From NCBI GenBank assembly GCA_963924555.1, contig OZ004583.1, forward strand, positions 7,826,582 through 7,890,581: 64,000 nt of DNA, in the 5' to 3' direction. Shown piece by piece: positions 1 to 64,000 of this stretch. Every line of letters starts with the position of its first letter. The first letter of the stretch is position 1. A program made the position numbers and the translations under genes. This DNA comes from Crambe crambe. Taxonomy: Eukaryota > Porifera > Demospongiae > Poecilosclerida > Crambeidae. A model generated the notes under the pieces. It was given only the letters and a program-made list of their open reading frames with translations, did not search any database and had not been told where the DNA came from.

Positions 1-8
1 TCTTCCAG

Positions 9-1798
9 ATTCAATCTCCATCTGAGAGATGTTCCTTTCACCAACTCCTAAACTACACAGTGGTCCTGGAGGACACCACAATGGAGAGTGTGGATCAGAG
101 GATGATCAACTCTGACAACTGCAGTGATGACCTCTGCTCCATATCCTTCATCCTCTCCTCACCAGACCAAAGATATTTTATCAGTGTTAATGTTGCAGGA
201 GGCTTTGGGTCAACTAGCACCTTTTTAAGTGAGTTGATTGGTTGCATGATAGCGCTCCTTTACCAAATTTTGATTTAGATACTACCATCCCATCTTCCTT
301 TAATGTTACTGCCTCCTCTGAGGGCTGTGTGACCTCTGTCCTCTGTTTCGGAGACTGCTTCTTCCAATATGGCCGTGACTCCTCTTACCAGGACCTGAGC
401 CCTTCATTGTCTACCTCCCTCAATTCCCCTCTCCAAATAACTGTCTCAGATGCTGCTACAATTCATTATTATCAGGTGACCATTAATACTTCTTCCCAGA
501 TAAGAGGAAACTTCACTTCAGGTGAAGGTGAGTTAGTATAACTATTTCACTAAGTCCACATAATGATTATGTTGGTGTGTGTAGGTACACGATTGACATC
601 TGCAAATCAAGGTCTGCTGGTTGTGGGTGTGATACTATTAAGTGTGGCCATTGTACTTGGAGTGATCATTACTGTGATGGTATTTAAGAAAGGTGTCTAT
701 CATTCACATAGGTTTTCATTTGTTCCAGTTGTTTTTTTGTTGTTGTTTTTTGTTTGTTTGTTGTTGTTTTTTTGTTTTTTTCCTCCTCTAGGACCATGGC
801 TATCTCTGGGTCTCTCTATGACAGGATTTGTTGTAGCATTGTTATCTCTTGTGTTGTGGGTGGCAGTGGGATTTCATGTTGGACTGCAAAAAAGTAAAAA
901 TTATTTTGCAAATTATTTATTAACTACTTTATGATTTTGTGTGCATGCAGATACATGTGATCCTACTTGGCATTCTTCTAGAGATGGTCTCATAATTTCA
1001 GCACATGTTTTCTCAGACATCAGTCTCCTAATATTTGTGGCTGCTGGAATATATTTTGCTGTGGATTACATCAGTAAGGCAATGAACGGGGCTGAAAGGA
1101 AGTAGCTAACCTGTTAAGTTCAGCAAAAGAATGATTAGGATAATCTCTTTTCTCTCTGTACTTGTACAGGTTTCCCCAACTACAAAAAGAGGAACAGTGA
1201 GGTAAGTGAGGATTGCATGTATATTTCATGCTAATCTGTATGCACCACAAATCCCACTCTCCTCTTATCTGTAGCTATATATATTACAGGAAGATGGGGC
1301 ATTAATAATGCACTATATGTATTATATTTACTGCAGCAAATGAGTTTCTGGCAGAAATGTTTGCACAGAAGTTTATCAAATAGTAATCAGCACCAACCAA
1401 GAGAGGAAGCCTGGGAAGTAAATTTATGGGCAAGTATTCTATTAGTTATGTCAGTAATATATTCCTGTGTTGTGACTATAATTATTCTAACAGAAAGGTC
1501 AAAAACTACAAGAGTTGGAGGTTGGCGCAGGAGGGAGAGTGAAGGAGTTGGAAGATCTTACTGTTGGAGAATTCAGAAAACCAGGACAATCACATATGAA
1601 ACAAACACTGGAGGCACAAGAAAGATATTATCAGGAATACAAGGATAAACTTCCAACTGGTGGAGTATGTAGAGTCATTTGTAGTGACAGTGTAGCTAGT
1701 CTCACTCTTTCATCATGTAGTCTAAAGGAGAGGAACCTGTCTACCTTTCACTGGACCATGGGAAGGGAGACAGAAGTGGATGTAAGGACAAACCATAG
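9..1798 (+). CDS. Receptor copy A, 5' end outside window
   Basis: This is the 3' part of an Ig/FN3 three-pass receptor gene. Visible exons are 9-228 (end of second FN3), 279-527 (juxtamembrane ectodomain), 585-692, 792-893 and 951-1073 (one membrane segment each), 1170-1201, 1337-1429, 1494-1664 and 1721-1798. All phases agree across junctions. The intron after 1429 has a GC donor and intron 1665-1720 is 56 bp. The tail exon keeps one YLSL motif, then stops at 1796-1798. Compared with copy D, a deletion just before the stop puts the usual C-terminal YSAL motif out of frame. Exons and introns up to about 1,070 are nearly identical to copy D. Family role is inferred as a cell-surface signalling receptor. 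Confidence 0.75.
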
Positions 1799-1978
1799 AG
1801 GAGAATACAGTGCTCTGGGTAACAGTAACCAATACAACATGTAGTAGAAAGTTGAAAAAAATCACAATTGTAAAAATTGATCTTCCTAATAATCTTTGTG
1901 CACTGTCACTTTGAGTTGAATTTTATGTCACTTTGAATTGGACCTACAAAGTTAATTATTGTAAAAGGTCATCAATCA

Positions 1979-1984
1979 AATAAA
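1979..1984 (+). promoter_or_regulatory. Polyadenylation signal of copy A
   Basis: AATAAA lies about 180 bases after the copy A stop. The surrounding 3' UTR text is shared with copy K, where AATAAA is at 54,802. Confidence 0.6.
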
Positions 1985-2029
1985 GTACAGCTAGCTAGCT
2001 ATTAATAGTGCTGATTATTACCAGCTCAC

Positions 2030-2620
2030 TTGATGAGTGTGCTACTATCTCACCACTTGTTGAGGCTAACAAGTCCGCTGATGTCTTCTTGATGAAAGTG
2101 ACCCATCTCTAACCAGACTTCTCTATGAAACCAGCAAAAACTAATGACCCCTTTCTATATCAGTCTCCTCTTTTCTCCCAAGGATGGTTACCACTAGCTA
2201 GCTCAGGGTGCACTCAAGATATTAAGCCATGCCCCCCACACACATGATACCTGCAGATCAAGTTGTACATAGTTCAAAAGACATTACTAAAGTCCCCTAA
2301 ATCATACACATCAATCTCAGAAATTTCTTTACTACGAGTACCATTCATTACTCAACTACTAGAAGTGATTGTAGAACTAACCCAAACTAACCCATGTGGT
2401 GGTGGAGACACTGCCTCACAGAACTATATGTGCCTCATAGAGAACTAACCCACATGGTTGGGGATATGTACTGCTTGGGATACTGCTTCATAGAACTAAC
2501 CCACATGATTGGAGATATACTGCTTCATAAAGGTTTCGACTGGATATCATTATTGATGAGTTAATTCTATCTTCACCAGTGCTTGCAGTGGACACCTTAC
2601 CACAATGATTGATTGTATGA
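2030..2620 (-). pseudogene. Decayed HemK 3'-block downstream of copy A
   Basis: Pieces of this stretch match, in the same order, the HemK gene and flank at 54,880-57,480. The last HemK exon is recognisable at about 2,050-2,130, followed by the 'caaaagacattactaaag' intron block, repeats around 'aactaacccacatg', and the 'gatgagttaa...tcttcaccagtgc' repeat at 2,545-2,610. Large internal deletions and missing coding exons mean it cannot encode the enzyme. It shows that copies A and K shared a downstream neighbour. Confidence 0.6.
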
Positions 2621-3340
2621 TGTCATCATAGGGCCCGGCCAATGTTGATCACCGGGTTTTCCCCAGGTGCTTTCATCGATAGGGGTATAAGCCCTTTTTT
2701 CTAAGAGAAGCCGATGAAGGCGAGTCCAATTTTGCTTGAAGTAGGATAGGCATAGAGCTAGCATTGCAATAGTGATGATAAGTTATGCTATTTTGCAGCA
2801 GCTTACTGCTTCATGTAAGCTCCTTTGTACCTGTTTCATTGCCTCTATACTGATCAGTGGTATCAAAAGTGATTACAAGATTACATATACTAATACATGG
2901 CTATATTGTGGATCTTTAAAATCATAGCATTGCCACAATTTTCTTTGAATGGAACTTTTTGTCTTGGACGGGTTGAGTTAACTTGCACAGGCACTAAAGT
3001 AGCCAATGGTTTGATATGGAGAGCGAACAATACAAATCACACACTATATACATATCGCCCATTCTTTAATAATGACTTCCCACAATCTGTGAACTTAAGC
3101 CCTCCAATACGCAGTGTACAAGTATGGATAAACAGAGCTTCTGTAAATCAGTATTGATATCATGTCCACATTGAGTGGCAATGCTTCTGTTCTGTCAGGA
3201 TCAATGGTTCAGTGCATCAGTCCTCTAAATACAACAACATACAAGTCAGAGTCATCAGAGGTAACATAGTATTTCGTAATCCTTTAAAATCATAGTTATT
3301 TGTATAATATCATAGCTCCTCCTTTAGTCTTCCCTACTTG

Positions 3341-3556
3341 TGTGGTAACTTTGGAACAATTTATGAGCATGCTCAGTATTGTATTTTGTCCAGCTAGCGC
3401 ATTGCGCTATAGCTCTTAGCTCTAGCTTATTTAACCTCTGTATCACTTCCAGTCGCTGGCTGGTTTGATCTGATTTTTGTCAATAGTTTATACTGTCAGC
3501 TGAATAATAAGAAGTTATTGCTAATTAACATTGTGATACTATTGGAGAACATCACA
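3341..3556 (+). repeat. 5' LTR
   Basis: 216-bp repeat identical to 7,622-7,837, starting TGTGGTAAC and ending CATCACA, directly after target-site bases ACTTG. It is expected to hold the element's promoter. Confidence 0.96.
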
Positions 3557-3577
3557 TCTGGCGACGAGACGGGATCT
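3557..3577 (+). other. Putative primer-binding site
   Basis: Two bases after the 5' LTR begins TGGCGACGAGACGGG, the place and TGG start expected for a tRNA primer-binding site. I did not identify the tRNA. Confidence 0.5.
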
Positions 3578-3578
3578 G

Positions 3579-6500
3579 ATGGCTCACACAAGAGTGCCGA
3601 TCTACGGTCAGCTGACGGCATTCGACCCAGAAGCTGAGAACATCTCCACTTATCTGGAGAGAGTGTCTTTGTACTTCGCGGCAAATGACATCGGAGATGG
3701 CAAGAAGGTTTCTGTGTTGCTGACAGAGATAGGTACCAAGAACTACGGTATCATCAGAAGCCTTGTAGCTCCAGCTTTACCGCAGGACAAGACTTTCGCG
3801 GATCTTGTGACTGTGCTGACAGATCATTTCCAGCCCAAACCCTTGATAATTGCCGAACGTTTTCGTTTCTACCAAAGGAACCAAGGGCCTACTGAATCGG
3901 TGCTAGACTATGTGGCAGAATTACGACGACTCGCCATTACCTGTGATTTTGGCACTTTTCTGGACCAGGCGCTCCGAGATAAATTTGTCTGTGGGCTCAA
4001 GTCGGAACAAACCCAGAAGAGCTTGTTAGCTGAAGAAGGACTGACCCTGGCTAAGGCTGTAGAGAAAGCTCAAGCTAAGGAGACTGCTGCTAGAGACGCC
4101 CGAAACTTGAAAGGCCAAGGTCCGACCACAATGTCTGGAGTTTTGCAGCTGTCAACCACAAATACTATGAAAGGCTCCGCCCAAGTCAAAGGGAAGCCTT
4201 GTTTTAGATGTGGCAGGAAGGGCCATGAAGGCAAGAACTGTAAATTCAAATCAGCTACTTGCCATAAATGTGGCAAGGTTGGCCACATTGCCCCTACTTG
4301 CCGGAGCAAGAAATCAGCTGGTCGAGGTCACAATGATGTCCGCTATCTCGAATCTACTCAGAGTGAACCGGAGGATCTGGGAACTTTCTCGATTGGAGGA
4401 AATTCTTCTCACCCGATCCGAATTGAACTTCGAATTTCAGGGAAGCCGTTGACCATGGAGTTAGACACTGGTGCTGCCGTGTCCCTCCTCCCTGAGGGAG
4501 TGTTTAGGAAGATGTTTCCTAAGGCCAAGTTACGTAAGTCCAACATGGTACTACGTACGTATACTGGAGAAGCCATGGCTGTGATTGGGACGTATCCTGT
4601 GTTGGTGCAGTACGAACAGCAGTTGCCTCGGGAACTAGACCTGACTATAGTTCGAGGTGAGGGACCTGCTCTCCTCGGTCGAAATTGGCTCAAGCATATC
4701 ACACTTAATTGGGCATCTATTGGATCACTATCTCGTGAGCAGGCCTTGCAGGATGTTCTGGACAAGAACAAAGACGTATTTGCAGATGATCTTGGAACTA
4801 TTCAACCCTTCACTGCAAAGCTATCTGTGTCCTCAGGAGCTCGACCCAAGTTCTGTAGGGCTAGGCCCGTGCCCTATGCTATGAGAAGTGCTGTGGAAGA
4901 AGAATTGGATCGTCTTGAAGCACAAGGAGTCATCGAGAAGATTGACCACAGTGAGTGGGCGGCACCAATTGTGGCAGTCCCTAAGAAGGACGGCCAAGTC
5001 AGAATTTGTGGGGATTACAAAGTTACCGTCAATCCCGTGTTAGAGGTTGATCAGTATCCCCTACCCAAGCCGGAAGACTTGTTTGCCACCCTCGCTGGGG
5101 GACAACAGTTCACCACACTGGACTTGTCCCATGCATATAACCAACTCGTTCTTGAGGAGCAATCCCGACATTTGGTCACCATCAATACCCATCGAGGACT
5201 CTATCGGTATCGCAGACTGCCATTTGGAATTGCCTCAGCGCCCGCTGTGTTCCAAAAGACGATGGACACTCTGTTGCAGGGCCTAGGTAAGGTGACTTGT
5301 TATCTTGATGATATCCTGATTACAGGTGCTACCCCTGCGGAACACCTCGCCCACCTTGAGGAGGTGCTATGTCGGTTGAGGGAGCATGGTGTGCGGCTAC
5401 GAAGAGACAAGTGCCGATTTTTAGAAGCCAGCGTTGAATATCTCGGACATCGTGTGGATCGAGAAGGGTTGCACGCCACCAATGACAAACTCCGTGCCAT
5501 AGCAGAAGCACCCCCACCCCGGAATGTGCAGGAGTTGCGGTCATTTTTGGGGCTTTTAAACTATTATGGCCGGTTTATACCCAATTTGGCATCATTGCTC
5601 CACCCCTTACACAGGCTGTTGTGCAAGGGTTGTCCATGGAAGTGGTCCTCGGGTTGCCAGAAAGCCTTTAACCAAGCCAAGGAAGCCTTGACATCCTCCA
5701 AGGTTTTGATACACTATAATCCTAATCTTCCTCTTAAACTTGCAGGTGATGCCTCCGCTTACGGAGTGGGAGCAGTGATCTCACATGTAATGGAGGATGG
5801 CTCAGAACGCCCGATCGCTTTTGCTTCCCGAACCTTGTCAAGCAGTGAGCGTAATTATGCTCAGGTGGAGAAAGAAGCCTTGTCGTTGGTCTTTGGTGTT
5901 AAAAAGTTCCACGCCTATTTGTATGGGAGACAGTTTACTCTCACAACTGACCACAAACCACTTACAACCATCTTGGGACCAAAGCAGGGTATCCCTACCC
6001 TTGCTGCAGCTCGCCTACAACGTTGGGCACTGATACTATCTGCCTATACATACCATATAGAGTTCCGTCCCACTGGTCAGCATGCCAACGCTGATGGGTT
6101 GTCACGCCTGCCGCTGCAGGAAGTCACTCGAGAAGGTGCTTCGTCAGAACCATCTGTCTTCAATATATCTCAGCTAGAGAGTTTACCTGTGACAGTGAAA
6201 CAACTTCAAGCAGCTACTCGTACAGACAATATCCTGAGCAAAGTCCTTCGTTTTACGAGGGGAGGATGGCCGAAGAAATTTGATGCGTCACTACGCCCCT
6301 ACTGGTTACACAGACAAGAATTCACGGTGGAACAAGATTGTGTGCTCTGGGGAGTACGCACAGTTATTCCAGGGAAACTTCAGCAGAAGCTGTTAGAAGA
6401 ACTCCATAGAGACCACCCTGGCATCAGCCGGATGAAGGCCGTTGCACGTGGATACCTGTGGTGGCCGGGTCTGGATAAGTCAATCCAAGACTTGGTGAAG

Positions 6501-7592
6501 AGCTGTCAGTCGTGTCAGGCTGTGAAACATGCACCTGCCGTGGCCCCGATGTATCCATGGTCCTGGCCTGCGAAACCATGGCAGCGGGTGCATCTTGACT
6601 TTGCCGGTCCCTTCCAAGGGGTCATGCTGCTCGTTGCTGTCGACGCCCACTCAAAGTGGCCGGAGGTTGAGATCATGCACAGTACAACGGCTGCCAAAAC
6701 CATTGATGTTCTCAGGAAGATGTTCGCTACTTTTGGATTGCCTGAGCAACTGGTCACTGACAATGGGCCACAGTTCCTGTCTGAGGAATTTGCATTGTTT
6801 TCGAAACTGAATGGCATCAGACACATCAGGAGTGCCCCCTACCACCCAGCCACCAATGGCTTAGCGGAACGGTTTGTGCAGTCGGTGAAGTTGGCTCTCA
6901 AGGCCAGTGTTAATAGTGGAAAATCACTCTCTGAAAGATTGCTCAGCTACTTACTCACCTATCGCAGTTCGCCTCATGCAACAACTGGGGTTTCCCCCTG
7001 TTCGCTGTTTCTTCATCGTCCCCTTCGCACTCGACTTGATCTGCTTCGTCCGAATCTGGAAGCCTGTGTTGTGGAAAAGCAGGCACAGCAGAAAGCTGTT
7101 CACGACCGGAGAGCTCAATGTCGAGAGTTCCTTGTAGGACAGAGTGTCATGGTTCGGAATTTTCGTCCTGGACAAGACTGGGTGCCAGCAATTGTTGTTG
7201 AGAGACTGGGACCTGTTTCATATTTGGTGGAAACAGCTGATCATCAGATGTGGCGGAGACATCTGGACCACTTGAAAGAGTTTCGTGGGTTGCCTAACTC
7301 CGTCCAGAGTGGCTCTGACAGAGAGGTTGCTGTTGACGATGAAGACCCCTTACCCACTTCTTCAGAACCTACTACAGGGGATTTCCCTGATGAACCACAT
7401 GCAGAGGATCCACCTCCAGAAGTTGATGTACCTGTCAGTGATCCTTCACCGACCCCTTCAGGATCTCATGCTGAGCCTCCTGACCCTGGCACACGACCCT
7501 CATCCTCCACTGCTATAGAGTTGGAGAACCCTGAACCACCACCTCCACGTTACCCTACCCGAATTAGGCACCCTCCTGAACGGTACCAGTGA
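3579..7592 (+). CDS. Gag-Pol polyprotein of the Gypsy element
   Basis: A 1,337-residue fused Gag-Pol. In order: a Gag region (about 1-180), two CCHC zinc knuckles (about 206-241), an aspartic protease with a D-T-G-A motif (near 298), reverse transcriptase with YLDD (about 575-578), RNase H (from about 721), an integrase HHCC zinc finger (about 943-979), an integrase core with D, D and E near 1007, 1061 and 1097, and a C-terminal integrase module followed by a Pro/Glu-rich tail. I see no chromodomain and no env gene. The ATG lies 23 bases after the 5' LTR. No frameshift or stop is present, so all enzymatic parts look intact. Codon use is more GC-rich than the neighbouring host exons. Confidence 0.97.
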   Translation: MAHTRVPIYGQLTAFDPEAENISTYLERVSLYFAANDIGDGKKVSVLLTEIGTKNYGIIRSLVAPALPQDKTFADLVTVLTDHFQPKPLIIAERFRFYQRNQGPTESVLDYVAELRRLAITCDFGTFLDQALRDKFVCGLKSEQTQKSLLAEEGLTLAKAVEKAQAKETAARDARNLKGQGPTTMSGVLQLSTTNTMKGSAQVKGKPCFRCGRKGHEGKNCKFKSATCHKCGKVGHIAPTCRSKKSAGRGHNDVRYLESTQSEPEDLGTFSIGGNSSHPIRIELRISGKPLTMELDTGAAVSLLPEGVFRKMFPKAKLRKSNMVLRTYTGEAMAVIGTYPVLVQYEQQLPRELDLTIVRGEGPALLGRNWLKHITLNWASIGSLSREQALQDVLDKNKDVFADDLGTIQPFTAKLSVSSGARPKFCRARPVPYAMRSAVEEELDRLEAQGVIEKIDHSEWAAPIVAVPKKDGQVRICGDYKVTVNPVLEVDQYPLPKPEDLFATLAGGQQFTTLDLSHAYNQLVLEEQSRHLVTINTHRGLYRYRRLPFGIASAPAVFQKTMDTLLQGLGKVTCYLDDILITGATPAEHLAHLEEVLCRLREHGVRLRRDKCRFLEASVEYLGHRVDREGLHATNDKLRAIAEAPPPRNVQELRSFLGLLNYYGRFIPNLASLLHPLHRLLCKGCPWKWSSGCQKAFNQAKEALTSSKVLIHYNPNLPLKLAGDASAYGVGAVISHVMEDGSERPIAFASRTLSSSERNYAQVEKEALSLVFGVKKFHAYLYGRQFTLTTDHKPLTTILGPKQGIPTLAAARLQRWALILSAYTYHIEFRPTGQHANADGLSRLPLQEVTREGASSEPSVFNISQLESLPVTVKQLQAATRTDNILSKVLRFTRGGWPKKFDASLRPYWLHRQEFTVEQDCVLWGVRTVIPGKLQQKLLEELHRDHPGISRMKAVARGYLWWPGLDKSIQDLVKSCQSCQAVKHAPAVAPMYPWSWPAKPWQRVHLDFAGPFQGVMLLVAVDAHSKWPEVEIMHSTTAAKTIDVLRKMFATFGLPEQLVTDNGPQFLSEEFALFSKLNGIRHIRSAPYHPATNGLAERFVQSVKLALKASVNSGKSLSERLLSYLLTYRSSPHATTGVSPCSLFLHRPLRTRLDLLRPNLEACVVEKQAQQKAVHDRRAQCREFLVGQSVMVRNFRPGQDWVPAIVVERLGPVSYLVETADHQMWRRHLDHLKEFRGLPNSVQSGSDREVAVDDEDPLPTSSEPTTGDFPDEPHAEDPPPEVDVPVSDPSPTPSGSHAEPPDPGTRPSSSTAIELENPEPPPPRYPTRIRHPPERYQ

Positions 7593-7609
7593 GTGTGACT
7601 TGTATGCTT

Positions 7610-7621
7610 AGTGGGGAGGAG
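7610..7621 (+). other. Polypurine tract
   Basis: Purine-rich AGTGGGGAGGAG directly abuts the 3' LTR, the expected plus-strand primer site of an LTR element. Confidence 0.7.
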
Positions 7622-7837
7622 TGTGGTAACTTTGGAACAATTTATGAGCATGCTCAGTATTGTATTTTGTCCAGCTAGCGCATTGCGCTATAGCTCTTAG
7701 CTCTAGCTTATTTAACCTCTGTATCACTTCCAGTCGCTGGCTGGTTTGATCTGATTTTTGTCAATAGTTTATACTGTCAGCTGAATAATAAGAAGTTATT
7801 GCTAATTAACATTGTGATACTATTGGAGAACATCACA
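7622..7837 (+). repeat. 3' LTR
   Basis: 216-bp repeat identical to 3,341-3,556, followed by the second copy of target-site bases ACTTG at 7,838-7,842. Confidence 0.96.
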
Positions 7838-9740
7838 ACTTGTTCTCTTATCCACACCACTGGAGGTCCAGAAGTCTCCATCCTGTGGTCCCCCTCCTTC
7901 ACCTCTCAGTATAACGTGGAGATGTATCATGTGGTAGTGAACTCTACCACCCCATCCTGTCCCAGATAGTGAGTCCCTGCTAATAGTGAATTATAATTTG
8001 GCAAGTAGTTGATGGATTTTACACATTCCACCCCCATGGGATTACCTGAACCTACTTCACCACAGAGACCAAGTGAAGATTACAGCTGCTCTGGACTGGT
8101 CCTGGGGACGCACTACTCCTTCAATGTCAGAGCAATCAACTGTGGGAATCAAACAGGGGCTGAGAGTACTATCACAGTCCAACCACAAAGTATAATAAAT
8201 TTAAGCTAGCTACATGATGTTTGTACCAAGGAGCAGTATTTTTCTTCCCACTGATAATGATGCAGAGGGAAAGGCTTATGGTAGCATGAGTATAAATGTT
8301 TTTGCAGCTCCTCAAACTCCCGAGGTTACAGTTTCACCTACGATCAGAACAGACGACTGAATTAGCTGACAGTGCAGTGGATGCAACAAGTTAACTCTAT
8401 TATTGTAGCTAATAGCAGTTAGTCACTTTTTTGTCCTCCAGATTCAATCTCCATCTGAGAGATGTTCCTTTAACCAACTCCTAAACTACACTATGGTCCT
8501 GGAGGACAGCACAAGGGAGAGGGTGGTCAGAGGATGATCAACTCTGATAATTGCAGTAATAACCTCTGTTCCATATCCTTCCCCCTCTCCTCACCAGACC
8601 AAAGTTATTTTGTCAGCATTAATGCTACAGGAGCCTTTGGATCGACTAGCACCTCCACATCTCTAAGTGAGTTGATTTGTTGGATAACAACATTCCTTTA
8701 TCAACTTTTGATTTAGGGCTGTGTGACCTCTGTCCTTTGTTCCTACTCTATGAGAGAAGATTGCTTCTTCCAATATGGCAGTGACTCCTCTTACCAGGAC
8801 CTGAGCCCTTCATCATCTATCTCAATTTCCCTCTCCAAATAACTGTCTCAGATGCTGCTACAATCCATTATTATCAGGTGACCATCAATACTTCTTTCTG
8901 GTCAGAGGAAACTTCACTTCCGGTGAAGGTGAATTAACTAGTATGTTTCTTGGAGTACGATAGCATTCATGTAGGTGCACAGTTGACATCAGCAAATCAA
9001 GGTCTGCTGGTTGTGGGTGTGATAGTATTAAGTGTGGCCATTGTACTTAGAGTGATTATTAGTATATTGTACATGCAGATACATGTGATCCTACTTGGCA
9101 ATCTTCTAGAGATGGTCTCATAATTTCAGCCCATGTTTTCTCAGACGTCAGTCTCCTAATATTTGTGGCTGCTGGAATATATTTTGTTGTGGATTACGAA
9201 GTATCTAGGCTGCTTCACGCCTGTCCAATGAACCTCAAGAATGATTAATCTATATAGCTATTTATACAGGTTTACCCAACTACAAAATGAAGAGGAGGGA
9301 GGTATGGATTACATGTTGTATTCTTATGTGGTAGATAGATTATTATGAGGAAGGTGGTATTAATAATGCACTTATTGACCACAGTAAATGAGTTTCTGGT
9401 TGCATAGCTGAAGTTTATCAAATAGTATTCAGCACCAACCAAGAGAGAAAGACCGGGAAGTAAATAAGCCGGCAAGTATTCTATTAATCGTGTCAATTGA
9501 TTATTCCTCTGTTATGACTATATTCTAACAGAAAGATATAAAACTAGAAGAGTTGGAGGTTGGTACAGGAGGGAGAGTCAAGGAGTTGGAAGATCTCTGT
9601 GTAGGGCCATTCAGAAAACAAGGACAACCATATATGGAAGCTAAACTGGATCGAGGTACAAGAAAGATATTATCAGGAATACTATCAGAAATATAAGGAT
9701 AAATTTCTAACTGATGGAATAGCATAGGCTGCCAGTAGCT

Positions 9741-10363
9741 ATTATCGACCATTTCCAATTTAATATGTGGACCATGTAGCATAATTTGCTAGCTCTACAC
9801 TACTGAGACAAATGAAAAGCACTGAAGTGCTAACCCTCAGCGCACGCTGAAAATGCTTAGTCAATTATTATTACAAATATTGAGCAGATAACTGATGAGC
9901 AGGAGGTATAAAGCATAATTCATTTTCAATCATTTATAAAGCAGTTGAGCTAGCTAGCATGTTTCTACTACAGAGTCCACATGCTTGTAGCCTTGTCCCC
10001 AGGCGTGGGAAGGGCCTGAGACGAGGCTAACATGCTTGGAGAACTCTGAGGTAACTAATTATAAAGCTTGTCATGAGCAACACAGTCGTAGACTTGTCAC
10101 TAAGACACTCCAGCTTATTATTAATGGACCAGATAGCTACGTAGCTATACTTTATGTGGAGCTACTATTAATGCTTATAACTATAATTATCATTGTGAAG
10201 GAAGGGTGGTATTAACCCCTATCTAGCTACTAGCTAGCCAGCAATCAATACCCTTTACATGGCAACTACAGTAGTAGCACCATTCAAACATGGAAAACTC
10301 TGTGGTTTTATTTTAACTTCCTGTTGTTAGTAAAACAAAGAAGAGAAGGTCCTGATCATGATC
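9741..10363. other. Intergenic stretch between copies B and C
   Basis: No gene or long open frame is seen. It contains AT-rich DNA with many TAGCTA words. A decayed copy C upstream flank begins near 10,250; it resembles the copy F flank at 24,480-24,590. Confidence 0.5.
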
Positions 10364-11230
10364 ATGGTAAGTCCAGCTTTGCTTGAAGTATGGCTAAGGG
10401 GCTAGAGAATGTTGCAGTGCAATAATAGCTAGCTATTATTATCACACTGCAGTGCACTACATCAAGTAAATTCATTTGTTTCATTGGATTTATGCTAATC
10501 AGTGAAATCAAAAGTGAGTATAGCTAAGATCACTGATTATACTACACAGCTATAATAGGTGCCTGATCCTTAATATCATAGCATTGCCACAATTTTCTTT
10601 GACTCCTTCGAATGGAACTTTTTAGTTTTGGACGGGTTGAATTGGCACTGAATTAGCCAATGGTATGGAGAGTGAACAATAACAGATCGTACAATATTCC
10701 TATCAGCCATTAGTGGATGATATAGGGAGCCTGTGAGCCTCACCCCTTCGTGTACAAGTATGGATCAACAGAGATTCTGAAAACCAGAATGGTGGCGTTG
10801 ATATTATGTCCACATTGAGTGGCAATGCTTCTGTTCTGTCAGGATCAATGGTTCAGTGCATCCTCTGTATACAACTTCCAACAGCGTGTACAAGTCAGAA
10901 TCATCAGAGGCCTAGTTGTTCTCTTGTCTGCACTACTGGAGGTGCAGAGGTCTCCATCCAGTGGTCCCCCTCCTTCACCTCTCAGTATAATGTGGAGATG
11001 TATCATGTGGTAGTGAACCCCATGATCAGATGATACTGAGTCCCTGATAATCTCTAGCCATGTTTAGTTATAATTTGGCCTCTAGTTAGATCAATTTCAT
11101 ATAGCTAGAGACCAAGTGAGGGTTACAGCTGTGCCATCAACTCTATCAATGTTGACCCCACACTTTAGCTAGATAGCCAGAATAGCTACCTTGCAGAAAA
11201 CAATCCATATCTCTGGCTCTATGTTTGAGG
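10364..11230 (+). pseudogene. Receptor copy C, 5' fragment
   Basis: The start ATG (10,364-10,366) directly before GTAAGT and the signal-peptide exon (10,453-10,513) are preserved. The Ig exon from about 10,588 has deletions and lost its normal frame. The intron between Ig and FN3 exons is missing, so the two run together near 10,910. Only a degraded second FN3 exon follows, and no membrane or tail exons are found. It is the truncated relic of one family member. Confidence 0.75.
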
Positions 11231-11286
11231 TAAGGAGAGTTAGCTACCGACAATTCACGTCCCTCCACAACACCGCACTAAGGCAT

Positions 11287-11320
11287 GGAAAATCCCTTGG
11301 TTTTCCCCCGGTATTTTCCC
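11287..11320. promoter_or_regulatory. kappaB-like site cluster upstream of copy D
   Basis: Three adjacent decamer-like sites lie about 70-100 bases before the start ATG: GGAAAATCCC (11,287-11,296), GGTTTTCCCC (11,299-11,308) and GGTATTTTCCC (11,310-11,320). All resemble NF-kappaB half-site pairs (GGG...CC). The block recurs upstream of copies E, H and K. Binding is inferred from resemblance and conservation only. Confidence 0.4.
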
Positions 11321-11388
11321 AGATAACCTATAAAATAGGTAGCTAACTCTGGATTCGATTGTTAGAAGAAAAGGTCCTTATCATCATC

Positions 11389-14300
11389 ATGGTGAGTCCA
11401 GTTTTTTACATAATAGAAGAGCAGCCTAGCTATACTGCAGTGCAATAATACTCATTGCTATTTTTCTATCATACTGCAGTACACTGCACTCCTTTGTTTT
11501 GGATTTATGTTGATCAATGGAATCAAAGGTGAGTATAAGATCACTGAATATACTAATACACAGCTATACTTTGATCTTTATCATTATTTTATGATAGCAA
11601 TTCCACAAATTTCCTTGACTCCTTCAAATGGAACCTTTTGTCTTGGACGGGTTGAGTTCAATTGCACAGGCACTGAAGTAGCCAATAGCTTGATATGGAG
11701 AGTGAACGATACAATTCGTGCAACGTATACCTATCAGCCATTAGTGGATAATAGACCCTTCCCACATTCCGTGACCCTCACTTCTCCCATACCCAGTGTA
11801 CAAGTATGGGTCAACAGAGCTTCTGTAAACCAGGATGATAGTATTGACATCATGTCCACATTGAGTGGCAATGCTTCTGTTCTGTCAGGATCAATGGTTC
11901 AGTGCACCAGTGCTGGAAATACAACTTCCAACATCACACAAGTTAGAGCCATCAGAGGTTAGTAGTATGAAGTAATGCTTAAAATCATTCTTGCATAATA
12001 ATTTTTTGTATAATTATTGTTAATATAGCTCCTCCTTCCCCTTCTTTTGCTACCTGTTCTCTTGTCCACACTACTGGAGGTCCAGAGGTCTCCATCCGGT
12101 GGTCCCCCTCCTTCACCTCTATGAATAATGTGGAGATGTATCATGCGGTGGTGAACCCTGCCACCCCCTCCTGTCCCAGTGATCAGATGATAGTGAGTCC
12201 CTGATAATCTCTCACTAATTTATGTTTATAGTTATAACAGAGACCAAGTGAGGGTTACAGCTGCTCTGGACTGGTCCTGGGAACACGCTACTCTTTCAAT
12301 GTCAGTGCCATCAACTGTGGGAACCAACAAGGAGCTAAGAGTACCATCACAGTCCACCCACAAGGTATAGCTAACAATCTTAAATTCTCTATCAGATTGT
12401 GAGTGGTGTGAACAGTTTGTACATACCTTTTTAAAGGGAAATGCTTTATGACCAATGATAAATGTTTTATGCAGCTCCTTTAACTCCTGAGGTTACAGTT
12501 TCATCACTGTCTGATCAGAATGGACAACTAAATCTAACAGTGAAGTGGATGCAACAAGTTAGTTAGCTACTGTGGAGACTTTAATATTATCTACAGTAGT
12601 TTTCGTTTGTTTGCTTGTTTGTTTGTTTTTTGTCTTCCAGATTCAATCTCCATCTGAGAGATGTTCCTTTCACCAACTCCTAAACTACACAGTGGTCCTG
12701 GAGGACACCACAATGGAGAGTGTGGATCAGAGGATGATCAACTCTGACAACTGCAGTGATGACCTCTGCTCCATATCCTTCATCCTCTCCTCACCAGACC
12801 AAAGATATTTTATCAGTGTTAATGTTGCAGGAGGCTTTGGGTCAGCTAGCACCTTTTTAAGTGAGTTGATTGGTTGCATGATAGCGCTCCTTTACCAAAT
12901 TTTGATTTAGACACTACCATCCCATCTTCCTTTAATGTTACTGCCTCTTCTGAGGGCTGTGTGACCTCTGTCCTCTGTTTCGGAGACTGCTTCTTCCAAT
13001 ATGGCCGTGACTCCTCTTACCAGGACCTGAGCCCTTCATTGTCTACCTCCCTCAATTCCCCTCTCCAAATAACTGTCTCAGATGCTGCTACAATTCATTA
13101 TTATCAGGTGACCATTAATACTTCTTCCCAGATAAGAGGAAACTTCACTTCAGGTGAAGGTGAGTTAGTATAACTATTTCACTAAGTGCACATAATGATT
13201 ATGTTGGTGTGTGTAGGTACACGATTGACATCTGCAAATCAAGGTCTGCTGGTTGTGGGTGTGATACTATTAAGTGTGGCCATTGTACTTGGAGTGATCA
13301 TTACTGTGATGGTATTTAAGAAAGGTGTCTATCATTCACATAGGTTTTCATTTGTTCCAGTTGTTTTTTGTTGTTGTTGTTTTGTTTGTTTGTTTTTTGT
13401 TTTTTTTTGTTTGTTTTTTGTTGTTTTTTTCCTCCTCTAGGACCATGGCTATCTCTGGGTCTCTCTATGACAGGATTTGTTGTAGCATTGTTATCTCTTG
13501 TGTTGTGGGTGGCAGTGGGATTTCATGTTGGACTGCAAAAAAGTAAAAATTATTTTGCAAATTATTTATTGACTACTTTATGATTTTGTGTGCATGCAGA
13601 TACATGTGATCCTACTTGGCAGTCTTCTAGAGATGGTCTCATAATTTCAGCACATGTTTTCTCAGACATCAGTCTCCTAATATTTGTGGCTGCTGGAATA
13701 TATTTATATTTTGCTGTGGATTACATCAGTAAGGAATAAAACAATGAACTGGGCCTAAGGGAAGTATCTAGCTAAAGTTCTTGCTTCACAGCTGTTAAGT
13801 TCACCAAAAGAATGATTAGGATAATCTCTTTTCTCTCTATATACTTGTACAGGTTTCCCCAACTACAAAAAGAGGAGCAGTGAGGTAATTGAGGATTGCA
13901 TGCATTACACTTGTATATTTCATGCTAATCTGTATGCAGCACAAATCCCACTCTCCTCTTATCTGTAGCTATTACAGGAAGATGGCATCAATAATGCACT
14001 ATGTATTATATTGACTGCAGCAAATGAGTTTCTGGCAGAAATGTTTCTACAGAAGTTTATCAAATAGTATTCAGCACCAACCAAGAGAGAAGGACTGGGA
14101 AGTAAATTTGGCAAGTATTCTAGTAATCTTTTTAGTTATGTCAATTGATTATTCCTCTGTTGTGACTATATTCTAACAGAAAGATCAAAAACTAGAAGAG
14201 TTAGAGGTTGGTGCAGGAGGGAGAGTGAAGGAGTTGGAAGATTATAGTGTTGGAGAATTCAGAAAACCAGGACAACGATATTTTGAAGCTAAATTGGAGG

Positions 14301-14826
14301 CACAAGAAAGATATTATCAGGAATACAAGGATAAACTTCCAACTGATGGAGTATGTAGAGTCATTTGTAGTGACAGTGTAGCTAGTCCCACTCTTTCATC
14401 ATGTAGTCTAAAGGAGAAGAACCTGCCTCCAAGGGTAAGGGTGAGGACTCTCATTACCGTCTTCTAGACCATGGGAGTGGACTTGGACATAAGGACAAAC
14501 CAGCAAGAGAAAGTGGAGGAGGAGGAGAGGAATACAGTGCTCTCAATATTGGACAGGTAAGTGGCTGATGAGAGTAATAGATCACCATGGATATTGACCC
14601 AATGATAGTGTCATTTTTGTAGTAATTTAGCTATAGTAGTAATTTCATATCATCCATGCAGGAGAGTGGTAGGAAACCAGCAAAATCTTCACCTTCCCAA
14701 GCACGTAAAGAGGAGGGTGAGCACTACCTTCCACTGGACCATGGGAAGGGAGACAGAAGTGGACGTAAGAACAAGCCATCCAGTACCCAGAAGGGAAGTG
14801 GAGGAGAATACAGTGTTATTGTATAG
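11389..14826 (+). CDS. Receptor copy D: Ig-FN3-FN3, three membrane segments, YxxL tail
   Basis: Intact 16-exon gene, 2,199 coding bases, 732 aa. Exons: 11389-11391, 11480-11528 (signal peptide), 11598-11957 (Ig; Cys-Trp-Cys pattern), 12029-12192, 12241-12364, 12475-12557 and 12641-12860 (two FN3), 12911-13159 (Cys-containing juxtamembrane), 13217-13324, 13441-13542 and 13600-13728 (membrane segments), 13853-13884, 14021-14110, 14180-14350, 14407-14556 and 14662-14826 (cytoplasmic tail). The start codon stands alone before the first donor. The intron after 14,110 uses a GC donor. The tail has four YxxL/I motifs (HYRLL, EEYSAL, HYLPL, GEYSVI) about 30 residues apart. Three membrane passes put the tail in the cytoplasm. 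Ligand unknown. The function as a recognition receptor is inferred. Confidence 0.85.
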
Positions 14827-15381
14827 AATGCAGATGTCTATTAATAGTGAAACTCCTGAATAGCTATATTATGGACACCATCCTTTTGTCCTTTGTAGAG
14901 AAGTGTAGTCCTCTTTTAAATTTTTATTTTGTTAATTGGAGTGTCCTTTATCACAGGTTCCTCTGTAGTGATGAATCAGCGTTATTGATATAGCTAGCTC
15001 AGTTAATTCCCATTTTAAACTGTGAAAGTCAATGAATTTTTCTTCTGATTTAGGATGGAAGAGGTTCCAATGGCACTGGGTAGGCACAGGACAACAAACT
15101 ATCAGTTTACAGACCATTTGCATGGAGGAAAATTAATATGTATTAATAATTATCGTCTGTTTAGGAAAGGGTCGTTGGTATTTTATAACTTATAGCTAAT
15201 TAGCTATAGTGTATCTCTGCTGGCAGTGCAGGTATAGCTAGTCTCTTGGACTTGGTAAATATAGCGGACCCATGTATATCCCTAGCACTATTGAGGTAAG
15301 GAGGAATAGCTACTGAAAATTCATGTCCCTCCATGTCCCTCCATGGCCACAACAACGAGACCACTAACCACACTAAGACAC

Positions 15382-15415
15382 GGAAAATCCCTTGGTTTTC
15401 CCCTGGTACTTTCCC
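15382..15415. promoter_or_regulatory. kappaB-like site cluster upstream of copy E
   Basis: The same arrangement as upstream of copy D: GGAAAATCCC (15,382-15,391), GGTTTTCCCC (15,394-15,403) and GGTACTTTCCC (15,405-15,415), about 60 bases before the ATG of copy E. Confidence 0.4.
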
Positions 15416-15473
15416 AATATTATAGGTAGTAAGCTCTGATATTCGATTGTTAGACGAAAAGGTCCTTATCATC

Positions 15474-18400
15474 ATGGTGAGTCCATGTAGATAAGCTTGC
15501 ATATAGTTAGGACTAGCAATAATAATACTTATTGCATCACACTGTAGTACATTGCATCATATAAGCTCCTTTGTTTTGTTGGATTTATACTGATCAATGG
15601 AATCAAAAGTGAGTATAAGATCACTGGGTACATAATATTATATTTACTATAACTCAGTCATAGCATTGTCACAATTTTCCTTGACTCCTTCAAATGGAAC
15701 TTTTTGTCTTGGATGGGTTGAGTTCACTTGCACTGGCACTGAAGTAGCCAATCGCTTGATATAGAGAGTGAATAATACAGATTGCACACTATATACTTAT
15801 CGGCCATTAATTAATGATAGCTACCTTCCCACAATATGTGAACTTCAGCCCTCCCATACCTAGTGTACAAGTATGGGTCAACAGAGCTTCTGCAAACCAG
15901 AATAATATGTTTACTATTGACATCGTATCCATGTTGAGTGGCAATGCTTCTGTTCTGTCAGGATCGGTGGTTCAGTGTAGCTAGCTCTGAAGAAAATACA
16001 ACTGCCAACATCGTACAAGTTAGAGTCATCAGAGGTTATCTCAAAGTAGTTATTGTAATGCTTAAAATCATTCTTGCGTATTTTTGTATGTATAATTATT
16101 AATATAGCTCCTCCTTCACCTTCTTCTGCTATCTGTTCTCTTGTCCACACTACTGGAGGTCCAGAGGTCTCCATCCAGGGGTCCCCCTCCTTACACCTCT
16201 CAGTATAATGTGGAGATGTATCATGTGGTAGTGAACCCTGCCACCCCCTCCTGTTCCAGTGATTAGATGATAGTGAGTCCCTCACATACTGTACTTGGCT
16301 AGTGATACCACAGTTATAACTTTAGCAAGTTAGTAGTTATAATTTGGTGGATTTCGATTTCACAGGGACCAAATAAGAGTTACAGCTGCTCTGGACTGGT
16401 CCTGGGGACACACTACTCTTTCAATGTCAGTGCCATCAACTGTGAGAACCAAGAAGGGGCTGAGAGTACTATCATAGTCCACCCACAAGGTATGATCTTA
16501 AATTCATGCTACACTCTATCAAACTGTCAGTTGTGTGAACAATATAATTCAACTTAGATTTTGACCCTGCTAGCTACATGTATTTTTCTTCCCACTGATA
16601 ATGATGCAGAGAGGGAATGGCCGCTTCATGGCCAATGAGTGTCATTGTTTTATGCAGCTCCTCAAACTCCTGAGATTAGAGTTTTGTCACTGTATAATCA
16701 GAACAGACCACTGAATCAGCTGACAGTGCAGTGGATGCAACAAGTTACTGTGAAACCATTATGATGGCAGCTAATCACTTTTTTGTCTTCCAGAATCAAT
16801 CTCTGTCTGAGAGATGTTCCTTTAACCATCTCCTACGCTACACAGTGGTGGAGGACAGCACAAGGGAGAGGGTGGATCAGAGAATGATCAACTCTGACAA
16901 CTGCATTAATAACCTCTGCTCCATATCCTTCCCTCTCTCCTCACCAGACCAAAGGTATTCTGTCAGTGTTAATGTTGTAGGAGCCTTTGGATCAACTAAC
17001 ACCTCCACATCTTTAAGTGAGTTGAATTATAGCATATGTATATACAATAATACCTTTATCAATTTAGATGCTTTCATCTCATCTTCCTTTGACATTTCCT
17101 TCTCCTCTGAGGGTTGTGTGACTTCTGTCCTCTGATCCTTCCCTATGAGAGAAGGAGACTGCTTCTTCCAATGTGGCCATGACTCCTCTTACCAGGACCT
17201 GAGCCCTTCATTGTCTACCTCCCTCAATTCCCCTCTCCAAATAACTGTCTCAGATGCTGCTACAATCCAGGTGACCATCAACACTTCTTTCCAGGTCAGA
17301 GGAAACTTCACCTCAGGTGAAGGTGAGTTAGTACAACTATTCCTCTAAGTGCACATAATGATAATATGTTGGTGTGTGTAGGTGTACAATTGACATCTGC
17401 AAATCAAGGTCTGCTGGTTGTGGGTGTGATACTATTAAGTGTGGCCATTGTAGTAGGAGTGATCATTACTGTCATGGTATTTAAGAAAGGTGTCTATCTT
17501 TCACATAGCTAGCTAGGACTTTTTATTTCCTACTCTAGGACCATGGCTATCTCTGAGTCTCTCTATGACAGGATTTGTTGTAGCATTGGTATCTCTTGTG
17601 TTGTGGGTGGCAGTGGGATTTCATGTTGGACTACAAAAAAGTAAGAATTTTGCATATTATTGACTACTTTATGATTTTGTGTACATGCAGATACATGTGA
17701 TCCTACTTGGCAATCTTCTAGACATGGTCTCATAATTTCAGCACATGTTTTCTCAGATGTCAGTCTCCTAATATTTGTGACTGCTGGAATATATTTTGCT
17801 GTGGATTACATCAGTAAGGAATAAAACAATGAACAAAAGTTCTTGCTTCACACCTGTTAAGTTCAGCAAAAGAATGATTAGGATAATCTCTTTTCTCTCT
17901 ATATACTTGTACAGGTTTCCCCAACTATAAAAAGAGGAGCAGTGAGGTAATTGAGGATTGCATGCATTATAGCTACTTGTATATTTCATGCTAATCCGTA
18001 TGCAGCACAAATCCCACTCTCCTCTTATCTGTAGCTATTACAGGAAGATGGCATCAATAATGCACTATGTATTATATTGACTGTAGCAAATGAGTTTCTG
18101 GCAGAAATGTTTGCATAGAAGTTTATCAAATAGTATTCAGCACCAACCAAGACAGAAGGACTGGGAAGTAAATAAGCCGGCAAGTATTCTACTAATCTTT
18201 TTAGTTATGTCAATTGATTATTCCTCTGTTATGACTATATTCTAACAGAAAGATAAAAAACTAGAAGAGTTGGAGCGTGGTGCAGGAGGGAGAGTGAAGG
18301 AGTTGGAAGATCTTACTGCTGTAGGATTCAGAAAACCAGGACAATCATATATGGAAGCTAAACTGGAGGCACAAGAAATACTGTTCAGAAATACAAAGAT

Positions 18401-18620
18401 GAACTTCCAACTGATGGAGTATGTAGAGTCATTTGTAGTGACAGTGTAACTAGTCCCACTCTTTCATCATGTAGTCTAAAGGAGAGGAACCTGCCTCCAA
18501 GGATAAGGGTGAGGACTCTCATTACCATCCACTAGACCATGGGAAAGGAGGCAGTGGATATGACAAACCAGCAAGAGGAGGAGGAGAGGAATACATTGCT
18601 CTCAATAGTAAACGAGTAAG
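15474..18620 (+). pseudogene. Receptor copy E, nearly complete but broken
   Basis: All exon types of the family are present from ATG 15,474 and signal exon 15,548-15,608 through three membrane exons to the first YxxL tail exon. Coding is disrupted. In the Ig exon (from 15,664) the conserved Trp codon is TAG at 15,762-15,764, with further shifts near 15,980. The first FN3 exon has an inserted base near 16,190. In the juxtamembrane exon a Cys codon is TGA at 17,133-17,135. The tail exon near 18,380 also lost bases. Splice sites mostly survive, so it may still be transcribed. Its 3' end and downstream flank are shared with copy H. Confidence 0.8.
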
Positions 18621-18639
18621 TGGCAACTAGATCACCATG

Positions 18640-19445
18640 ATAATTATAATCTCTCAGTTAGTAGCTGTTATAGCTAGCACGTTATAATGTAGCCTCATCC
18701 CCAGGCTCTAAAATTTTAAAAAGAACCTTAGTACTTACTGTTTGCGCATGCAAATTTTATGGCCATCCCTACATACTTCATTAATTTTTTTTATTTAGAA
18801 GAAATTTTTTGCACTCAGAAGCTAGGCTTATCAAAGTGGATTGTAGGTGCTTGGCTTATCTAAGTGTTTGTGGTAAGCATTTACAGCTTTCTAGGTATGG
18901 GTTGGTTGCTAACATGACTCTGTCTCTCAGCTTTCTATGTATGCAGATTCTAAAGAGTTGAAGCACTTGCTCGCTTGTTCACTGTCATTGGTTGCACATT
19001 ACCCTAGTTGTTAATAATAAGTGAGGTACCCAAGGTAATTGGTTAGTATATGCTTTGATCTTTTAACTGACCACTATACAGTTATAGTGTGCATATATAC
19101 GGACTAACTGGCTACAATCATTCAAAACTGGGCCGAGCTAATAGAATTTAAAATGAACACGTCAGCAACTTGATATTCAAGTTGTGCACGCTTGTCACTT
19201 GTGATTTTCACTACAGCACCTCCTTTTCACTCATCATTGTTGTTTGAACAGTGTAACTAAAGACTGTTCATGTTGGAAATATTGCATGTTGCCTTGGATA
19301 TTATGACAATATAAACATCCTGCTAGTGACACCTGGGGCAGATAAAGATCCCAGTTAGCTGTACTGTTTCACAATTACAATACATAGCAACAGGATGTAA
19401 TAATGTCTAGGTACCTCACAATCCTCACCCTGTGGCAAGCACTCG
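18640..19445. repeat. Segmental duplication, left copy
   Basis: About 800 bases are nearly identical to 33,060-33,898, with a few small indels. It joins the 3' end of copy E to the 5' flank of the FYVE-ZU5-Death gene and carries no recognisable coding exon, though unrecognised 5' exons of that gene could lie here. Confidence 0.85.
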
Positions 19446-19463
19446 AGTTCATGGATTAAGTTA

Positions 19464-19625
19464 CAGTAAAACCTATACTGTGACCACCTACGTATGGGAC
19501 TAGGAGCAAGTGCATAGCCTTAATAAGGAAGTGATCATCTCTTTATAGGGAGATGCACACTGTTGGGGCATGATAGTAGAGAGGTGGTCTCATTATAGCA
19601 TGGTCTTATTAGTCAGGTTTCACTG
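19464..19625. mobile_element. TA-flanked MITE with CAGTRAAACCT ends
   Basis: 162-bp element with ends CAGTAAAACCT and AGGTTTCACTG (inverted) and flanking TA dinucleotides. This is the pattern of pogo/Tc1-mariner-type non-autonomous elements. It contains no coding sequence. Confidence 0.65.
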
Positions 19626-19789
19626 TATAAAATATTGTAGCTATTATTATGTCAATTCATTCATTACATAAATGACATGCAAGTAAAGAGTGTGAATATA
19701 CTGTATAGGTTATCTCAAAAGCAGGAAGTTTCCTAATAGCTAGCAGCTACTCAATGTTATTAAGTGATGCTATTACTTATGTATAAAGA

Positions 19790-22700
19790 TCACAGCTACT
19801 CCAGCATTATTTGGAGCCAAAGAACCTGAGTGGGACATAGAAAGTGAAGTGTGTTATGCTTGCACTACAAAAGTTACTTCTGAGTCTCGTAATAATTGCC
19901 GGGCATGTGGTAAGGTGAGTTTACTAACTTTAACCTATAACTATTTACCACAGTTGGTACGTATTGCCTGAAATCTTTAGTTTGGAGTTATCATTGTAGC
20001 TAACTATATTATAACTGAACCAATTAACTCATTCTGTAGGTTGTTTGCAAGAAATGCTCCAAAAACAAGGCCTATCTTCAATACATTGGAAACACTGTAA
20101 TGGTTTGTCCTCACTGCCACGAAGAGTCCAAAACGAAAGGTTATTAAACTAGCTACATGTTGCTATAAGGTCATAAGGGTTCTTTCTCAGAGGAACATGT
20201 ATACCATATAAAGGAAAAAATAAATAAAAAGGAGAAGTAGGGATGGCTGTATGCAGTTCAAAAAAGTTCAGCAATAAGAGAGTGAACGTAGTCAAGTAAC
20301 CCCTTACCCATCACCAATATTACCAAACTACGAGCTAACTATTCCTACTTCACTCCCTTTATACCATCTTGGCCTATCATGGCATATTTAGCTAGTGATT
20401 TGTGATGGTGCTCCATTAAGGACTGATACGAACAATTATAAATAAAGGGTAGATAAAGGGATTATAGTTTATATTTTATAGCTATAGCACAGTTAATTAC
20501 AAAGAAAAAAGGATGGAAACAATAGAGTGCAAAAAATTTCATTTCTTCTAAATAATGTAGTGTTTATTTTCATCAATCTGGTGCAATCTGAAGGGAATTT
20601 ATTATCCATGGCATGCAGAGAGGTAATCCTCTTTTGTATAATGGCTATTATGGTGTACAAGGATTATCCTTTGTAGGTTTGTCCTTATCGAAGGTTATGC
20701 TATATAGCTACGTACTGTACATGCACATGATAGTAAAATTTAATTCTTGAGCAGATACTTTCCAGTATATTGCTGAACAAAAGCAGTTATCTGCAATGCC
20801 ACAGCAGCATTTGGAATCTCCTCAGCCAAGCAATGTCACCACATGTCATGTGGACTTTCAACTTTCAAGTGACGATGTAAATAGAGGTAAGTAATTACTG
20901 TGTAGCTTATGTAGAAATACTGTGTGCACATAGATAAGTCATTGAATAGTAATTCACGTTTTGCATGGAATATTCCACATTCACTTCAATCCTTTTGCAG
21001 ATACTTCCCAGCATACTGATGGGTGGCCACTGTCACCACCTCCATCATATTCATCTTCCTACCCTTTATATGTCAAGTGTGACAATCCTGCCATAACATC
21101 AAAGAATTTGGAAGATGATTTATCACTTATACTGGATACAAGATTATCATATTCTGGACAAAATAATGAATATTATATGTTTAAATTCTTGACTGCTGAT
21201 CTGAATTTTGTCACACTATTCTCACTTAGTACTAAACAAGAACAATTGCTCTCAGAAGCTGGAGTGCAGCAGCTGAAATGTGGAGAAGATATTATTATAC
21301 CTTACAAGCAGCATTTAGAATCTCCTCAGTCAAGCAATGTCACCACACCTCATGTGGACTTGAAGCCTTCAAGTGATGTAATTAGAGGTGAGCATGAAAT
21401 TAGGGCAATGTAGCTACATTTGACAGCGAGCAAGCAACCAAGGAAGTACATATTCCTAATACTATGGCTAGAGACAATTCTTTATTTGTTGAGTCATGTA
21501 TGTAAGTCGCAATTCCAGCCGTATATGTACGTAGGTGGCTGTTAGCTGATCACTATAGAAGCCTACGTAACTACGATCCACTTTGATAAGTCTCATGGCC
21601 TATAGCAAGCACTTTGCATTAGAACATGTGCATTATGCACATGCTGGACTCTTACGTAGCTACACATGCATGTAGCTATCTACCATCATTATCTTCCTTG
21701 ACACCAACTGCATGTATACAGGCATTTTGCTATGCAATTTCTTATCAGTTGAACCATGCAGCCATTCCAATTTTCCAGATACTGCAACAACACCAAAGTT
21801 CGAGAAAGTAACAAAAGTGGACATTTTATATGATCCAGAAGAATACAGCAACATTCCATTCTCACAACCACTTGAAACCTTTTCTTTTGATCACAATGGT
21901 GCAAGATACAGGAATGAAAGGATGGGAGTTATGATTGAAATCCCTAAAGGAGCAATAGAAGGCAGATTAACTGTTAGCATCAAACTAGGCATAGCCATGC
22001 ATGGACCATTCAGTTACCCAACTGATGTGCACCCTATTTCACCAATCTTATTCCTGTGTCCACAAGAAGAGGTACGATTACTCCAACCGATCAAAATAGT
22101 ATTACCTCACTTTATGGATTATTCTATGCAAGATGACCCTGGTGTGATAGTGCTTAAAGCTTACCATGACTATCATACGGATGGACAATACAATTTTAAA
22201 CCGCTCAATTCCAAGACAAAAGGCTTATCTTTATTTAAGCACGAAAGATATAGCTACTGTCTTTTATCTCTTGATCATTTTTGTTTCACCTGTATTGCAA
22301 ATCATGTGGATGAACAGAGTGCAAGAAAGTTTAATTACAGTCTCACATGTGTTAAATCACATTGGAACTGCGAAGATATCTACATTTATGTGTCATTCAA
22401 TATGCCAAATTGTAGACAGGTAAGCCAATATGAATTTACAAATGAAACTTCCCCATAACTAGCTGTTATAGCTGTTATTGGTTATGCATTATTATTCTAT
22501 CATATTCAGACGCTTAAGCGTCACTATCCTGTAGATGAATATAAACATGTTCACCTGGAAAAGTTCACACGAGAACTTAACTGATGATGATGGATATATT
22601 AAATTAACTGGAGTTAACAGCAGTGATGATTTAGGAATAGCAATGGTTCAACAACAGGTATTTCACAAAGAAGGAAAAAATTCGCATGTGGGTTACAGCA

Positions 22701-23797
22701 CCTAACTACGAAAATTACTTGGCCATTTTTGATACTTTCTCAAGGCTATATAAAAACAGGTCACTAGTTAGTTGCTAAATCGGCCTGTATGGGTACATAG
22801 AAAGTCCATTTACCATAGGTGTGTAAAATGGCCTGCATGGGCATGAGGCTAGAGGTAACAGAGAAGCAGAGAAAGTCCCGCATCCAGAAGTCTCTCCAAC
22901 ACTTAATGTGATAGCTAGCTACGTAGTAGTTGAGAAAAGGGGTATTACGTAGCTATTATGCTCTTAATCTGAAGTTTCAAATGGAATATATTCCGCTTAT
23001 TGAAATATAATATAATTCAGTATAGCTATAGCTAGTTAATTTTACATCCAAATGGAATAGATACTTCTTGAGGACGTGGCATTTTGGGATAAGAAGAAAA
23101 AAGAAGAGATAGAAGCACTCGATTCTGCCAAGCTACATCCACCTCGAATGCAGATAGAGGTTGACTCCCCTAACCTGCTGCATAAACATTCTGTGACTGT
23201 AAATTTTGAGTTCAACTTGAATAAAAGTGGAAATTATTCTACTCTGCTGAGATACACTAGTGAGTTAATGGAGCTGGGCTGCTGGCCACTTCAATACTTC
23301 CTACATAATATGGTCTTATAGCATGCTGGTATGGCTAACATTGTTTCTATCAATCTAGGAAATACTCCAAGTCTTGAACTGCCTATCGATGTTCATCAAA
23401 TTGAAGATAACTGGAGAAAAGAAGGTAGTATAAAAATTAATAATATTTTTTATGGTATCATTTTCCCTTTATGCTTGCAGACTTACTATTTCATCACTTA
23501 GTGCTGTTGAAAGTGAAAGATAAGGATGGAAAAGTCGATCGTATTAAAATCATTGATACAATATGCACTGAATGGAAGAAACTTGTAGCATTACTGGACT
23601 ATGCTTCACTGGCACGTGAATTGATACAATGCAGTAACTCTAGTGCACATGACTGCTGCTACAGAATACTTTCAGAATGGCTCGTTAAAGGATCTACCCA
23701 ATATAGACCAACTTGGGATGGATTATTGAAATTATTGTATGACTTAGATTTTACTGAATTTCGAAATAGTATCGTGAAAGGCACCATAGTTACGTAA
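19790..23797 (+). CDS. FYVE-like zinc finger, ZU5 and Death domain protein (5' exons unresolved)
   Basis: Exons chain with consistent phases: about 19790-19914, 20040-20139, 20755-20886, 21001-21387, 21722-22419, 22535-22657, 23061-23259, 23359-23424 and 23481-23797 (stop). The first two exons encode paired CxxC motifs around a CRACG core followed by CKKCS, typical of FYVE-type fingers. FYVE fingers bind endosomal PI3P, but the usual RHH basic motif is weak here. The next two exons share a short repeat ending SNVTT...VD. The 21,722 exon encodes a ZU5 domain (PKGAIEG, then the hydrophobic ILFLCP strand). The last exon encodes a Death-type helical bundle with conserved Trp residues. ZU5-Death pairs occur in UNC5, ankyrin and PIDD-type proteins, suggesting an intracellular signalling adaptor at endosomes. 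No start codon was found, so earlier exons are missing from this model. Confidence 0.8.
20215..20345. mobile_element. Degenerate hairpin-MITE copy in intron
   Basis: The words GTAGGGATG, GAGAGTGAAC, CTTACCCATCA and CTATTCCTACTTCACTCCC occur in the order seen in one arm and the loop of the hairpin element at 45,998-46,444. A further decayed piece is at about 23,975-24,160. Confidence 0.5.
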
Positions 23798-24589
23798 TTA
23801 ATTAGAATATATCCTGTCTATTTTTAATTCAGCATAGCAATCATTGGATTTTTTGTGTGAAGTTCTACATTGAGGCTACTAGCTATGTATTCATGCATAA
23901 TTGTAACATTATCATATGTATAGTAGAAATTTCTCAGCCAACTTACTGGTTTTGCTCGTGTATAAGTATTCTAGTATGAGCGCAAAGTGAAGTAGCTAGG
24001 GATAGCCATAAAATTCAGCTGCATTCCTATCACTTCTAGCCCTCCTAATGTCAATAACCACACCACCCAACTTAAATCCCTGCTCTTCACTACCGCTTCA
24101 GCAATAAGTGAGTCAAGTAACCCCTTACCCGTACCCATGCATCACCAAACTCAAGAATCACAGCAATAATATTATTACAAAACTACTACATGTACTGTCA
24201 TATCACCAACTTTTAAGTTTCAAAGGTAGCAGAATGCAGTGTCAAATTTCACATCCCTCTCTAGAAACATTCCTTGTCTGACATGTTCAGAACACTCAGC
24301 CTTTCACTCAAATCATTCCTATCATAGTAAAATTATTATACCAGTATGTTACTAAATAGACCAGATAGCTAGCTAGCTAGCTAGCTATACTTCATGTGAA
24401 GCTAATGTTTATAATCACTGTGAGATATCCACAAGGGAGGGTGGTACCTGTGTAGCTACTACGTATAGCTAGCCAGCAATCAATACCTTTTACATGACAA
24501 ATACAGTAGTAGCACATTCAAACATGGAAAACTGTGGTTTCTGTTTAACTTCCTGTTGTTAGTAAAACAAAGAAGACAAGGTCCTGATC
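23798..24589. other. Intergenic stretch between the Death gene and copy F
   Basis: Holds a MITE relic (about 23,975-24,160), a HemK exon relic (24,235-24,350), a short (GCTA)n run at 24,367-24,388 and the upstream flank of copy F. The copy F flank has CATGGAAAAC but lacks the full kappaB-like block seen before D, E, H and K. Confidence 0.5.
24235..24350 (-). pseudogene. HemK exon relic
   Basis: Closely similar to the methyltransferase exon at 55,553-55,708 (shared AGTCAAATTTCAC-like, CTGACATGT and AGAACACTCAGCCT words), with base changes and a TGTC insertion after GCAG. It stands alone, without other HemK exons, upstream of copy F. Confidence 0.6.
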
Positions 24590-26996
24590 ATGGTGAGTCC
24601 AATTTTGCTTGAAGTATAGTTACTGGCTATAGTGCAATAATAGCTATCTATTATTATCACACTGCAGTGCACTGCATCAAGTAAATTCATTTATTTCATT
24701 GGATTTATGCTAATCAGTGGAATTAAAAGTGAGTATAAGATCACTGATTATGCTACACAGCTATAAAATAGCTACCTGCATGATCTTTATATCATAGCAT
24801 TGCCACAATTTTCCTTGACTCCTTCGAATGGAACTTTTTGTCTTGGACGGGTTGAGTTAACTTGCACAGGCACTGAAGTAGCCAATGGTTTGATATGGAG
24901 AGTGAACAATACAGATCGCACAATATATTCATATCAGCCATTAGTGGATGATAGGGACTTCCCACAGCCTGTGAATATTGACCCTTCCATACCTAGTGTA
25001 CAAGTATGGATCAACAGCGCTTCAGAAAACCAGAATGGTGGCATTGATATTGTGTCCACATTGAGTGGCAATGCTTCTGTTCTGTCAGGATCAATGGTTC
25101 AGTGTATCAATCCTCTAAACACAACTTCCAACAATATACAAGTCAGAGTCATCAGAGGTAACTTATCTCATAGCAATAATTATTATTATGAAGTAGCTAA
25201 TGCTTATAATTATTTATTCATAATTATTATAGCCCCTCCTTTATTCTCCCCTATCTGTTCTCTTGTCCGTACTACTGGAGGTCCAGAAGTCTCCATCCAG
25301 TGGTCCCCCTCCTTCACCTCTCAGTATAATGTGGAGATGTACCATGTGGTAATGAACCCTGCCATCCCCTCCTGTCCCAGTGATCAAATGATAGTGAGTT
25401 ATCTCTCACTAGTTGGTTTCAAACCACATTTAAGTACAATACCTGTAGGTACGTAGCTAGCTATAGTTTGATTTTCATTTCACAGAGACTGAGTAAGGAT
25501 TCATACAGGTGCTCTGGACTGATCCTGGGGACACGCTACTCCTTCAATATCAGTGCCATCAATTGTGGGAACCAAGAAGGGGCTGAGAGTACTATCACAG
25601 TCCACCCACAAGGTAGTAGCTATATATAGCTAACAATACTAGAGCATTGGTGTGAATGAATACTGATCCCAAGTCTAGCTATGCATGTAGCTACATGATG
25701 GGAGCAGTATTTTTCTTTCCACCATGATGCAGATGGAAAGTCTGCATGGCCAATGAGACTTGTATGTTTTACAGCTCCACAAACTCCCAAGGTAAAAGTT
25801 TTGCCTTTGTATTATCAGAATGGACGACTGAATCTGACAGTGCAGTGGATGCAACAAGTTAGCTACGTACTATGAAACTATTACTTTAATGGCAGCTAAT
25901 CACTTTTTTGTCCTCCAGAATCAATCTCTATCTGAGAGATGTTCTTTTAACCAGCTCCTAAGCTATACAGTTGTCCTGGAGGACAGCACAAGGGAGAGGG
26001 TGGATCAGAGAAAGATTAGTTCTGACAACTGCAGTGATAACCTCTGCTCCATATCCTTCCCCCTCTCCTCACCAGACCAAAGATATTTCGTCAGCATTAA
26101 TGCTACAGGAGCCTTTGGATCAACTAGAACCTCCACATCTCTAAGTGAGTCAATTCATTACATAATAATGTTCCTTTACTAATTTTTGATCAAGATGCCT
26201 CTATCCCATCTTCATTTGATGTTTCCTTCTCCTCTGAGGATTGTGTGACCTCTGTCCTCTGTTCCTACCTTATGAGAGAAGGAGATTGTTTCTTCCAATA
26301 TGGCCGTGATTCCTCTTACCAGGACCTGAGCCCTTCATTGTCTACCTCCCTAAATTCCCCTCTCCAAATAACTGTCTCAGATGCTGCTACAATTCATTAT
26401 TATCAGGTGACCATCAACACTTCTTCCCTCATCCTTCAGGTCAGAGGAAACTTCACTTCTGGTGAAGGTGAATTATTTTCGAAGTAATTATAATAATTAT
26501 AATGTTGGTATGCATAGGTGCACGGTTGATATCTGTTAATCAAGATCTGCTAGTTGCGGGAGTGGTAATATTAATTGTGGCCATTGTATTTGGAGTACCC
26601 ATCTATTGTTGTATGGTAATTAAAGAAGGTAAAGCTAATTATTCCCATAGCTAACTATTAATTAAGTCATCAGTTTATGTTGTTTTCTTTTCTAGGACCA
26701 CGTTTTTTTGTGTGTCCCTCTATGATAGGATTTATAATTATAGCAGTTGCATCTGTTGTGCTGTGGGTGGTAGTGGGAGTTAAAGTTGGACAGCAAAAAA
26801 GTAAGCATTATAAATTCTCTCAGATTACTAATATTGTGTACATGCAGATACATGTGATCCTACTTGGCAGTCTAAGAGAAATGGTCTCATAGCTTCAGCC
26901 CATTATTGCTCAGATCTCAGCCTTATGTGGCTATTAGCTACCTCTACATGTGTGTGTATAATCATTAAATTTTGTCGTCACTTAAAATATTATTAA
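24590..26996 (+). CDS. Receptor copy F: same ectodomain, short tail without YxxL
   Basis: Intact 11-exon gene, 1,659 coding bases, 552 aa. Exons: 24590-24592, 24668-24728 (signal peptide), 24798-25157 (Ig), 25233-25393, 25486-25612, 25775-25857 and 25919-26144 (two FN3), 26195-26467 (juxtamembrane), 26518-26628, 26696-26800 and 26848-26996 (three membrane segments). The last exon reads through the usual donor position and ends after a short basic tail (KFCRHLKYY). All phases fit. Unlike D, H and K there are no downstream tail exons and no YxxL motif. The membrane exons are clearly diverged from the long-tail group and match pseudogene J. It may act as a decoy or adaptor-dependent partner; that is inference. 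Confidence 0.82.
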
Positions 26997-27236
26997 ATGT
27001 TAACCTTAGCTAGCTGAAGTTCTTGAATACTAGCTATCTGTAGTTCAAAATATAATATGGATTTCCCTGCCCTATTTTGACAGCATTGAAAACTCGGTAT
27101 ACTGCGTGCTGTTTATCTTTGTATACTAGAATTTGTATATACTAGAACATAATGACCAAGAGAGATGAGATGACCTAATTAGTTAGAACAATGATACTGT
27201 GCACTACTTATTGCCTTATTTATCACACTGCATGTA
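26997..27236. other. Short intergenic gap
   Basis: AT-rich sequence between copy F and the remains of copy G. No feature recognised. Confidence 0.4.
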
Positions 27237-27971
27237 AGCTCCTTTTTATTGATCAATGGAATCAAAGGTGAGTATAAGATCACTGGATATACTAATACGT
27301 CACAATATACTCTGTCATAGCATTGCCACAACTTCCTTCAAATGATCCATTGATTAATAGCTAATGACTTCCCACAATCTGTGAACTTCATCCCTTCCAT
27401 ACCTAGTGTACAAGTATGGATCAACAGAGCTTCTGAAAACCAGAATGGTGGCATTGATATTGTGTCCACATTGAGTGGCAATGCTTCTGTTCTGTCAGGA
27501 TCAATGGTTCAGTGCATCAGTCCTCTAAATACAACTTCCAACATCAGAGGTTATCTCATAGCATTACAACATTATAATTATAGATTTATACTTCCCTACC
27601 TGTTCTCTTGTCCATGCCACTGGAGGTCCAGAGGTCTCATTCCCCTCCTTCACCTCTCAGTATATGGTGGAGATGTATCATGTGGTAGTGTACCCTGCCA
27701 CCTGTGATCAGGTAATACTGAGTCCCCGATAATCTCTCACTATACTTTGCAAGCTGTTTAGTTATAACTTTGGCCTCTAGTTAGATCCATTGATTTCAAT
27801 TTCATAGAGGGTTACAGCTGTCTGGACTGGACACACTGTCAGTGCCACCAACTCAATGTTGACCCCTCTTTTGTAGAATACCATGGCTTACTTCCATATC
27901 TCTGGTTCACGTCCTTCACTTGTACAACGAGACCACAACACCGCACTAAGGCATGGAAAACCCCTTGATTA
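27237..27971 (+). pseudogene. Receptor copy G, fragment
   Basis: The end of a signal-peptide exon (to about 27,268), an Ig exon missing its first half (about 27,320-27,548), a shortened first FN3 exon (about 27,597-27,715) and scraps of the next exon (about 27,807-27,860) remain. The start codon and later exons are absent. At its end, GGAAAACCCC (27,955-27,964) belongs to the promoter block of copy H, now separated from it by a transposon. Confidence 0.7.
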
Positions 27972-29487
27972 GGCCTCTCCAATAAAATCTTAAGTTTCTG
28001 GTTTAGTGCTTTGTATATTTCCACGCGGGGACGCTGGTTATTATTATTATTATTATTTAATCATGAATACCAGGTACCTGAAATCTATAGCGGAATTTCT
28101 TCTGGGCCCGAAAAAAGCTATATACAGAAAGTCATTTCTGGGCTTTCCACTTGTACGATCTAACGACTTCTTTTTCCCACACTCCAGCGAAACGCAGATG
28201 TGTGAGAAGCATTATTTTTGGAGTGAAGCAGCTAGTAGAGCTCGTTGTGCTGTGTCAGCATGCATCACGTGCACTCACTTGACTACTGAGCATGCGCAAT
28301 ATATTATTAGCAGATGATCAAATCATAGATATAAGAGGTTTTACGGGATTGGAAACGCCCAATGAACTGCACAACCGAGGCGCGTTGACAGATGCGCACG
28401 CGCATGCAGCATTAATTATATTAATGGCCGTGAAAGGAGATCAATATTCACTCCTTTCAAGGCAGTTAAAGTGATGTTCTGCCCCTACAGCTCACAGAAT
28501 AGTACAAGTAAGCTAAGGGGAAGGTATTGAAGAAGTGAAGAGTCAGAGAGTTGAAGTTGGAGAGTCTGAGGAAGGAAGTTATTAATTATTCATAACTTTT
28601 TTCCTTGTAATTATAACTATGAGTACCTATCATTGCTCATTATACATTAATTTTATGTGATTGATTTGAAAGAAAGGCCAGAATGACTTTTGGTATTAAA
28701 ATTAGACATAAATTCATTATTATTATAGCTAGATAATTTTGCCCCAAAGTTATCCGCCAGTTTCTGCTCAGTTCGCCCTCATCAGCATTATTGCAATACT
28801 TCCAGCTTTTGGCTGTTGGATTTTGACACCATCCATCTCAAGAATTCGGCTCAGTCAGCTGTCCTGTGGACCCTATGGATATTAGGGGGGAAATATAGTA
28901 AGCTTGCCATTTCCATAGGATGACTATTGTATAGAAAACAAATGCACCAGTTCCATTTACTGTTCTATCCTTTCCCTGAAATTACTAATACAGTTGCAAT
29001 ATTGTTAATCTATTTCTTGGGAGAGGGATTACAGTTTTAACACCACTTGCAAATGCTAGAGACAATATATGTCAGCTAATACAAAAACTAACATTACTAT
29101 TCCATGTAGCTAAAGTTTACATGCCTTTTGATCAGAAAATGAGCAACAGCAATTGATTCCATCAAGCGTGAGAGGGATTACAGTCCCATTAACCACCACA
29201 GTAGTATTTGTAGGAATAAACTTGAAAATCTGAGCTAAAATTTATTTCATACAGTAAATCTATGCCCTAGTGTATTATAGTATCATTGGCATAAGTCTTA
29301 CCTCACGGATCTTGTCAGAACAGCAACTTTGACAAAAGTGCTATGTCATTCAGCTGTCAACGCGCCTCGGTTGTTAGTTGCTAACGAGAGCACGTGATCC
29401 GTTTCCAATCCCGTAAACATCTTATATCTATGATCAAATTTAGATGCGGGCGGTTGACCAGAAACTAACCATTTTATTGGAGTGGCC
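27972..29487. mobile_element. Harbinger-like TIR element, TTA target duplication, inserted in the copy H promoter
   Basis: Ends GGCCTCTCCAATAAAAT and ATTTTATTGGAGTGGCC form inverted repeats of about 30 bases. TTA flanks both sides (27,969-27,971 and 29,488-29,490), the 3-bp TWA target typical of PIF/Harbinger elements. Removing the element rejoins the kappaB-like block seen upstream of D, E and K. No transposase is seen, and a second element is nested inside. Confidence 0.7.
28324..29432. mobile_element. Nested TIR element, about 1.1 kb, non-autonomous
   Basis: Starts CATAGATATAAG and ends CTTATATCTATG. Further inner inverted matches include TTTACGGGATTGGAAAC and CCGAGGCGCGTTGACA. ATCAAAT repeats on both flanks (28,317-28,323 and 29,433-29,439) as target duplication. 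The interior is repeated at about 34,263-35,288. No transposase reading frame is seen. Confidence 0.7.
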
Positions 29488-29555
29488 TTATCCCCCGGTA
29501 CTTTCCCGGCTAACATAATAGTAAACTCTGAATTCGAGAAAAGGTCTTTATCATC

Positions 29556-32500
29556 ATGGTGAGTCCAGAAGAGCAGGTGAAGGGGCTAGCAATACTGCAG
29601 TGCAATTTATTGCCATTTTCTATCACACTGCAGTACACTGCATTCTTTTGTTTTGGATTTATGTTGATCAATGGAATCAAAGGTGAGTATAAGATCACTA
29701 GCTAGATATACTAATATACAGCTATACTTTGATCTTTATCATAGCAATTCCACAAATTTCCTTGACTCCTTCAAATGGAACTTTTTGTCTTGGACGGGTT
29801 GAGTTCACTTGCAATGGCACTGAAGTGGCCAATCGCTTGATATGGAGAGTGAACGATACATATCGCACAGTATATACATATCAGGTGGATAATAGGAACT
29901 TCCCACATTCTGTGACCCTCATCTCTCCCATACCTAGTGTACAAGTATGGGTCAACAGAGCTTCTGTAAACCAGGATAATATGCTTACTATTGACATCAT
30001 GTCCACGTTGAGTGGCAATGCTTCTGTTCTGTCAGGATCGGTGGTCCAGTGTAGCTTCGAAGAAAATACAACTGCCAACATCATACAAGTTAGAGCCATC
30101 AGAGGTTATCTCAAAGTAGTATAATATTTAATGCTTAATATCATTCTTAATATAATTATAATAATTATTAACATAGCTCCTACTTCCCCTTCTTCTGCTA
30201 CCTGTTCTCTTGTCCGCACTACTGAAGGTCCAGAGGTCTCCATCCAGTGGTCCCCCTCCTTCACCTCTCAGAATAATGTAGAGACGTATCATGTAGTAGT
30301 GAACCCTGCCACCCCCTCCTGTCCCAGTGATCAGATGATAGTGAGTCCCTGATAATCTCTCACTAGTTATACTTATGTTTATAGTTATATCTGGCCTATA
30401 CATAGGTGTAGGAACCAGGGGGGCAGGGGGCTACAACCCCCTAACCATATACTTCCAGACATGAAATGTAATAACTTGTTAATTTCCCAAGAATGCATGA
30501 TTAATAAGCAATTTATCAGGACAGATGAACTGAACCTAAAAATTTGTTTCTGTAAATTCTAGATGTTTACAATAATAGGATTTAATCAGGGTAGAAACTT
30601 CTCCCAACTTTCCCTCATCACATGCACAAACCAATGTTTATAATAATATATTATTGGTGATTATAAACTCACTCAGATTGCACCAGATGCAATCTAAGGC
30701 AAGGGGAATTAAAAGTCAAAAATTTCCTTGCCCCCCAACCCCTTTAGATGGCGCACTTTGTGAGGTATGTAGCCTATAGCTAGCTACTGCCCCCCTAACC
30801 AAAATTATCTTCCTACGCCTATGCTATAGTTAGATGCATGGATTTCAATTTCATAGAGACCAAGTGAATGTTATAGCTGCTCTGGACTGCTCCTGGGGAC
30901 ACACTACTCTTTCAATGTCAGTGCCATCAACTGTGGGAATCAAGAAGGGGCTGAGAGTACTATCATAGTCCACCCACAAGGTATAACAATTTTAAATTCT
31001 CTATCAGACTGTGAGTGGTGTGAACAGTTTGTACATACCTTTTTAAAGAATTTTTGGAAATGCTTCATGACCAATGTCTTATGCAGCTCCTTTAACTCCT
31101 GAGGTTACAGTTTCATCACTCTATGATCAGAATGGACTACTGAATCTGACAGTGAAGTGGATGCAACAAGTTAGCTAGCTACTGTGAAGACTTTAACAAA
31201 AGTGTTTGTTTGTAATTTTGTCCTCCAGATTCAATCTCCATCTGAGAATTGTTCCTTTCACCAACTCCTAAGCTACACAGTGGTCCTGGAGGACAGCACA
31301 AGGGAGAGGGTGGATCAGAGGATGATCAACTCTGACAACTGCAATGATAACAACTGCTCCATATCCTTCATCCTCTCCTCACCAGACCAAAGATATTTTG
31401 TCAGTGTTAATGTTACAGGAGACTTTGCGTCAACTAGCACCTCTCTAAGTGAGTTGATAGGTTGCGTGATAGTACTCCTTTACCAAATTTTGATTTAGAC
31501 ACTACCATCCCATCTTCCTTTAATGTTACTGCCTCTGAGGGCTGTGTGACCTCTGTCCTCTGTTCCGGAGACTGCTTCTTCCAGTATGGCCGTGACTCCT
31601 CTTACCAGGACCTGAGCCCTTCATTGTCTACCTCCCTCAATTCCCCTCTCCAAATAACTGTCTCAGATGCTGCCACAATTCATTATTATCAGGTGACCAT
31701 CAACACTTCTTCCCAGATCAGAGGAAACTTCACTTCAGGTGAAGGTGAGTTAGTATAAATATTTCTCTAAGTGCACATAATGATATCATGTTGGTGTGTG
31801 TAGGTGCACAGTTGACATCTGCAAATCAAGGTCTGCTGGTTGTGGGTGTGATACTATTGAGTGTGGCCATTGTACTTGGAGTGATCATTACTGTGATGGT
31901 ATTTAAGAAAGGTGTCTATCATTCACATAGGTTTTCATTTGTTCCAGTTTTGTTGTTGTTGTTGTTGTTATTGTTTTCTCCTCTAGGACCATGGCTATCT
32001 CTGAGTCTCTCCATGATAGGATTAGTTGTTACATTTGTATCTCTTGTGTTGTGGGTGGCAGTGGGATTTCATGTTGGACTACAAAAAAGTAAAATTTTTG
32101 CTAATATTATTATTGACTACTTTATAATTTTATACATGCAGATACATGTGATCCTACTTGGCAGTCTTCTAGAGATGGTCTCATAATTTCAGCACATGTT
32201 TTCTCAGACATCAGTCTCCTAATATTTGTGGCTGCTGGAATATATTTTGCTGTGGATTACATCAGTAAGGAATAAAACAATGAACTGGGCCTAAAGGAAG
32301 TAGCTAAAGTTACCTGTTAAGTTCGAATGATTAGGATAATCTCTTTTCTCTCTCTACTTGTACAGGTTTCCCCAACTACAAAAAAAGGAGCAGTGAGGTA
32401 AGTGAGGATTGCATGCATTATAGTTATATTTCATGCTAATCTGTATGCACCACAAATCCCACTCTCCTCTTATCTGTAGCTATTACAGGAAGATGGCATT

Positions 32501-33056
32501 AATAATGCATTATGTATTATATTGACTGCAGCAAATGAGTTTCTGTCAGAAATGTTTGCATAGAAGTTTATCAAAAAGTAATCAGTACCAACCAAGAGAG
32601 GAAGATAAGCCGGCAAGTATTGTTTTAGTTATGTCAGTAATATATTCCTCTGTTGTGACTATAATTATTCTAACAGAAAGGTAAAAAACTAGAAGAGTTG
32701 AAGGTTGGTACAGGAGGGAGAGTGAAGGAGTTGGAAGATATTAATCAGGAATTCAGAACACCAGGACAATCATATATGGAAGCTAAACTGGAGGCACAAG
32801 AAAGATTGTATCAGGAATACAAGGATAAACTTCCAACTGATGGAGTATGTAGAGTCATTTGTAGTGACAGTGTAGCTAGTCCCACTCTTTCATCATGTAG
32901 TCTAAAGGAGAGGAACCTGCCTCCAAGGGTAAGGGTGAGGACTCTCATTACCATCCCCTAGACCATGGGAAAGGAGGCAGTGGATATGACAAACCAGCAA
33001 GAGGAGGAGGAGAGGAATACATTGCTCTCAATAGTAAACGAGTAAGTGGCAACTAG
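29556..33056 (+). CDS. Receptor copy H: Ig-FN3-FN3, three membrane segments, two YxxL motifs
   Basis: Intact 15-exon gene, 2,019 coding bases, 672 aa. Exons: 29556-29558, 29634-29682, 29745-30104 (Ig), 30177-30340, 30857-30980, 31087-31169 and 31229-31448 (FN3 pair), 31499-31744, 31804-31911, 31987-32088 and 32142-32264 (membrane), 32366-32397, 32532-32612, 32677-32844 and 32901-33056. A MITE lengthens the fourth intron. The intron after 32,612 has a GC donor. The final exon has HYHPL and EEYIAL, then reads through the position of the usual next donor to a stop at 33,054. The upstream promoter block is split by a transposon, so expression may be altered. Confidence 0.85.
30401..30823. mobile_element. 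MITE in intron 4 of copy H
   Basis: Terminal inverted repeats CATAGGTGTAGGA and TCCTACGCCTATG, with CTATA on both flanks (30,396-30,400 and 30,824-30,828). The corresponding introns of copies D and K lack it. Confidence 0.7.
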
Positions 33057-33059
33057 ATC

Positions 33060-33898
33060 ACCATGATAATTATAATCTCTCAGTCTGTAGCTGTTATAGC
33101 TAGCACGTTATAATGTAGCCTCATCCCCAGGCTCTAAAATTTTTAAAAGAACCTTAGTACTTACTGTTTGCGCATGCATGCACCAAGAGTAATAGCTAAA
33201 TTTTATGGCCATCCCTACATACTTCATTAATTTTTTTTATTTAGAAGAAATTTTTGCACTCAGAAGCTAGGCTTATCAAAGTGGATTGTAGGTTGTAGGT
33301 GCTTGGCTTATCTAAGTGTTTGTGGTAAGCATTTACAGCTTTCTAGGTATGGGTTGGTAGCTAACATGACTCTGTCTCTCAGCTTTCTATGTATGCAGAT
33401 TCTAAAGAGTTGAAGCACTTGCTTGCTTGTTCACTGTCATTGGTTGCACATTACCCTATAGTTGTTAATAATAAGTGAGGTAATTGGTTAGTATATGCTT
33501 TGATCTTTTAACTGACCACTATACAGTTATAGTGTGCATATATACGGACTAACTGGCTACAATCATTCAAAACTGGGCCGAGCTAATAGAATTTAAAATG
33601 AACACGTCAGCAACTTGATAAATTATTCAAGTTGTGCACGCTTGTCACTTGTGATTTTCACTACAGCACCTCCTTTTCACTCATCATTGTTGTTTGAACG
33701 GTGTAACTAAAGACTGTTCATGTTGGAAATATTGCATGTTGCCTTGGATATTATGACAATATAAACATCCTGCTAATGACACCTGGGGCAGATAAAGATC
33801 CCAGTTAGCTGTGCTGTTTCACAATTACAATACATAGCAACAGGATGTAGTAATGTCTAGGTACCTCACAATCCTCACCCTGTGGCTAAGTTACAGTA
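33060..33898. repeat. Segmental duplication, right copy
   Basis: Duplicate of 18,640-19,445. Homology ends at a TTACAGTA junction. There the left copy continues into a CAGTAAAACCT MITE and this one into a different pogo-like element end. Confidence 0.85.
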
Positions 33899-34262
33899 GC
33901 GTAGGCCCTCAATTGTCGACCGGTACTTTACGTCAACCTTTACCATTTTATTGTCGACCTATCACGTGAGCGCGGGTGTAACGGAGGGGCTGCGGAGGTG
34001 AACGGCGGTGAACGGAGGTAACAATGCCTAAGCTTAAGAAGAAGAATGCCACTGCAAAGAAAAGCCATAATAAGGAGAATCAGCCGCCGGAAAGTCAGCG
34101 TAAAGCTCCTAATCAGCCTGCTAAGCTTCGTAGCTGGTCGAACCAATCTATGTTGGGGGCCATGGAAGCAGTGAGGACCGGTTCTATGGGAGTGAACAGA
34201 GCTGCTTTGGAACACAGTATTCCACGAACAATTAAAGGATAGGCTGTCTGGAAGAATTAAGA
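33898..34262 (+). pseudogene. Pogo-like transposase N-terminal fragment
   Basis: After a CAGTAGCG-type end next to TA, an open frame from 34,024 encodes a Lys-rich start, then a psq/CENP-B-type helix-turn-helix (SNQSMLGAMEAVRTGSM, then AALEHSIPRTIK). A one-base shift near 34,232 breaks it. The DDE catalytic part is absent, and the sequence passes directly into the 28-kb-type TIR element. It is a truncated DNA-transposon remnant. Confidence 0.6.
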
Positions 34263-35288
34263 AAGATTAATGGCCGTGAAATGATCAATATTCACTCCTT
34301 TCAAGGCAGTTAAAGTGATGTTCTGCCCCTACAGCTCACAGAATAGTACAAGTAAGCTAAGGGGAAGGTATTGAAGAAGTGAAGAGTCAGAGAGTTGAAG
34401 TTGGAGAGTCTGAGGAAGGAAGTTATTAATTATTCATAACTTTTTTCCTTGTAATTATAACTACGATTACCTATCATTGCTCATTATACATTAATTTTAT
34501 GTGATTGATTTGAAAGAAAGGCCAGAATGACTTTTGGTATTAAAATTAGACATAAATTCATTATTATTATAGCTAGATAATTTTGCCCCAAAGTTATCCG
34601 CCAGTTTCTGCTCAGTTCTCCCTCATCAACATTATTGCAATACTTCCAGCTTTTGGCTGTTGGGTTTTGACACCATCCACCTCAAGAATTCGGCTCAGTC
34701 AGCTGTCCTGTGGACCCTATGGATATTAGGGGGGAAATATAGTAAGCTTGCCATCTCCATAGGATGACTATTGTATAGAAAACGAATGCACCAATTCCAT
34801 TTACTGTTCTATCCTTTCCCTGAAATTACTAATACAGTTTCAATAATTATTGTTAATCTATTTCTTGGGAGAGGGATTACAGTTTTAACACCACTTGCAA
34901 ATGCTAGAGACAATATATGTCAGCTAATACAAAAACCAACATTACTATTCCATGTAGCTAAAGTTTACATGCCTTTTGATCAGAAAATGGGCAACAGCAA
35001 TTGATTCCATCAAGCGTGAGAGGGATTACAGTCCCATTAACCACTACAGTAGTATTTGTAGGAATAAACTTGAAAATCTGAGCTGAAATTTATTTCATAC
35101 AGTAAATCTATGCCCTAGTGTATTATAGTATCATTGGTATAAGTCTTACCTCACGGATCTTGTCAGAACAGCAACTTTGACAAAAGTGCTATGTCATTCA
35201 GCTGTCAACGCGCCTCGGTTGTTAGTTGCTAACGAGAGCACGTGATCCGTTTCCAATCCCGTAAACCTCTTCTATATCTATGGTGTAG
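34263..35288. mobile_element. Second copy of the 1.1-kb TIR element, 5' end lost
   Basis: Nearly identical to 28,420-29,432 with small substitutions and indels, ending CTATATCTATG at about 35,287. The left terminal repeat is missing and replaced by the pogo-like fragment. Confidence 0.75.
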
Positions 35289-36034
35289 GTACCTGGCGAA
35301 CAGAGAAATCTTACACAAAATAAGAAAGAGGGTGAAAGGCAAGGTATTTAGCGCAGCAATAATTATGATTATAAGTGAAAAGGCTCAATGACCTATAGCT
35401 GTAGTAGTTTATCATGTCAGTTTAGTCTATTTACTGTTGCCATGGAAGAAAAACGTGGAAACAGGTGACTGAAAAGTTTTGTGGCACTCCTACTACTAAA
35501 ATAGAAGTCTAGCTGCCTTACTTTTGGTATAAAATGAAAGATACTAGTTGACCATATGTACTCAAGTAGTTTTAATTTTGTGCAGGGCTGGAGATGGCAT
35601 GCCATTTGCCATTGATGGTTTAAGAAGCCATTTCACTATGTTATTGTTCTTATATGAGGAGATGAGATACTTTCTTGTATCAGGGGCAGGAAAGGATACA
35701 CTGGGGTAGCTTTACTCTTCATCTTGATCCCTCAAAACAAGTATATCACAACAAATCTCTCGATGAATTGGATGTTCAGCAGTGCACTATCAGTACTTGT
35801 TATTATCATTTTTTTATTATAACATGAAAGGAAATATGTGTAAAGTGACAGTATTAGTTGCTACATTATAGTATCCTTCTTTACTATAGCTTTTCTTGAC
35901 AGCCAGCCATGGGTAATCTTAACATCGACATGATTTTTTTTACAGGCACCTTTAAAAAGTACATATGTACATATGAATGATCACTACCTAACAGATTAGT
36001 GGGGAAAAAGAGACTATACTTTTAACATCCAAGC
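35289..36034. other. Non-coding stretch left of the Ginger gene
   Basis: No coding similarity recognised. It is expected to contain the left end of the Ginger transposon, but I could not identify its terminal repeat. Confidence 0.35.
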
Positions 36035-36215
36035 TCCAGAGGTCCACTGTCACAAAAAAGTTGGACCCCCTAAAAGGGACCCCCCAGTCCAAATGTCGCA
36101 TGATATTTGGACCCTTTGGTCCAAATATTGTATAATATTTGGACCCCCAGTCCAAGTATTGCATAAAATATGGACCCAGGGGGATAAAATATTTGGACCT
36201 CCCTGAAATCAGTTA
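36035..36215. repeat. Clustered inverted TTTGGACC/GGTCCAAA motifs
   Basis: Within 180 bases ATTTGGACC and its complement GGTCCAAAT recur at spacings of about 30-40 bases, including a perfect palindrome core TTTGGACC-CTTT-GGTCCAAA near 36,110-36,127. It may be a transposon end or internal tandem palindrome array. Confidence 0.6.
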
Positions 36216-36395
36216 TCCACATTATGTGATCAGGGGGCGAAATATTCTGAAATGGGCTAGCTATCCACCCTATGGTCTAAGTGATTCCTCAGCTCCAAAA
36301 TACATAATGAATTAGGGTCCCTGGGTTATCTCAGCTATGATAAGTAATAGCTATCTCCCAAAATGAGGCAGATGGTAACAAAACAAAAGAGTCAG

Positions 36396-39300
36396 TTAAC
36401 ACTTGGAGCATTTCCAAATTCCTTTGAAGGAAACAAATTTGCTGATCGGAACCTTTTCACAGGTCTGGTGGTACCATTCCCCACACTGATTACATTTAAT
36501 CATTCTTTCTTCGCCATTATCAGGAAGGCGGCAAATGCAATATATTGGCACCCTTATTTCTTTTGGTTTTCTTGGCATTACTGTGCTGGAAGGAAAGGGT
36601 GTCAAATGTTCATTTTGTATGCATTCCAAAAAATGTGCTCTCATTTCATCTTGATCATACTTGAAACTTGCAGGATCATTACCAAATAGAAGATCAGTTA
36701 TGTAAGCAATGGCATACACTCCGCAGTCAGATTTTCCCTTCTGAAACTGAGTCTTGTGTATCTTGAGTGTAATCGAGGCTTTGGTAGAATGCAAAATCGC
36801 TGCAATTTGCATCTTTGCATCGTCTGGTACATAATCATAGACACTGTCATAATATGTAAACTAGGGATGATGACACACCTACTACTGTGAGCCAGTGATT
36901 TCCCCCAATATGCAGAATCTGAAAGAATGGGTCATGAGTGATTGGAAAAGACATATTTTGTCCCAATAGTGGGCTGTACAGCCCAACAGAGTTAGGAAAC
37001 TGCCTTTTAAGTAACTTGTTTGCAGCATCAATGTGCTTATCACCAAGCCAACAACCTTTTATAATCTGATTACGAAGCTTTGAACTTAGAAATCGGTTCT
37101 TATTGTGATCTGATGACTGTTTGCCAGAGGCAGATGGAGCTGAAGCTGATGGAGGCTTGTTGAAGGCAGAGGCAGAGACACTTGGAGGCTTGGCAGGGGT
37201 GCTAAAGGCTGACAGAGGCTTAGAGGGAGACCGAGGAATGATGGCAGAAGGAGGCTTTGTTGGAGAGGCTGAGAGAAGCTTGCCAAAAGTAGATTGAGGG
37301 ATGCTGGCGCTGGTGAAAGTTGATGGGAGCTTGGTAGATGCAGAAAGAGGGATGCCAACAGAGGTTGACAGAGGCTTGCTGGAGGTGGATGTGGAAAGAA
37401 TTGAAGGTTTGCTTTTGGAAGTTTTCTTTTTACGTACTGCAGTGAAAGTCACTGACATCTTTTATGAAAATAATTAAAAAGAAATATACCTTTCTCTTTT
37501 ACATAGTCGTAGAGTTCTTTACTTTTTGGATCAAGGACTGCTAAAGAAAAAATATGGTTACTACAAATTATACTTGTTCATTAGTTATATTATATCTACG
37601 TAAACCTGGTTTGATTTCAGGTGAACTAGTGTTCATCTCATGGCTCCTTGAGTACATTATACATTTTGCCTGCATAATTATATATAGTGGTGACAAAAAT
37701 AATTATGAAATGCATACTGTATTATGGTACCTCTTCAATATCAACGTCAAAAATGTCCATGATAACTCTACAAAGTACTTGGGGAATACAACATCAAGTG
37801 CATAAGGGAAGAGCTGATGAAGAAAATAAAATAACTAAAAGTAACTATTATAATACCTTCATACTGGTGTTCTTTGCACAGATTTTGGACAAAACAAAAT
37901 TAGTGATCTTCTCATATTGGTAATTTGTTATACACTGAATTGCATTACTTGCAAATTTCAGTTGATCTGTAGAACATGCACAACACAAACAATACCAATG
38001 TCATCAACACAATAATAATTATATAGCTACTTTGTTTTTTGCATGATGCCATAAGATACTGATTTTGCACCTGTGATAATATAGCACATCCAAAATTATT
38101 ATGCCATCACTTTCTCAGTTGTAATCTCAAAACTCACTTCTGTGCTATGTACTTCAGGTAGGATAGACAAAAACTTTGACATTAAATGATCTGTATCCAT
38201 TCCTTTCAAAAACATTGTAAATTCTTTTATCTGGTGTTCACTGTGATGCTTCCTGACATCTGCACAATAATAATGGTAATGTGCCTATATACCTGTTGCT
38301 ATATCTATAACCTGATACAGAAGAATTAATAGGAGAACTTGCATGAAACTGAAGAGGTGTGCCTTCCTTCAATGGAGTGCTACACCGTATAGTGGGCACT
38401 CGATGTAGAGAGGAAACCTACAAACATGAAGATTTGATGGCAAACAGTTGACTACAGCAATGTGCAGTAAGCATTAAAATGCACTAACCTCCACAATTCA
38501 TCAACGTCAGACTCCAATTTTGGTTTCTTGGAAATGAAGTCATCATCATCACTTTCTGAAGACATTTTCTATTCTATAATATACATGGTACAATTCACAA
38601 TTAATTTCGTTGAAACAGTCTGTTACCAATGGACTCAGTGTCTTGTTCCTATGGAAACTAAACTCCTCTGATGAAGATGAAGATTCACTGGCTTGATAGT
38701 ATTTCTTCAGGTGGAATCCATTCACTCTTGACACAATCTACAACAGAAAAGCAGAAAATAATCTAGAAAGCTATAACTACATTTATGTAGGTAGCTACTC
38801 TCTGACATTGTCTCCACTGCACAGTCGAAAGAGACCCTTTCCAAGGGAAGCAACAATGGTATATGGACCAGTCCAGCGATAATCTAATTTTCCACCTTTT
38901 TTCTTCTTGCGAGTGAAGTCTTTCTTCAGTACCAGAGAACCAGTGCTAAAACATGAAGAAGCACCATGAATTTTATCATAACGTTCCTTTTGTTTTTTTC
39001 TGAGCTTTTTCAATATTAGTTTTAATAATCTTTTTCATATGCTCCCTCTCATTTAGCATTAACTCATCATTTCCTTTTATTTCTTCATAGCTACTTCATC
39101 AATCTTGCTTCTGGGTCATCATTGCTAGAATTAATATCAACTGGCAATCTAGCTGCTCTACCAAACATGGCTTTGAAAGGAGAAAATTTAGTGGATTCCT
39201 GAATACACATAAATAGATATAATTACCATCACCAGATAAAATTTCACTAACCTGAATGGCTGTGTTATAACTGTATACTACTGCATCCAAATTTTCATCC

Positions 39301-40345
39301 CATGTCTCACGGTCATCTTGCACAAATTTGGCTAGAGAATTGACTATAGTTTGATTGTATCTTTCCACTAGTCCATTTGCTTGTGGATGGTATGGTGTAG
39401 TTAACCTATGCTCAATATTGAGAGCTTTCATTAATTCTGAATTCAAGGTATTATTAAACTCCTTTCCTTGGTCGGTCGTTATAACAGATGGTAATCCCAT
39501 GATGAAAAATACCTGTTATAGCTATATGAGATCACTTAGCTATATAAAATATTTTCACACAGTACCTGACGCAGAGTATGTACCACATTGCTAGCTTCTT
39601 TTGTTGGATGGGCTCTAGCAAAAGCAAATTTAGTGAAATAGTCAGAAATGGTTAATATATATCTGTTTCCAGATGCTGAAGGAGGAGAGATTGGTCCGAT
39701 AAAATCAATTCCTAGATGATACCAGGGTGACTTCACTGGAACTGGATGTAGCTCGGGCCTGATAGTGTCAATTTTCTTATTCATTCTCAAACATTTATCA
39801 CAATGCTCAACCTATAATCACCAATTTAACAATACCTATCACATCTACACACCTTAAGTACCATAATATTAATGCCTCACCAATTCACGAACTTGCTGGC
39901 TCATACCTTTCCAGTAGAACCTTTCAGACACTCGATGCCATGTCTTTGTCATACCAAAATGTCCTGAAGTAGGATCTGAATGACAAGATTTAAGGATACG
40001 TCTCTGCTCCTGTGTGTCTGTTATAACTTTAACCTATAGTAGGTAGCAGAGTACACACTAATCAGTCAAGCCACACTAGTAGACTAGGTATTAACAATCT
40101 ACAAAAAAATTAATTAGCTAATTACATTCCCTTTCTTCTTCCTTAAAAATGCTTCTCCTCCAATGATGTCAATACATTGTGCTCTTTTCCTAACAGCACG
40201 CTTCTTGTCCTTGGTCATTCCATCTGGATATGTGCTACTCACTTTATACTCTATGGCAAGGTCGAGCATCTGATGCTTGTGATCTGCAATACGTACAACT
40301 GATAAGTAGCGAAGTCTATAGCGTCTACCATCTCACTTGCTGAAG
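36396..40345 (-). CDS. Ginger1-type transposase: integrase, GPY module, Ulp1-like protease, PHD finger
   Basis: Multi-exon minus-strand gene. Reading from 40,345 down: an N-terminal region (about 40,330-40,125), an integrase HHCC finger (H..H near 39,990; CDKC near 39,800), an integrase core with D in GIDFIGP (39,720), D in TTDQGKEF (39,470) and E in ANGLVERY (39,370), a GPY/F motif in WTGPYTIV (38,870), a Ser/acidic linker, a low-complexity Ser-Lys-Pro region (37,130-37,400), an Ulp1-type cysteine protease with GGNHW (36,900) and SDCGVYA (36,715), and a C-terminal PHD finger (36,400-36,540). Ginger1 elements are known to join Gypsy-like integrase with Ulp1 or OTU proteases. One extra base near 36,860 breaks the protease frame. 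The element's ends are unresolved, and a domesticated host gene is the alternative. Confidence 0.75.
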
Positions 40346-40490
40346 AAGACATGATCTGGTGCAGCAGAAAAAAAAACAGTACGCAGGATGCAGCTGTAGT
40401 CTCGCGCGCCAGACGTATTCAAAAAAAAAAAAGTGCGGCTGGCTAGCGAGACTAATGCAGCTGCTCCGAGGATCACGCGCGCGAGAGCTA

Positions 40491-40492
<2 letters not shown>
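40346..40492. other. 5' flank of the Ginger gene, GC-rich
   Basis: Contains GTCTCGCGCGCCAGACG and an A11 tract, and is probably part of a transposon end. No gene recognised. Confidence 0.35.

Positions 40493-40527
<35 letters not shown>
40493..40527. repeat. Homopolymer of 35 G
   Basis: Uninterrupted G run on the + strand. The length may be unreliable because long homopolymers are hard to sequence. If real, it could form G-quadruplexes. Confidence 0.9.
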
Positions 40528-40528
<1 letters not shown>

Positions 40529-40569
40529 CCGGATATTACATGACAGCACGAACAGCTGCCTACACGGCC

Positions 40570-40655
40570 GGATTGTCAGTATTGTCGTTATGGGCGCACG
40601 TGACCTGTTTCCAATCCTGTGTACGTAGTACAGTCTAGTATATCTATGATTATAC
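40570..40655. repeat. Diverged end of the CATAGATATA TIR family
   Basis: CACGTGACCTGTTTCCAATC followed by TATATCTATG resembles the right ends at about 29,390-29,432 and 35,240-35,287. Confidence 0.5.
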
Positions 40656-40812
40656 GCATTACTAGGGCAATGTGTAACATTTGACAGCAAGCAAGCAATC
40701 AAATATTCCTACTGCTTTTAGCTAGAGCTGATAGGCTCCTTGGTTCTAGCTAATTTGTGCTGTTGAGTTATGTAAGTGCTGTAATGCTTATCACAAAGCA
40801 CTTATAAGTATA

Positions 40813-41054
40813 GGGGGAAAAAATTTGCTAAATAAAAAGGCCATGCATGTAGCTAGGGTTAGTCTGCAGTTTCTGTGAATGAACATCAAAATTATGCTGC
40901 CTTCGCCTAAACCAAGCAGAACACTTTTACACTGACATGAACAATTAAAGCAGCTTGGTGGGAGGCAGTGATTTATTGAAGGCAGCATAATTTTGATGTT
41001 CGTTCACAGAAACTGCATGCAGACTAACCCTACATGGCCCATAATTTTTCCCCT
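40813..41054. mobile_element. Hairpin MITE with about 75-bp arms
   Basis: The left arm (40,813-40,902) and right arm (40,981-41,054) are near-perfect inverted copies sharing GGGTTAGTCTGC, TTTCTGTGAA and CATCAAAATTATGCTGCC. The loop is about 78 bases. Confidence 0.8.
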
Positions 41055-41216
41055 TCACTTGTACATATTATTATGAACATCAATATCTGGATCTTATGAT
41101 TTAGCTAGCTATTAAAACTATACTTGTCTAGTCTTGTATGGTCTGCTATAAAACTTCCATAGGGGTGAACAATGTTTGGAACAGTATTGTTGTATCGTTT
41201 TATGATTTCATGGCAG

Positions 41217-42254
41217 GATAAAATTGGAACAGAAAAACCTATAAAGTCACCAGGAACTTCTGCATGCGAAATTTGTGAAAAAGAATATTCCATTATTACG
41301 TGGGACACAGCCCACTACTGTGAAGCATGTGGGAAGGTGAGCTTAATGTAATTAGCTATAGCTAGTAAGCAAAGCAAGCCCATTGGTGTTAGTGGATATT
41401 GAATTATTGCTAACAAATTTCAACAGAAATTATTGGATCCAACTACACCTCACTTTACTATTTACCCACTTTCAAAATATTATGTTTATCTTACAGTGTG
41501 TCTGTACATTGTGCTCTGTGAATAAGGCTTATCTCCCGTATGACGAGGAGGAATTGAAAAGGGTGTGCAATATTTGTTATGAAGAATGCAAAAAACAAGG
41601 TATTATTATTAACTACTTTTATTAAGTCATGTCAAAATTAATTTTTATCCACTAAATAATTAGTTTCATTTCCTTCAGAGTCATGATCGATAAATAAAAA
41701 CTTTATATTCTATGCAGGGATTAAAGTATATTCTCCAGTTTCTAAGGATTCCAAAAGTGACAAAGTATGATTTCAGTAGGCGGGTAGCTATCTGCCTTCT
41801 TGGTGTATATATGTTCAGAGAGCCAGCACAGTCATTATAACATTTTTGTCCTCCTCCATAGCCAGCCCTTTTGTGAGCTCCTAAGTTACACTAACTGTAG
41901 CTACTAGCTGTCATTGCAAATATCAACACTTGTACTCCAACATAACTGACACATGCAAATATGGAAAAAAAAACAAAACAACTTATAACTGAAAAGGGTC
42001 TATAGTAGCTATTGATACACATTTTGATTAAAAAGAGTAAGATCTGTAATAATAAATTACTGAAAATCAAATTAATTTCAGTAACACATTATGTAGCATT
42101 TATTCTCTAAAATCCTTGCAGTACACATTACATTGACTTATGGTAAACCAACTCATTCTGTAGGTTTGTGAAAAATGCAAGACCCACTTTCAGTGTTCAG
42201 AAAATAAAATGAAGCTTTGTCCTCGCTGCCACCATAAGGAGTCTGAAAAGAAAG
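41217..42254 (+). CDS. FYVE-like zinc-finger gene, possibly a fragment
   Basis: Exons 41217-41336, 41497-41599, 41718-41764 and 42164-42254 have compatible phases and proper splice sites. The first two encode a finger with CEIC, CEACG, CVCTLCS and CNIC pairs. The last exon is a second, partial finger (CEKC...CPRCH) similar to the second exon of the FYVE-ZU5-Death gene at 20,040. No ZU5 or Death exon was found downstream to 44.3 kb, and no start codon was identified. It may be a truncated paralog. Confidence 0.6.
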
Positions 42255-44318
42255 GTTAACTACATTGCTAAGTCATGCTGCATGCAGTTTTATCTAAAGG
42301 ATCACATAATTAAACTAGCATCATTTAATAATTGGGGGGAATGAGCAAGAGTGAGGTATGATAGTTAGCTAATACCCCAAGGTGCCATTATTTTCAGAGG
42401 GTTCTTTATTAGAGATTCCCTGGCTAATATGATCCTAGCTGTATCACATTGTCTTTCATAGGTGATCTAAGGAAGAAACAACTGTGTAACCAACCGTATA
42501 ACTATAGCTAAATTATACACAATAGCTATACCTATAGTGTGTATCTATTATAGCTTGTATATCTATCATAGCTTGTATCTATTAGAGTTATTATTTTCTA
42601 ACTACTGTTACATGTATGTGCATGTCACAATTTTACATTATAGCTAGTATGCAAGCAATAATCATTATTAAGGTCTTACTCATTAAGTAGCTAAATGTTT
42701 GGAAATATCCTATATAGCTATAGTTACTACATGTATATGCAGTGACAGATTATTATAGATCACATTTCAGTGCTTGGGATCATTTGTAGCACCCCCTGTA
42801 CTATCATACTCTCTGATAGTAGCTACTGTATAGCTACTTACAAAATTGATGTTACCTATACTTGTATGTACTTCACTATACCTAGTGGCAACATGATTTC
42901 TTTGGCTATGTGTGTTATTTCTCTGTGTTGTGTGTTAGCTAGATCCATTCATTCATGTATTGTTTGATGTCTCTAAGTATTGTTCTTAATTTTGTCAGTC
43001 CTGCCATGCAGTCTTCTTTAATTAGCTACTGGTACATATACAAACTTTAAAATCTTAGTCTATAACATTCACTAAACAGTCTGACAAAAATACAACAAAA
43101 AGCTAATTCTCAGTTCTGTTTATGACAGTGAATGAATAGTAAATCTAGCTATATATTCCTCCCAATCAGGATGCCCTTCATGGAGAAACATCTTTTCAGA
43201 ATAACATTTGAACTGCCGGTGTTCAATGCATGCAGGGCTAGCTAGGGGCATGTTTACTATACGCATGCGCGAAATATGCCACGCCCTTTTCTATTTAAAA
43301 TTTTATGTAGGGGTGTGGCATGAGGTGCCGAGAAATACGTGGCCTATCAGCAGTTCTATGCAGCTTGAATTGTGAAGAGCCAGTAGGATCCAACAGTATG
43401 GTATTGGACAGGATTAGGCCTAAGGTACAATGAGCATTAGCTAAAATTAATGGCTAGGGATGAATAGGTCATAGGTTATCTACCCTACATGGATTTATCT
43501 ACAGGTAAATAGCTGGTTAACCTGTCACATAATTATTCTTTCTTCCTCTCCCTTTGCCTACCCACCCATTAAAGCGGTAGCTCTCAAAAACTATAAAAAT
43601 CACTTGCCTTTAACTAAAAAATCACCACACACAGTCTTGCATTTAGGTTCTATTGTTACTATGCGGTAGTGAATATCGAATATCATTAGTTCTCAGATAT
43701 TCATTGCAGATAATTATTATTGCTGATATTCACTATCCTTGGTCAGCATTGATGTGGCTGTAAAATCTCAATGTTTGAACAGACGAGAGATATTGCATCA
43801 TGGGTTCATGCATCTTATTCCATGAATAGCCTAGCTATTGCTTGATATTGATGTAACATATTGTGTCATGACAATAGTGAAATTTAGGAACATTTCAAAT
43901 CCAGCTGATAGTCCTCGAATATGTGTTTGGTCTAGCCCCCTCTCCATGCAGGAAGTCCCTAAGCACAAACTATATAGCTACACTTGTGTATACAAGGAAC
44001 ATGTTTTAATAATACAGTAATAATAATATCAGTGCTATTGTGCCGGTGCATAGTAATTCGGCCCTCCAAAAACTGGAGGGTCCAAGAACACAGCCAGTTC
44101 TAAGTGCAGATACTTGCGGGCAACAGCTACAATGGGCAATTAGCTATGTATACAAGCATTAAAGAGGGTATATAATAATAATTAACAGCCAGAGGTATAC
44201 AAGGACTTGCAGATGTCTGTGATCATGACTGGGTTGGATATTATTATACCCATGGGCTATAGGATGTTTGCCTTACTGTATTCAGCATAACTTCATCATT
44301 TCTTCTCATTGCATGTAG
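42255..44318. other. Gene-poor stretch
   Basis: AT-rich DNA with many TAGCTA words and only short, unsupported reading frames. No protein domain or clear repeat family was recognised. Confidence 0.4.
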
Positions 44319-45943
44319 TTAACCAAGATCATCATTGTCCTCATGTTGACTGAGACAGCAAACTGTAAGTTTTTTGCATTCATTAGCTGCATACAAAAGG
44401 CACCTTACAGCTAGTAGCTATAGTTATAGCTACTTGTGTCATGCCCAGCCCAAAGATCAAAGAAGCCGCTCGACCTTTAAATCGCATAAAGTTCGAGTAT
44501 GCTACAACCCACCCACGCACTGTGCTTTGCTGCGCACCCTCGGGCCTCGAGCTTTAAACTGGATACATCCCTCACACTCGGGATATAACTATTACATACG
44601 CGTCTGGTTAACTACTGAAAGAGTACACTTATCTAATGTAGGGTGCATATATTTTCCTGACTAAGTAGCTCCTACTCTGATTACTTAAAATAGTCAATAG
44701 GCTTCATAAAAAATGGTTTTGCATATAGTAATCACTACAGCTAGATTCTATCAATAACTGCTATAGAGTTAAGGCCAGTGTTCAAAGTACACTATCTGGA
44801 GAGCCCATGCACTTGAGCCATGGACTTGCATGCAGCTTTTATGACATCTTTTGATTAGCTTCTGCCATCTGGTAGCTAGCTCTCTTAGCTTCCAACCTGC
44901 ATATCAAAATTCACTATTAACCCCTCCCTCCCTCACTCTCTCCCTCTACTGGTCCACCCTCCCTTTCTCCCTTATAGGTGTTCCGGTGTTTTTCTTATCT
45001 GCTCCTTCTAATGGAACTTTCTGTCCTGAAAGAGTCACATTCACTTGTTGTGGCATTGAAGTACCTAGTCTGACTTGGGCAATTAATGACAGTGATCTAG
45101 CATCATTCTCAGACTATGATCCTACACAACGTTTACCACTGACCCTGACCCTTATTAATCCAAGCCATCTTACATCTGGTGTGCAAGTGCTGGTTAACAA
45201 TGTTAATCCTGATGAAAACAATCTTTCTTACAATGTATCTTCCACATTGAGTGGTGATGCATCTCTTCTAAAGGGGTCAAAGATTGACTGTAGACGTCTT
45301 CCATTTACTAGCAGTGCAATATATATCAGAGATATCAGAGGTAGGCATACATGAGCATGATGAGCTCTATTTAGGTAGTATGTATGTATGTATGTGTCAT
45401 ACAATTTATCAATAGACCCTCCTCCTTCCCCTTCTTCTGCTACCTGTTCTCTCATCAAAACTGCTAGAGGTCCAGAGGTCTTCATCCAATGGTCTCCCTC
45501 CTTCGCCTCTCAGTATGATGTGGAGATATATCATGTGGTAGTGAACTCTACCAGCCCCTCCTGTCCCAGTGATCAGATGATAGTGAGTCCCTGGTAATCT
45601 GTGTTAGTAAAGTTATACCTATGGCAAGTATAGCTATAGTTAGACATAGTGGATTTCCAATTACACAGAGCCCTAATGAAGATTACAGCTGCTCTGGACT
45701 GGTCCTGGGGACATACTACTCTTTCAATATCAGTGCCATCAATTGTGTGAACCAATCAGGGGCTATCAGTACTATCACAGTCCACCCACAAGGTACGTAA
45801 ATGTGTATAGTTGCTGATGCTTATTGCACATAACCTAGTATTATTATAAGTGTTATTTTCCAGTTCCACTGATTCCTGAAATTGTACTAATTCCTAAGTA
45901 TAATGAAGGAAATTCGCTAAACCAGCTTACAGTAACTTGGCAA
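44319..45943 (+). CDS. Receptor copy I, diverged member, exons 2-6 only
   Basis: Five consecutive open exons have the family's phases: 44319-44364 (hydrophobic signal, IIIVLM), 44978-45340 (Ig; the first Cys, Trp and last Cys kept, but much of the sequence differs from all other copies), 45416-45582, 45669-45792 and 45864-45943 (first FN3 and start of second). The one-base ATG exon was not found. No exon 7 follows before a 447-bp hairpin MITE. If the next intron is retained, translation would run through a short hydrophobic stretch (MVIIAIIF) to TGA near 46,035. It is either a truncated or secreted protein, or the front half of a gene whose back half is pseudogene J. Confidence 0.6.
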
Positions 45944-45997
45944 GTAATGGTAATTATAGCAATCATTTTTAAGTATATACCATCACCTCTATTTTCA

Positions 45998-46444
45998 CAA
46001 GTGAATGCAAAAAATTTCTTCGAAATAAAAATGTGAAGTAGGGATGCTATTATAACTGCAGCTTCATTATGAAAACCAAGTACTGCAGCATCGAAGCAGT
46101 ATGGCCCAAAAATCGAGCTGGAATATGTATTATAACTGCATGCAAGAGAGTGAACTTAGTGAAGTGACTCTTACCCATCATCAAGTACAAGATACTATTC
46201 CTACTTCACTCCCTTGGCCCTTGATCATGGGAGTGAAGTAGGAATAGTATCTTGTACTTGATGATGGGTAAGGGTCACTTCACTAAGTTCACTCTCTTGC
46301 ATGCAGTTATAATACATATTCCAGCTAGATTTTTGGGCCATACTGCTTCGATGCTGCAGTACTTGGTTTTCATAATGAAGCTGCAGTTATAATAGCATCC
46401 CTACTTCACATTTTTATTTCGAAGAAATTTTTTGCATTCACTTG
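45998..46444. mobile_element. 447-bp near-perfect hairpin MITE
   Basis: Arms of about 210 bases meet near 46,221 and match almost base for base, from CAAGTGAATGCAAAAAATTT to AAATTTTTTGCATTCACTTG. Non-coding. It follows the last recognisable exon of copy I. Confidence 0.9.
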
Positions 46445-47479
46445 TTTGCATTCTTTTTCTTTGTGATTATGAAAATTGATAGACACTAAAGGCTTCCTTG
46501 ATTGAACTAAATTTATTTAATGATCAGTATTTCATTCTGTTCAGGGAGGAGAGTTTGAAGGATGATCATCTGCAGTGTAATGGAGTACTGAAAGGAGTGA
46601 ACATTTTAAAAAGTGAACAGCATTAGCTAATTGTTACATATGTGATCACTGAAATAATTATTGAGATGGTACGTATGTCTTGCTTGAGGGAGGAGTATGG
46701 GGAGTTTATGCATTTGGTGTAGTGATCATAATAGTGGATGCCATCAAATGGCCACATCCTGTGCAGGTGTTATATGAGGAGAACTGCTATTAATTGCCCC
46801 ACCCCTTTTATGAGGTAATATCGCGAAGATGTTTTTCATACGAGGCTGCAGCACATTATAGATAGCCCAGCTAGATTTTAGGCTATCCCTACTTAACCTT
46901 TTTATTTTTTACGCTCACTTGTTTCTATCCTTTTTCTTAGTGCTTGAAGTTGAATGAGGGAGGCTACAGTACAGTACTATACAAAGCCAGCTCTACATAA
47001 ACCTCTTTTGTAGGTACATACAGTGTCTCTGGTTGAAGAATTTGTTTAGCTATTTAAGTTTTGTTGATATAAAACTTTACAGCAACAGCAATGTAAATGA
47101 CATGTACACGGCATGGTGAAGTGAGCTGACTACACTACAGCCAAGTACTGGCTATAATGCTACTATAGGATGAGCATCTGTACTGTAATTCAGCAAGGAG
47201 TGACTGGAACATCATCAGATAATGAATGAAGACCTTGGCTATAGCTAAACTTAAGCTTACGTGGCTCCGCCCATAAGCCCCGCCCCCTTCAAAATGGCGT
47301 AGAAAGATTAGCAGTGTTCCGAGTGCTATAGAATAGTGAAGTAGAGCCTTAGTCAAAACTAATAGCAAAAGATCACCCTCTAGGTGCCGCTCTAACAGAT
47401 GGCCAAAGCAGAATTTTGATGACTATAGCCAGTAAGCCGGTACGTCGATCTTATTATTATTATTATTATCCTGATTATT
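46445..47479. other. Non-coding stretch with a GC-box-like patch
   Basis: No receptor exon recognised. About 46,880-46,935 is another MITE end (CTATCCCTACTTAACC, then TTTTTATTTT). At 47,262-47,300 a patch with CCGCCC, CCCCGCCCCC and AAAATGGCG looks promoter-like, but no gene follows on either strand. Confidence 0.4.
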
Positions 47480-47793
47480 ATAAGGGAAAAAGCATTTCGT
47501 GAAATGAAAAAAAGATGTAGGGATGACCACTGCTCAAAAAAGTAAGGAAACAAGAAGGATGGAAATGGGATCAATCTTTGTTCTGTATATCCAGCCAACA
47601 ATCCCTACATATACACACATTACTACACTATAATCTGAAGTTACCTGACGTATATGTAGGGATTGTTGGCTGGATATACAGAACAAAGATTGATCCCATT
47701 TCCATCCTTCTTGTTTCCTTACTTTTTTGAGCAGTGGTCATCCCTACATCTTTTTTTCATTTCACGAAATGCTTTTTCCCTTACTTGTTCCTG
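47480..47793. mobile_element. Hairpin MITE, family shared with 62.15-62.44 kb
   Basis: Arms 47,480-47,615 and 47,656-47,793 are inverted copies running from AAGGGAAAAAGCATTTCG to CGAAATGCTTTTTCCCTT, with an AT-rich loop. The same hairpin, with a 10-base difference, is at 62,152-62,437. Confidence 0.88.
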
Positions 47794-48268
47794 GTCTTTT
47801 TTCCTCTCTTTTATGGTTTTAGTTATGATTAGAGTTCATTCTTCTATGTGTATGCAGGGACAGATGAAAGAAGTTCTCCAATAGCATACCAGCCCAATCA
47901 TTTATCGAGTCAAGGTGTTGTGTTGTTGAGCCATACTTGGAGGTCGAAGATGCTGAAATAGTGGTGAATCTAAATCCCCGAATCGATACAGTAGTCTATC
48001 ATCAGCTAGAGCTAGCTAGCTAGCTAGAGACAGCTGAGTAATATTATGATTTCGAATAATTGGATATTCAAATACATGCGCATGCGTATTATAGAAAAGA
48101 TGGCTTCCTAATTGAATTAGTCGAGTGCTGTGCTCCATAGTGTCTCCTTTTTCATCGACTCTTTCGAGGATCAACGAGTAGAAAAGATCGTAGTTGGTAG
48201 AATTTGGAGTGGATTTGTCCAGAAATCATGGCTGTAGCTTGAGTGGTTCGAGAGATATGGTTGTCTAA

Positions 48269-48312
<44 letters not shown>

Positions 48313-48560
48313 GAGAAGAAGAAGAATATAGCGATTTACCTGCTTGCCGTATTTCTGAAACGGTAAGCTCCCTGGTCCTGAAACTTGGTCTGCACATTGT
48401 AGTAGGCTCTAGTAGGCTGGATAATCATTCACAGTAGCTTTTGTTAGGTCTAAGTGGGAGAACTAGAATTTCACTTTAGTATTAGTCTATAGGCGGCGCG
48501 CGCGGCCGTCCGAGTCATCCCTACATAGAGAGTGCTACCGCACTCTCTGATAAAGAAAAA
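47794..48560. repeat. Dispersed repeat following the hairpin MITE
   Basis: Blocks ending at ACCGCACTCTCTGATAA match 62,438-62,880, including a GC-rich GGCGGCGCGCGCGGCCGTCC word. An (AAT)n run lies inside. Probably one composite transposon present twice in the window. Confidence 0.7.
48269..48312. repeat. (AAT)n microsatellite
   Basis: About 14 AAT units. The poly-Asn and poly-Leu frames it creates are not genes. Confidence 0.95.
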
Positions 48561-48949
48561 GAACAAAAGAACGAAAAGTCAATTTTAGAACTCGTTTTTT
48601 TCTTATGTTGGCGAATGAATTTTTGGCTTTTGAACATTCTCCTCTCTTCTTTGTAGATATAATAATTCACTGTAGCCTTCTGAGAACCTGTAGAGTAAGG
48701 GTAGAAGAGAAAGAAAGTCCAGTGTGCCTGTGCGTGAGATCGCCATGCCCACTTTATCTTTCATCTACTTAGCTATCAGAAGGAGTCCAAAGGCTCCTGT
48801 GGCACAGGACCACTCCAGTTGGTCCGGTTTTCACCAGACCACTTTTATCATCCCATGCTTGCAGAGTTTGCTTAGTGCATGATTGTGTATAATTATGAAG
48901 ACCATGACCTTAAAGAATCATGATCACACTAGCTTAGCTTTATTGAAAT

Positions 48950-49640
48950 CAACTGGCACTTCCACGTCTCTAAGTGAGTTGATTCATTCCTTTGATCAAG
49001 ATGCCTCTTCATTTGAGGGCTGTGTGACCTATGTCCTCTGTTCCTACACTATATGAGAAGAAGAGTGCTTCTTCCAATATGGCTGTGACTCCTCTTACCA
49101 GGACCTGAGCCCTTCATTGTCTACCTCCCTCAATTCCCTCTCCGAATAACTGTCTCAGATGCTGCTACAATTCATTATTATCAGGTGACCATCAACACGT
49201 CTTCCCTTAACCTTCAAACTTCACTTCTGATGAAAGTGAATGAAATAATTATTTATGATATAATGTTGGTGTATGTACATGCACGGTTGATATCTGTTAA
49301 TCAAGGTCTGCTGGTTGTGGGTGTGATAGTATATACCCATTCATTGTACAGTGGTAATTTATAAAGAAGGTACAGCAAAATTATTTTTCTCTAGGACCAC
49401 GTTTTTGTGTGTCCCTCTATGACAGGATTTATATTTATAGCAGTTGCATCTGTTATGCTGTGGGTGGATAGTGGGAGTTAAAGTTGGAAAGCAACAAAGT
49501 AATTCTTAAATTGATAATAATTTTGTGTACATGCAGATACACGTGATCTTACTTGGCAGTCTAAGAGAAATAGTCTCATAGCTTCAGCCCATTATTGCTC
49601 AGATCTCAGCCTTGTGGCTAGCTACCTCTACATGTGTATA
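48950..49640 (+). pseudogene. Receptor copy J, 3' fragment of the short-tail type
   Basis: Carries the end of an FN3 exon (to about 48,972), a juxtamembrane exon with frameshifts (from about 48,993), the first membrane exon with a deletion, the second (about 49,396-49,495, extra base) and the third (from about 49,538). The third has the TCTAAGAGAAA sequence diagnostic of copy F rather than the long-tail copies. Broken in several places. Confidence 0.75.
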
Positions 49641-49807
49641 TAGCTACGTATAGTAATTCATCTTCACTGACACATTCAGATGTTAACTTTAATTGCTAGC
49701 TAGCTTGCTGCATATATGCGGTGTGCTCCCGTATAGCTAAAGTTCTCGAATTCTCTAATAGTTATAGCTACTACCAGAAGACCACAAACAACACCGCTCC
49801 CAGACAT

Positions 49808-49840
49808 GGAAAACCCCTTGGTTTTCCCCTGGTACTTTCC
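49808..49840. promoter_or_regulatory. kappaB-like site cluster upstream of copy K
   Basis: GGAAAACCCC (49,808-49,817), GGTTTTCCCC (49,820-49,829) and GGTACTTTCC (49,831-49,840), in the same order and spacing as before copies D and E, about 50-80 bases ahead of the ATG. Confidence 0.4.
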
Positions 49841-49885
49841 TAATGATGTAAAGCTAAGCTAACTTCCTGGAAGTTAGAACTGATG

Positions 49886-52800
49886 ATGGTGAGTCCAGCT
49901 TAGATTAGCCTATATAGTTTGCTAGAACAATGCTGCAGTGCACTACTTATTGCCTTTTCTATCACACTGCATGTAAGCTCCTTTGTTTGGTTGGATTTAT
50001 GCTGATCAACGGAATTAAAGGTGAGCACAAGATTACTGGATATACTAATGCATAGCAATGCTAAAACTCTGTCATAGCATTGCCACAATTTTCCTTGACT
50101 CCTTCAAATGGAACTTTTTGCCTTGGATGGGCTGAGTTCACTTGTACAGGCACTGAAGTAGCCAATGGTTTGATATGGAGAGTGAATAATACAGATCACA
50201 CACTATATGCATTTCGGCCATTCGTTAATAATACCTTCCCACAATCTGTGAACGTTGACCCTCCCATACCCAGTGTACAAGCATGGGTCAACAGAGCTTC
50301 TGCAAATCAGGATGATAGTATTGACATTGTATCCACATTGAGTGGCAATGCTTCTGTTCTGTCAGGATCAATGGTTCAGTGCATTAGTGCTGGAAGTACA
50401 ACTTCCAACAGCGTACGAGTTAAAGTCATCAGAGGTAACTTATCTCATAATAGTACTTTGTAATCATTAATATTATTATATCATAGCTCCTCCTTTATTC
50501 TCCCCTACCTGTTCTCTTGTCCATACCACTGGAGGTCTAGAGGTCTCCATCCAGTGGTCCCCCTCCTTCACCTCTCAGTATAACGTGGAGATGTATCATG
50601 TGGTAGTGAACCCTGCCCCATCCTGTCACAGCGATCATATGATAGTGAGTCCCTGACTATACTTGGCTAGTGATGCCACGTTTAGTTATAAATTTGTTAT
50701 AGTTTGATGGATTTCAATTTCTTAGAGACCAAGTGAGGGTTACAGCTGCTCTGGACTGGTCCTGGGGACACACTACTCATTCAATGTTAGAGCAATCAAC
50801 TGTGGGAATCAAACAGGGGCTGAGAGTACTATCACAGTCCAACCACAAGGTATAACAATGTAGCTAGCTACATGCATGATGTTTGTACCCAGGAGCAGTA
50901 TTTTTCTTCCCACTGATAATGATGCAGAGGGAAAGGCTTATGGTAGCCAGGGTTTCATCTAGGAATTTCACCTTGGGGGGGAAGCTCATCGATCGTGTGG
51001 CTGTAGGTCACAGCAAGGGGGAGGGTGCGGGAGGGGGGGGTGCCCCCTCCCGTGTAAAGCGCGACGCCAAAAATGCTTACTACTCCAAATTGGTCCTTAA
51101 TTACTCCCTTTGGTGACTACATGTGACGACCTGTGGTCACAAAAGGGAGTAGCCATGGGGGAAGTTAATTAGTTTGGGGGGGGGGGGGAAAGCTTCCCCC
51201 CTGCACCCCCAGTAGATGAAACCCTGGTAGCACGAGTATAAATATTTTATGCAGCTCCTCAAACTCCCGAGGTTACAGTTTCACAAGAGTATGATCAAAA
51301 TGGACGACTGAATCAGCTGACAGTGCAGTGGATGCAACAAGTTAACTCTATTACTGTGGCTAACAGCAGCTAGTCACTTTTTATGTCCTCCAGATTCAAT
51401 CTCCATCTGAGAGGTGTTCCTTTAACCAACTCCTAAACTACACAGTGGTCCTGGAGAACAGCACAAGGGAGAGAGTGGATCAGAGGGTTATCAACTCTAA
51501 CAACTGCAGTGATGACCTCTGCTCCATTTCCTTCCCCCTCTCCTCACCAGAGCAAGGCTATTTTGTCAGCATTAATATTGCAGGAGCCTTTGGATCAACT
51601 AGCACCTCCACTTCTCTAAGTGAGTTGAATTCTATAATATTAGTTAATAGCTATAAAATACTTTATAACTTTCGAGTTAGACACTTCCATCCCATCTTCC
51701 TTTGATGTTTCCTTCTCCTCTGAGGGCTGTGTGACCTCTGTCCTCTGCTCCTACCCTATGAGAGAAGGAGAGTGCTTCTTCCAATATGGCCGCGACTCCT
51801 CTTACCAGGACCTGAACACTTCATCAACCTCCCTCAATTCCCCTCTCCAAATAACTGTCTCAGATGCTGCTACAATCCATTATTATCAGGTGACCATCAA
51901 CAGTTCTTCCCTTAACTTTCGGGTCAGAGGAAACTTCACTTCCGGTGAAGGTGAATTAGGTAGTATGTTTCTTGGAGTACAATAACATGAATGTTGGTGT
52001 GTAGGTGCACGGTTGACATCTGCAAATCAAGGTCTGCTGATTGTGGGTGTGATTCTATTAAATGTGGCCATTGTACTTGGAGTGATCATTACTGTGATGG
52101 TATTTAAGAAAGGTATGTATATATCATTCACATAGCTTTTCGTTTTCCAGTTTTTTTCTTTCTCCTCTAGGACCATGGCTATCTCTGAGTCTCTCCGTGA
52201 CAGGATTTGTTGTGATATTTGTATCTCTTGTGTTGTGGGTGGCAGTGGGATTTCATGTTGGACTGCAAGAAAGTAAGCATTCGCTCAGGTTACTCCTTTG
52301 TAATTTTTGTACATGCAGATACATGTGATCCTACTTGGCTGTCTTCTAGAGATGGTCTCATAATTTCAGCACATGTTTTCTCAGACATCAGTCTCCTAAT
52401 ATTAGTGGCTGCTGGAATATATTTTGCCATGGATTACATCAGTAAGGAATATGTACTGTGTGCTAGGGAAATTATTCTCTTTGACTCTTGGTGCTTCACA
52501 CCAACAAATAACTAAGTCATCTTTCTCTCTATACTTTTACAGCTTTACCCAACTACAAAAAGAGGACCAATGAGGTAACTATGCATTGTACAGGAAGATG
52601 GCATTAATGCTATAATGTATATTATTGACTATAGCAAATGAATTTCTGGCAGAAATGTTTGCACAGAAGTTTATCATATAGTATTCAGCACCAATTAAGA
52701 GGGAAGGATTGGGAAGTAAATATACCGGCAAGTATTTTTATAAATCTTTTAGTTATGTCAATTAATTATTCCTCTGTTGTAACTATTCAGAAGGATAAAA

Positions 52801-54631
52801 AAATAGAAGAGTTGGAGGTTGGTGCAGGAGGGAGAGTGAAGGAGTTGGAAGATCTTACTGTTGGAGAATTCAGAAAACCAGGACAATCATATATGGATGC
52901 TAAACTGGAGACACAGTTAAGATATCATCAGGAATACAAGGATAAACTTCCAACTGATGGAGTATGTAGAGTCATTTATAGTGACAGTGTAGCTAGTCCC
53001 ACTCTTTCATCATGTAGTCTAAAGGAGAGGAACCTGCCTCCAAGGGTAAGAGTGAAGACTCTCATTACCATCCCCTAGACCATGGGAAAGGAGGCAGTAG
53101 ACATGGACATAAGGACAAACCAGCAAGAGAAAGAGGAGGAGGAGAGGAATACAGTGCTCTCAATAGTGGCAAAGTAAGTGATGCACAGGATGTGGAAATC
53201 ACCATGAGGAATAACATACACACTCATAGATATATGATATATATATATATATATGTACTCCAGGCAAGTGGTGGACCTTCACCTTCCCAAGTACATCACA
53301 ATAAGGAGAAGGATCAACACTACCTCCCACTGGACCACAAGAAGGGAGGTAAAGTGGCTGGAAGTAAGGATAAGCCATCCAGTACCCAAGGTGGAAGTGG
53401 GGAAGAATACAGTGCTCTGGGTAACAGAAAGGTATATAAGGCCGATATGGTAATGCCATCGTAATTTCATATCATCCATGCAGGAGAGTGGTAGGAAACC
53501 AGCAAAACCTTCAGCTTGTAAAGAGGGTGAGGACTACCTTCCACTGGACCATGGGAAGGGAGACAGAAGTGGATGTAAGGACAAGCCATCCAGTACCAAG
53601 AATCAGGTATAGCATAATATCAGTTACTGATAATTGTATCTAAACCCGTTATTAGGAAGATGGTAATAATTGCAGAAAATGAGTTCCTGGCAAAAATTTC
53701 TACATAGAAGCTCATCAAAGAGTATTAAGCACCAACCAAAAGAGGAAGGCTGGAAAGTAAATAAGCGGGTAAGTAACTTGATTAGCTATTCCTCTGATCT
53801 GTTATGACTATAATAATTAATCTAACAGAAAGATAAAAAACTAGAAGAGTTGGAGTTTGGTCCAGGAGGGAGAGTGAAGGAGTTAGAACACTATGATGCA
53901 AATGAATTCAGAAAACCAGGACAATCATATATGGATGCTAAACTGGCAGCACAAGAAAGACTGTATCAGGAATACAAGGATGAATTTCCAACTGATGGAG
54001 TATGTAGAGTCATTTGTAGTGACAGTGTAGCTAGTCCCACTCTTTCATCATGATAGTCTAAAGGAAAGGAACCTGCCTCCAAGGGTGAGGACTCACATTG
54101 CCGTCCCCTAGACCATGGGAAAGGAGGCAGTAGACATGGACATAAGGACAAACCAGCGAGGGAAAGTGGAGGAGGAGGAGAGGAGTACAGTGCTCTCAAT
54201 AGTGGACAAGTAAGTGGATGATGATAAATCACCATTGATTATTACTCCTGGACCCTCACCTTCCCAAATACATAAGAAAGATCAACATTACCGCCCACTG
54301 GACCACAAGAAGGGAGGTAAAGGGGCTGGAAGTAAGGACATGACCCAGGGTGGAAATGGGGAGGAATACAGTGCTCTGGGTAACAGTAAGGTAAAGAAAA
54401 ACCCAACCAATGATAATGTCATTGTACATCATGTCATCCATGCAGGAGAGTGGTAGGAAACCACCAAAACCTTCACCTTCCCAAGCACATAAAGAGGAGG
54501 GTGAGCACTACCTTCCACTGAACCATGGGAAGGGAGACAGAAGTGGACGTAAGGACAAGCCATCCAGTACACAGAAGAGAAGTGAAGAAGAATACAGTGC
54601 TCTGAGTAACAGTCCTAACAAATACATGTAG
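49886..54631 (+). CDS. Receptor copy K: longest member, tail cassette duplicated, eight YxxL motifs
   Basis: 21 exons, 2,985 coding bases, 994 aa (a second ATG lies just upstream at 49,883). Exons: 49886-49888, 49939-50020, 50078-50434 (Ig), 50487-50644, 50726-50849, 51255-51340 and 51394-51619 (FN3 pair), 51681-51950, 52005-52112, 52171-52272 and 52319-52441 (membrane), 52543-52574, then tail exons 52635-52727, 52791-52961, 53018-53173, 53264-53431, 53484-53606, 53676-53768, 53829-53999, 54057-54209 and 54446-54631. The second tail set repeats the first. All tail exons are phase 0, so gain or loss keeps frame. Motifs include HYHPL, HYLPL, DYLPL and repeated EEYSAL, and one HYRPL position is Cys. 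An intact, likely signalling receptor; the signalling role is inferred. Confidence 0.85.
50947..51227. mobile_element. MITE in intron 5 of copy K with TAG target duplication
   Basis: Ends CCAGGGTTTCATCTA and TAGATGAAACCCTGG are inverted repeats. TAG flanks both sides. Copy B at about 8,277 preserves the empty site (TATGGTAGCATGAG), proving insertion after duplication. Confidence 0.9.
54250..54390 (+). pseudogene. Relic tail exon of copy K lacking an acceptor
   Basis: Encodes the usual HYRPL...EEYSAL module and keeps its donor (AAG/GTAAAG), but the acceptor CAG present at 53,261-53,263 in the sister exon is deleted. It is probably skipped, which stays in frame. Confidence 0.65.
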
Positions 54632-54801
54632 TAGAAAGTTGAAGAAAAAAAATCATAATTGTAAAAATTGATCTTCCTAATAATTATACATGCAGTAACT
54701 TAATCTTTATGCACTGTCACTTTGAGTTCAATTGCTTATATTCACTCTTAATTGATGGAACCTGGACCTACAAAGTTAATATGGTAAAAGGTCATCAATC
54801 A

Positions 54802-54807
54802 AATAAA
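54802..54807 (+). promoter_or_regulatory. Polyadenylation signal of copy K
   Basis: AATAAA about 170 bases after the stop, in 3' UTR sequence shared with copy A. Confidence 0.6.
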
Positions 54808-54898
54808 GTACATACAGCAAATTAGCTAGCAAGCTAGCTATTTAATATTGCTGATCATTACCAGCTTACTTGACCCACTGACTGACTGGGCTACTATC

Positions 54899-56190
54899 TC
54901 ACCACTTGTTGAAGTCCAAATAATGAGAGACGTAGATTAGGTGCCAGGTTGGATGGAGGCTAACAAGTCTGCTGATGTCTTCTTGATGAAGGTGACCCAT
55001 CTCCAACCAAACTTCCCTGTGAAACCAGTAAAAACTACATGACCCTTTACATGTACCAGTCTCCTCTCCTCTCCTCTCCCAGGGATGGTTTATACTACTA
55101 GCTAGCTCAGGGTGCACTCAAGAAATTAAATCATGCCCCCACACACATGATACCTGCAGACCAAGGTGTACGTAGTTCAAAAGACATTACTAAAGTCCCC
55201 TAAATCATGCACATCAATCTCAGAAATTTCTCTACCATTCATTACTCAACTTCTAGAAGTGGTTGTAGAACTAACCCATGCATGTGGTGGTGGAGACACT
55301 GCCTCACAGAACTATTTGGGGATACTGGTTTTATAGAACTAACCCATGTGGTTGGAGATAATGTTTGCATGTGGAGAGTATTTCTATGGCCACATCAAGA
55401 CCTTTGTCTCCACCATCCAATGCTCTTCTGTCCATGAACCTGCAAAGAATTTACTGATTAGAATAATGATTAGTTGGTGATTCTTTACTCGATTCCCCTC
55501 ACTCATTGCTTCAATTGAACTTCACATACATGCAGGGCTAATCCATACTTACTGTCGTATTTCTGGCTCTAAGGTTGGCAGTTCAGTAGCTCTGAGGTAA
55601 GGAGGGTTGCTGACAATGCAGTCAAATTTCACGTCCCTCTTCAGGAAATAAGCCAAACACTCCTTGACTGACATGTGCAGAACACTCAGCCTCTCACTCA
55701 CACCATTCCTAATAATAAGAATAGTTGTAAGAAGGTTGTAAGAAGATAAGAAGAAGCTAGTTCTGATAAAAATTGGAGCATGGTTAATTAATAAGGAGGA
55801 ACATCTCTGTGTTACATCGTATAAAAAGTGAAGCCAGGGAGTAAAATAAAAATGCCTTACACATTATGGACACCTGCCCCCAACGATGTTATTAGCTAAG
55901 TTAGTATAAGCATGTCTGTATACATTATCCACATGCACCACAAGTCCCAAGTAGCTATGTGGGGCACATGTCATAATGTATACTGGTGGTAAATGGACAT
56001 CACAACCACCAGTTGCCACACATACCAGTGGTTTTCCAATTAATGATTCAGACATTTTATTGGCTGAACATATTACTAAACTCTGACATTGCACAGATCA
56101 GCTGGTTAAGAGTCTACAGACCAACCTCATAGCATTATGTTTAGTAAGTTCAACAGCTGCACTTGATATATCCACAGCCACAACTTCAAC
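54899..56190 (-). CDS. HEMK1: HemK/PrmC-type release-factor glutamine methyltransferase (C-terminal part)
   Basis: Four minus-strand exons join in phase: 56190-56126, 55708-55553, 55439-55344 and 55016-54899. They encode the SAM-binding acidic strand VVAVDIS followed by a helix ending KHNAMR, the catalytic NPPY motif in FDCIVSNPPYLRATELP, the family block EPEIRQ/FMDRRALDGGDKGLD, and the closing EVWLEMGH...DFNKW. NPPY binds the Gln of the GGQ motif in release factors. Animal HEMK1 acts in mitochondria. The N-terminal exons, including the GxGxG motif, lie beyond 56,190 and were not resolved. The gene is convergent with copy K. Confidence 0.85.
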
Positions 56191-56199
56191 CTGCAATAA

Positions 56200-58022
56200 T
56201 ATTATTGAATTTGATTTTGAGACCATACAAAACTGGAAAATTATAGTTTGTGTTCCCAGTCACACTTGAAAGCAGTGAGAATTCTACTGACTGAATAACA
56301 GTCGTGGTCTTGGCCAATGATCATTCTACTTCCTGCTGAATAACAGTCATGGTCTTGGCTTTAGAGGAAGGATTAATTATTTGTTTAATTAAGTGGCAAG
56401 TCTGTTGATTTAATTACCTGAAAAAGGTAGTGGGCATGTGCACGTGAATTCAATTTCGACTAAATTTGATTAAAGCAGTGGGTGTCAGTATGTGTCTACA
56501 ATTCAGCACCAGGATTAATCAAGGCTGCTTGCAGATGTCAATATGTGCACAACAAATTCCACCCAAAGGAAAGATCAATTTGAGGTGGTGGGTTGACCAG
56601 TCAGTACTTTTTGTGTGAAAGGAATTATACGTATAGTGCATCCAAAGGAAAGACCAATTTGAACCTGGTGGGTGACCACGGCACTCTGTACTTCTGTGCA
56701 TGGTAAGAGGAATGCAGTATATGACATAATATGTCGGTATAATGACATAATGTGTCAGTACATACAGCATGATACAGGGCCAATCACTCCTCCAATCTCA
56801 CTAATGGAGCAAGAGTATCATCTTCTAAAGCTTCAATATTTGTCCTTAAAATTAATGTGTCATACATGGGAACCCTTCGAGCACATGCATCAGATATATT
56901 ATTTACTGCATGTTTTGAGCTCATGGAAGGCCCTGGAGATCTATTTTTTTTGCATGTTGACTAACCCTGCCAATAGCTAATAACATACATTACCTTTCCC
57001 ATTAGAGCTATAATATTTATACACAATACAATGAATCTCTCCAAGTTTCTTCTTATTTCAATCACTGGACACAAATCTCCACTACCCTGCAACTTCAATG
57101 AACAAAATGATCCCTGCATGGCTCCACTGAATTTTACACTGTTATTCAGAATTGAATAACACTCACATTAGAAAGTTAAAAAAACTCACTCAGCAGTCTA
57201 CTAGTCAATAACAGCTAACCTTATAACTATTAACACCTTCCAATATGCTTGACTGGATATCATTGACAGTTAACTCTATCTTCACCAATGCATTAACTTA
57301 TTGCAGTGGACTCAATTTCCACCTTACCACAATGCTTGAATAATGCAATTTTAACATCCAGTTTGTTTTGATGAGTTAACTCAATCTTCACCAGTGCATT
57401 AACTTCTTGCAGTGGACTCAACTTCCACCATGCCACAATGCTTGATGCAATTTCAACATCCAGTTATTTGATGACCCAGACCAGACCAGTCTTCATGCGT
57501 AGTAAATGCACGTCTTAGGAATCTGTGCATGTCATTGCATGTACTTGCATGAAAGTAGGAGCTCAACTCTAAATATAGACATGACACTGATCATCATTGT
57601 ATGTGCCAGCAAAATCAAATACACCTCCTTGGGTTATGGATGTAGAAAGGTAATCTGTTCGATGTAGCTTCATACCCTACTCTCTAGGGTGCAAGGTCAA
57701 GTACCCTTAGGCCTACAGAAATTACATTGGCATGACAACACTAGATTCCACAACTGAGTGATTATAAGCAAACCACAAAAATTTGCATCCTGAAATTACT
57801 CTCATCTATAATTAGTAATGAGCGGATAACTTTGGTCATGAGCAAACTTAATTCTTGAACACTGAAATTTGGTTCACCACTTCTGAAAAAGGTTGGGAAA
57901 ATGGGCAAAGATCTGGATTATTTAGTTCTGATAGAAACACTGAATTGTTTTTGCAGCAAATTGATAATAAGAGACACTCAGCACTACAAAAACCACTTTC
58001 TACTTCAAGTTATTCTTTCTTC
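56200..58022. other. Upstream part of the HemK locus and intergenic DNA
   Basis: Should contain the unresolved 5' HemK exons. Near 57,085 a minus-strand GGTAGTGGAGA could be part of the nucleotide-binding loop, but I could not fit it. The rest is AT-rich with a local direct repeat at 57,240-57,480. Confidence 0.35.
57240..57480. repeat. Direct repeat, two units of about 115 bp
   Basis: Both units share TCTTCACCA(G)TGCATTAACTT, CAGTGGACTCAA and CCACAATGCTTGA. Single related units lie at about 59,515-59,655 and, decayed, 2,545-2,610. Confidence 0.75.
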
Positions 58023-58875
58023 TCACTGGACATAAATTTCCATCTGACTAATGTATGTGTTCTCATTAGAAGTTTCCTGATCTCCACACACCCTGACTTC
58101 CAGGGCACTGGTTGTTGGTTGAGGCAACGTCTTACAGAACCACGGGGGTTATTGAACTCGCAGCAAGTGCTGGGAGAGCCACACCCCTGACCGTCCCACA
58201 GGGGATCACTGCTAAAAAAGGTTGAATCACTACTTCCACTGCCTCAATTTCCACTTGCACAAAAATAGTAATTTCTGATAAAGGACGGCACTTGGTAAGG
58301 CCAATTGGAAGGATTTGAACAAGAACAGACATAATTCTGACTACCACCAGTCTCATAATAAGCATTCACAAAGGACCAGATATACATGCGTCTAAATCCA
58401 CTAGGTCTGTAGGCCAAAGACACACCATCAATGTATGGACCATCCAGAGTGACACCACCAGTAACAGAACTGTTAAAGGCATTTGGTGATCCTTGCTGGT
58501 AGCCTGTGATACGACCACACAGTTGAGAGTAAGGAATCCCTAAAGACGAGTAAGTGACTGAATTACATCCACTAGATGAAGATGTAGCACGACCACAAGC
58601 TTGCACAGGAGTGGTGCCATATGGCTCTGATCACAGCCATATGGTGGTGTGCTGTTTAGAATTGGAAGTACAGTATCCTGGAGGACACTTTGAACTGCTT
58701 CCCTGGCAGAACGTAGACTTGCATCAGCGACAGACTCAGTGGGACAAGACCTTCCATTCTGAGCAGATGCAGGCACAACTACAGGAGGCACGACTGCTGG
58801 AAGATTGGAATGTCCAATATCAATAAAGCCCGTTAGCAGCACTACCATCAAAGCAATAGAGCAATTCATATTCAT
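58023..58875 (-). pseudogene. Secreted Cys-rich protein, broken left copy
   Basis: Starts with a signal peptide (MNMNCSIALMVVLL) at 58,875 and matches the intact gene at 60,488-61,408 to the terminal QMEIYVQ at 58,023. A deletion near 58,630 removes a segment of about 30 residues and shifts frame. One missing G in the GGGGGG run near 58,143 shifts it again. Two frameshifts in a single-exon gene argue for a pseudogene. Confidence 0.8.
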
Positions 58876-58944
58876 ATGTAAATAGTTAATTTTTTTAGTA
58901 ATAATTGATAGGGGAAAAAATGAGACGTCGAAGTAGCATTGCAA

Positions 58945-60487
58945 TTATATAGCTGCCCCAATCATATCACAGTAAACAACACAATGCCTATAAAAACTAC
59001 TTCCCTATGTGGAAGATAACTTCTACTCCATTAATGCCTTAAGGGTAATAACTCAACTACATACTACTGAAAAAAATGTTGCTGCTGCAAATTAATGGGC
59101 CCTCGCTCATCCAGCCAAGCTGGACTGCCATATACACACTTATATAATTACGTATGAGCTAATACTATAATCTGGTGCTGTGCCATCTTTCAGAATCACA
59201 GTTGGAAAGTGTCAGACCAATTTCCAGAACCAGTGGCACGAGGGTATAATGCACTCAGCAGTCTACTTGTCAATAGCAGTCACCATAATAATAGTAATTA
59301 ATAACAACTTCCAGTATGCTTCAACTGGATATCATTATTGATACCATAAATTGACCGATGTTGATTTATTTTTGTGGTCATGTTCAAAAATGAAAATGAA
59401 TCACATGAAATTCAATTACTTTGTAACAAGGAAGAGTGTATCAACCATGCCACTATGTATAGTCTGGTGCAGCAAACCTTTACCACATTTCCACACCAGA
59501 CTAGCCACAATGTTTGATTCAGAATAATGCGATTTTAACATCCAGTTGTTTGGATGAGTTAATTCTATCTTCACCAGTGCATTAACTCCTTGCAGTGGAC
59601 TCAACTTCCACCATGCCACAATGCTTGATGCGATTTCAACATCCAGTTGTTTTGATGACCCAGTGAAAACAGACCAGTCTTTAATGCACGTCTTAGGAAT
59701 CTGTGCATGCATGTGCTTGCATGAAAGTAGGAGCTCAACTCTGAATAGACATGACATGATAGTGATCATTGTGTGAATAATTAAAGCCCAGCAAAATCTA
59801 ACGGTATTTAGAAGCATCTCCTTGGGATATGGAAGCACGAGTGTAGAAAGCTAATGCATCATTGAACTATTAAAGTAAAGCTATCTAGCCTCATACTTTC
59901 CAGGGTGCAAGGTTCAATCTGTACTTGTACTTTGTTATTCCTACAGGAAATTAATATAGCACAACTTCCTGTTGGTTGGCATGACAAAACAATTGAGTAC
60001 TAATTCATCACACACTAAGTGGGGAGTTTCCTCACCTTTGCCTTGCAAAGCCAAAGGTCTTAAAACCACAGTTGATTGTTCTACTGAGTCACAGTGTACA
60101 TAGACCTGGGTTGAGCACAGAGTGCTTGGTGCAAAAGTGACGAAATTTGCTGTATGGTTCACACTTCAATTTTGGTAAACCACAAAAATTTTAACCCATA
60201 GAAATATTGATGCTATGTATATGTACACTAACTGATGGAAACTTCATTCTTGAACACTCGAATCTGATTTTTGAAGATGGTTGGAAAAATGGGTTAGAGA
60301 CCAGTATTCAACAGGTAACGTCTCAAAGCACTACAATAAACACTGAAATATTTTTGCAGCAAAATCAATACAATTGATAATAAGAGGCACTCGGCACTAC
60401 GAAAATTATTTTTAATTTGTTTTCACAACTAAGTTCTTACTATTAAAATTTATTAAGGCAAGCAGTTTCTTATTTATTCTTGTGTCA
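58945..60487. other. Intergenic stretch between the left and middle secreted-protein genes
   Basis: Includes one unit of the 115-bp repeat (59,515-59,655) and a minus-strand open frame (59,416-59,838) that I regard as chance, because its core is that repeat. Blocks here resemble 57.5-57.9 kb, consistent with tandem duplication of gene plus flank. Confidence 0.45.
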
Positions 60488-61408
60488 TCACTGGACGTAA
60501 ATCTCCATCCGACTGATGTACGTGTTCTCATTAGAAGTTTCCTGATCTCCACACACCCTGACTTCCAGGGCACTGGTCGTCGGTTGAGGCAACGTCTTGC
60601 AGAACCACGGGGGGTTATTGAACTCACAGCAAGTACTGCGGGAGCCACACCCCTGACCATCCCACAGGGGATCACTGCTATAAATGGTTGAACCACTACC
60701 TCCACTGCCTCGATTTCCACTTGCACAAAAGTAGTCATTTCCAATAAAAGATGGCACTTGGTAAGGCCAATTGGAAGGATTCGAACAAGAACAAACAAAA
60801 CTCTGATCACTACCAGTCTCATAATAAGCATTCACGAAGGACCAGATATGCATGCGTCTAAATCCACTATTTCTGTAGGTCAAAGACACACCATCAATGT
60901 ATGGACCATCAAGAGTGACTCTACCAGTGACAGAGCTGTTAAAAGCATTTGGTGATCCTTGCTGGTAGCCTGTGATACGCCCACACACTCGAGAGTAAGG
61001 AATACCAGAAGAGGAGTAAGTGGCTGCAGTACATCCAGCAAATGAAGATGCAGCACGACCACAAGCTCGCACAGGAGTACTGATACGCCTCCAACCCGAG
61101 GGACAGTTTTGAGTGGGATCTTCCATGTCAAGAGAAATTATACGTCTTTTCTGACTCAAACTATTGCAGTCGCAAGATTGGGTTCGATTTAGGCTTGGAA
61201 TCACAGTATCTTGGAGGATACTCTGAACCTTTTGTTTGATGGAGCGTCGGCTTGCATCAAGAAGAGATTGCGAAGGACAAGACCTTCCATTCTGAGCAGA
61301 TCTAGAAATGACCGTAGGAGACATAAATACTGGAAGATTGGAGTGTCCAGAATCAATGAAGCAGATTAGCAACACCAGTAAAAAAAACTTCATGTTAAAA
61401 CTTTGCAT
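60488..61408 (-). CDS. Secreted Cys-rich protein, intact member (306 aa)
   Basis: Single-exon gene. A signal peptide (MKFFLLVLLICFIDSG, preceded by five residues; the inner Met is an alternative start), an N-terminal helical region, then a Cys-rich domain from about residue 95 to the end. Landmarks are LDMEDPTQNCP, DGPYIDGVSLTY, HIWSFVNAYYE, CSCS, PSFIGNDYFCASG, DPLWDGQGC, CCEFNNPPWFC, EVRVCGDQE and terminal IYVQ. I know this pattern from uncharacterised extracellular proteins of invertebrates, some reported near collagen-like or lectin-like contexts. No enzyme motif is seen. Likely an extracellular recognition or matrix protein; binding partner unknown. Flanked by two broken copies in the same orientation. 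Confidence 0.88.
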   Translation of the reverse strand: MQSFNMKFFLLVLLICFIDSGHSNLPVFMSPTVISRSAQNGRSCPSQSLLDASRRSIKQKVQSILQDTVIPSLNRTQSCDCNSLSQKRRIISLDMEDPTQNCPSGWRRISTPVRACGRAASSFAGCTAATYSSSGIPYSRVCGRITGYQQGSPNAFNSSVTGRVTLDGPYIDGVSLTYRNSGFRRMHIWSFVNAYYETGSDQSFVCSCSNPSNWPYQVPSFIGNDYFCASGNRGSGGSGSTIYSSDPLWDGQGCGSRSTCCEFNNPPWFCKTLPQPTTSALEVRVCGDQETSNENTYISRMEIYVQ

Positions 61409-61923
61409 TCAGATGTAGTCTTGCTCGATGCACAGAATAGAAAATGAGATTTGTAAAGTTTTCAGTAGAGCAATTATAGTAGCAGAGCCGACCAATCATA
61501 TCACAGAACTCACAGAACCTGATGCAATCAATTTTTACTTCCCGTAATGTGGTGTGGAGACCAGACTATGACTCTATGACATATTACAATTTACTCAAAG
61601 AATACCTCTAAGAATGGGAGCTAACACTCCATACATGGACTGTATAGTACCACACTCGTAAGTGCATACAATGCTTACTATACTCCAAAAGACACCACTA
61701 CTCACACTATAAGACTTCCTGATGGTAGCCCTAGCCCTAGCCCTAGCCCTGCAGTAAGAGAACAGATGGGCTAACCCACAGAAGCGGGGTGGGGGATTCA
61801 CCAAAAATAGCCCTTGCTTCCATAGGACATCTCATGGCTTCTGTAAGTGTCTGGCTATTATGGTAAGATTATAGAGCATGCCTTTAATGTCAGCCATGCT
61901 TTAAGGGTGGTGGATGGTGTTAC
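61409..61923. other. Promoter side of the intact secreted-protein gene
   Basis: No gene seen. 61,732-61,750 holds a short CCCTAG tandem run. Confidence 0.4.
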
Positions 61924-62914
61924 TGCACCATAAATTTCCAGCATAATATACATACTTTCAATGGGATTATAGGAAATTTGTTGCATCTGTAAAATGGAAT
62001 ATTCTACTGGGCCCATAATTATCTACTATGACGTTAGGTTACTTTTGCTTACAGCCAATCCAGAATTTGTATATAACTGGCAGCCTCATAATAGATAATA
62101 AGAGAAGCAATGGGCCCAGCAGTAGAATATTCCATACCAGACCATTTCTTATAAGGGAAAAAGCATTTCGTGAAATGAAAAAAGATGTAGGGATGACCAC
62201 TGCACAAAAAAGTAAGGAAACAAGAAGGATGGAATCTTTGTTCTGTATATCCAGCCAACAATCCCTACATATACGTCGGGTAGCTTCAGATTATAGTGTA
62301 GTAATGTACGTACATGTAGGGATTGTTGGCTGGATATACAGAACAAAGATTCCATCCTTCTTGTTTCCTTACTTTTTTGTGCAGTGGTCATCCCTACATC
62401 TTTTTTCATTTCACGAAATGCTTTTTCCCTTACTTGTTCCTGGTCTTTTTTTCCTCTCTTTTATGGTTTTAGCTATGTATAGAGTTCATTCTTCTATGTG
62501 TATGCAGGGACAGATGAAAGAAGAATAGTTCTCCAATAGCATACCAGCCCAATCACTATCAACGAGTCAAGGTGGAGGTAGAAAATGCTGAAATAGAGTC
62601 TACCTTGTTGAATCTAAATCCCCGAGTCGATACAGTAGTCTATCATCATCATCACTATTCACCTATACCTAGCTAGCTAGCTAGCTCCCTGGTCCTGAAA
62701 CTTGGTCTGCACATTGTAGTAGGCTCTAGTAGGCTGGATAATCATTCACAGTAGCTTTTGTTAGGTCTAAGTGGGGGAACTGGAATTTCACTTTTGTATT
62801 AGTCTATAGGCGGCGCGCGCGGCCGTCCGAGTCATCCCTACATAGAGAGTGCTACCGCACTCTCTGATAATCCCATTGAAAGTCTAAATATCATGGCTGG
62901 AAATTTATGGCACA
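61924..62914. mobile_element. Composite TIR element containing nested hairpins
   Basis: Outer inverted repeats (CCATAAATTTCCAGC with ACTTTCAATGGGATTA at the left; the complement at 62,868-62,912) enclose a hairpin (arms about 61,990-62,040 and 62,090-62,142, with TGGAATATTCTACTG), then the 62,152-62,437 hairpin, then the repeat shared with 47.8-48.56 kb. No transposase. The layering implies several insertions. Confidence 0.75.
62152..62437. mobile_element. Hairpin MITE, second copy
   Basis: Same family as 47,480-47,793. Arms of about 120 bases are inverted around a short loop near 62,290. The open reading frames across it are palindrome artefacts. Confidence 0.88.
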
Positions 62915-63046
62915 AAAACACACGTGACCACTACTTTCAGTGTTCCACCATATCCACACATAATTATAACTAACATTCAAATCATGTAACCAACCAATAT
63001 TTTAGCTTATCGATTTATAACTCCACTAGTTTTTATGCTTCTTTTC

Positions 63047-64000
63047 TCACTGAACATAAATATCCATCCGACTGACATAGAAGTTTCCTGATCTCCACAC
63101 ACCCTGACTTCTAGGGCATTGGTTGTCGGTTGAGGCAATGTCTTGCAGAACCACGGGGGGTTATTGAACTCGCAGCACGAGCTCCTGGGACCACACCCCC
63201 TGACCGTCCCACAGGGGATCATCGTCATAATAAATGAGCCACTGGGACCTCCAGCACCATGATTACCAGTGGCGCAAAAGTAATCATTTCCAACAAACAC
63301 TGGGACTTGGAAAGACCAACTCTCAGGCCTAGAGAATGGACAAACCCATCAACTGTTGGTGTCATTTTCATAAATAAGCATCCAAATATGTTGTCTTGAA
63401 ATTCTTGTGCAGCTCGAGCTGCAAGTCAGGTTGCCATGGGAAGCATTGATGACGTAGGATTGGCTGTCCAATTTGCCACTGGTATGTCGATCCTTTCTTG
63501 AGAGAAGAAGACAGCACTACTGAAGGTAAAGGGTTAATACCACCACAAACACTACTTCCACCAAAGGCATTTGGTGATCCTTGCTGGTAGCCTGTGATAC
63601 GACCACACACTCGAGAGTAAGGAACACCAGAAGAGGAGTAAGTGGCTGAGTTACATCCACCAGGTAAGGACGTAGCACGACCACAAGCTTGCACAGGAGT
63701 GGTGATGAGTTTCCAGCCGACTGGACACCTTTGAGTTGGATCCTCCATGTTCAGGTATGCTATTCGTCTTCTCTGACTTAAATTATCGCAACGATGTGCC
63801 ATTCTGATTGTTCAGAATTGGAAGCACAGCGTACCGGAGGACATTCCTGACTGTTTGTTTCAGAGAATGCCGACTTGCATCAATGACAGACTTAGAAGGT
63901 TAGAAGGACAAGACCTTCCATTCTGAGCAGGTCCAGGAATGACCATAGGAGACATAAACACTGGAAGATTGGAGTGTCCAGATTCGAAAAAGCACAGGAA
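63047..64000 (-). pseudogene. Secreted Cys-rich protein, broken right copy, cut by window end
   Basis: Same family as 60,488-61,408, from terminal IYVQ near 63,047 to the signal-peptide region at 64,000. The frame is lost near 63,085 (deletion before the C-terminus), near 63,200 (WDG block), near 63,340-63,450, and near 63,890 in the N-terminal helix. The middle segment (63,300-63,540) differs strongly from the other two copies. The start lies at or beyond the window edge. Confidence 0.75.

What the first reader, a model, noticed from the sequence alone, without database searches (positions are those of the whole stretch)
1..54631. Tandem Ig/FN3 three-pass receptor array with YxxL tails: candidate sponge recognition system
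Eleven copies in one orientation: four intact, one cut by the window edge, one diverged partial and five broken. The intact ones rebuild exactly in frame (732, 552, 672 and 994 aa). Signal peptide, one Ig, two FN3, three membrane segments and a modular tyrosine-motif tail is a combination I do not know from a named family. Tandem duplication, pseudogenes and shared blocks resemble invertebrate allorecognition loci such as Hydractinia alr. The function is inference.
Basis: partly seen in the sequence, partly recalled or inferred. Interest (0 to 1): 0.92.

Follow-up and report, generated by a model that had tools for sequence, protein, structure and literature searches.

The report
Sponge variable three-pass receptor complex
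A sponge chromosome carries a block of dozens of related cell-surface receptor genes whose outermost part differs strongly between copies while the membrane part and a tail of repeated tyrosine motifs stay alike, a layout that suggests a self/non-self or microbe recognition system and gives a concrete candidate to test.

Summary
In detail: eleven same-strand copies, four intact, one cut by the edge, one diverged partial, five broken. My exon chains give 672 and 552 aa as claimed, 729 (claimed 732) and 1,024 (claimed 994). The window is the right end of a 0.87 Mb complex on one chromosome with 64 juxtamembrane-bearing places in both orientations; its tail cassettes match nowhere else at E 0.001. 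The distal Ig exon falls into at least four classes (mean 42% identity between classes) on a more uniform FN3, juxtamembrane and three-TM backbone (69-82%). Tails repeat YxxL motifs, mostly 23-30 residues apart: no canonical ITAM (0 of 9), an ITIM-like SHYxxL in 7 of 9. Most likely this is a germline-diversified recognition receptor family. Allorecognition is possible, not shown: dN/dS is below 1 in every module, and polymorphism within the species is hardly tested (nine of ten exons in other deposited contigs fit copies here, one does not).

The parts
6..1795 (+). copy A, right part (second FN3 through tail), 5' exons in L028 outside the window
   Evidence: 9 exons, no stop; L028
2811..9718 (+). 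copy B, pseudogene split by a Ty3/gypsy element
   Evidence: 4 stops, 10 frameshifts; element by Pfam
10447..11135 (+). copy C', broken SP-Ig-FN3 fragment
   Evidence: 3 stops, 4 frameshifts
11389..14826 (+). copy C, intact, 729 aa, two tail cassettes
15527..18615 (+). copy D, nearly full length, 4 stops and 4 frameshifts
24590..26996 (+). copy F, intact, 552 aa, ends after TM3 without the tyrosine tail
   Evidence: no tail exon seen between 27.0 and 29.5 kb
27191..27819 (+). copy G, broken SP-Ig-FN3 fragment
   Evidence: 3 frameshifts
29556..33056 (+). copy E, intact, 672 aa, one tail cassette; one tail intron needs an unusual splice
44978..45949 (+). copy H, diverged partial: class 2 Ig on a class-1-like first FN3
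48949..49652 (+). copy J, broken juxtamembrane and TM1-3, TM variant like that of F by eye
49886..54631 (+). copy K, intact, 1,024 aa, six tail cassettes
50078..50434 (+). K: Ig exon (distal, most variable module)
50487..50849 (+). K: first FN3, two exons
   Evidence: Pfam PF00041 E 5.7e-6
51255..51619 (+). K: second FN3-like domain, two exons
   Evidence: exon pattern; only a weak sub-threshold Pfam match to IFNGR1_D2
51681..51950 (+). K: conserved Cys-containing juxtamembrane exon
52005..52441 (+). K: three transmembrane exons
   Evidence: Amastin-like match
52543..54631 (+). K: cytoplasmic tail exons with ten YxxL motifs

Best explanation
This is the end of a large single-chromosome complex of germline-diversified cell-surface recognition receptors in the sponge Crambe crambe. 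Shown by sequence: hydrophobic N-terminus, variable distal Ig-like exon, FN3 stalk, a conserved juxtamembrane domain, three hydrophobic segments, and in most examined full copies a tail of repeated tyrosine cassettes; many copies in both orientations; at least four Ig classes on a shared backbone. Inferred: the Ig tip binds varied ligands (partner cells or microbes); the three-pass anchor places the N-terminus outside and the tail inside; clustering leads to phosphorylation of the YxxL tyrosines and recruitment of SH2 proteins, giving graded activating or inhibitory output; tail-less copies such as F act as decoys or non-signalling partners.
For: Complex: 135 of 135 matches of K on C5 (57 of 648 candidates scored); 131 of 131 tail matches at C5:7,004,918-7,881,185 (111 of 111 scored); 64 distinct juxtamembrane places of at least 69% identity among the printed rows, 34 + and 30 - (150 of 185 scored, list cut). 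Variable tip, more uniform body: mean identity between Ig classes 0.42 for Ig against 0.69 (FN1), 0.75 (FN2), 0.82 (JM), 0.82 (TM); dS 0.78 in Ig against 0.18 in JM, which suggests different histories of the exons. H carries a class 2 Ig (0.74 to B48) on a first FN3 nearer class 1 (0.73-0.76) than B48 (0.48). Tails: K has 10 YxxL motifs (maximum of 500 shuffles 6), C and B14 have 5 (maximum 4); 27 of 32 gaps between motifs are 23-30 residues.
Against: dN/dS is below 1 in every module, so no positive selection is shown. Six of nine tails do not exceed their shuffles. No canonical ITAM in 9 tails. Polymorphism in the species rests on one exon and flank genes. No expression, ligand or phosphorylation data. 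Tandem FN3 arrays are common in this genome, so clustering is not specific to recognition. Structure models were too poor to confirm the Ig (pLDDT 55) or the juxtamembrane domain (37).
Confidence: 0.57

Rival explanations
1. Allorecognition proper: the complex determines whether sponge tissues fuse or reject, the Ig tips binding alleles of themselves or a linked ligand, YxxL tails setting activation against inhibition.
For: Size and make-up parallel the Botryllus fuhc locus (Ig plus three-pass fester, FcoR with ITIM, hemITAM or YxxI/L/V; PMC12065747); sponges reject allografts predictably, which points to a polymorphic system (PMC5450542 introduction).
Against: No graft or genetic data; no positive selection on Ig shown; exon variation between deposited contigs is nearly nil where it could be checked, one of ten.
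Confidence: 0.2
2. Innate immune receptors for microbes or symbionts: diversity is driven by pathogens, not by conspecific alleles.
For: Birth-and-death pattern with pseudogenes, Ig-class diversity, a ZU5 exon and a Death-like exon between copies D and F.
Against: No induction data; the ZU5/Death gene may be an unrelated neighbour.
Confidence: 0.3
3. Adhesion or ECM receptors whose YxxL motifs are AP-2 endocytic signals; the expansion is neutral duplication.
For: YxxL also fits the Y-x-x-bulky sorting signal (recalled); tandem FN3 arrays are common here; purifying selection.
Against: Up to ten regularly spaced motifs in two recurring contexts, HYxPL and EYSAL-like, exceed what sorting needs (inference); old Ig classes on a more uniform body are unlike plain copying.
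Confidence: 0.2

Closest known systems
Botryllus schlosseri fester family (FF) and fester co-receptors (FcoR) in the fuhc locus
   Same: Ig tip, three TM segments (fester); YxxI/L/V core motifs and ITIM in FcoR tails; many loci in an ~800 kb polymorphic locus
   Different: Here one chain carries both the three-pass anchor and the tyrosine tail; FN3 instead of Sushi; sponge; homology not tested
[quoted passage not shown] review PMC11999971, passages read)
   Same: Clustered IgSF family in an allorecognition complex
   Different: Alr is single-pass without this FN3 stalk and three-pass anchor (topology recalled)
Amastin/claudin-like tetraspan proteins
   Same: Juxtamembrane-plus-TM part matches PF07344 in 7 of 8 members at E 1 or better, best 5e-7; 0 of 9 controls
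   Different: Only the last three segments are present; of three whole proteins one is above the curated cut-off; 3 of 7 reversed controls weakly match Claudin_2
Sponge aggregation factor
   Same: Sponge cell-recognition candidate (named in PMC5450542 section 3.3)
   Different: Calx-beta proteins (recalled); Calx-beta matches lie on other contigs, none on C5 among the rows listed (150 of 1021 candidates scored)

Membership tests
Botryllus fester family | extracellular Ig plus Sushi, three TM, short tail | tested here: not met
   Three hydrophobic segments met and Ig likely; FN3 by Pfam and no Sushi among Pfam matches of 3 proteins, long tail in most full copies
Botryllus fester family | sequence homology to fester | not tested
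   No fester sequence was held or typed
FcoR | single TM with ITIM, hemITAM or core YxxI/L/V tail | tested here: not met
   Core motif in 9 of 9 tails, ITIM-like in 7 of 9; but three hydrophobic segments, not one
Hydractinia Alr | V-set/I-set Ig ectodomain, single TM (TM number recalled) | tested here: not met
   FN3 stalk and three hydrophobic segments; Ig set not classifiable
ITAM receptors | [DE]xxYxx[LI] x6-8 Yxx[LI] | tested here: not met
   0 of 9 tails
Ig superfamily | Cys-Trp-Cys core of an Ig sandwich | tested here: inconclusive
   Cys26, Trp37 and Cys105 invariant in 9 of 9; Pfam Ig_3 in 1 of 9 at E 0.12; best PDB match E 0.32, a Fab light chain; AF2 pLDDT 55, no Foldseek match at E 0.001
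FN3 | Pfam fn3 above cut-off | tested here: met
   First FN3 in 3 of 3 proteins, 25.6-28.4 bits against 25; second FN3 not met
Allorecognition locus | fusion outcome segregates with the locus | not testable with these tools
   needs crosses or grafts
Allorecognition locus | high allelic polymorphism | tested here: inconclusive
   Of ten exon proteins from other contigs, five are exact apart from a start Met in four, four are consistent with exact once start Met and query joins are discounted, one is 84% at best

The most novel reading that the evidence does not exclude
Chromosome 3 at 7.0-7.9 Mb is the histocompatibility complex of Crambe crambe, the first sponge one seen at gene level. It would have evolved independently towards the plan of Botryllus fester/FcoR, but with recognition tip, three-pass anchor and a tunable tail of tyrosine cassettes in one chain, diversified by swapping old Ig exon classes onto a backbone kept alike by gene conversion.
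Probability: 0.18. Interest if true: 0.92.

Novelty: new variant of a known kind. Interest (0 to 1): 0.68.

Why it matters
Sponge grafting has been studied since 1869 (PMC5450542, introduction), but I know of no receptor locus shown to decide the outcome (recalled; the listings showed none by title or start of abstract). This complex is one mappable block of about 0.9 Mb in an assembled chromosome, so segregation of graft outcome, phasing of haplotypes and phosphotyrosine assays can be done directly. If it works as proposed, three distant animal lineages reached a similar plan: clustered Ig receptors with tyrosine-motif output.

Tried and rejected
Structure: AlphaFold2 of the Ig exon of copy E alone (sent without an alignment by oversight; pLDDT 55, no Foldseek match at E 0.001) and of the juxtamembrane exon with five window sequences (pLDDT 37): uninformative.

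Homologues: the 792-aa K protein found none, but the length rule of that search shuts out exon-sized predictions, so this says little. An exon-sized query found ten, all probably of this species.

Polymorphism: I first read identities of 96-99% as variants. Recounting showed that the mismatches equal the start Met and the joins of my strung-together query, so P0122, P0125, P0127 and P0129 are consistent with exact copies.

Positive selection: by module none; individual pairs with dN above dS occur, most in TM2 (14 of 55) and TM1 (11 of 66). In 15-codon windows, class 1 none above 1; class 2 (five sequences) four above 1 (46-60, 91-105, 151-165, 241-255), small and unreliable.

Silicatein: the TCN-codon pattern gave 0, the AGY pattern 7. 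An 18S search did not complete.

Rejected: canonical ITAM receptor (0 of 9); assembly artefact (conserved introns and classes); an array carried by the retroelement (it sits in one copy of the window).

Full report
1. Observation. The window holds eleven copies of one gene on the + strand. E needs one unusual splice in the tail, and one late K exon starts further in than its sister. The first exon ends in ATG directly followed by a GT[GA]AGT donor in 6 of 8 aligned 5' ends; B and G lack it. Of 15 introns of K (to residue 792) tested over up to 25 copies that cover them, most recur at the same residue and phase (for example 22 of 22, 20 of 20, 16 of 18; lowest 5 of 9, in the tail). The aligner prefers good splice sites, so this is support, not proof, of splicing.

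2. Where it is. The genome has 143,139,886 bases in 119 contigs. The paper counts 124 scaffolds, not 119. Silicatein-type codons occur 7 times, all at C15:865-885 kb, control 0; the other serine codon gave 0. So the host is very probably C. crambe (Demospongiae, Poecilosclerida) and the window lies on chromosome 3.

3. Extent. K matches only C5 (135 of 135, from 57 scored of 648 candidates). Juxtamembrane exons with at least 69% identity occupy 64 distinct places among the printed rows, 34 on + and 30 on -, 8 of them in the window (150 of 185 candidates scored, list cut), between 7.007 and 7.879 Mb. Tail cassettes: 131 of 131 matches between 7.005 and 7.881 Mb. Ig exons: 95 matches, 92 on C5 and 3 on C9 at 32-37%; some C5 ones (31-40%) lie outside the complex (113 of 129 scored). 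More distant juxtamembrane relatives (about 35-49%) flank the complex at 6.64-6.98 and 8.09-8.15 Mb, lie inside it at 7.41-7.46 Mb, and one listed is on C9. I read the complex as a tail-bearing branch of a wider Ig-FN3 superfamily.

4. Anatomy. First FN3: over Pfam's cut-off in 3 of 3 proteins. Ig: Cys26, Trp37 and Cys105 invariant in 9 of 9 diverse exons, but no significant profile match. Three hydrophobic segments show in 9 of 10 proteins, after a conserved Cys-containing juxtamembrane exon. That part matches Amastin (PF07344) in 7 of 8 members, best E 5e-7; 0 of 9 controls did (seven reversed, two block-shuffled; the reversed F member was left out), though 3 of 7 reversed ones matched Claudin_2 at E 0.025-0.59. 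I take this as a hint that the anchor resembles the last three segments of a claudin-like fold. The tail has one to six cassettes with two recurring motifs, HYxPL and EYSAL-like; nine tails carry 2 to 10 YxxL/I/V, no ITAM, and SHYxxL (ITIM-like; SHYxPL in six, SHYRLL in one) in 7. Only K, C and B14 exceed all 500 shuffles. F and J end after TM3, with a TM variant alike by eye; only F is intact.

5. Evolution. Mean Ig identity is 0.59 over 78 pairs (minimum 0.30); JM 0.85 over 66 pairs (13 of 28 aligned copies, chosen for Ig coverage without stops). dS is 0.78 in Ig and 0.18 in JM, so the difference is not only selection: backbone exons look homogenised or recently spread while Ig classes are old. 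Between Ig classes the body stays at 0.69-0.82 (37 pairs, 33 for TM, 21 for the region after TM3). Average dN/dS is below 1 in every module; class 1 Ig windows reach 0.84, class 2 windows exceed 1 in places on few sequences. Positive selection is not shown.

6. Variation in the species. An exon-sized search returned 10 proteins from ENA contigs of 2.57, 1.37 and 0.32 Mb. P0123 is identical to DNA held here, and P0124, P0126, P0128 and P0130 differ only in the start Met, intron-derived ends included. P0122, P0125, P0127 and P0129 show 4, 2, 2 and 1 mismatches, the number expected from the start Met and the joins of my query, so they are consistent with exact copies. P0121 reaches 84% in the DNA held, and no row aligns with its whole segment (100 of 164 candidates scored). 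A flank protein, P0001, on a contig of the same 2.57 Mb length is at best 81% identical to a place in this genome (142 of 609 candidates scored); P0002 is 80% to the window, not searched genome-wide. The paper says contigs of a second haplotype were deposited; that these are they is a guess. So variation is hinted at the flank and in one exon, no more. Gene finders catch few exons, so missing copies mean nothing.

7. Function. Best reading: variable tip, fixed anchor, tyrosine output. Shown are sequence, structure of the genes and diversity between copies; ligand, phosphorylation and role are inferred. Allorecognition, microbe sensing and adhesion with endocytic signals remain open, with my odds in the rival list.

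8. Known systems. The Botryllus review (PMC12065747; passages and section 11 read) describes fester: Ig, Sushi, three TM, short tail; FcoRs: tails with ITIM, hemITAM or YxxI/L/V; locus about 800 kb. On its anatomy the sponge family works like the two fused. It is not a member: FN3 replaces Sushi, and homology was not tested. Papers seen: PMC12065747 (passages, one section), PMC5450542 (abstract, introduction, section 3.3), PMC12166358 (abstract, passages), PMC11999971 (passages); others only in search listings, which showed no paper on this family by title or start of abstract.

Noticed in passing
window 3537-7592 +: A Ty3/gypsy-type element with gag, protease, RT, RNase H and integrase domains in one open frame lies inside broken copy B; it is GC-richer (about 50%) than its surroundings.
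   Followed up: partly
window 20751-23797 +: Exons with a ZU5 domain (PF00791, E 5e-7) and a Death-like domain (E 0.0016, below cut-off) lie between copies D and F: a possible ZU5-Death gene inside the complex.
   Followed up: no
window 57852-64000 -: Three tandem copies (one intact, 306 aa) of a secreted Cys-rich family with no significant Pfam match; 3,035 database relatives at E 1e-5 and large arrays on C6, C3, C17 of this genome.
   Followed up: partly
C5 7.22/7.30, 7.55/7.65, 7.59/7.67, 7.61/7.69 Mb: Pairs of matches with equal or nearly equal scores 77-92 kb apart suggest block duplications of about 80-90 kb inside the complex.
   Followed up: no
C9 2.34-3.53 Mb; L008: An FN3-rich array of over 1 Mb; L008 also has an Ig-like stretch and one that looks like the region before a receptor tyrosine phosphatase domain (recalled, not tested).
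   Followed up: partly
C10 5.69-6.58 Mb, C3 5.6-5.8 Mb: Dense Calx-beta arrays, candidates for sponge aggregation factor genes, on other chromosomes than the receptor complex.
   Followed up: no
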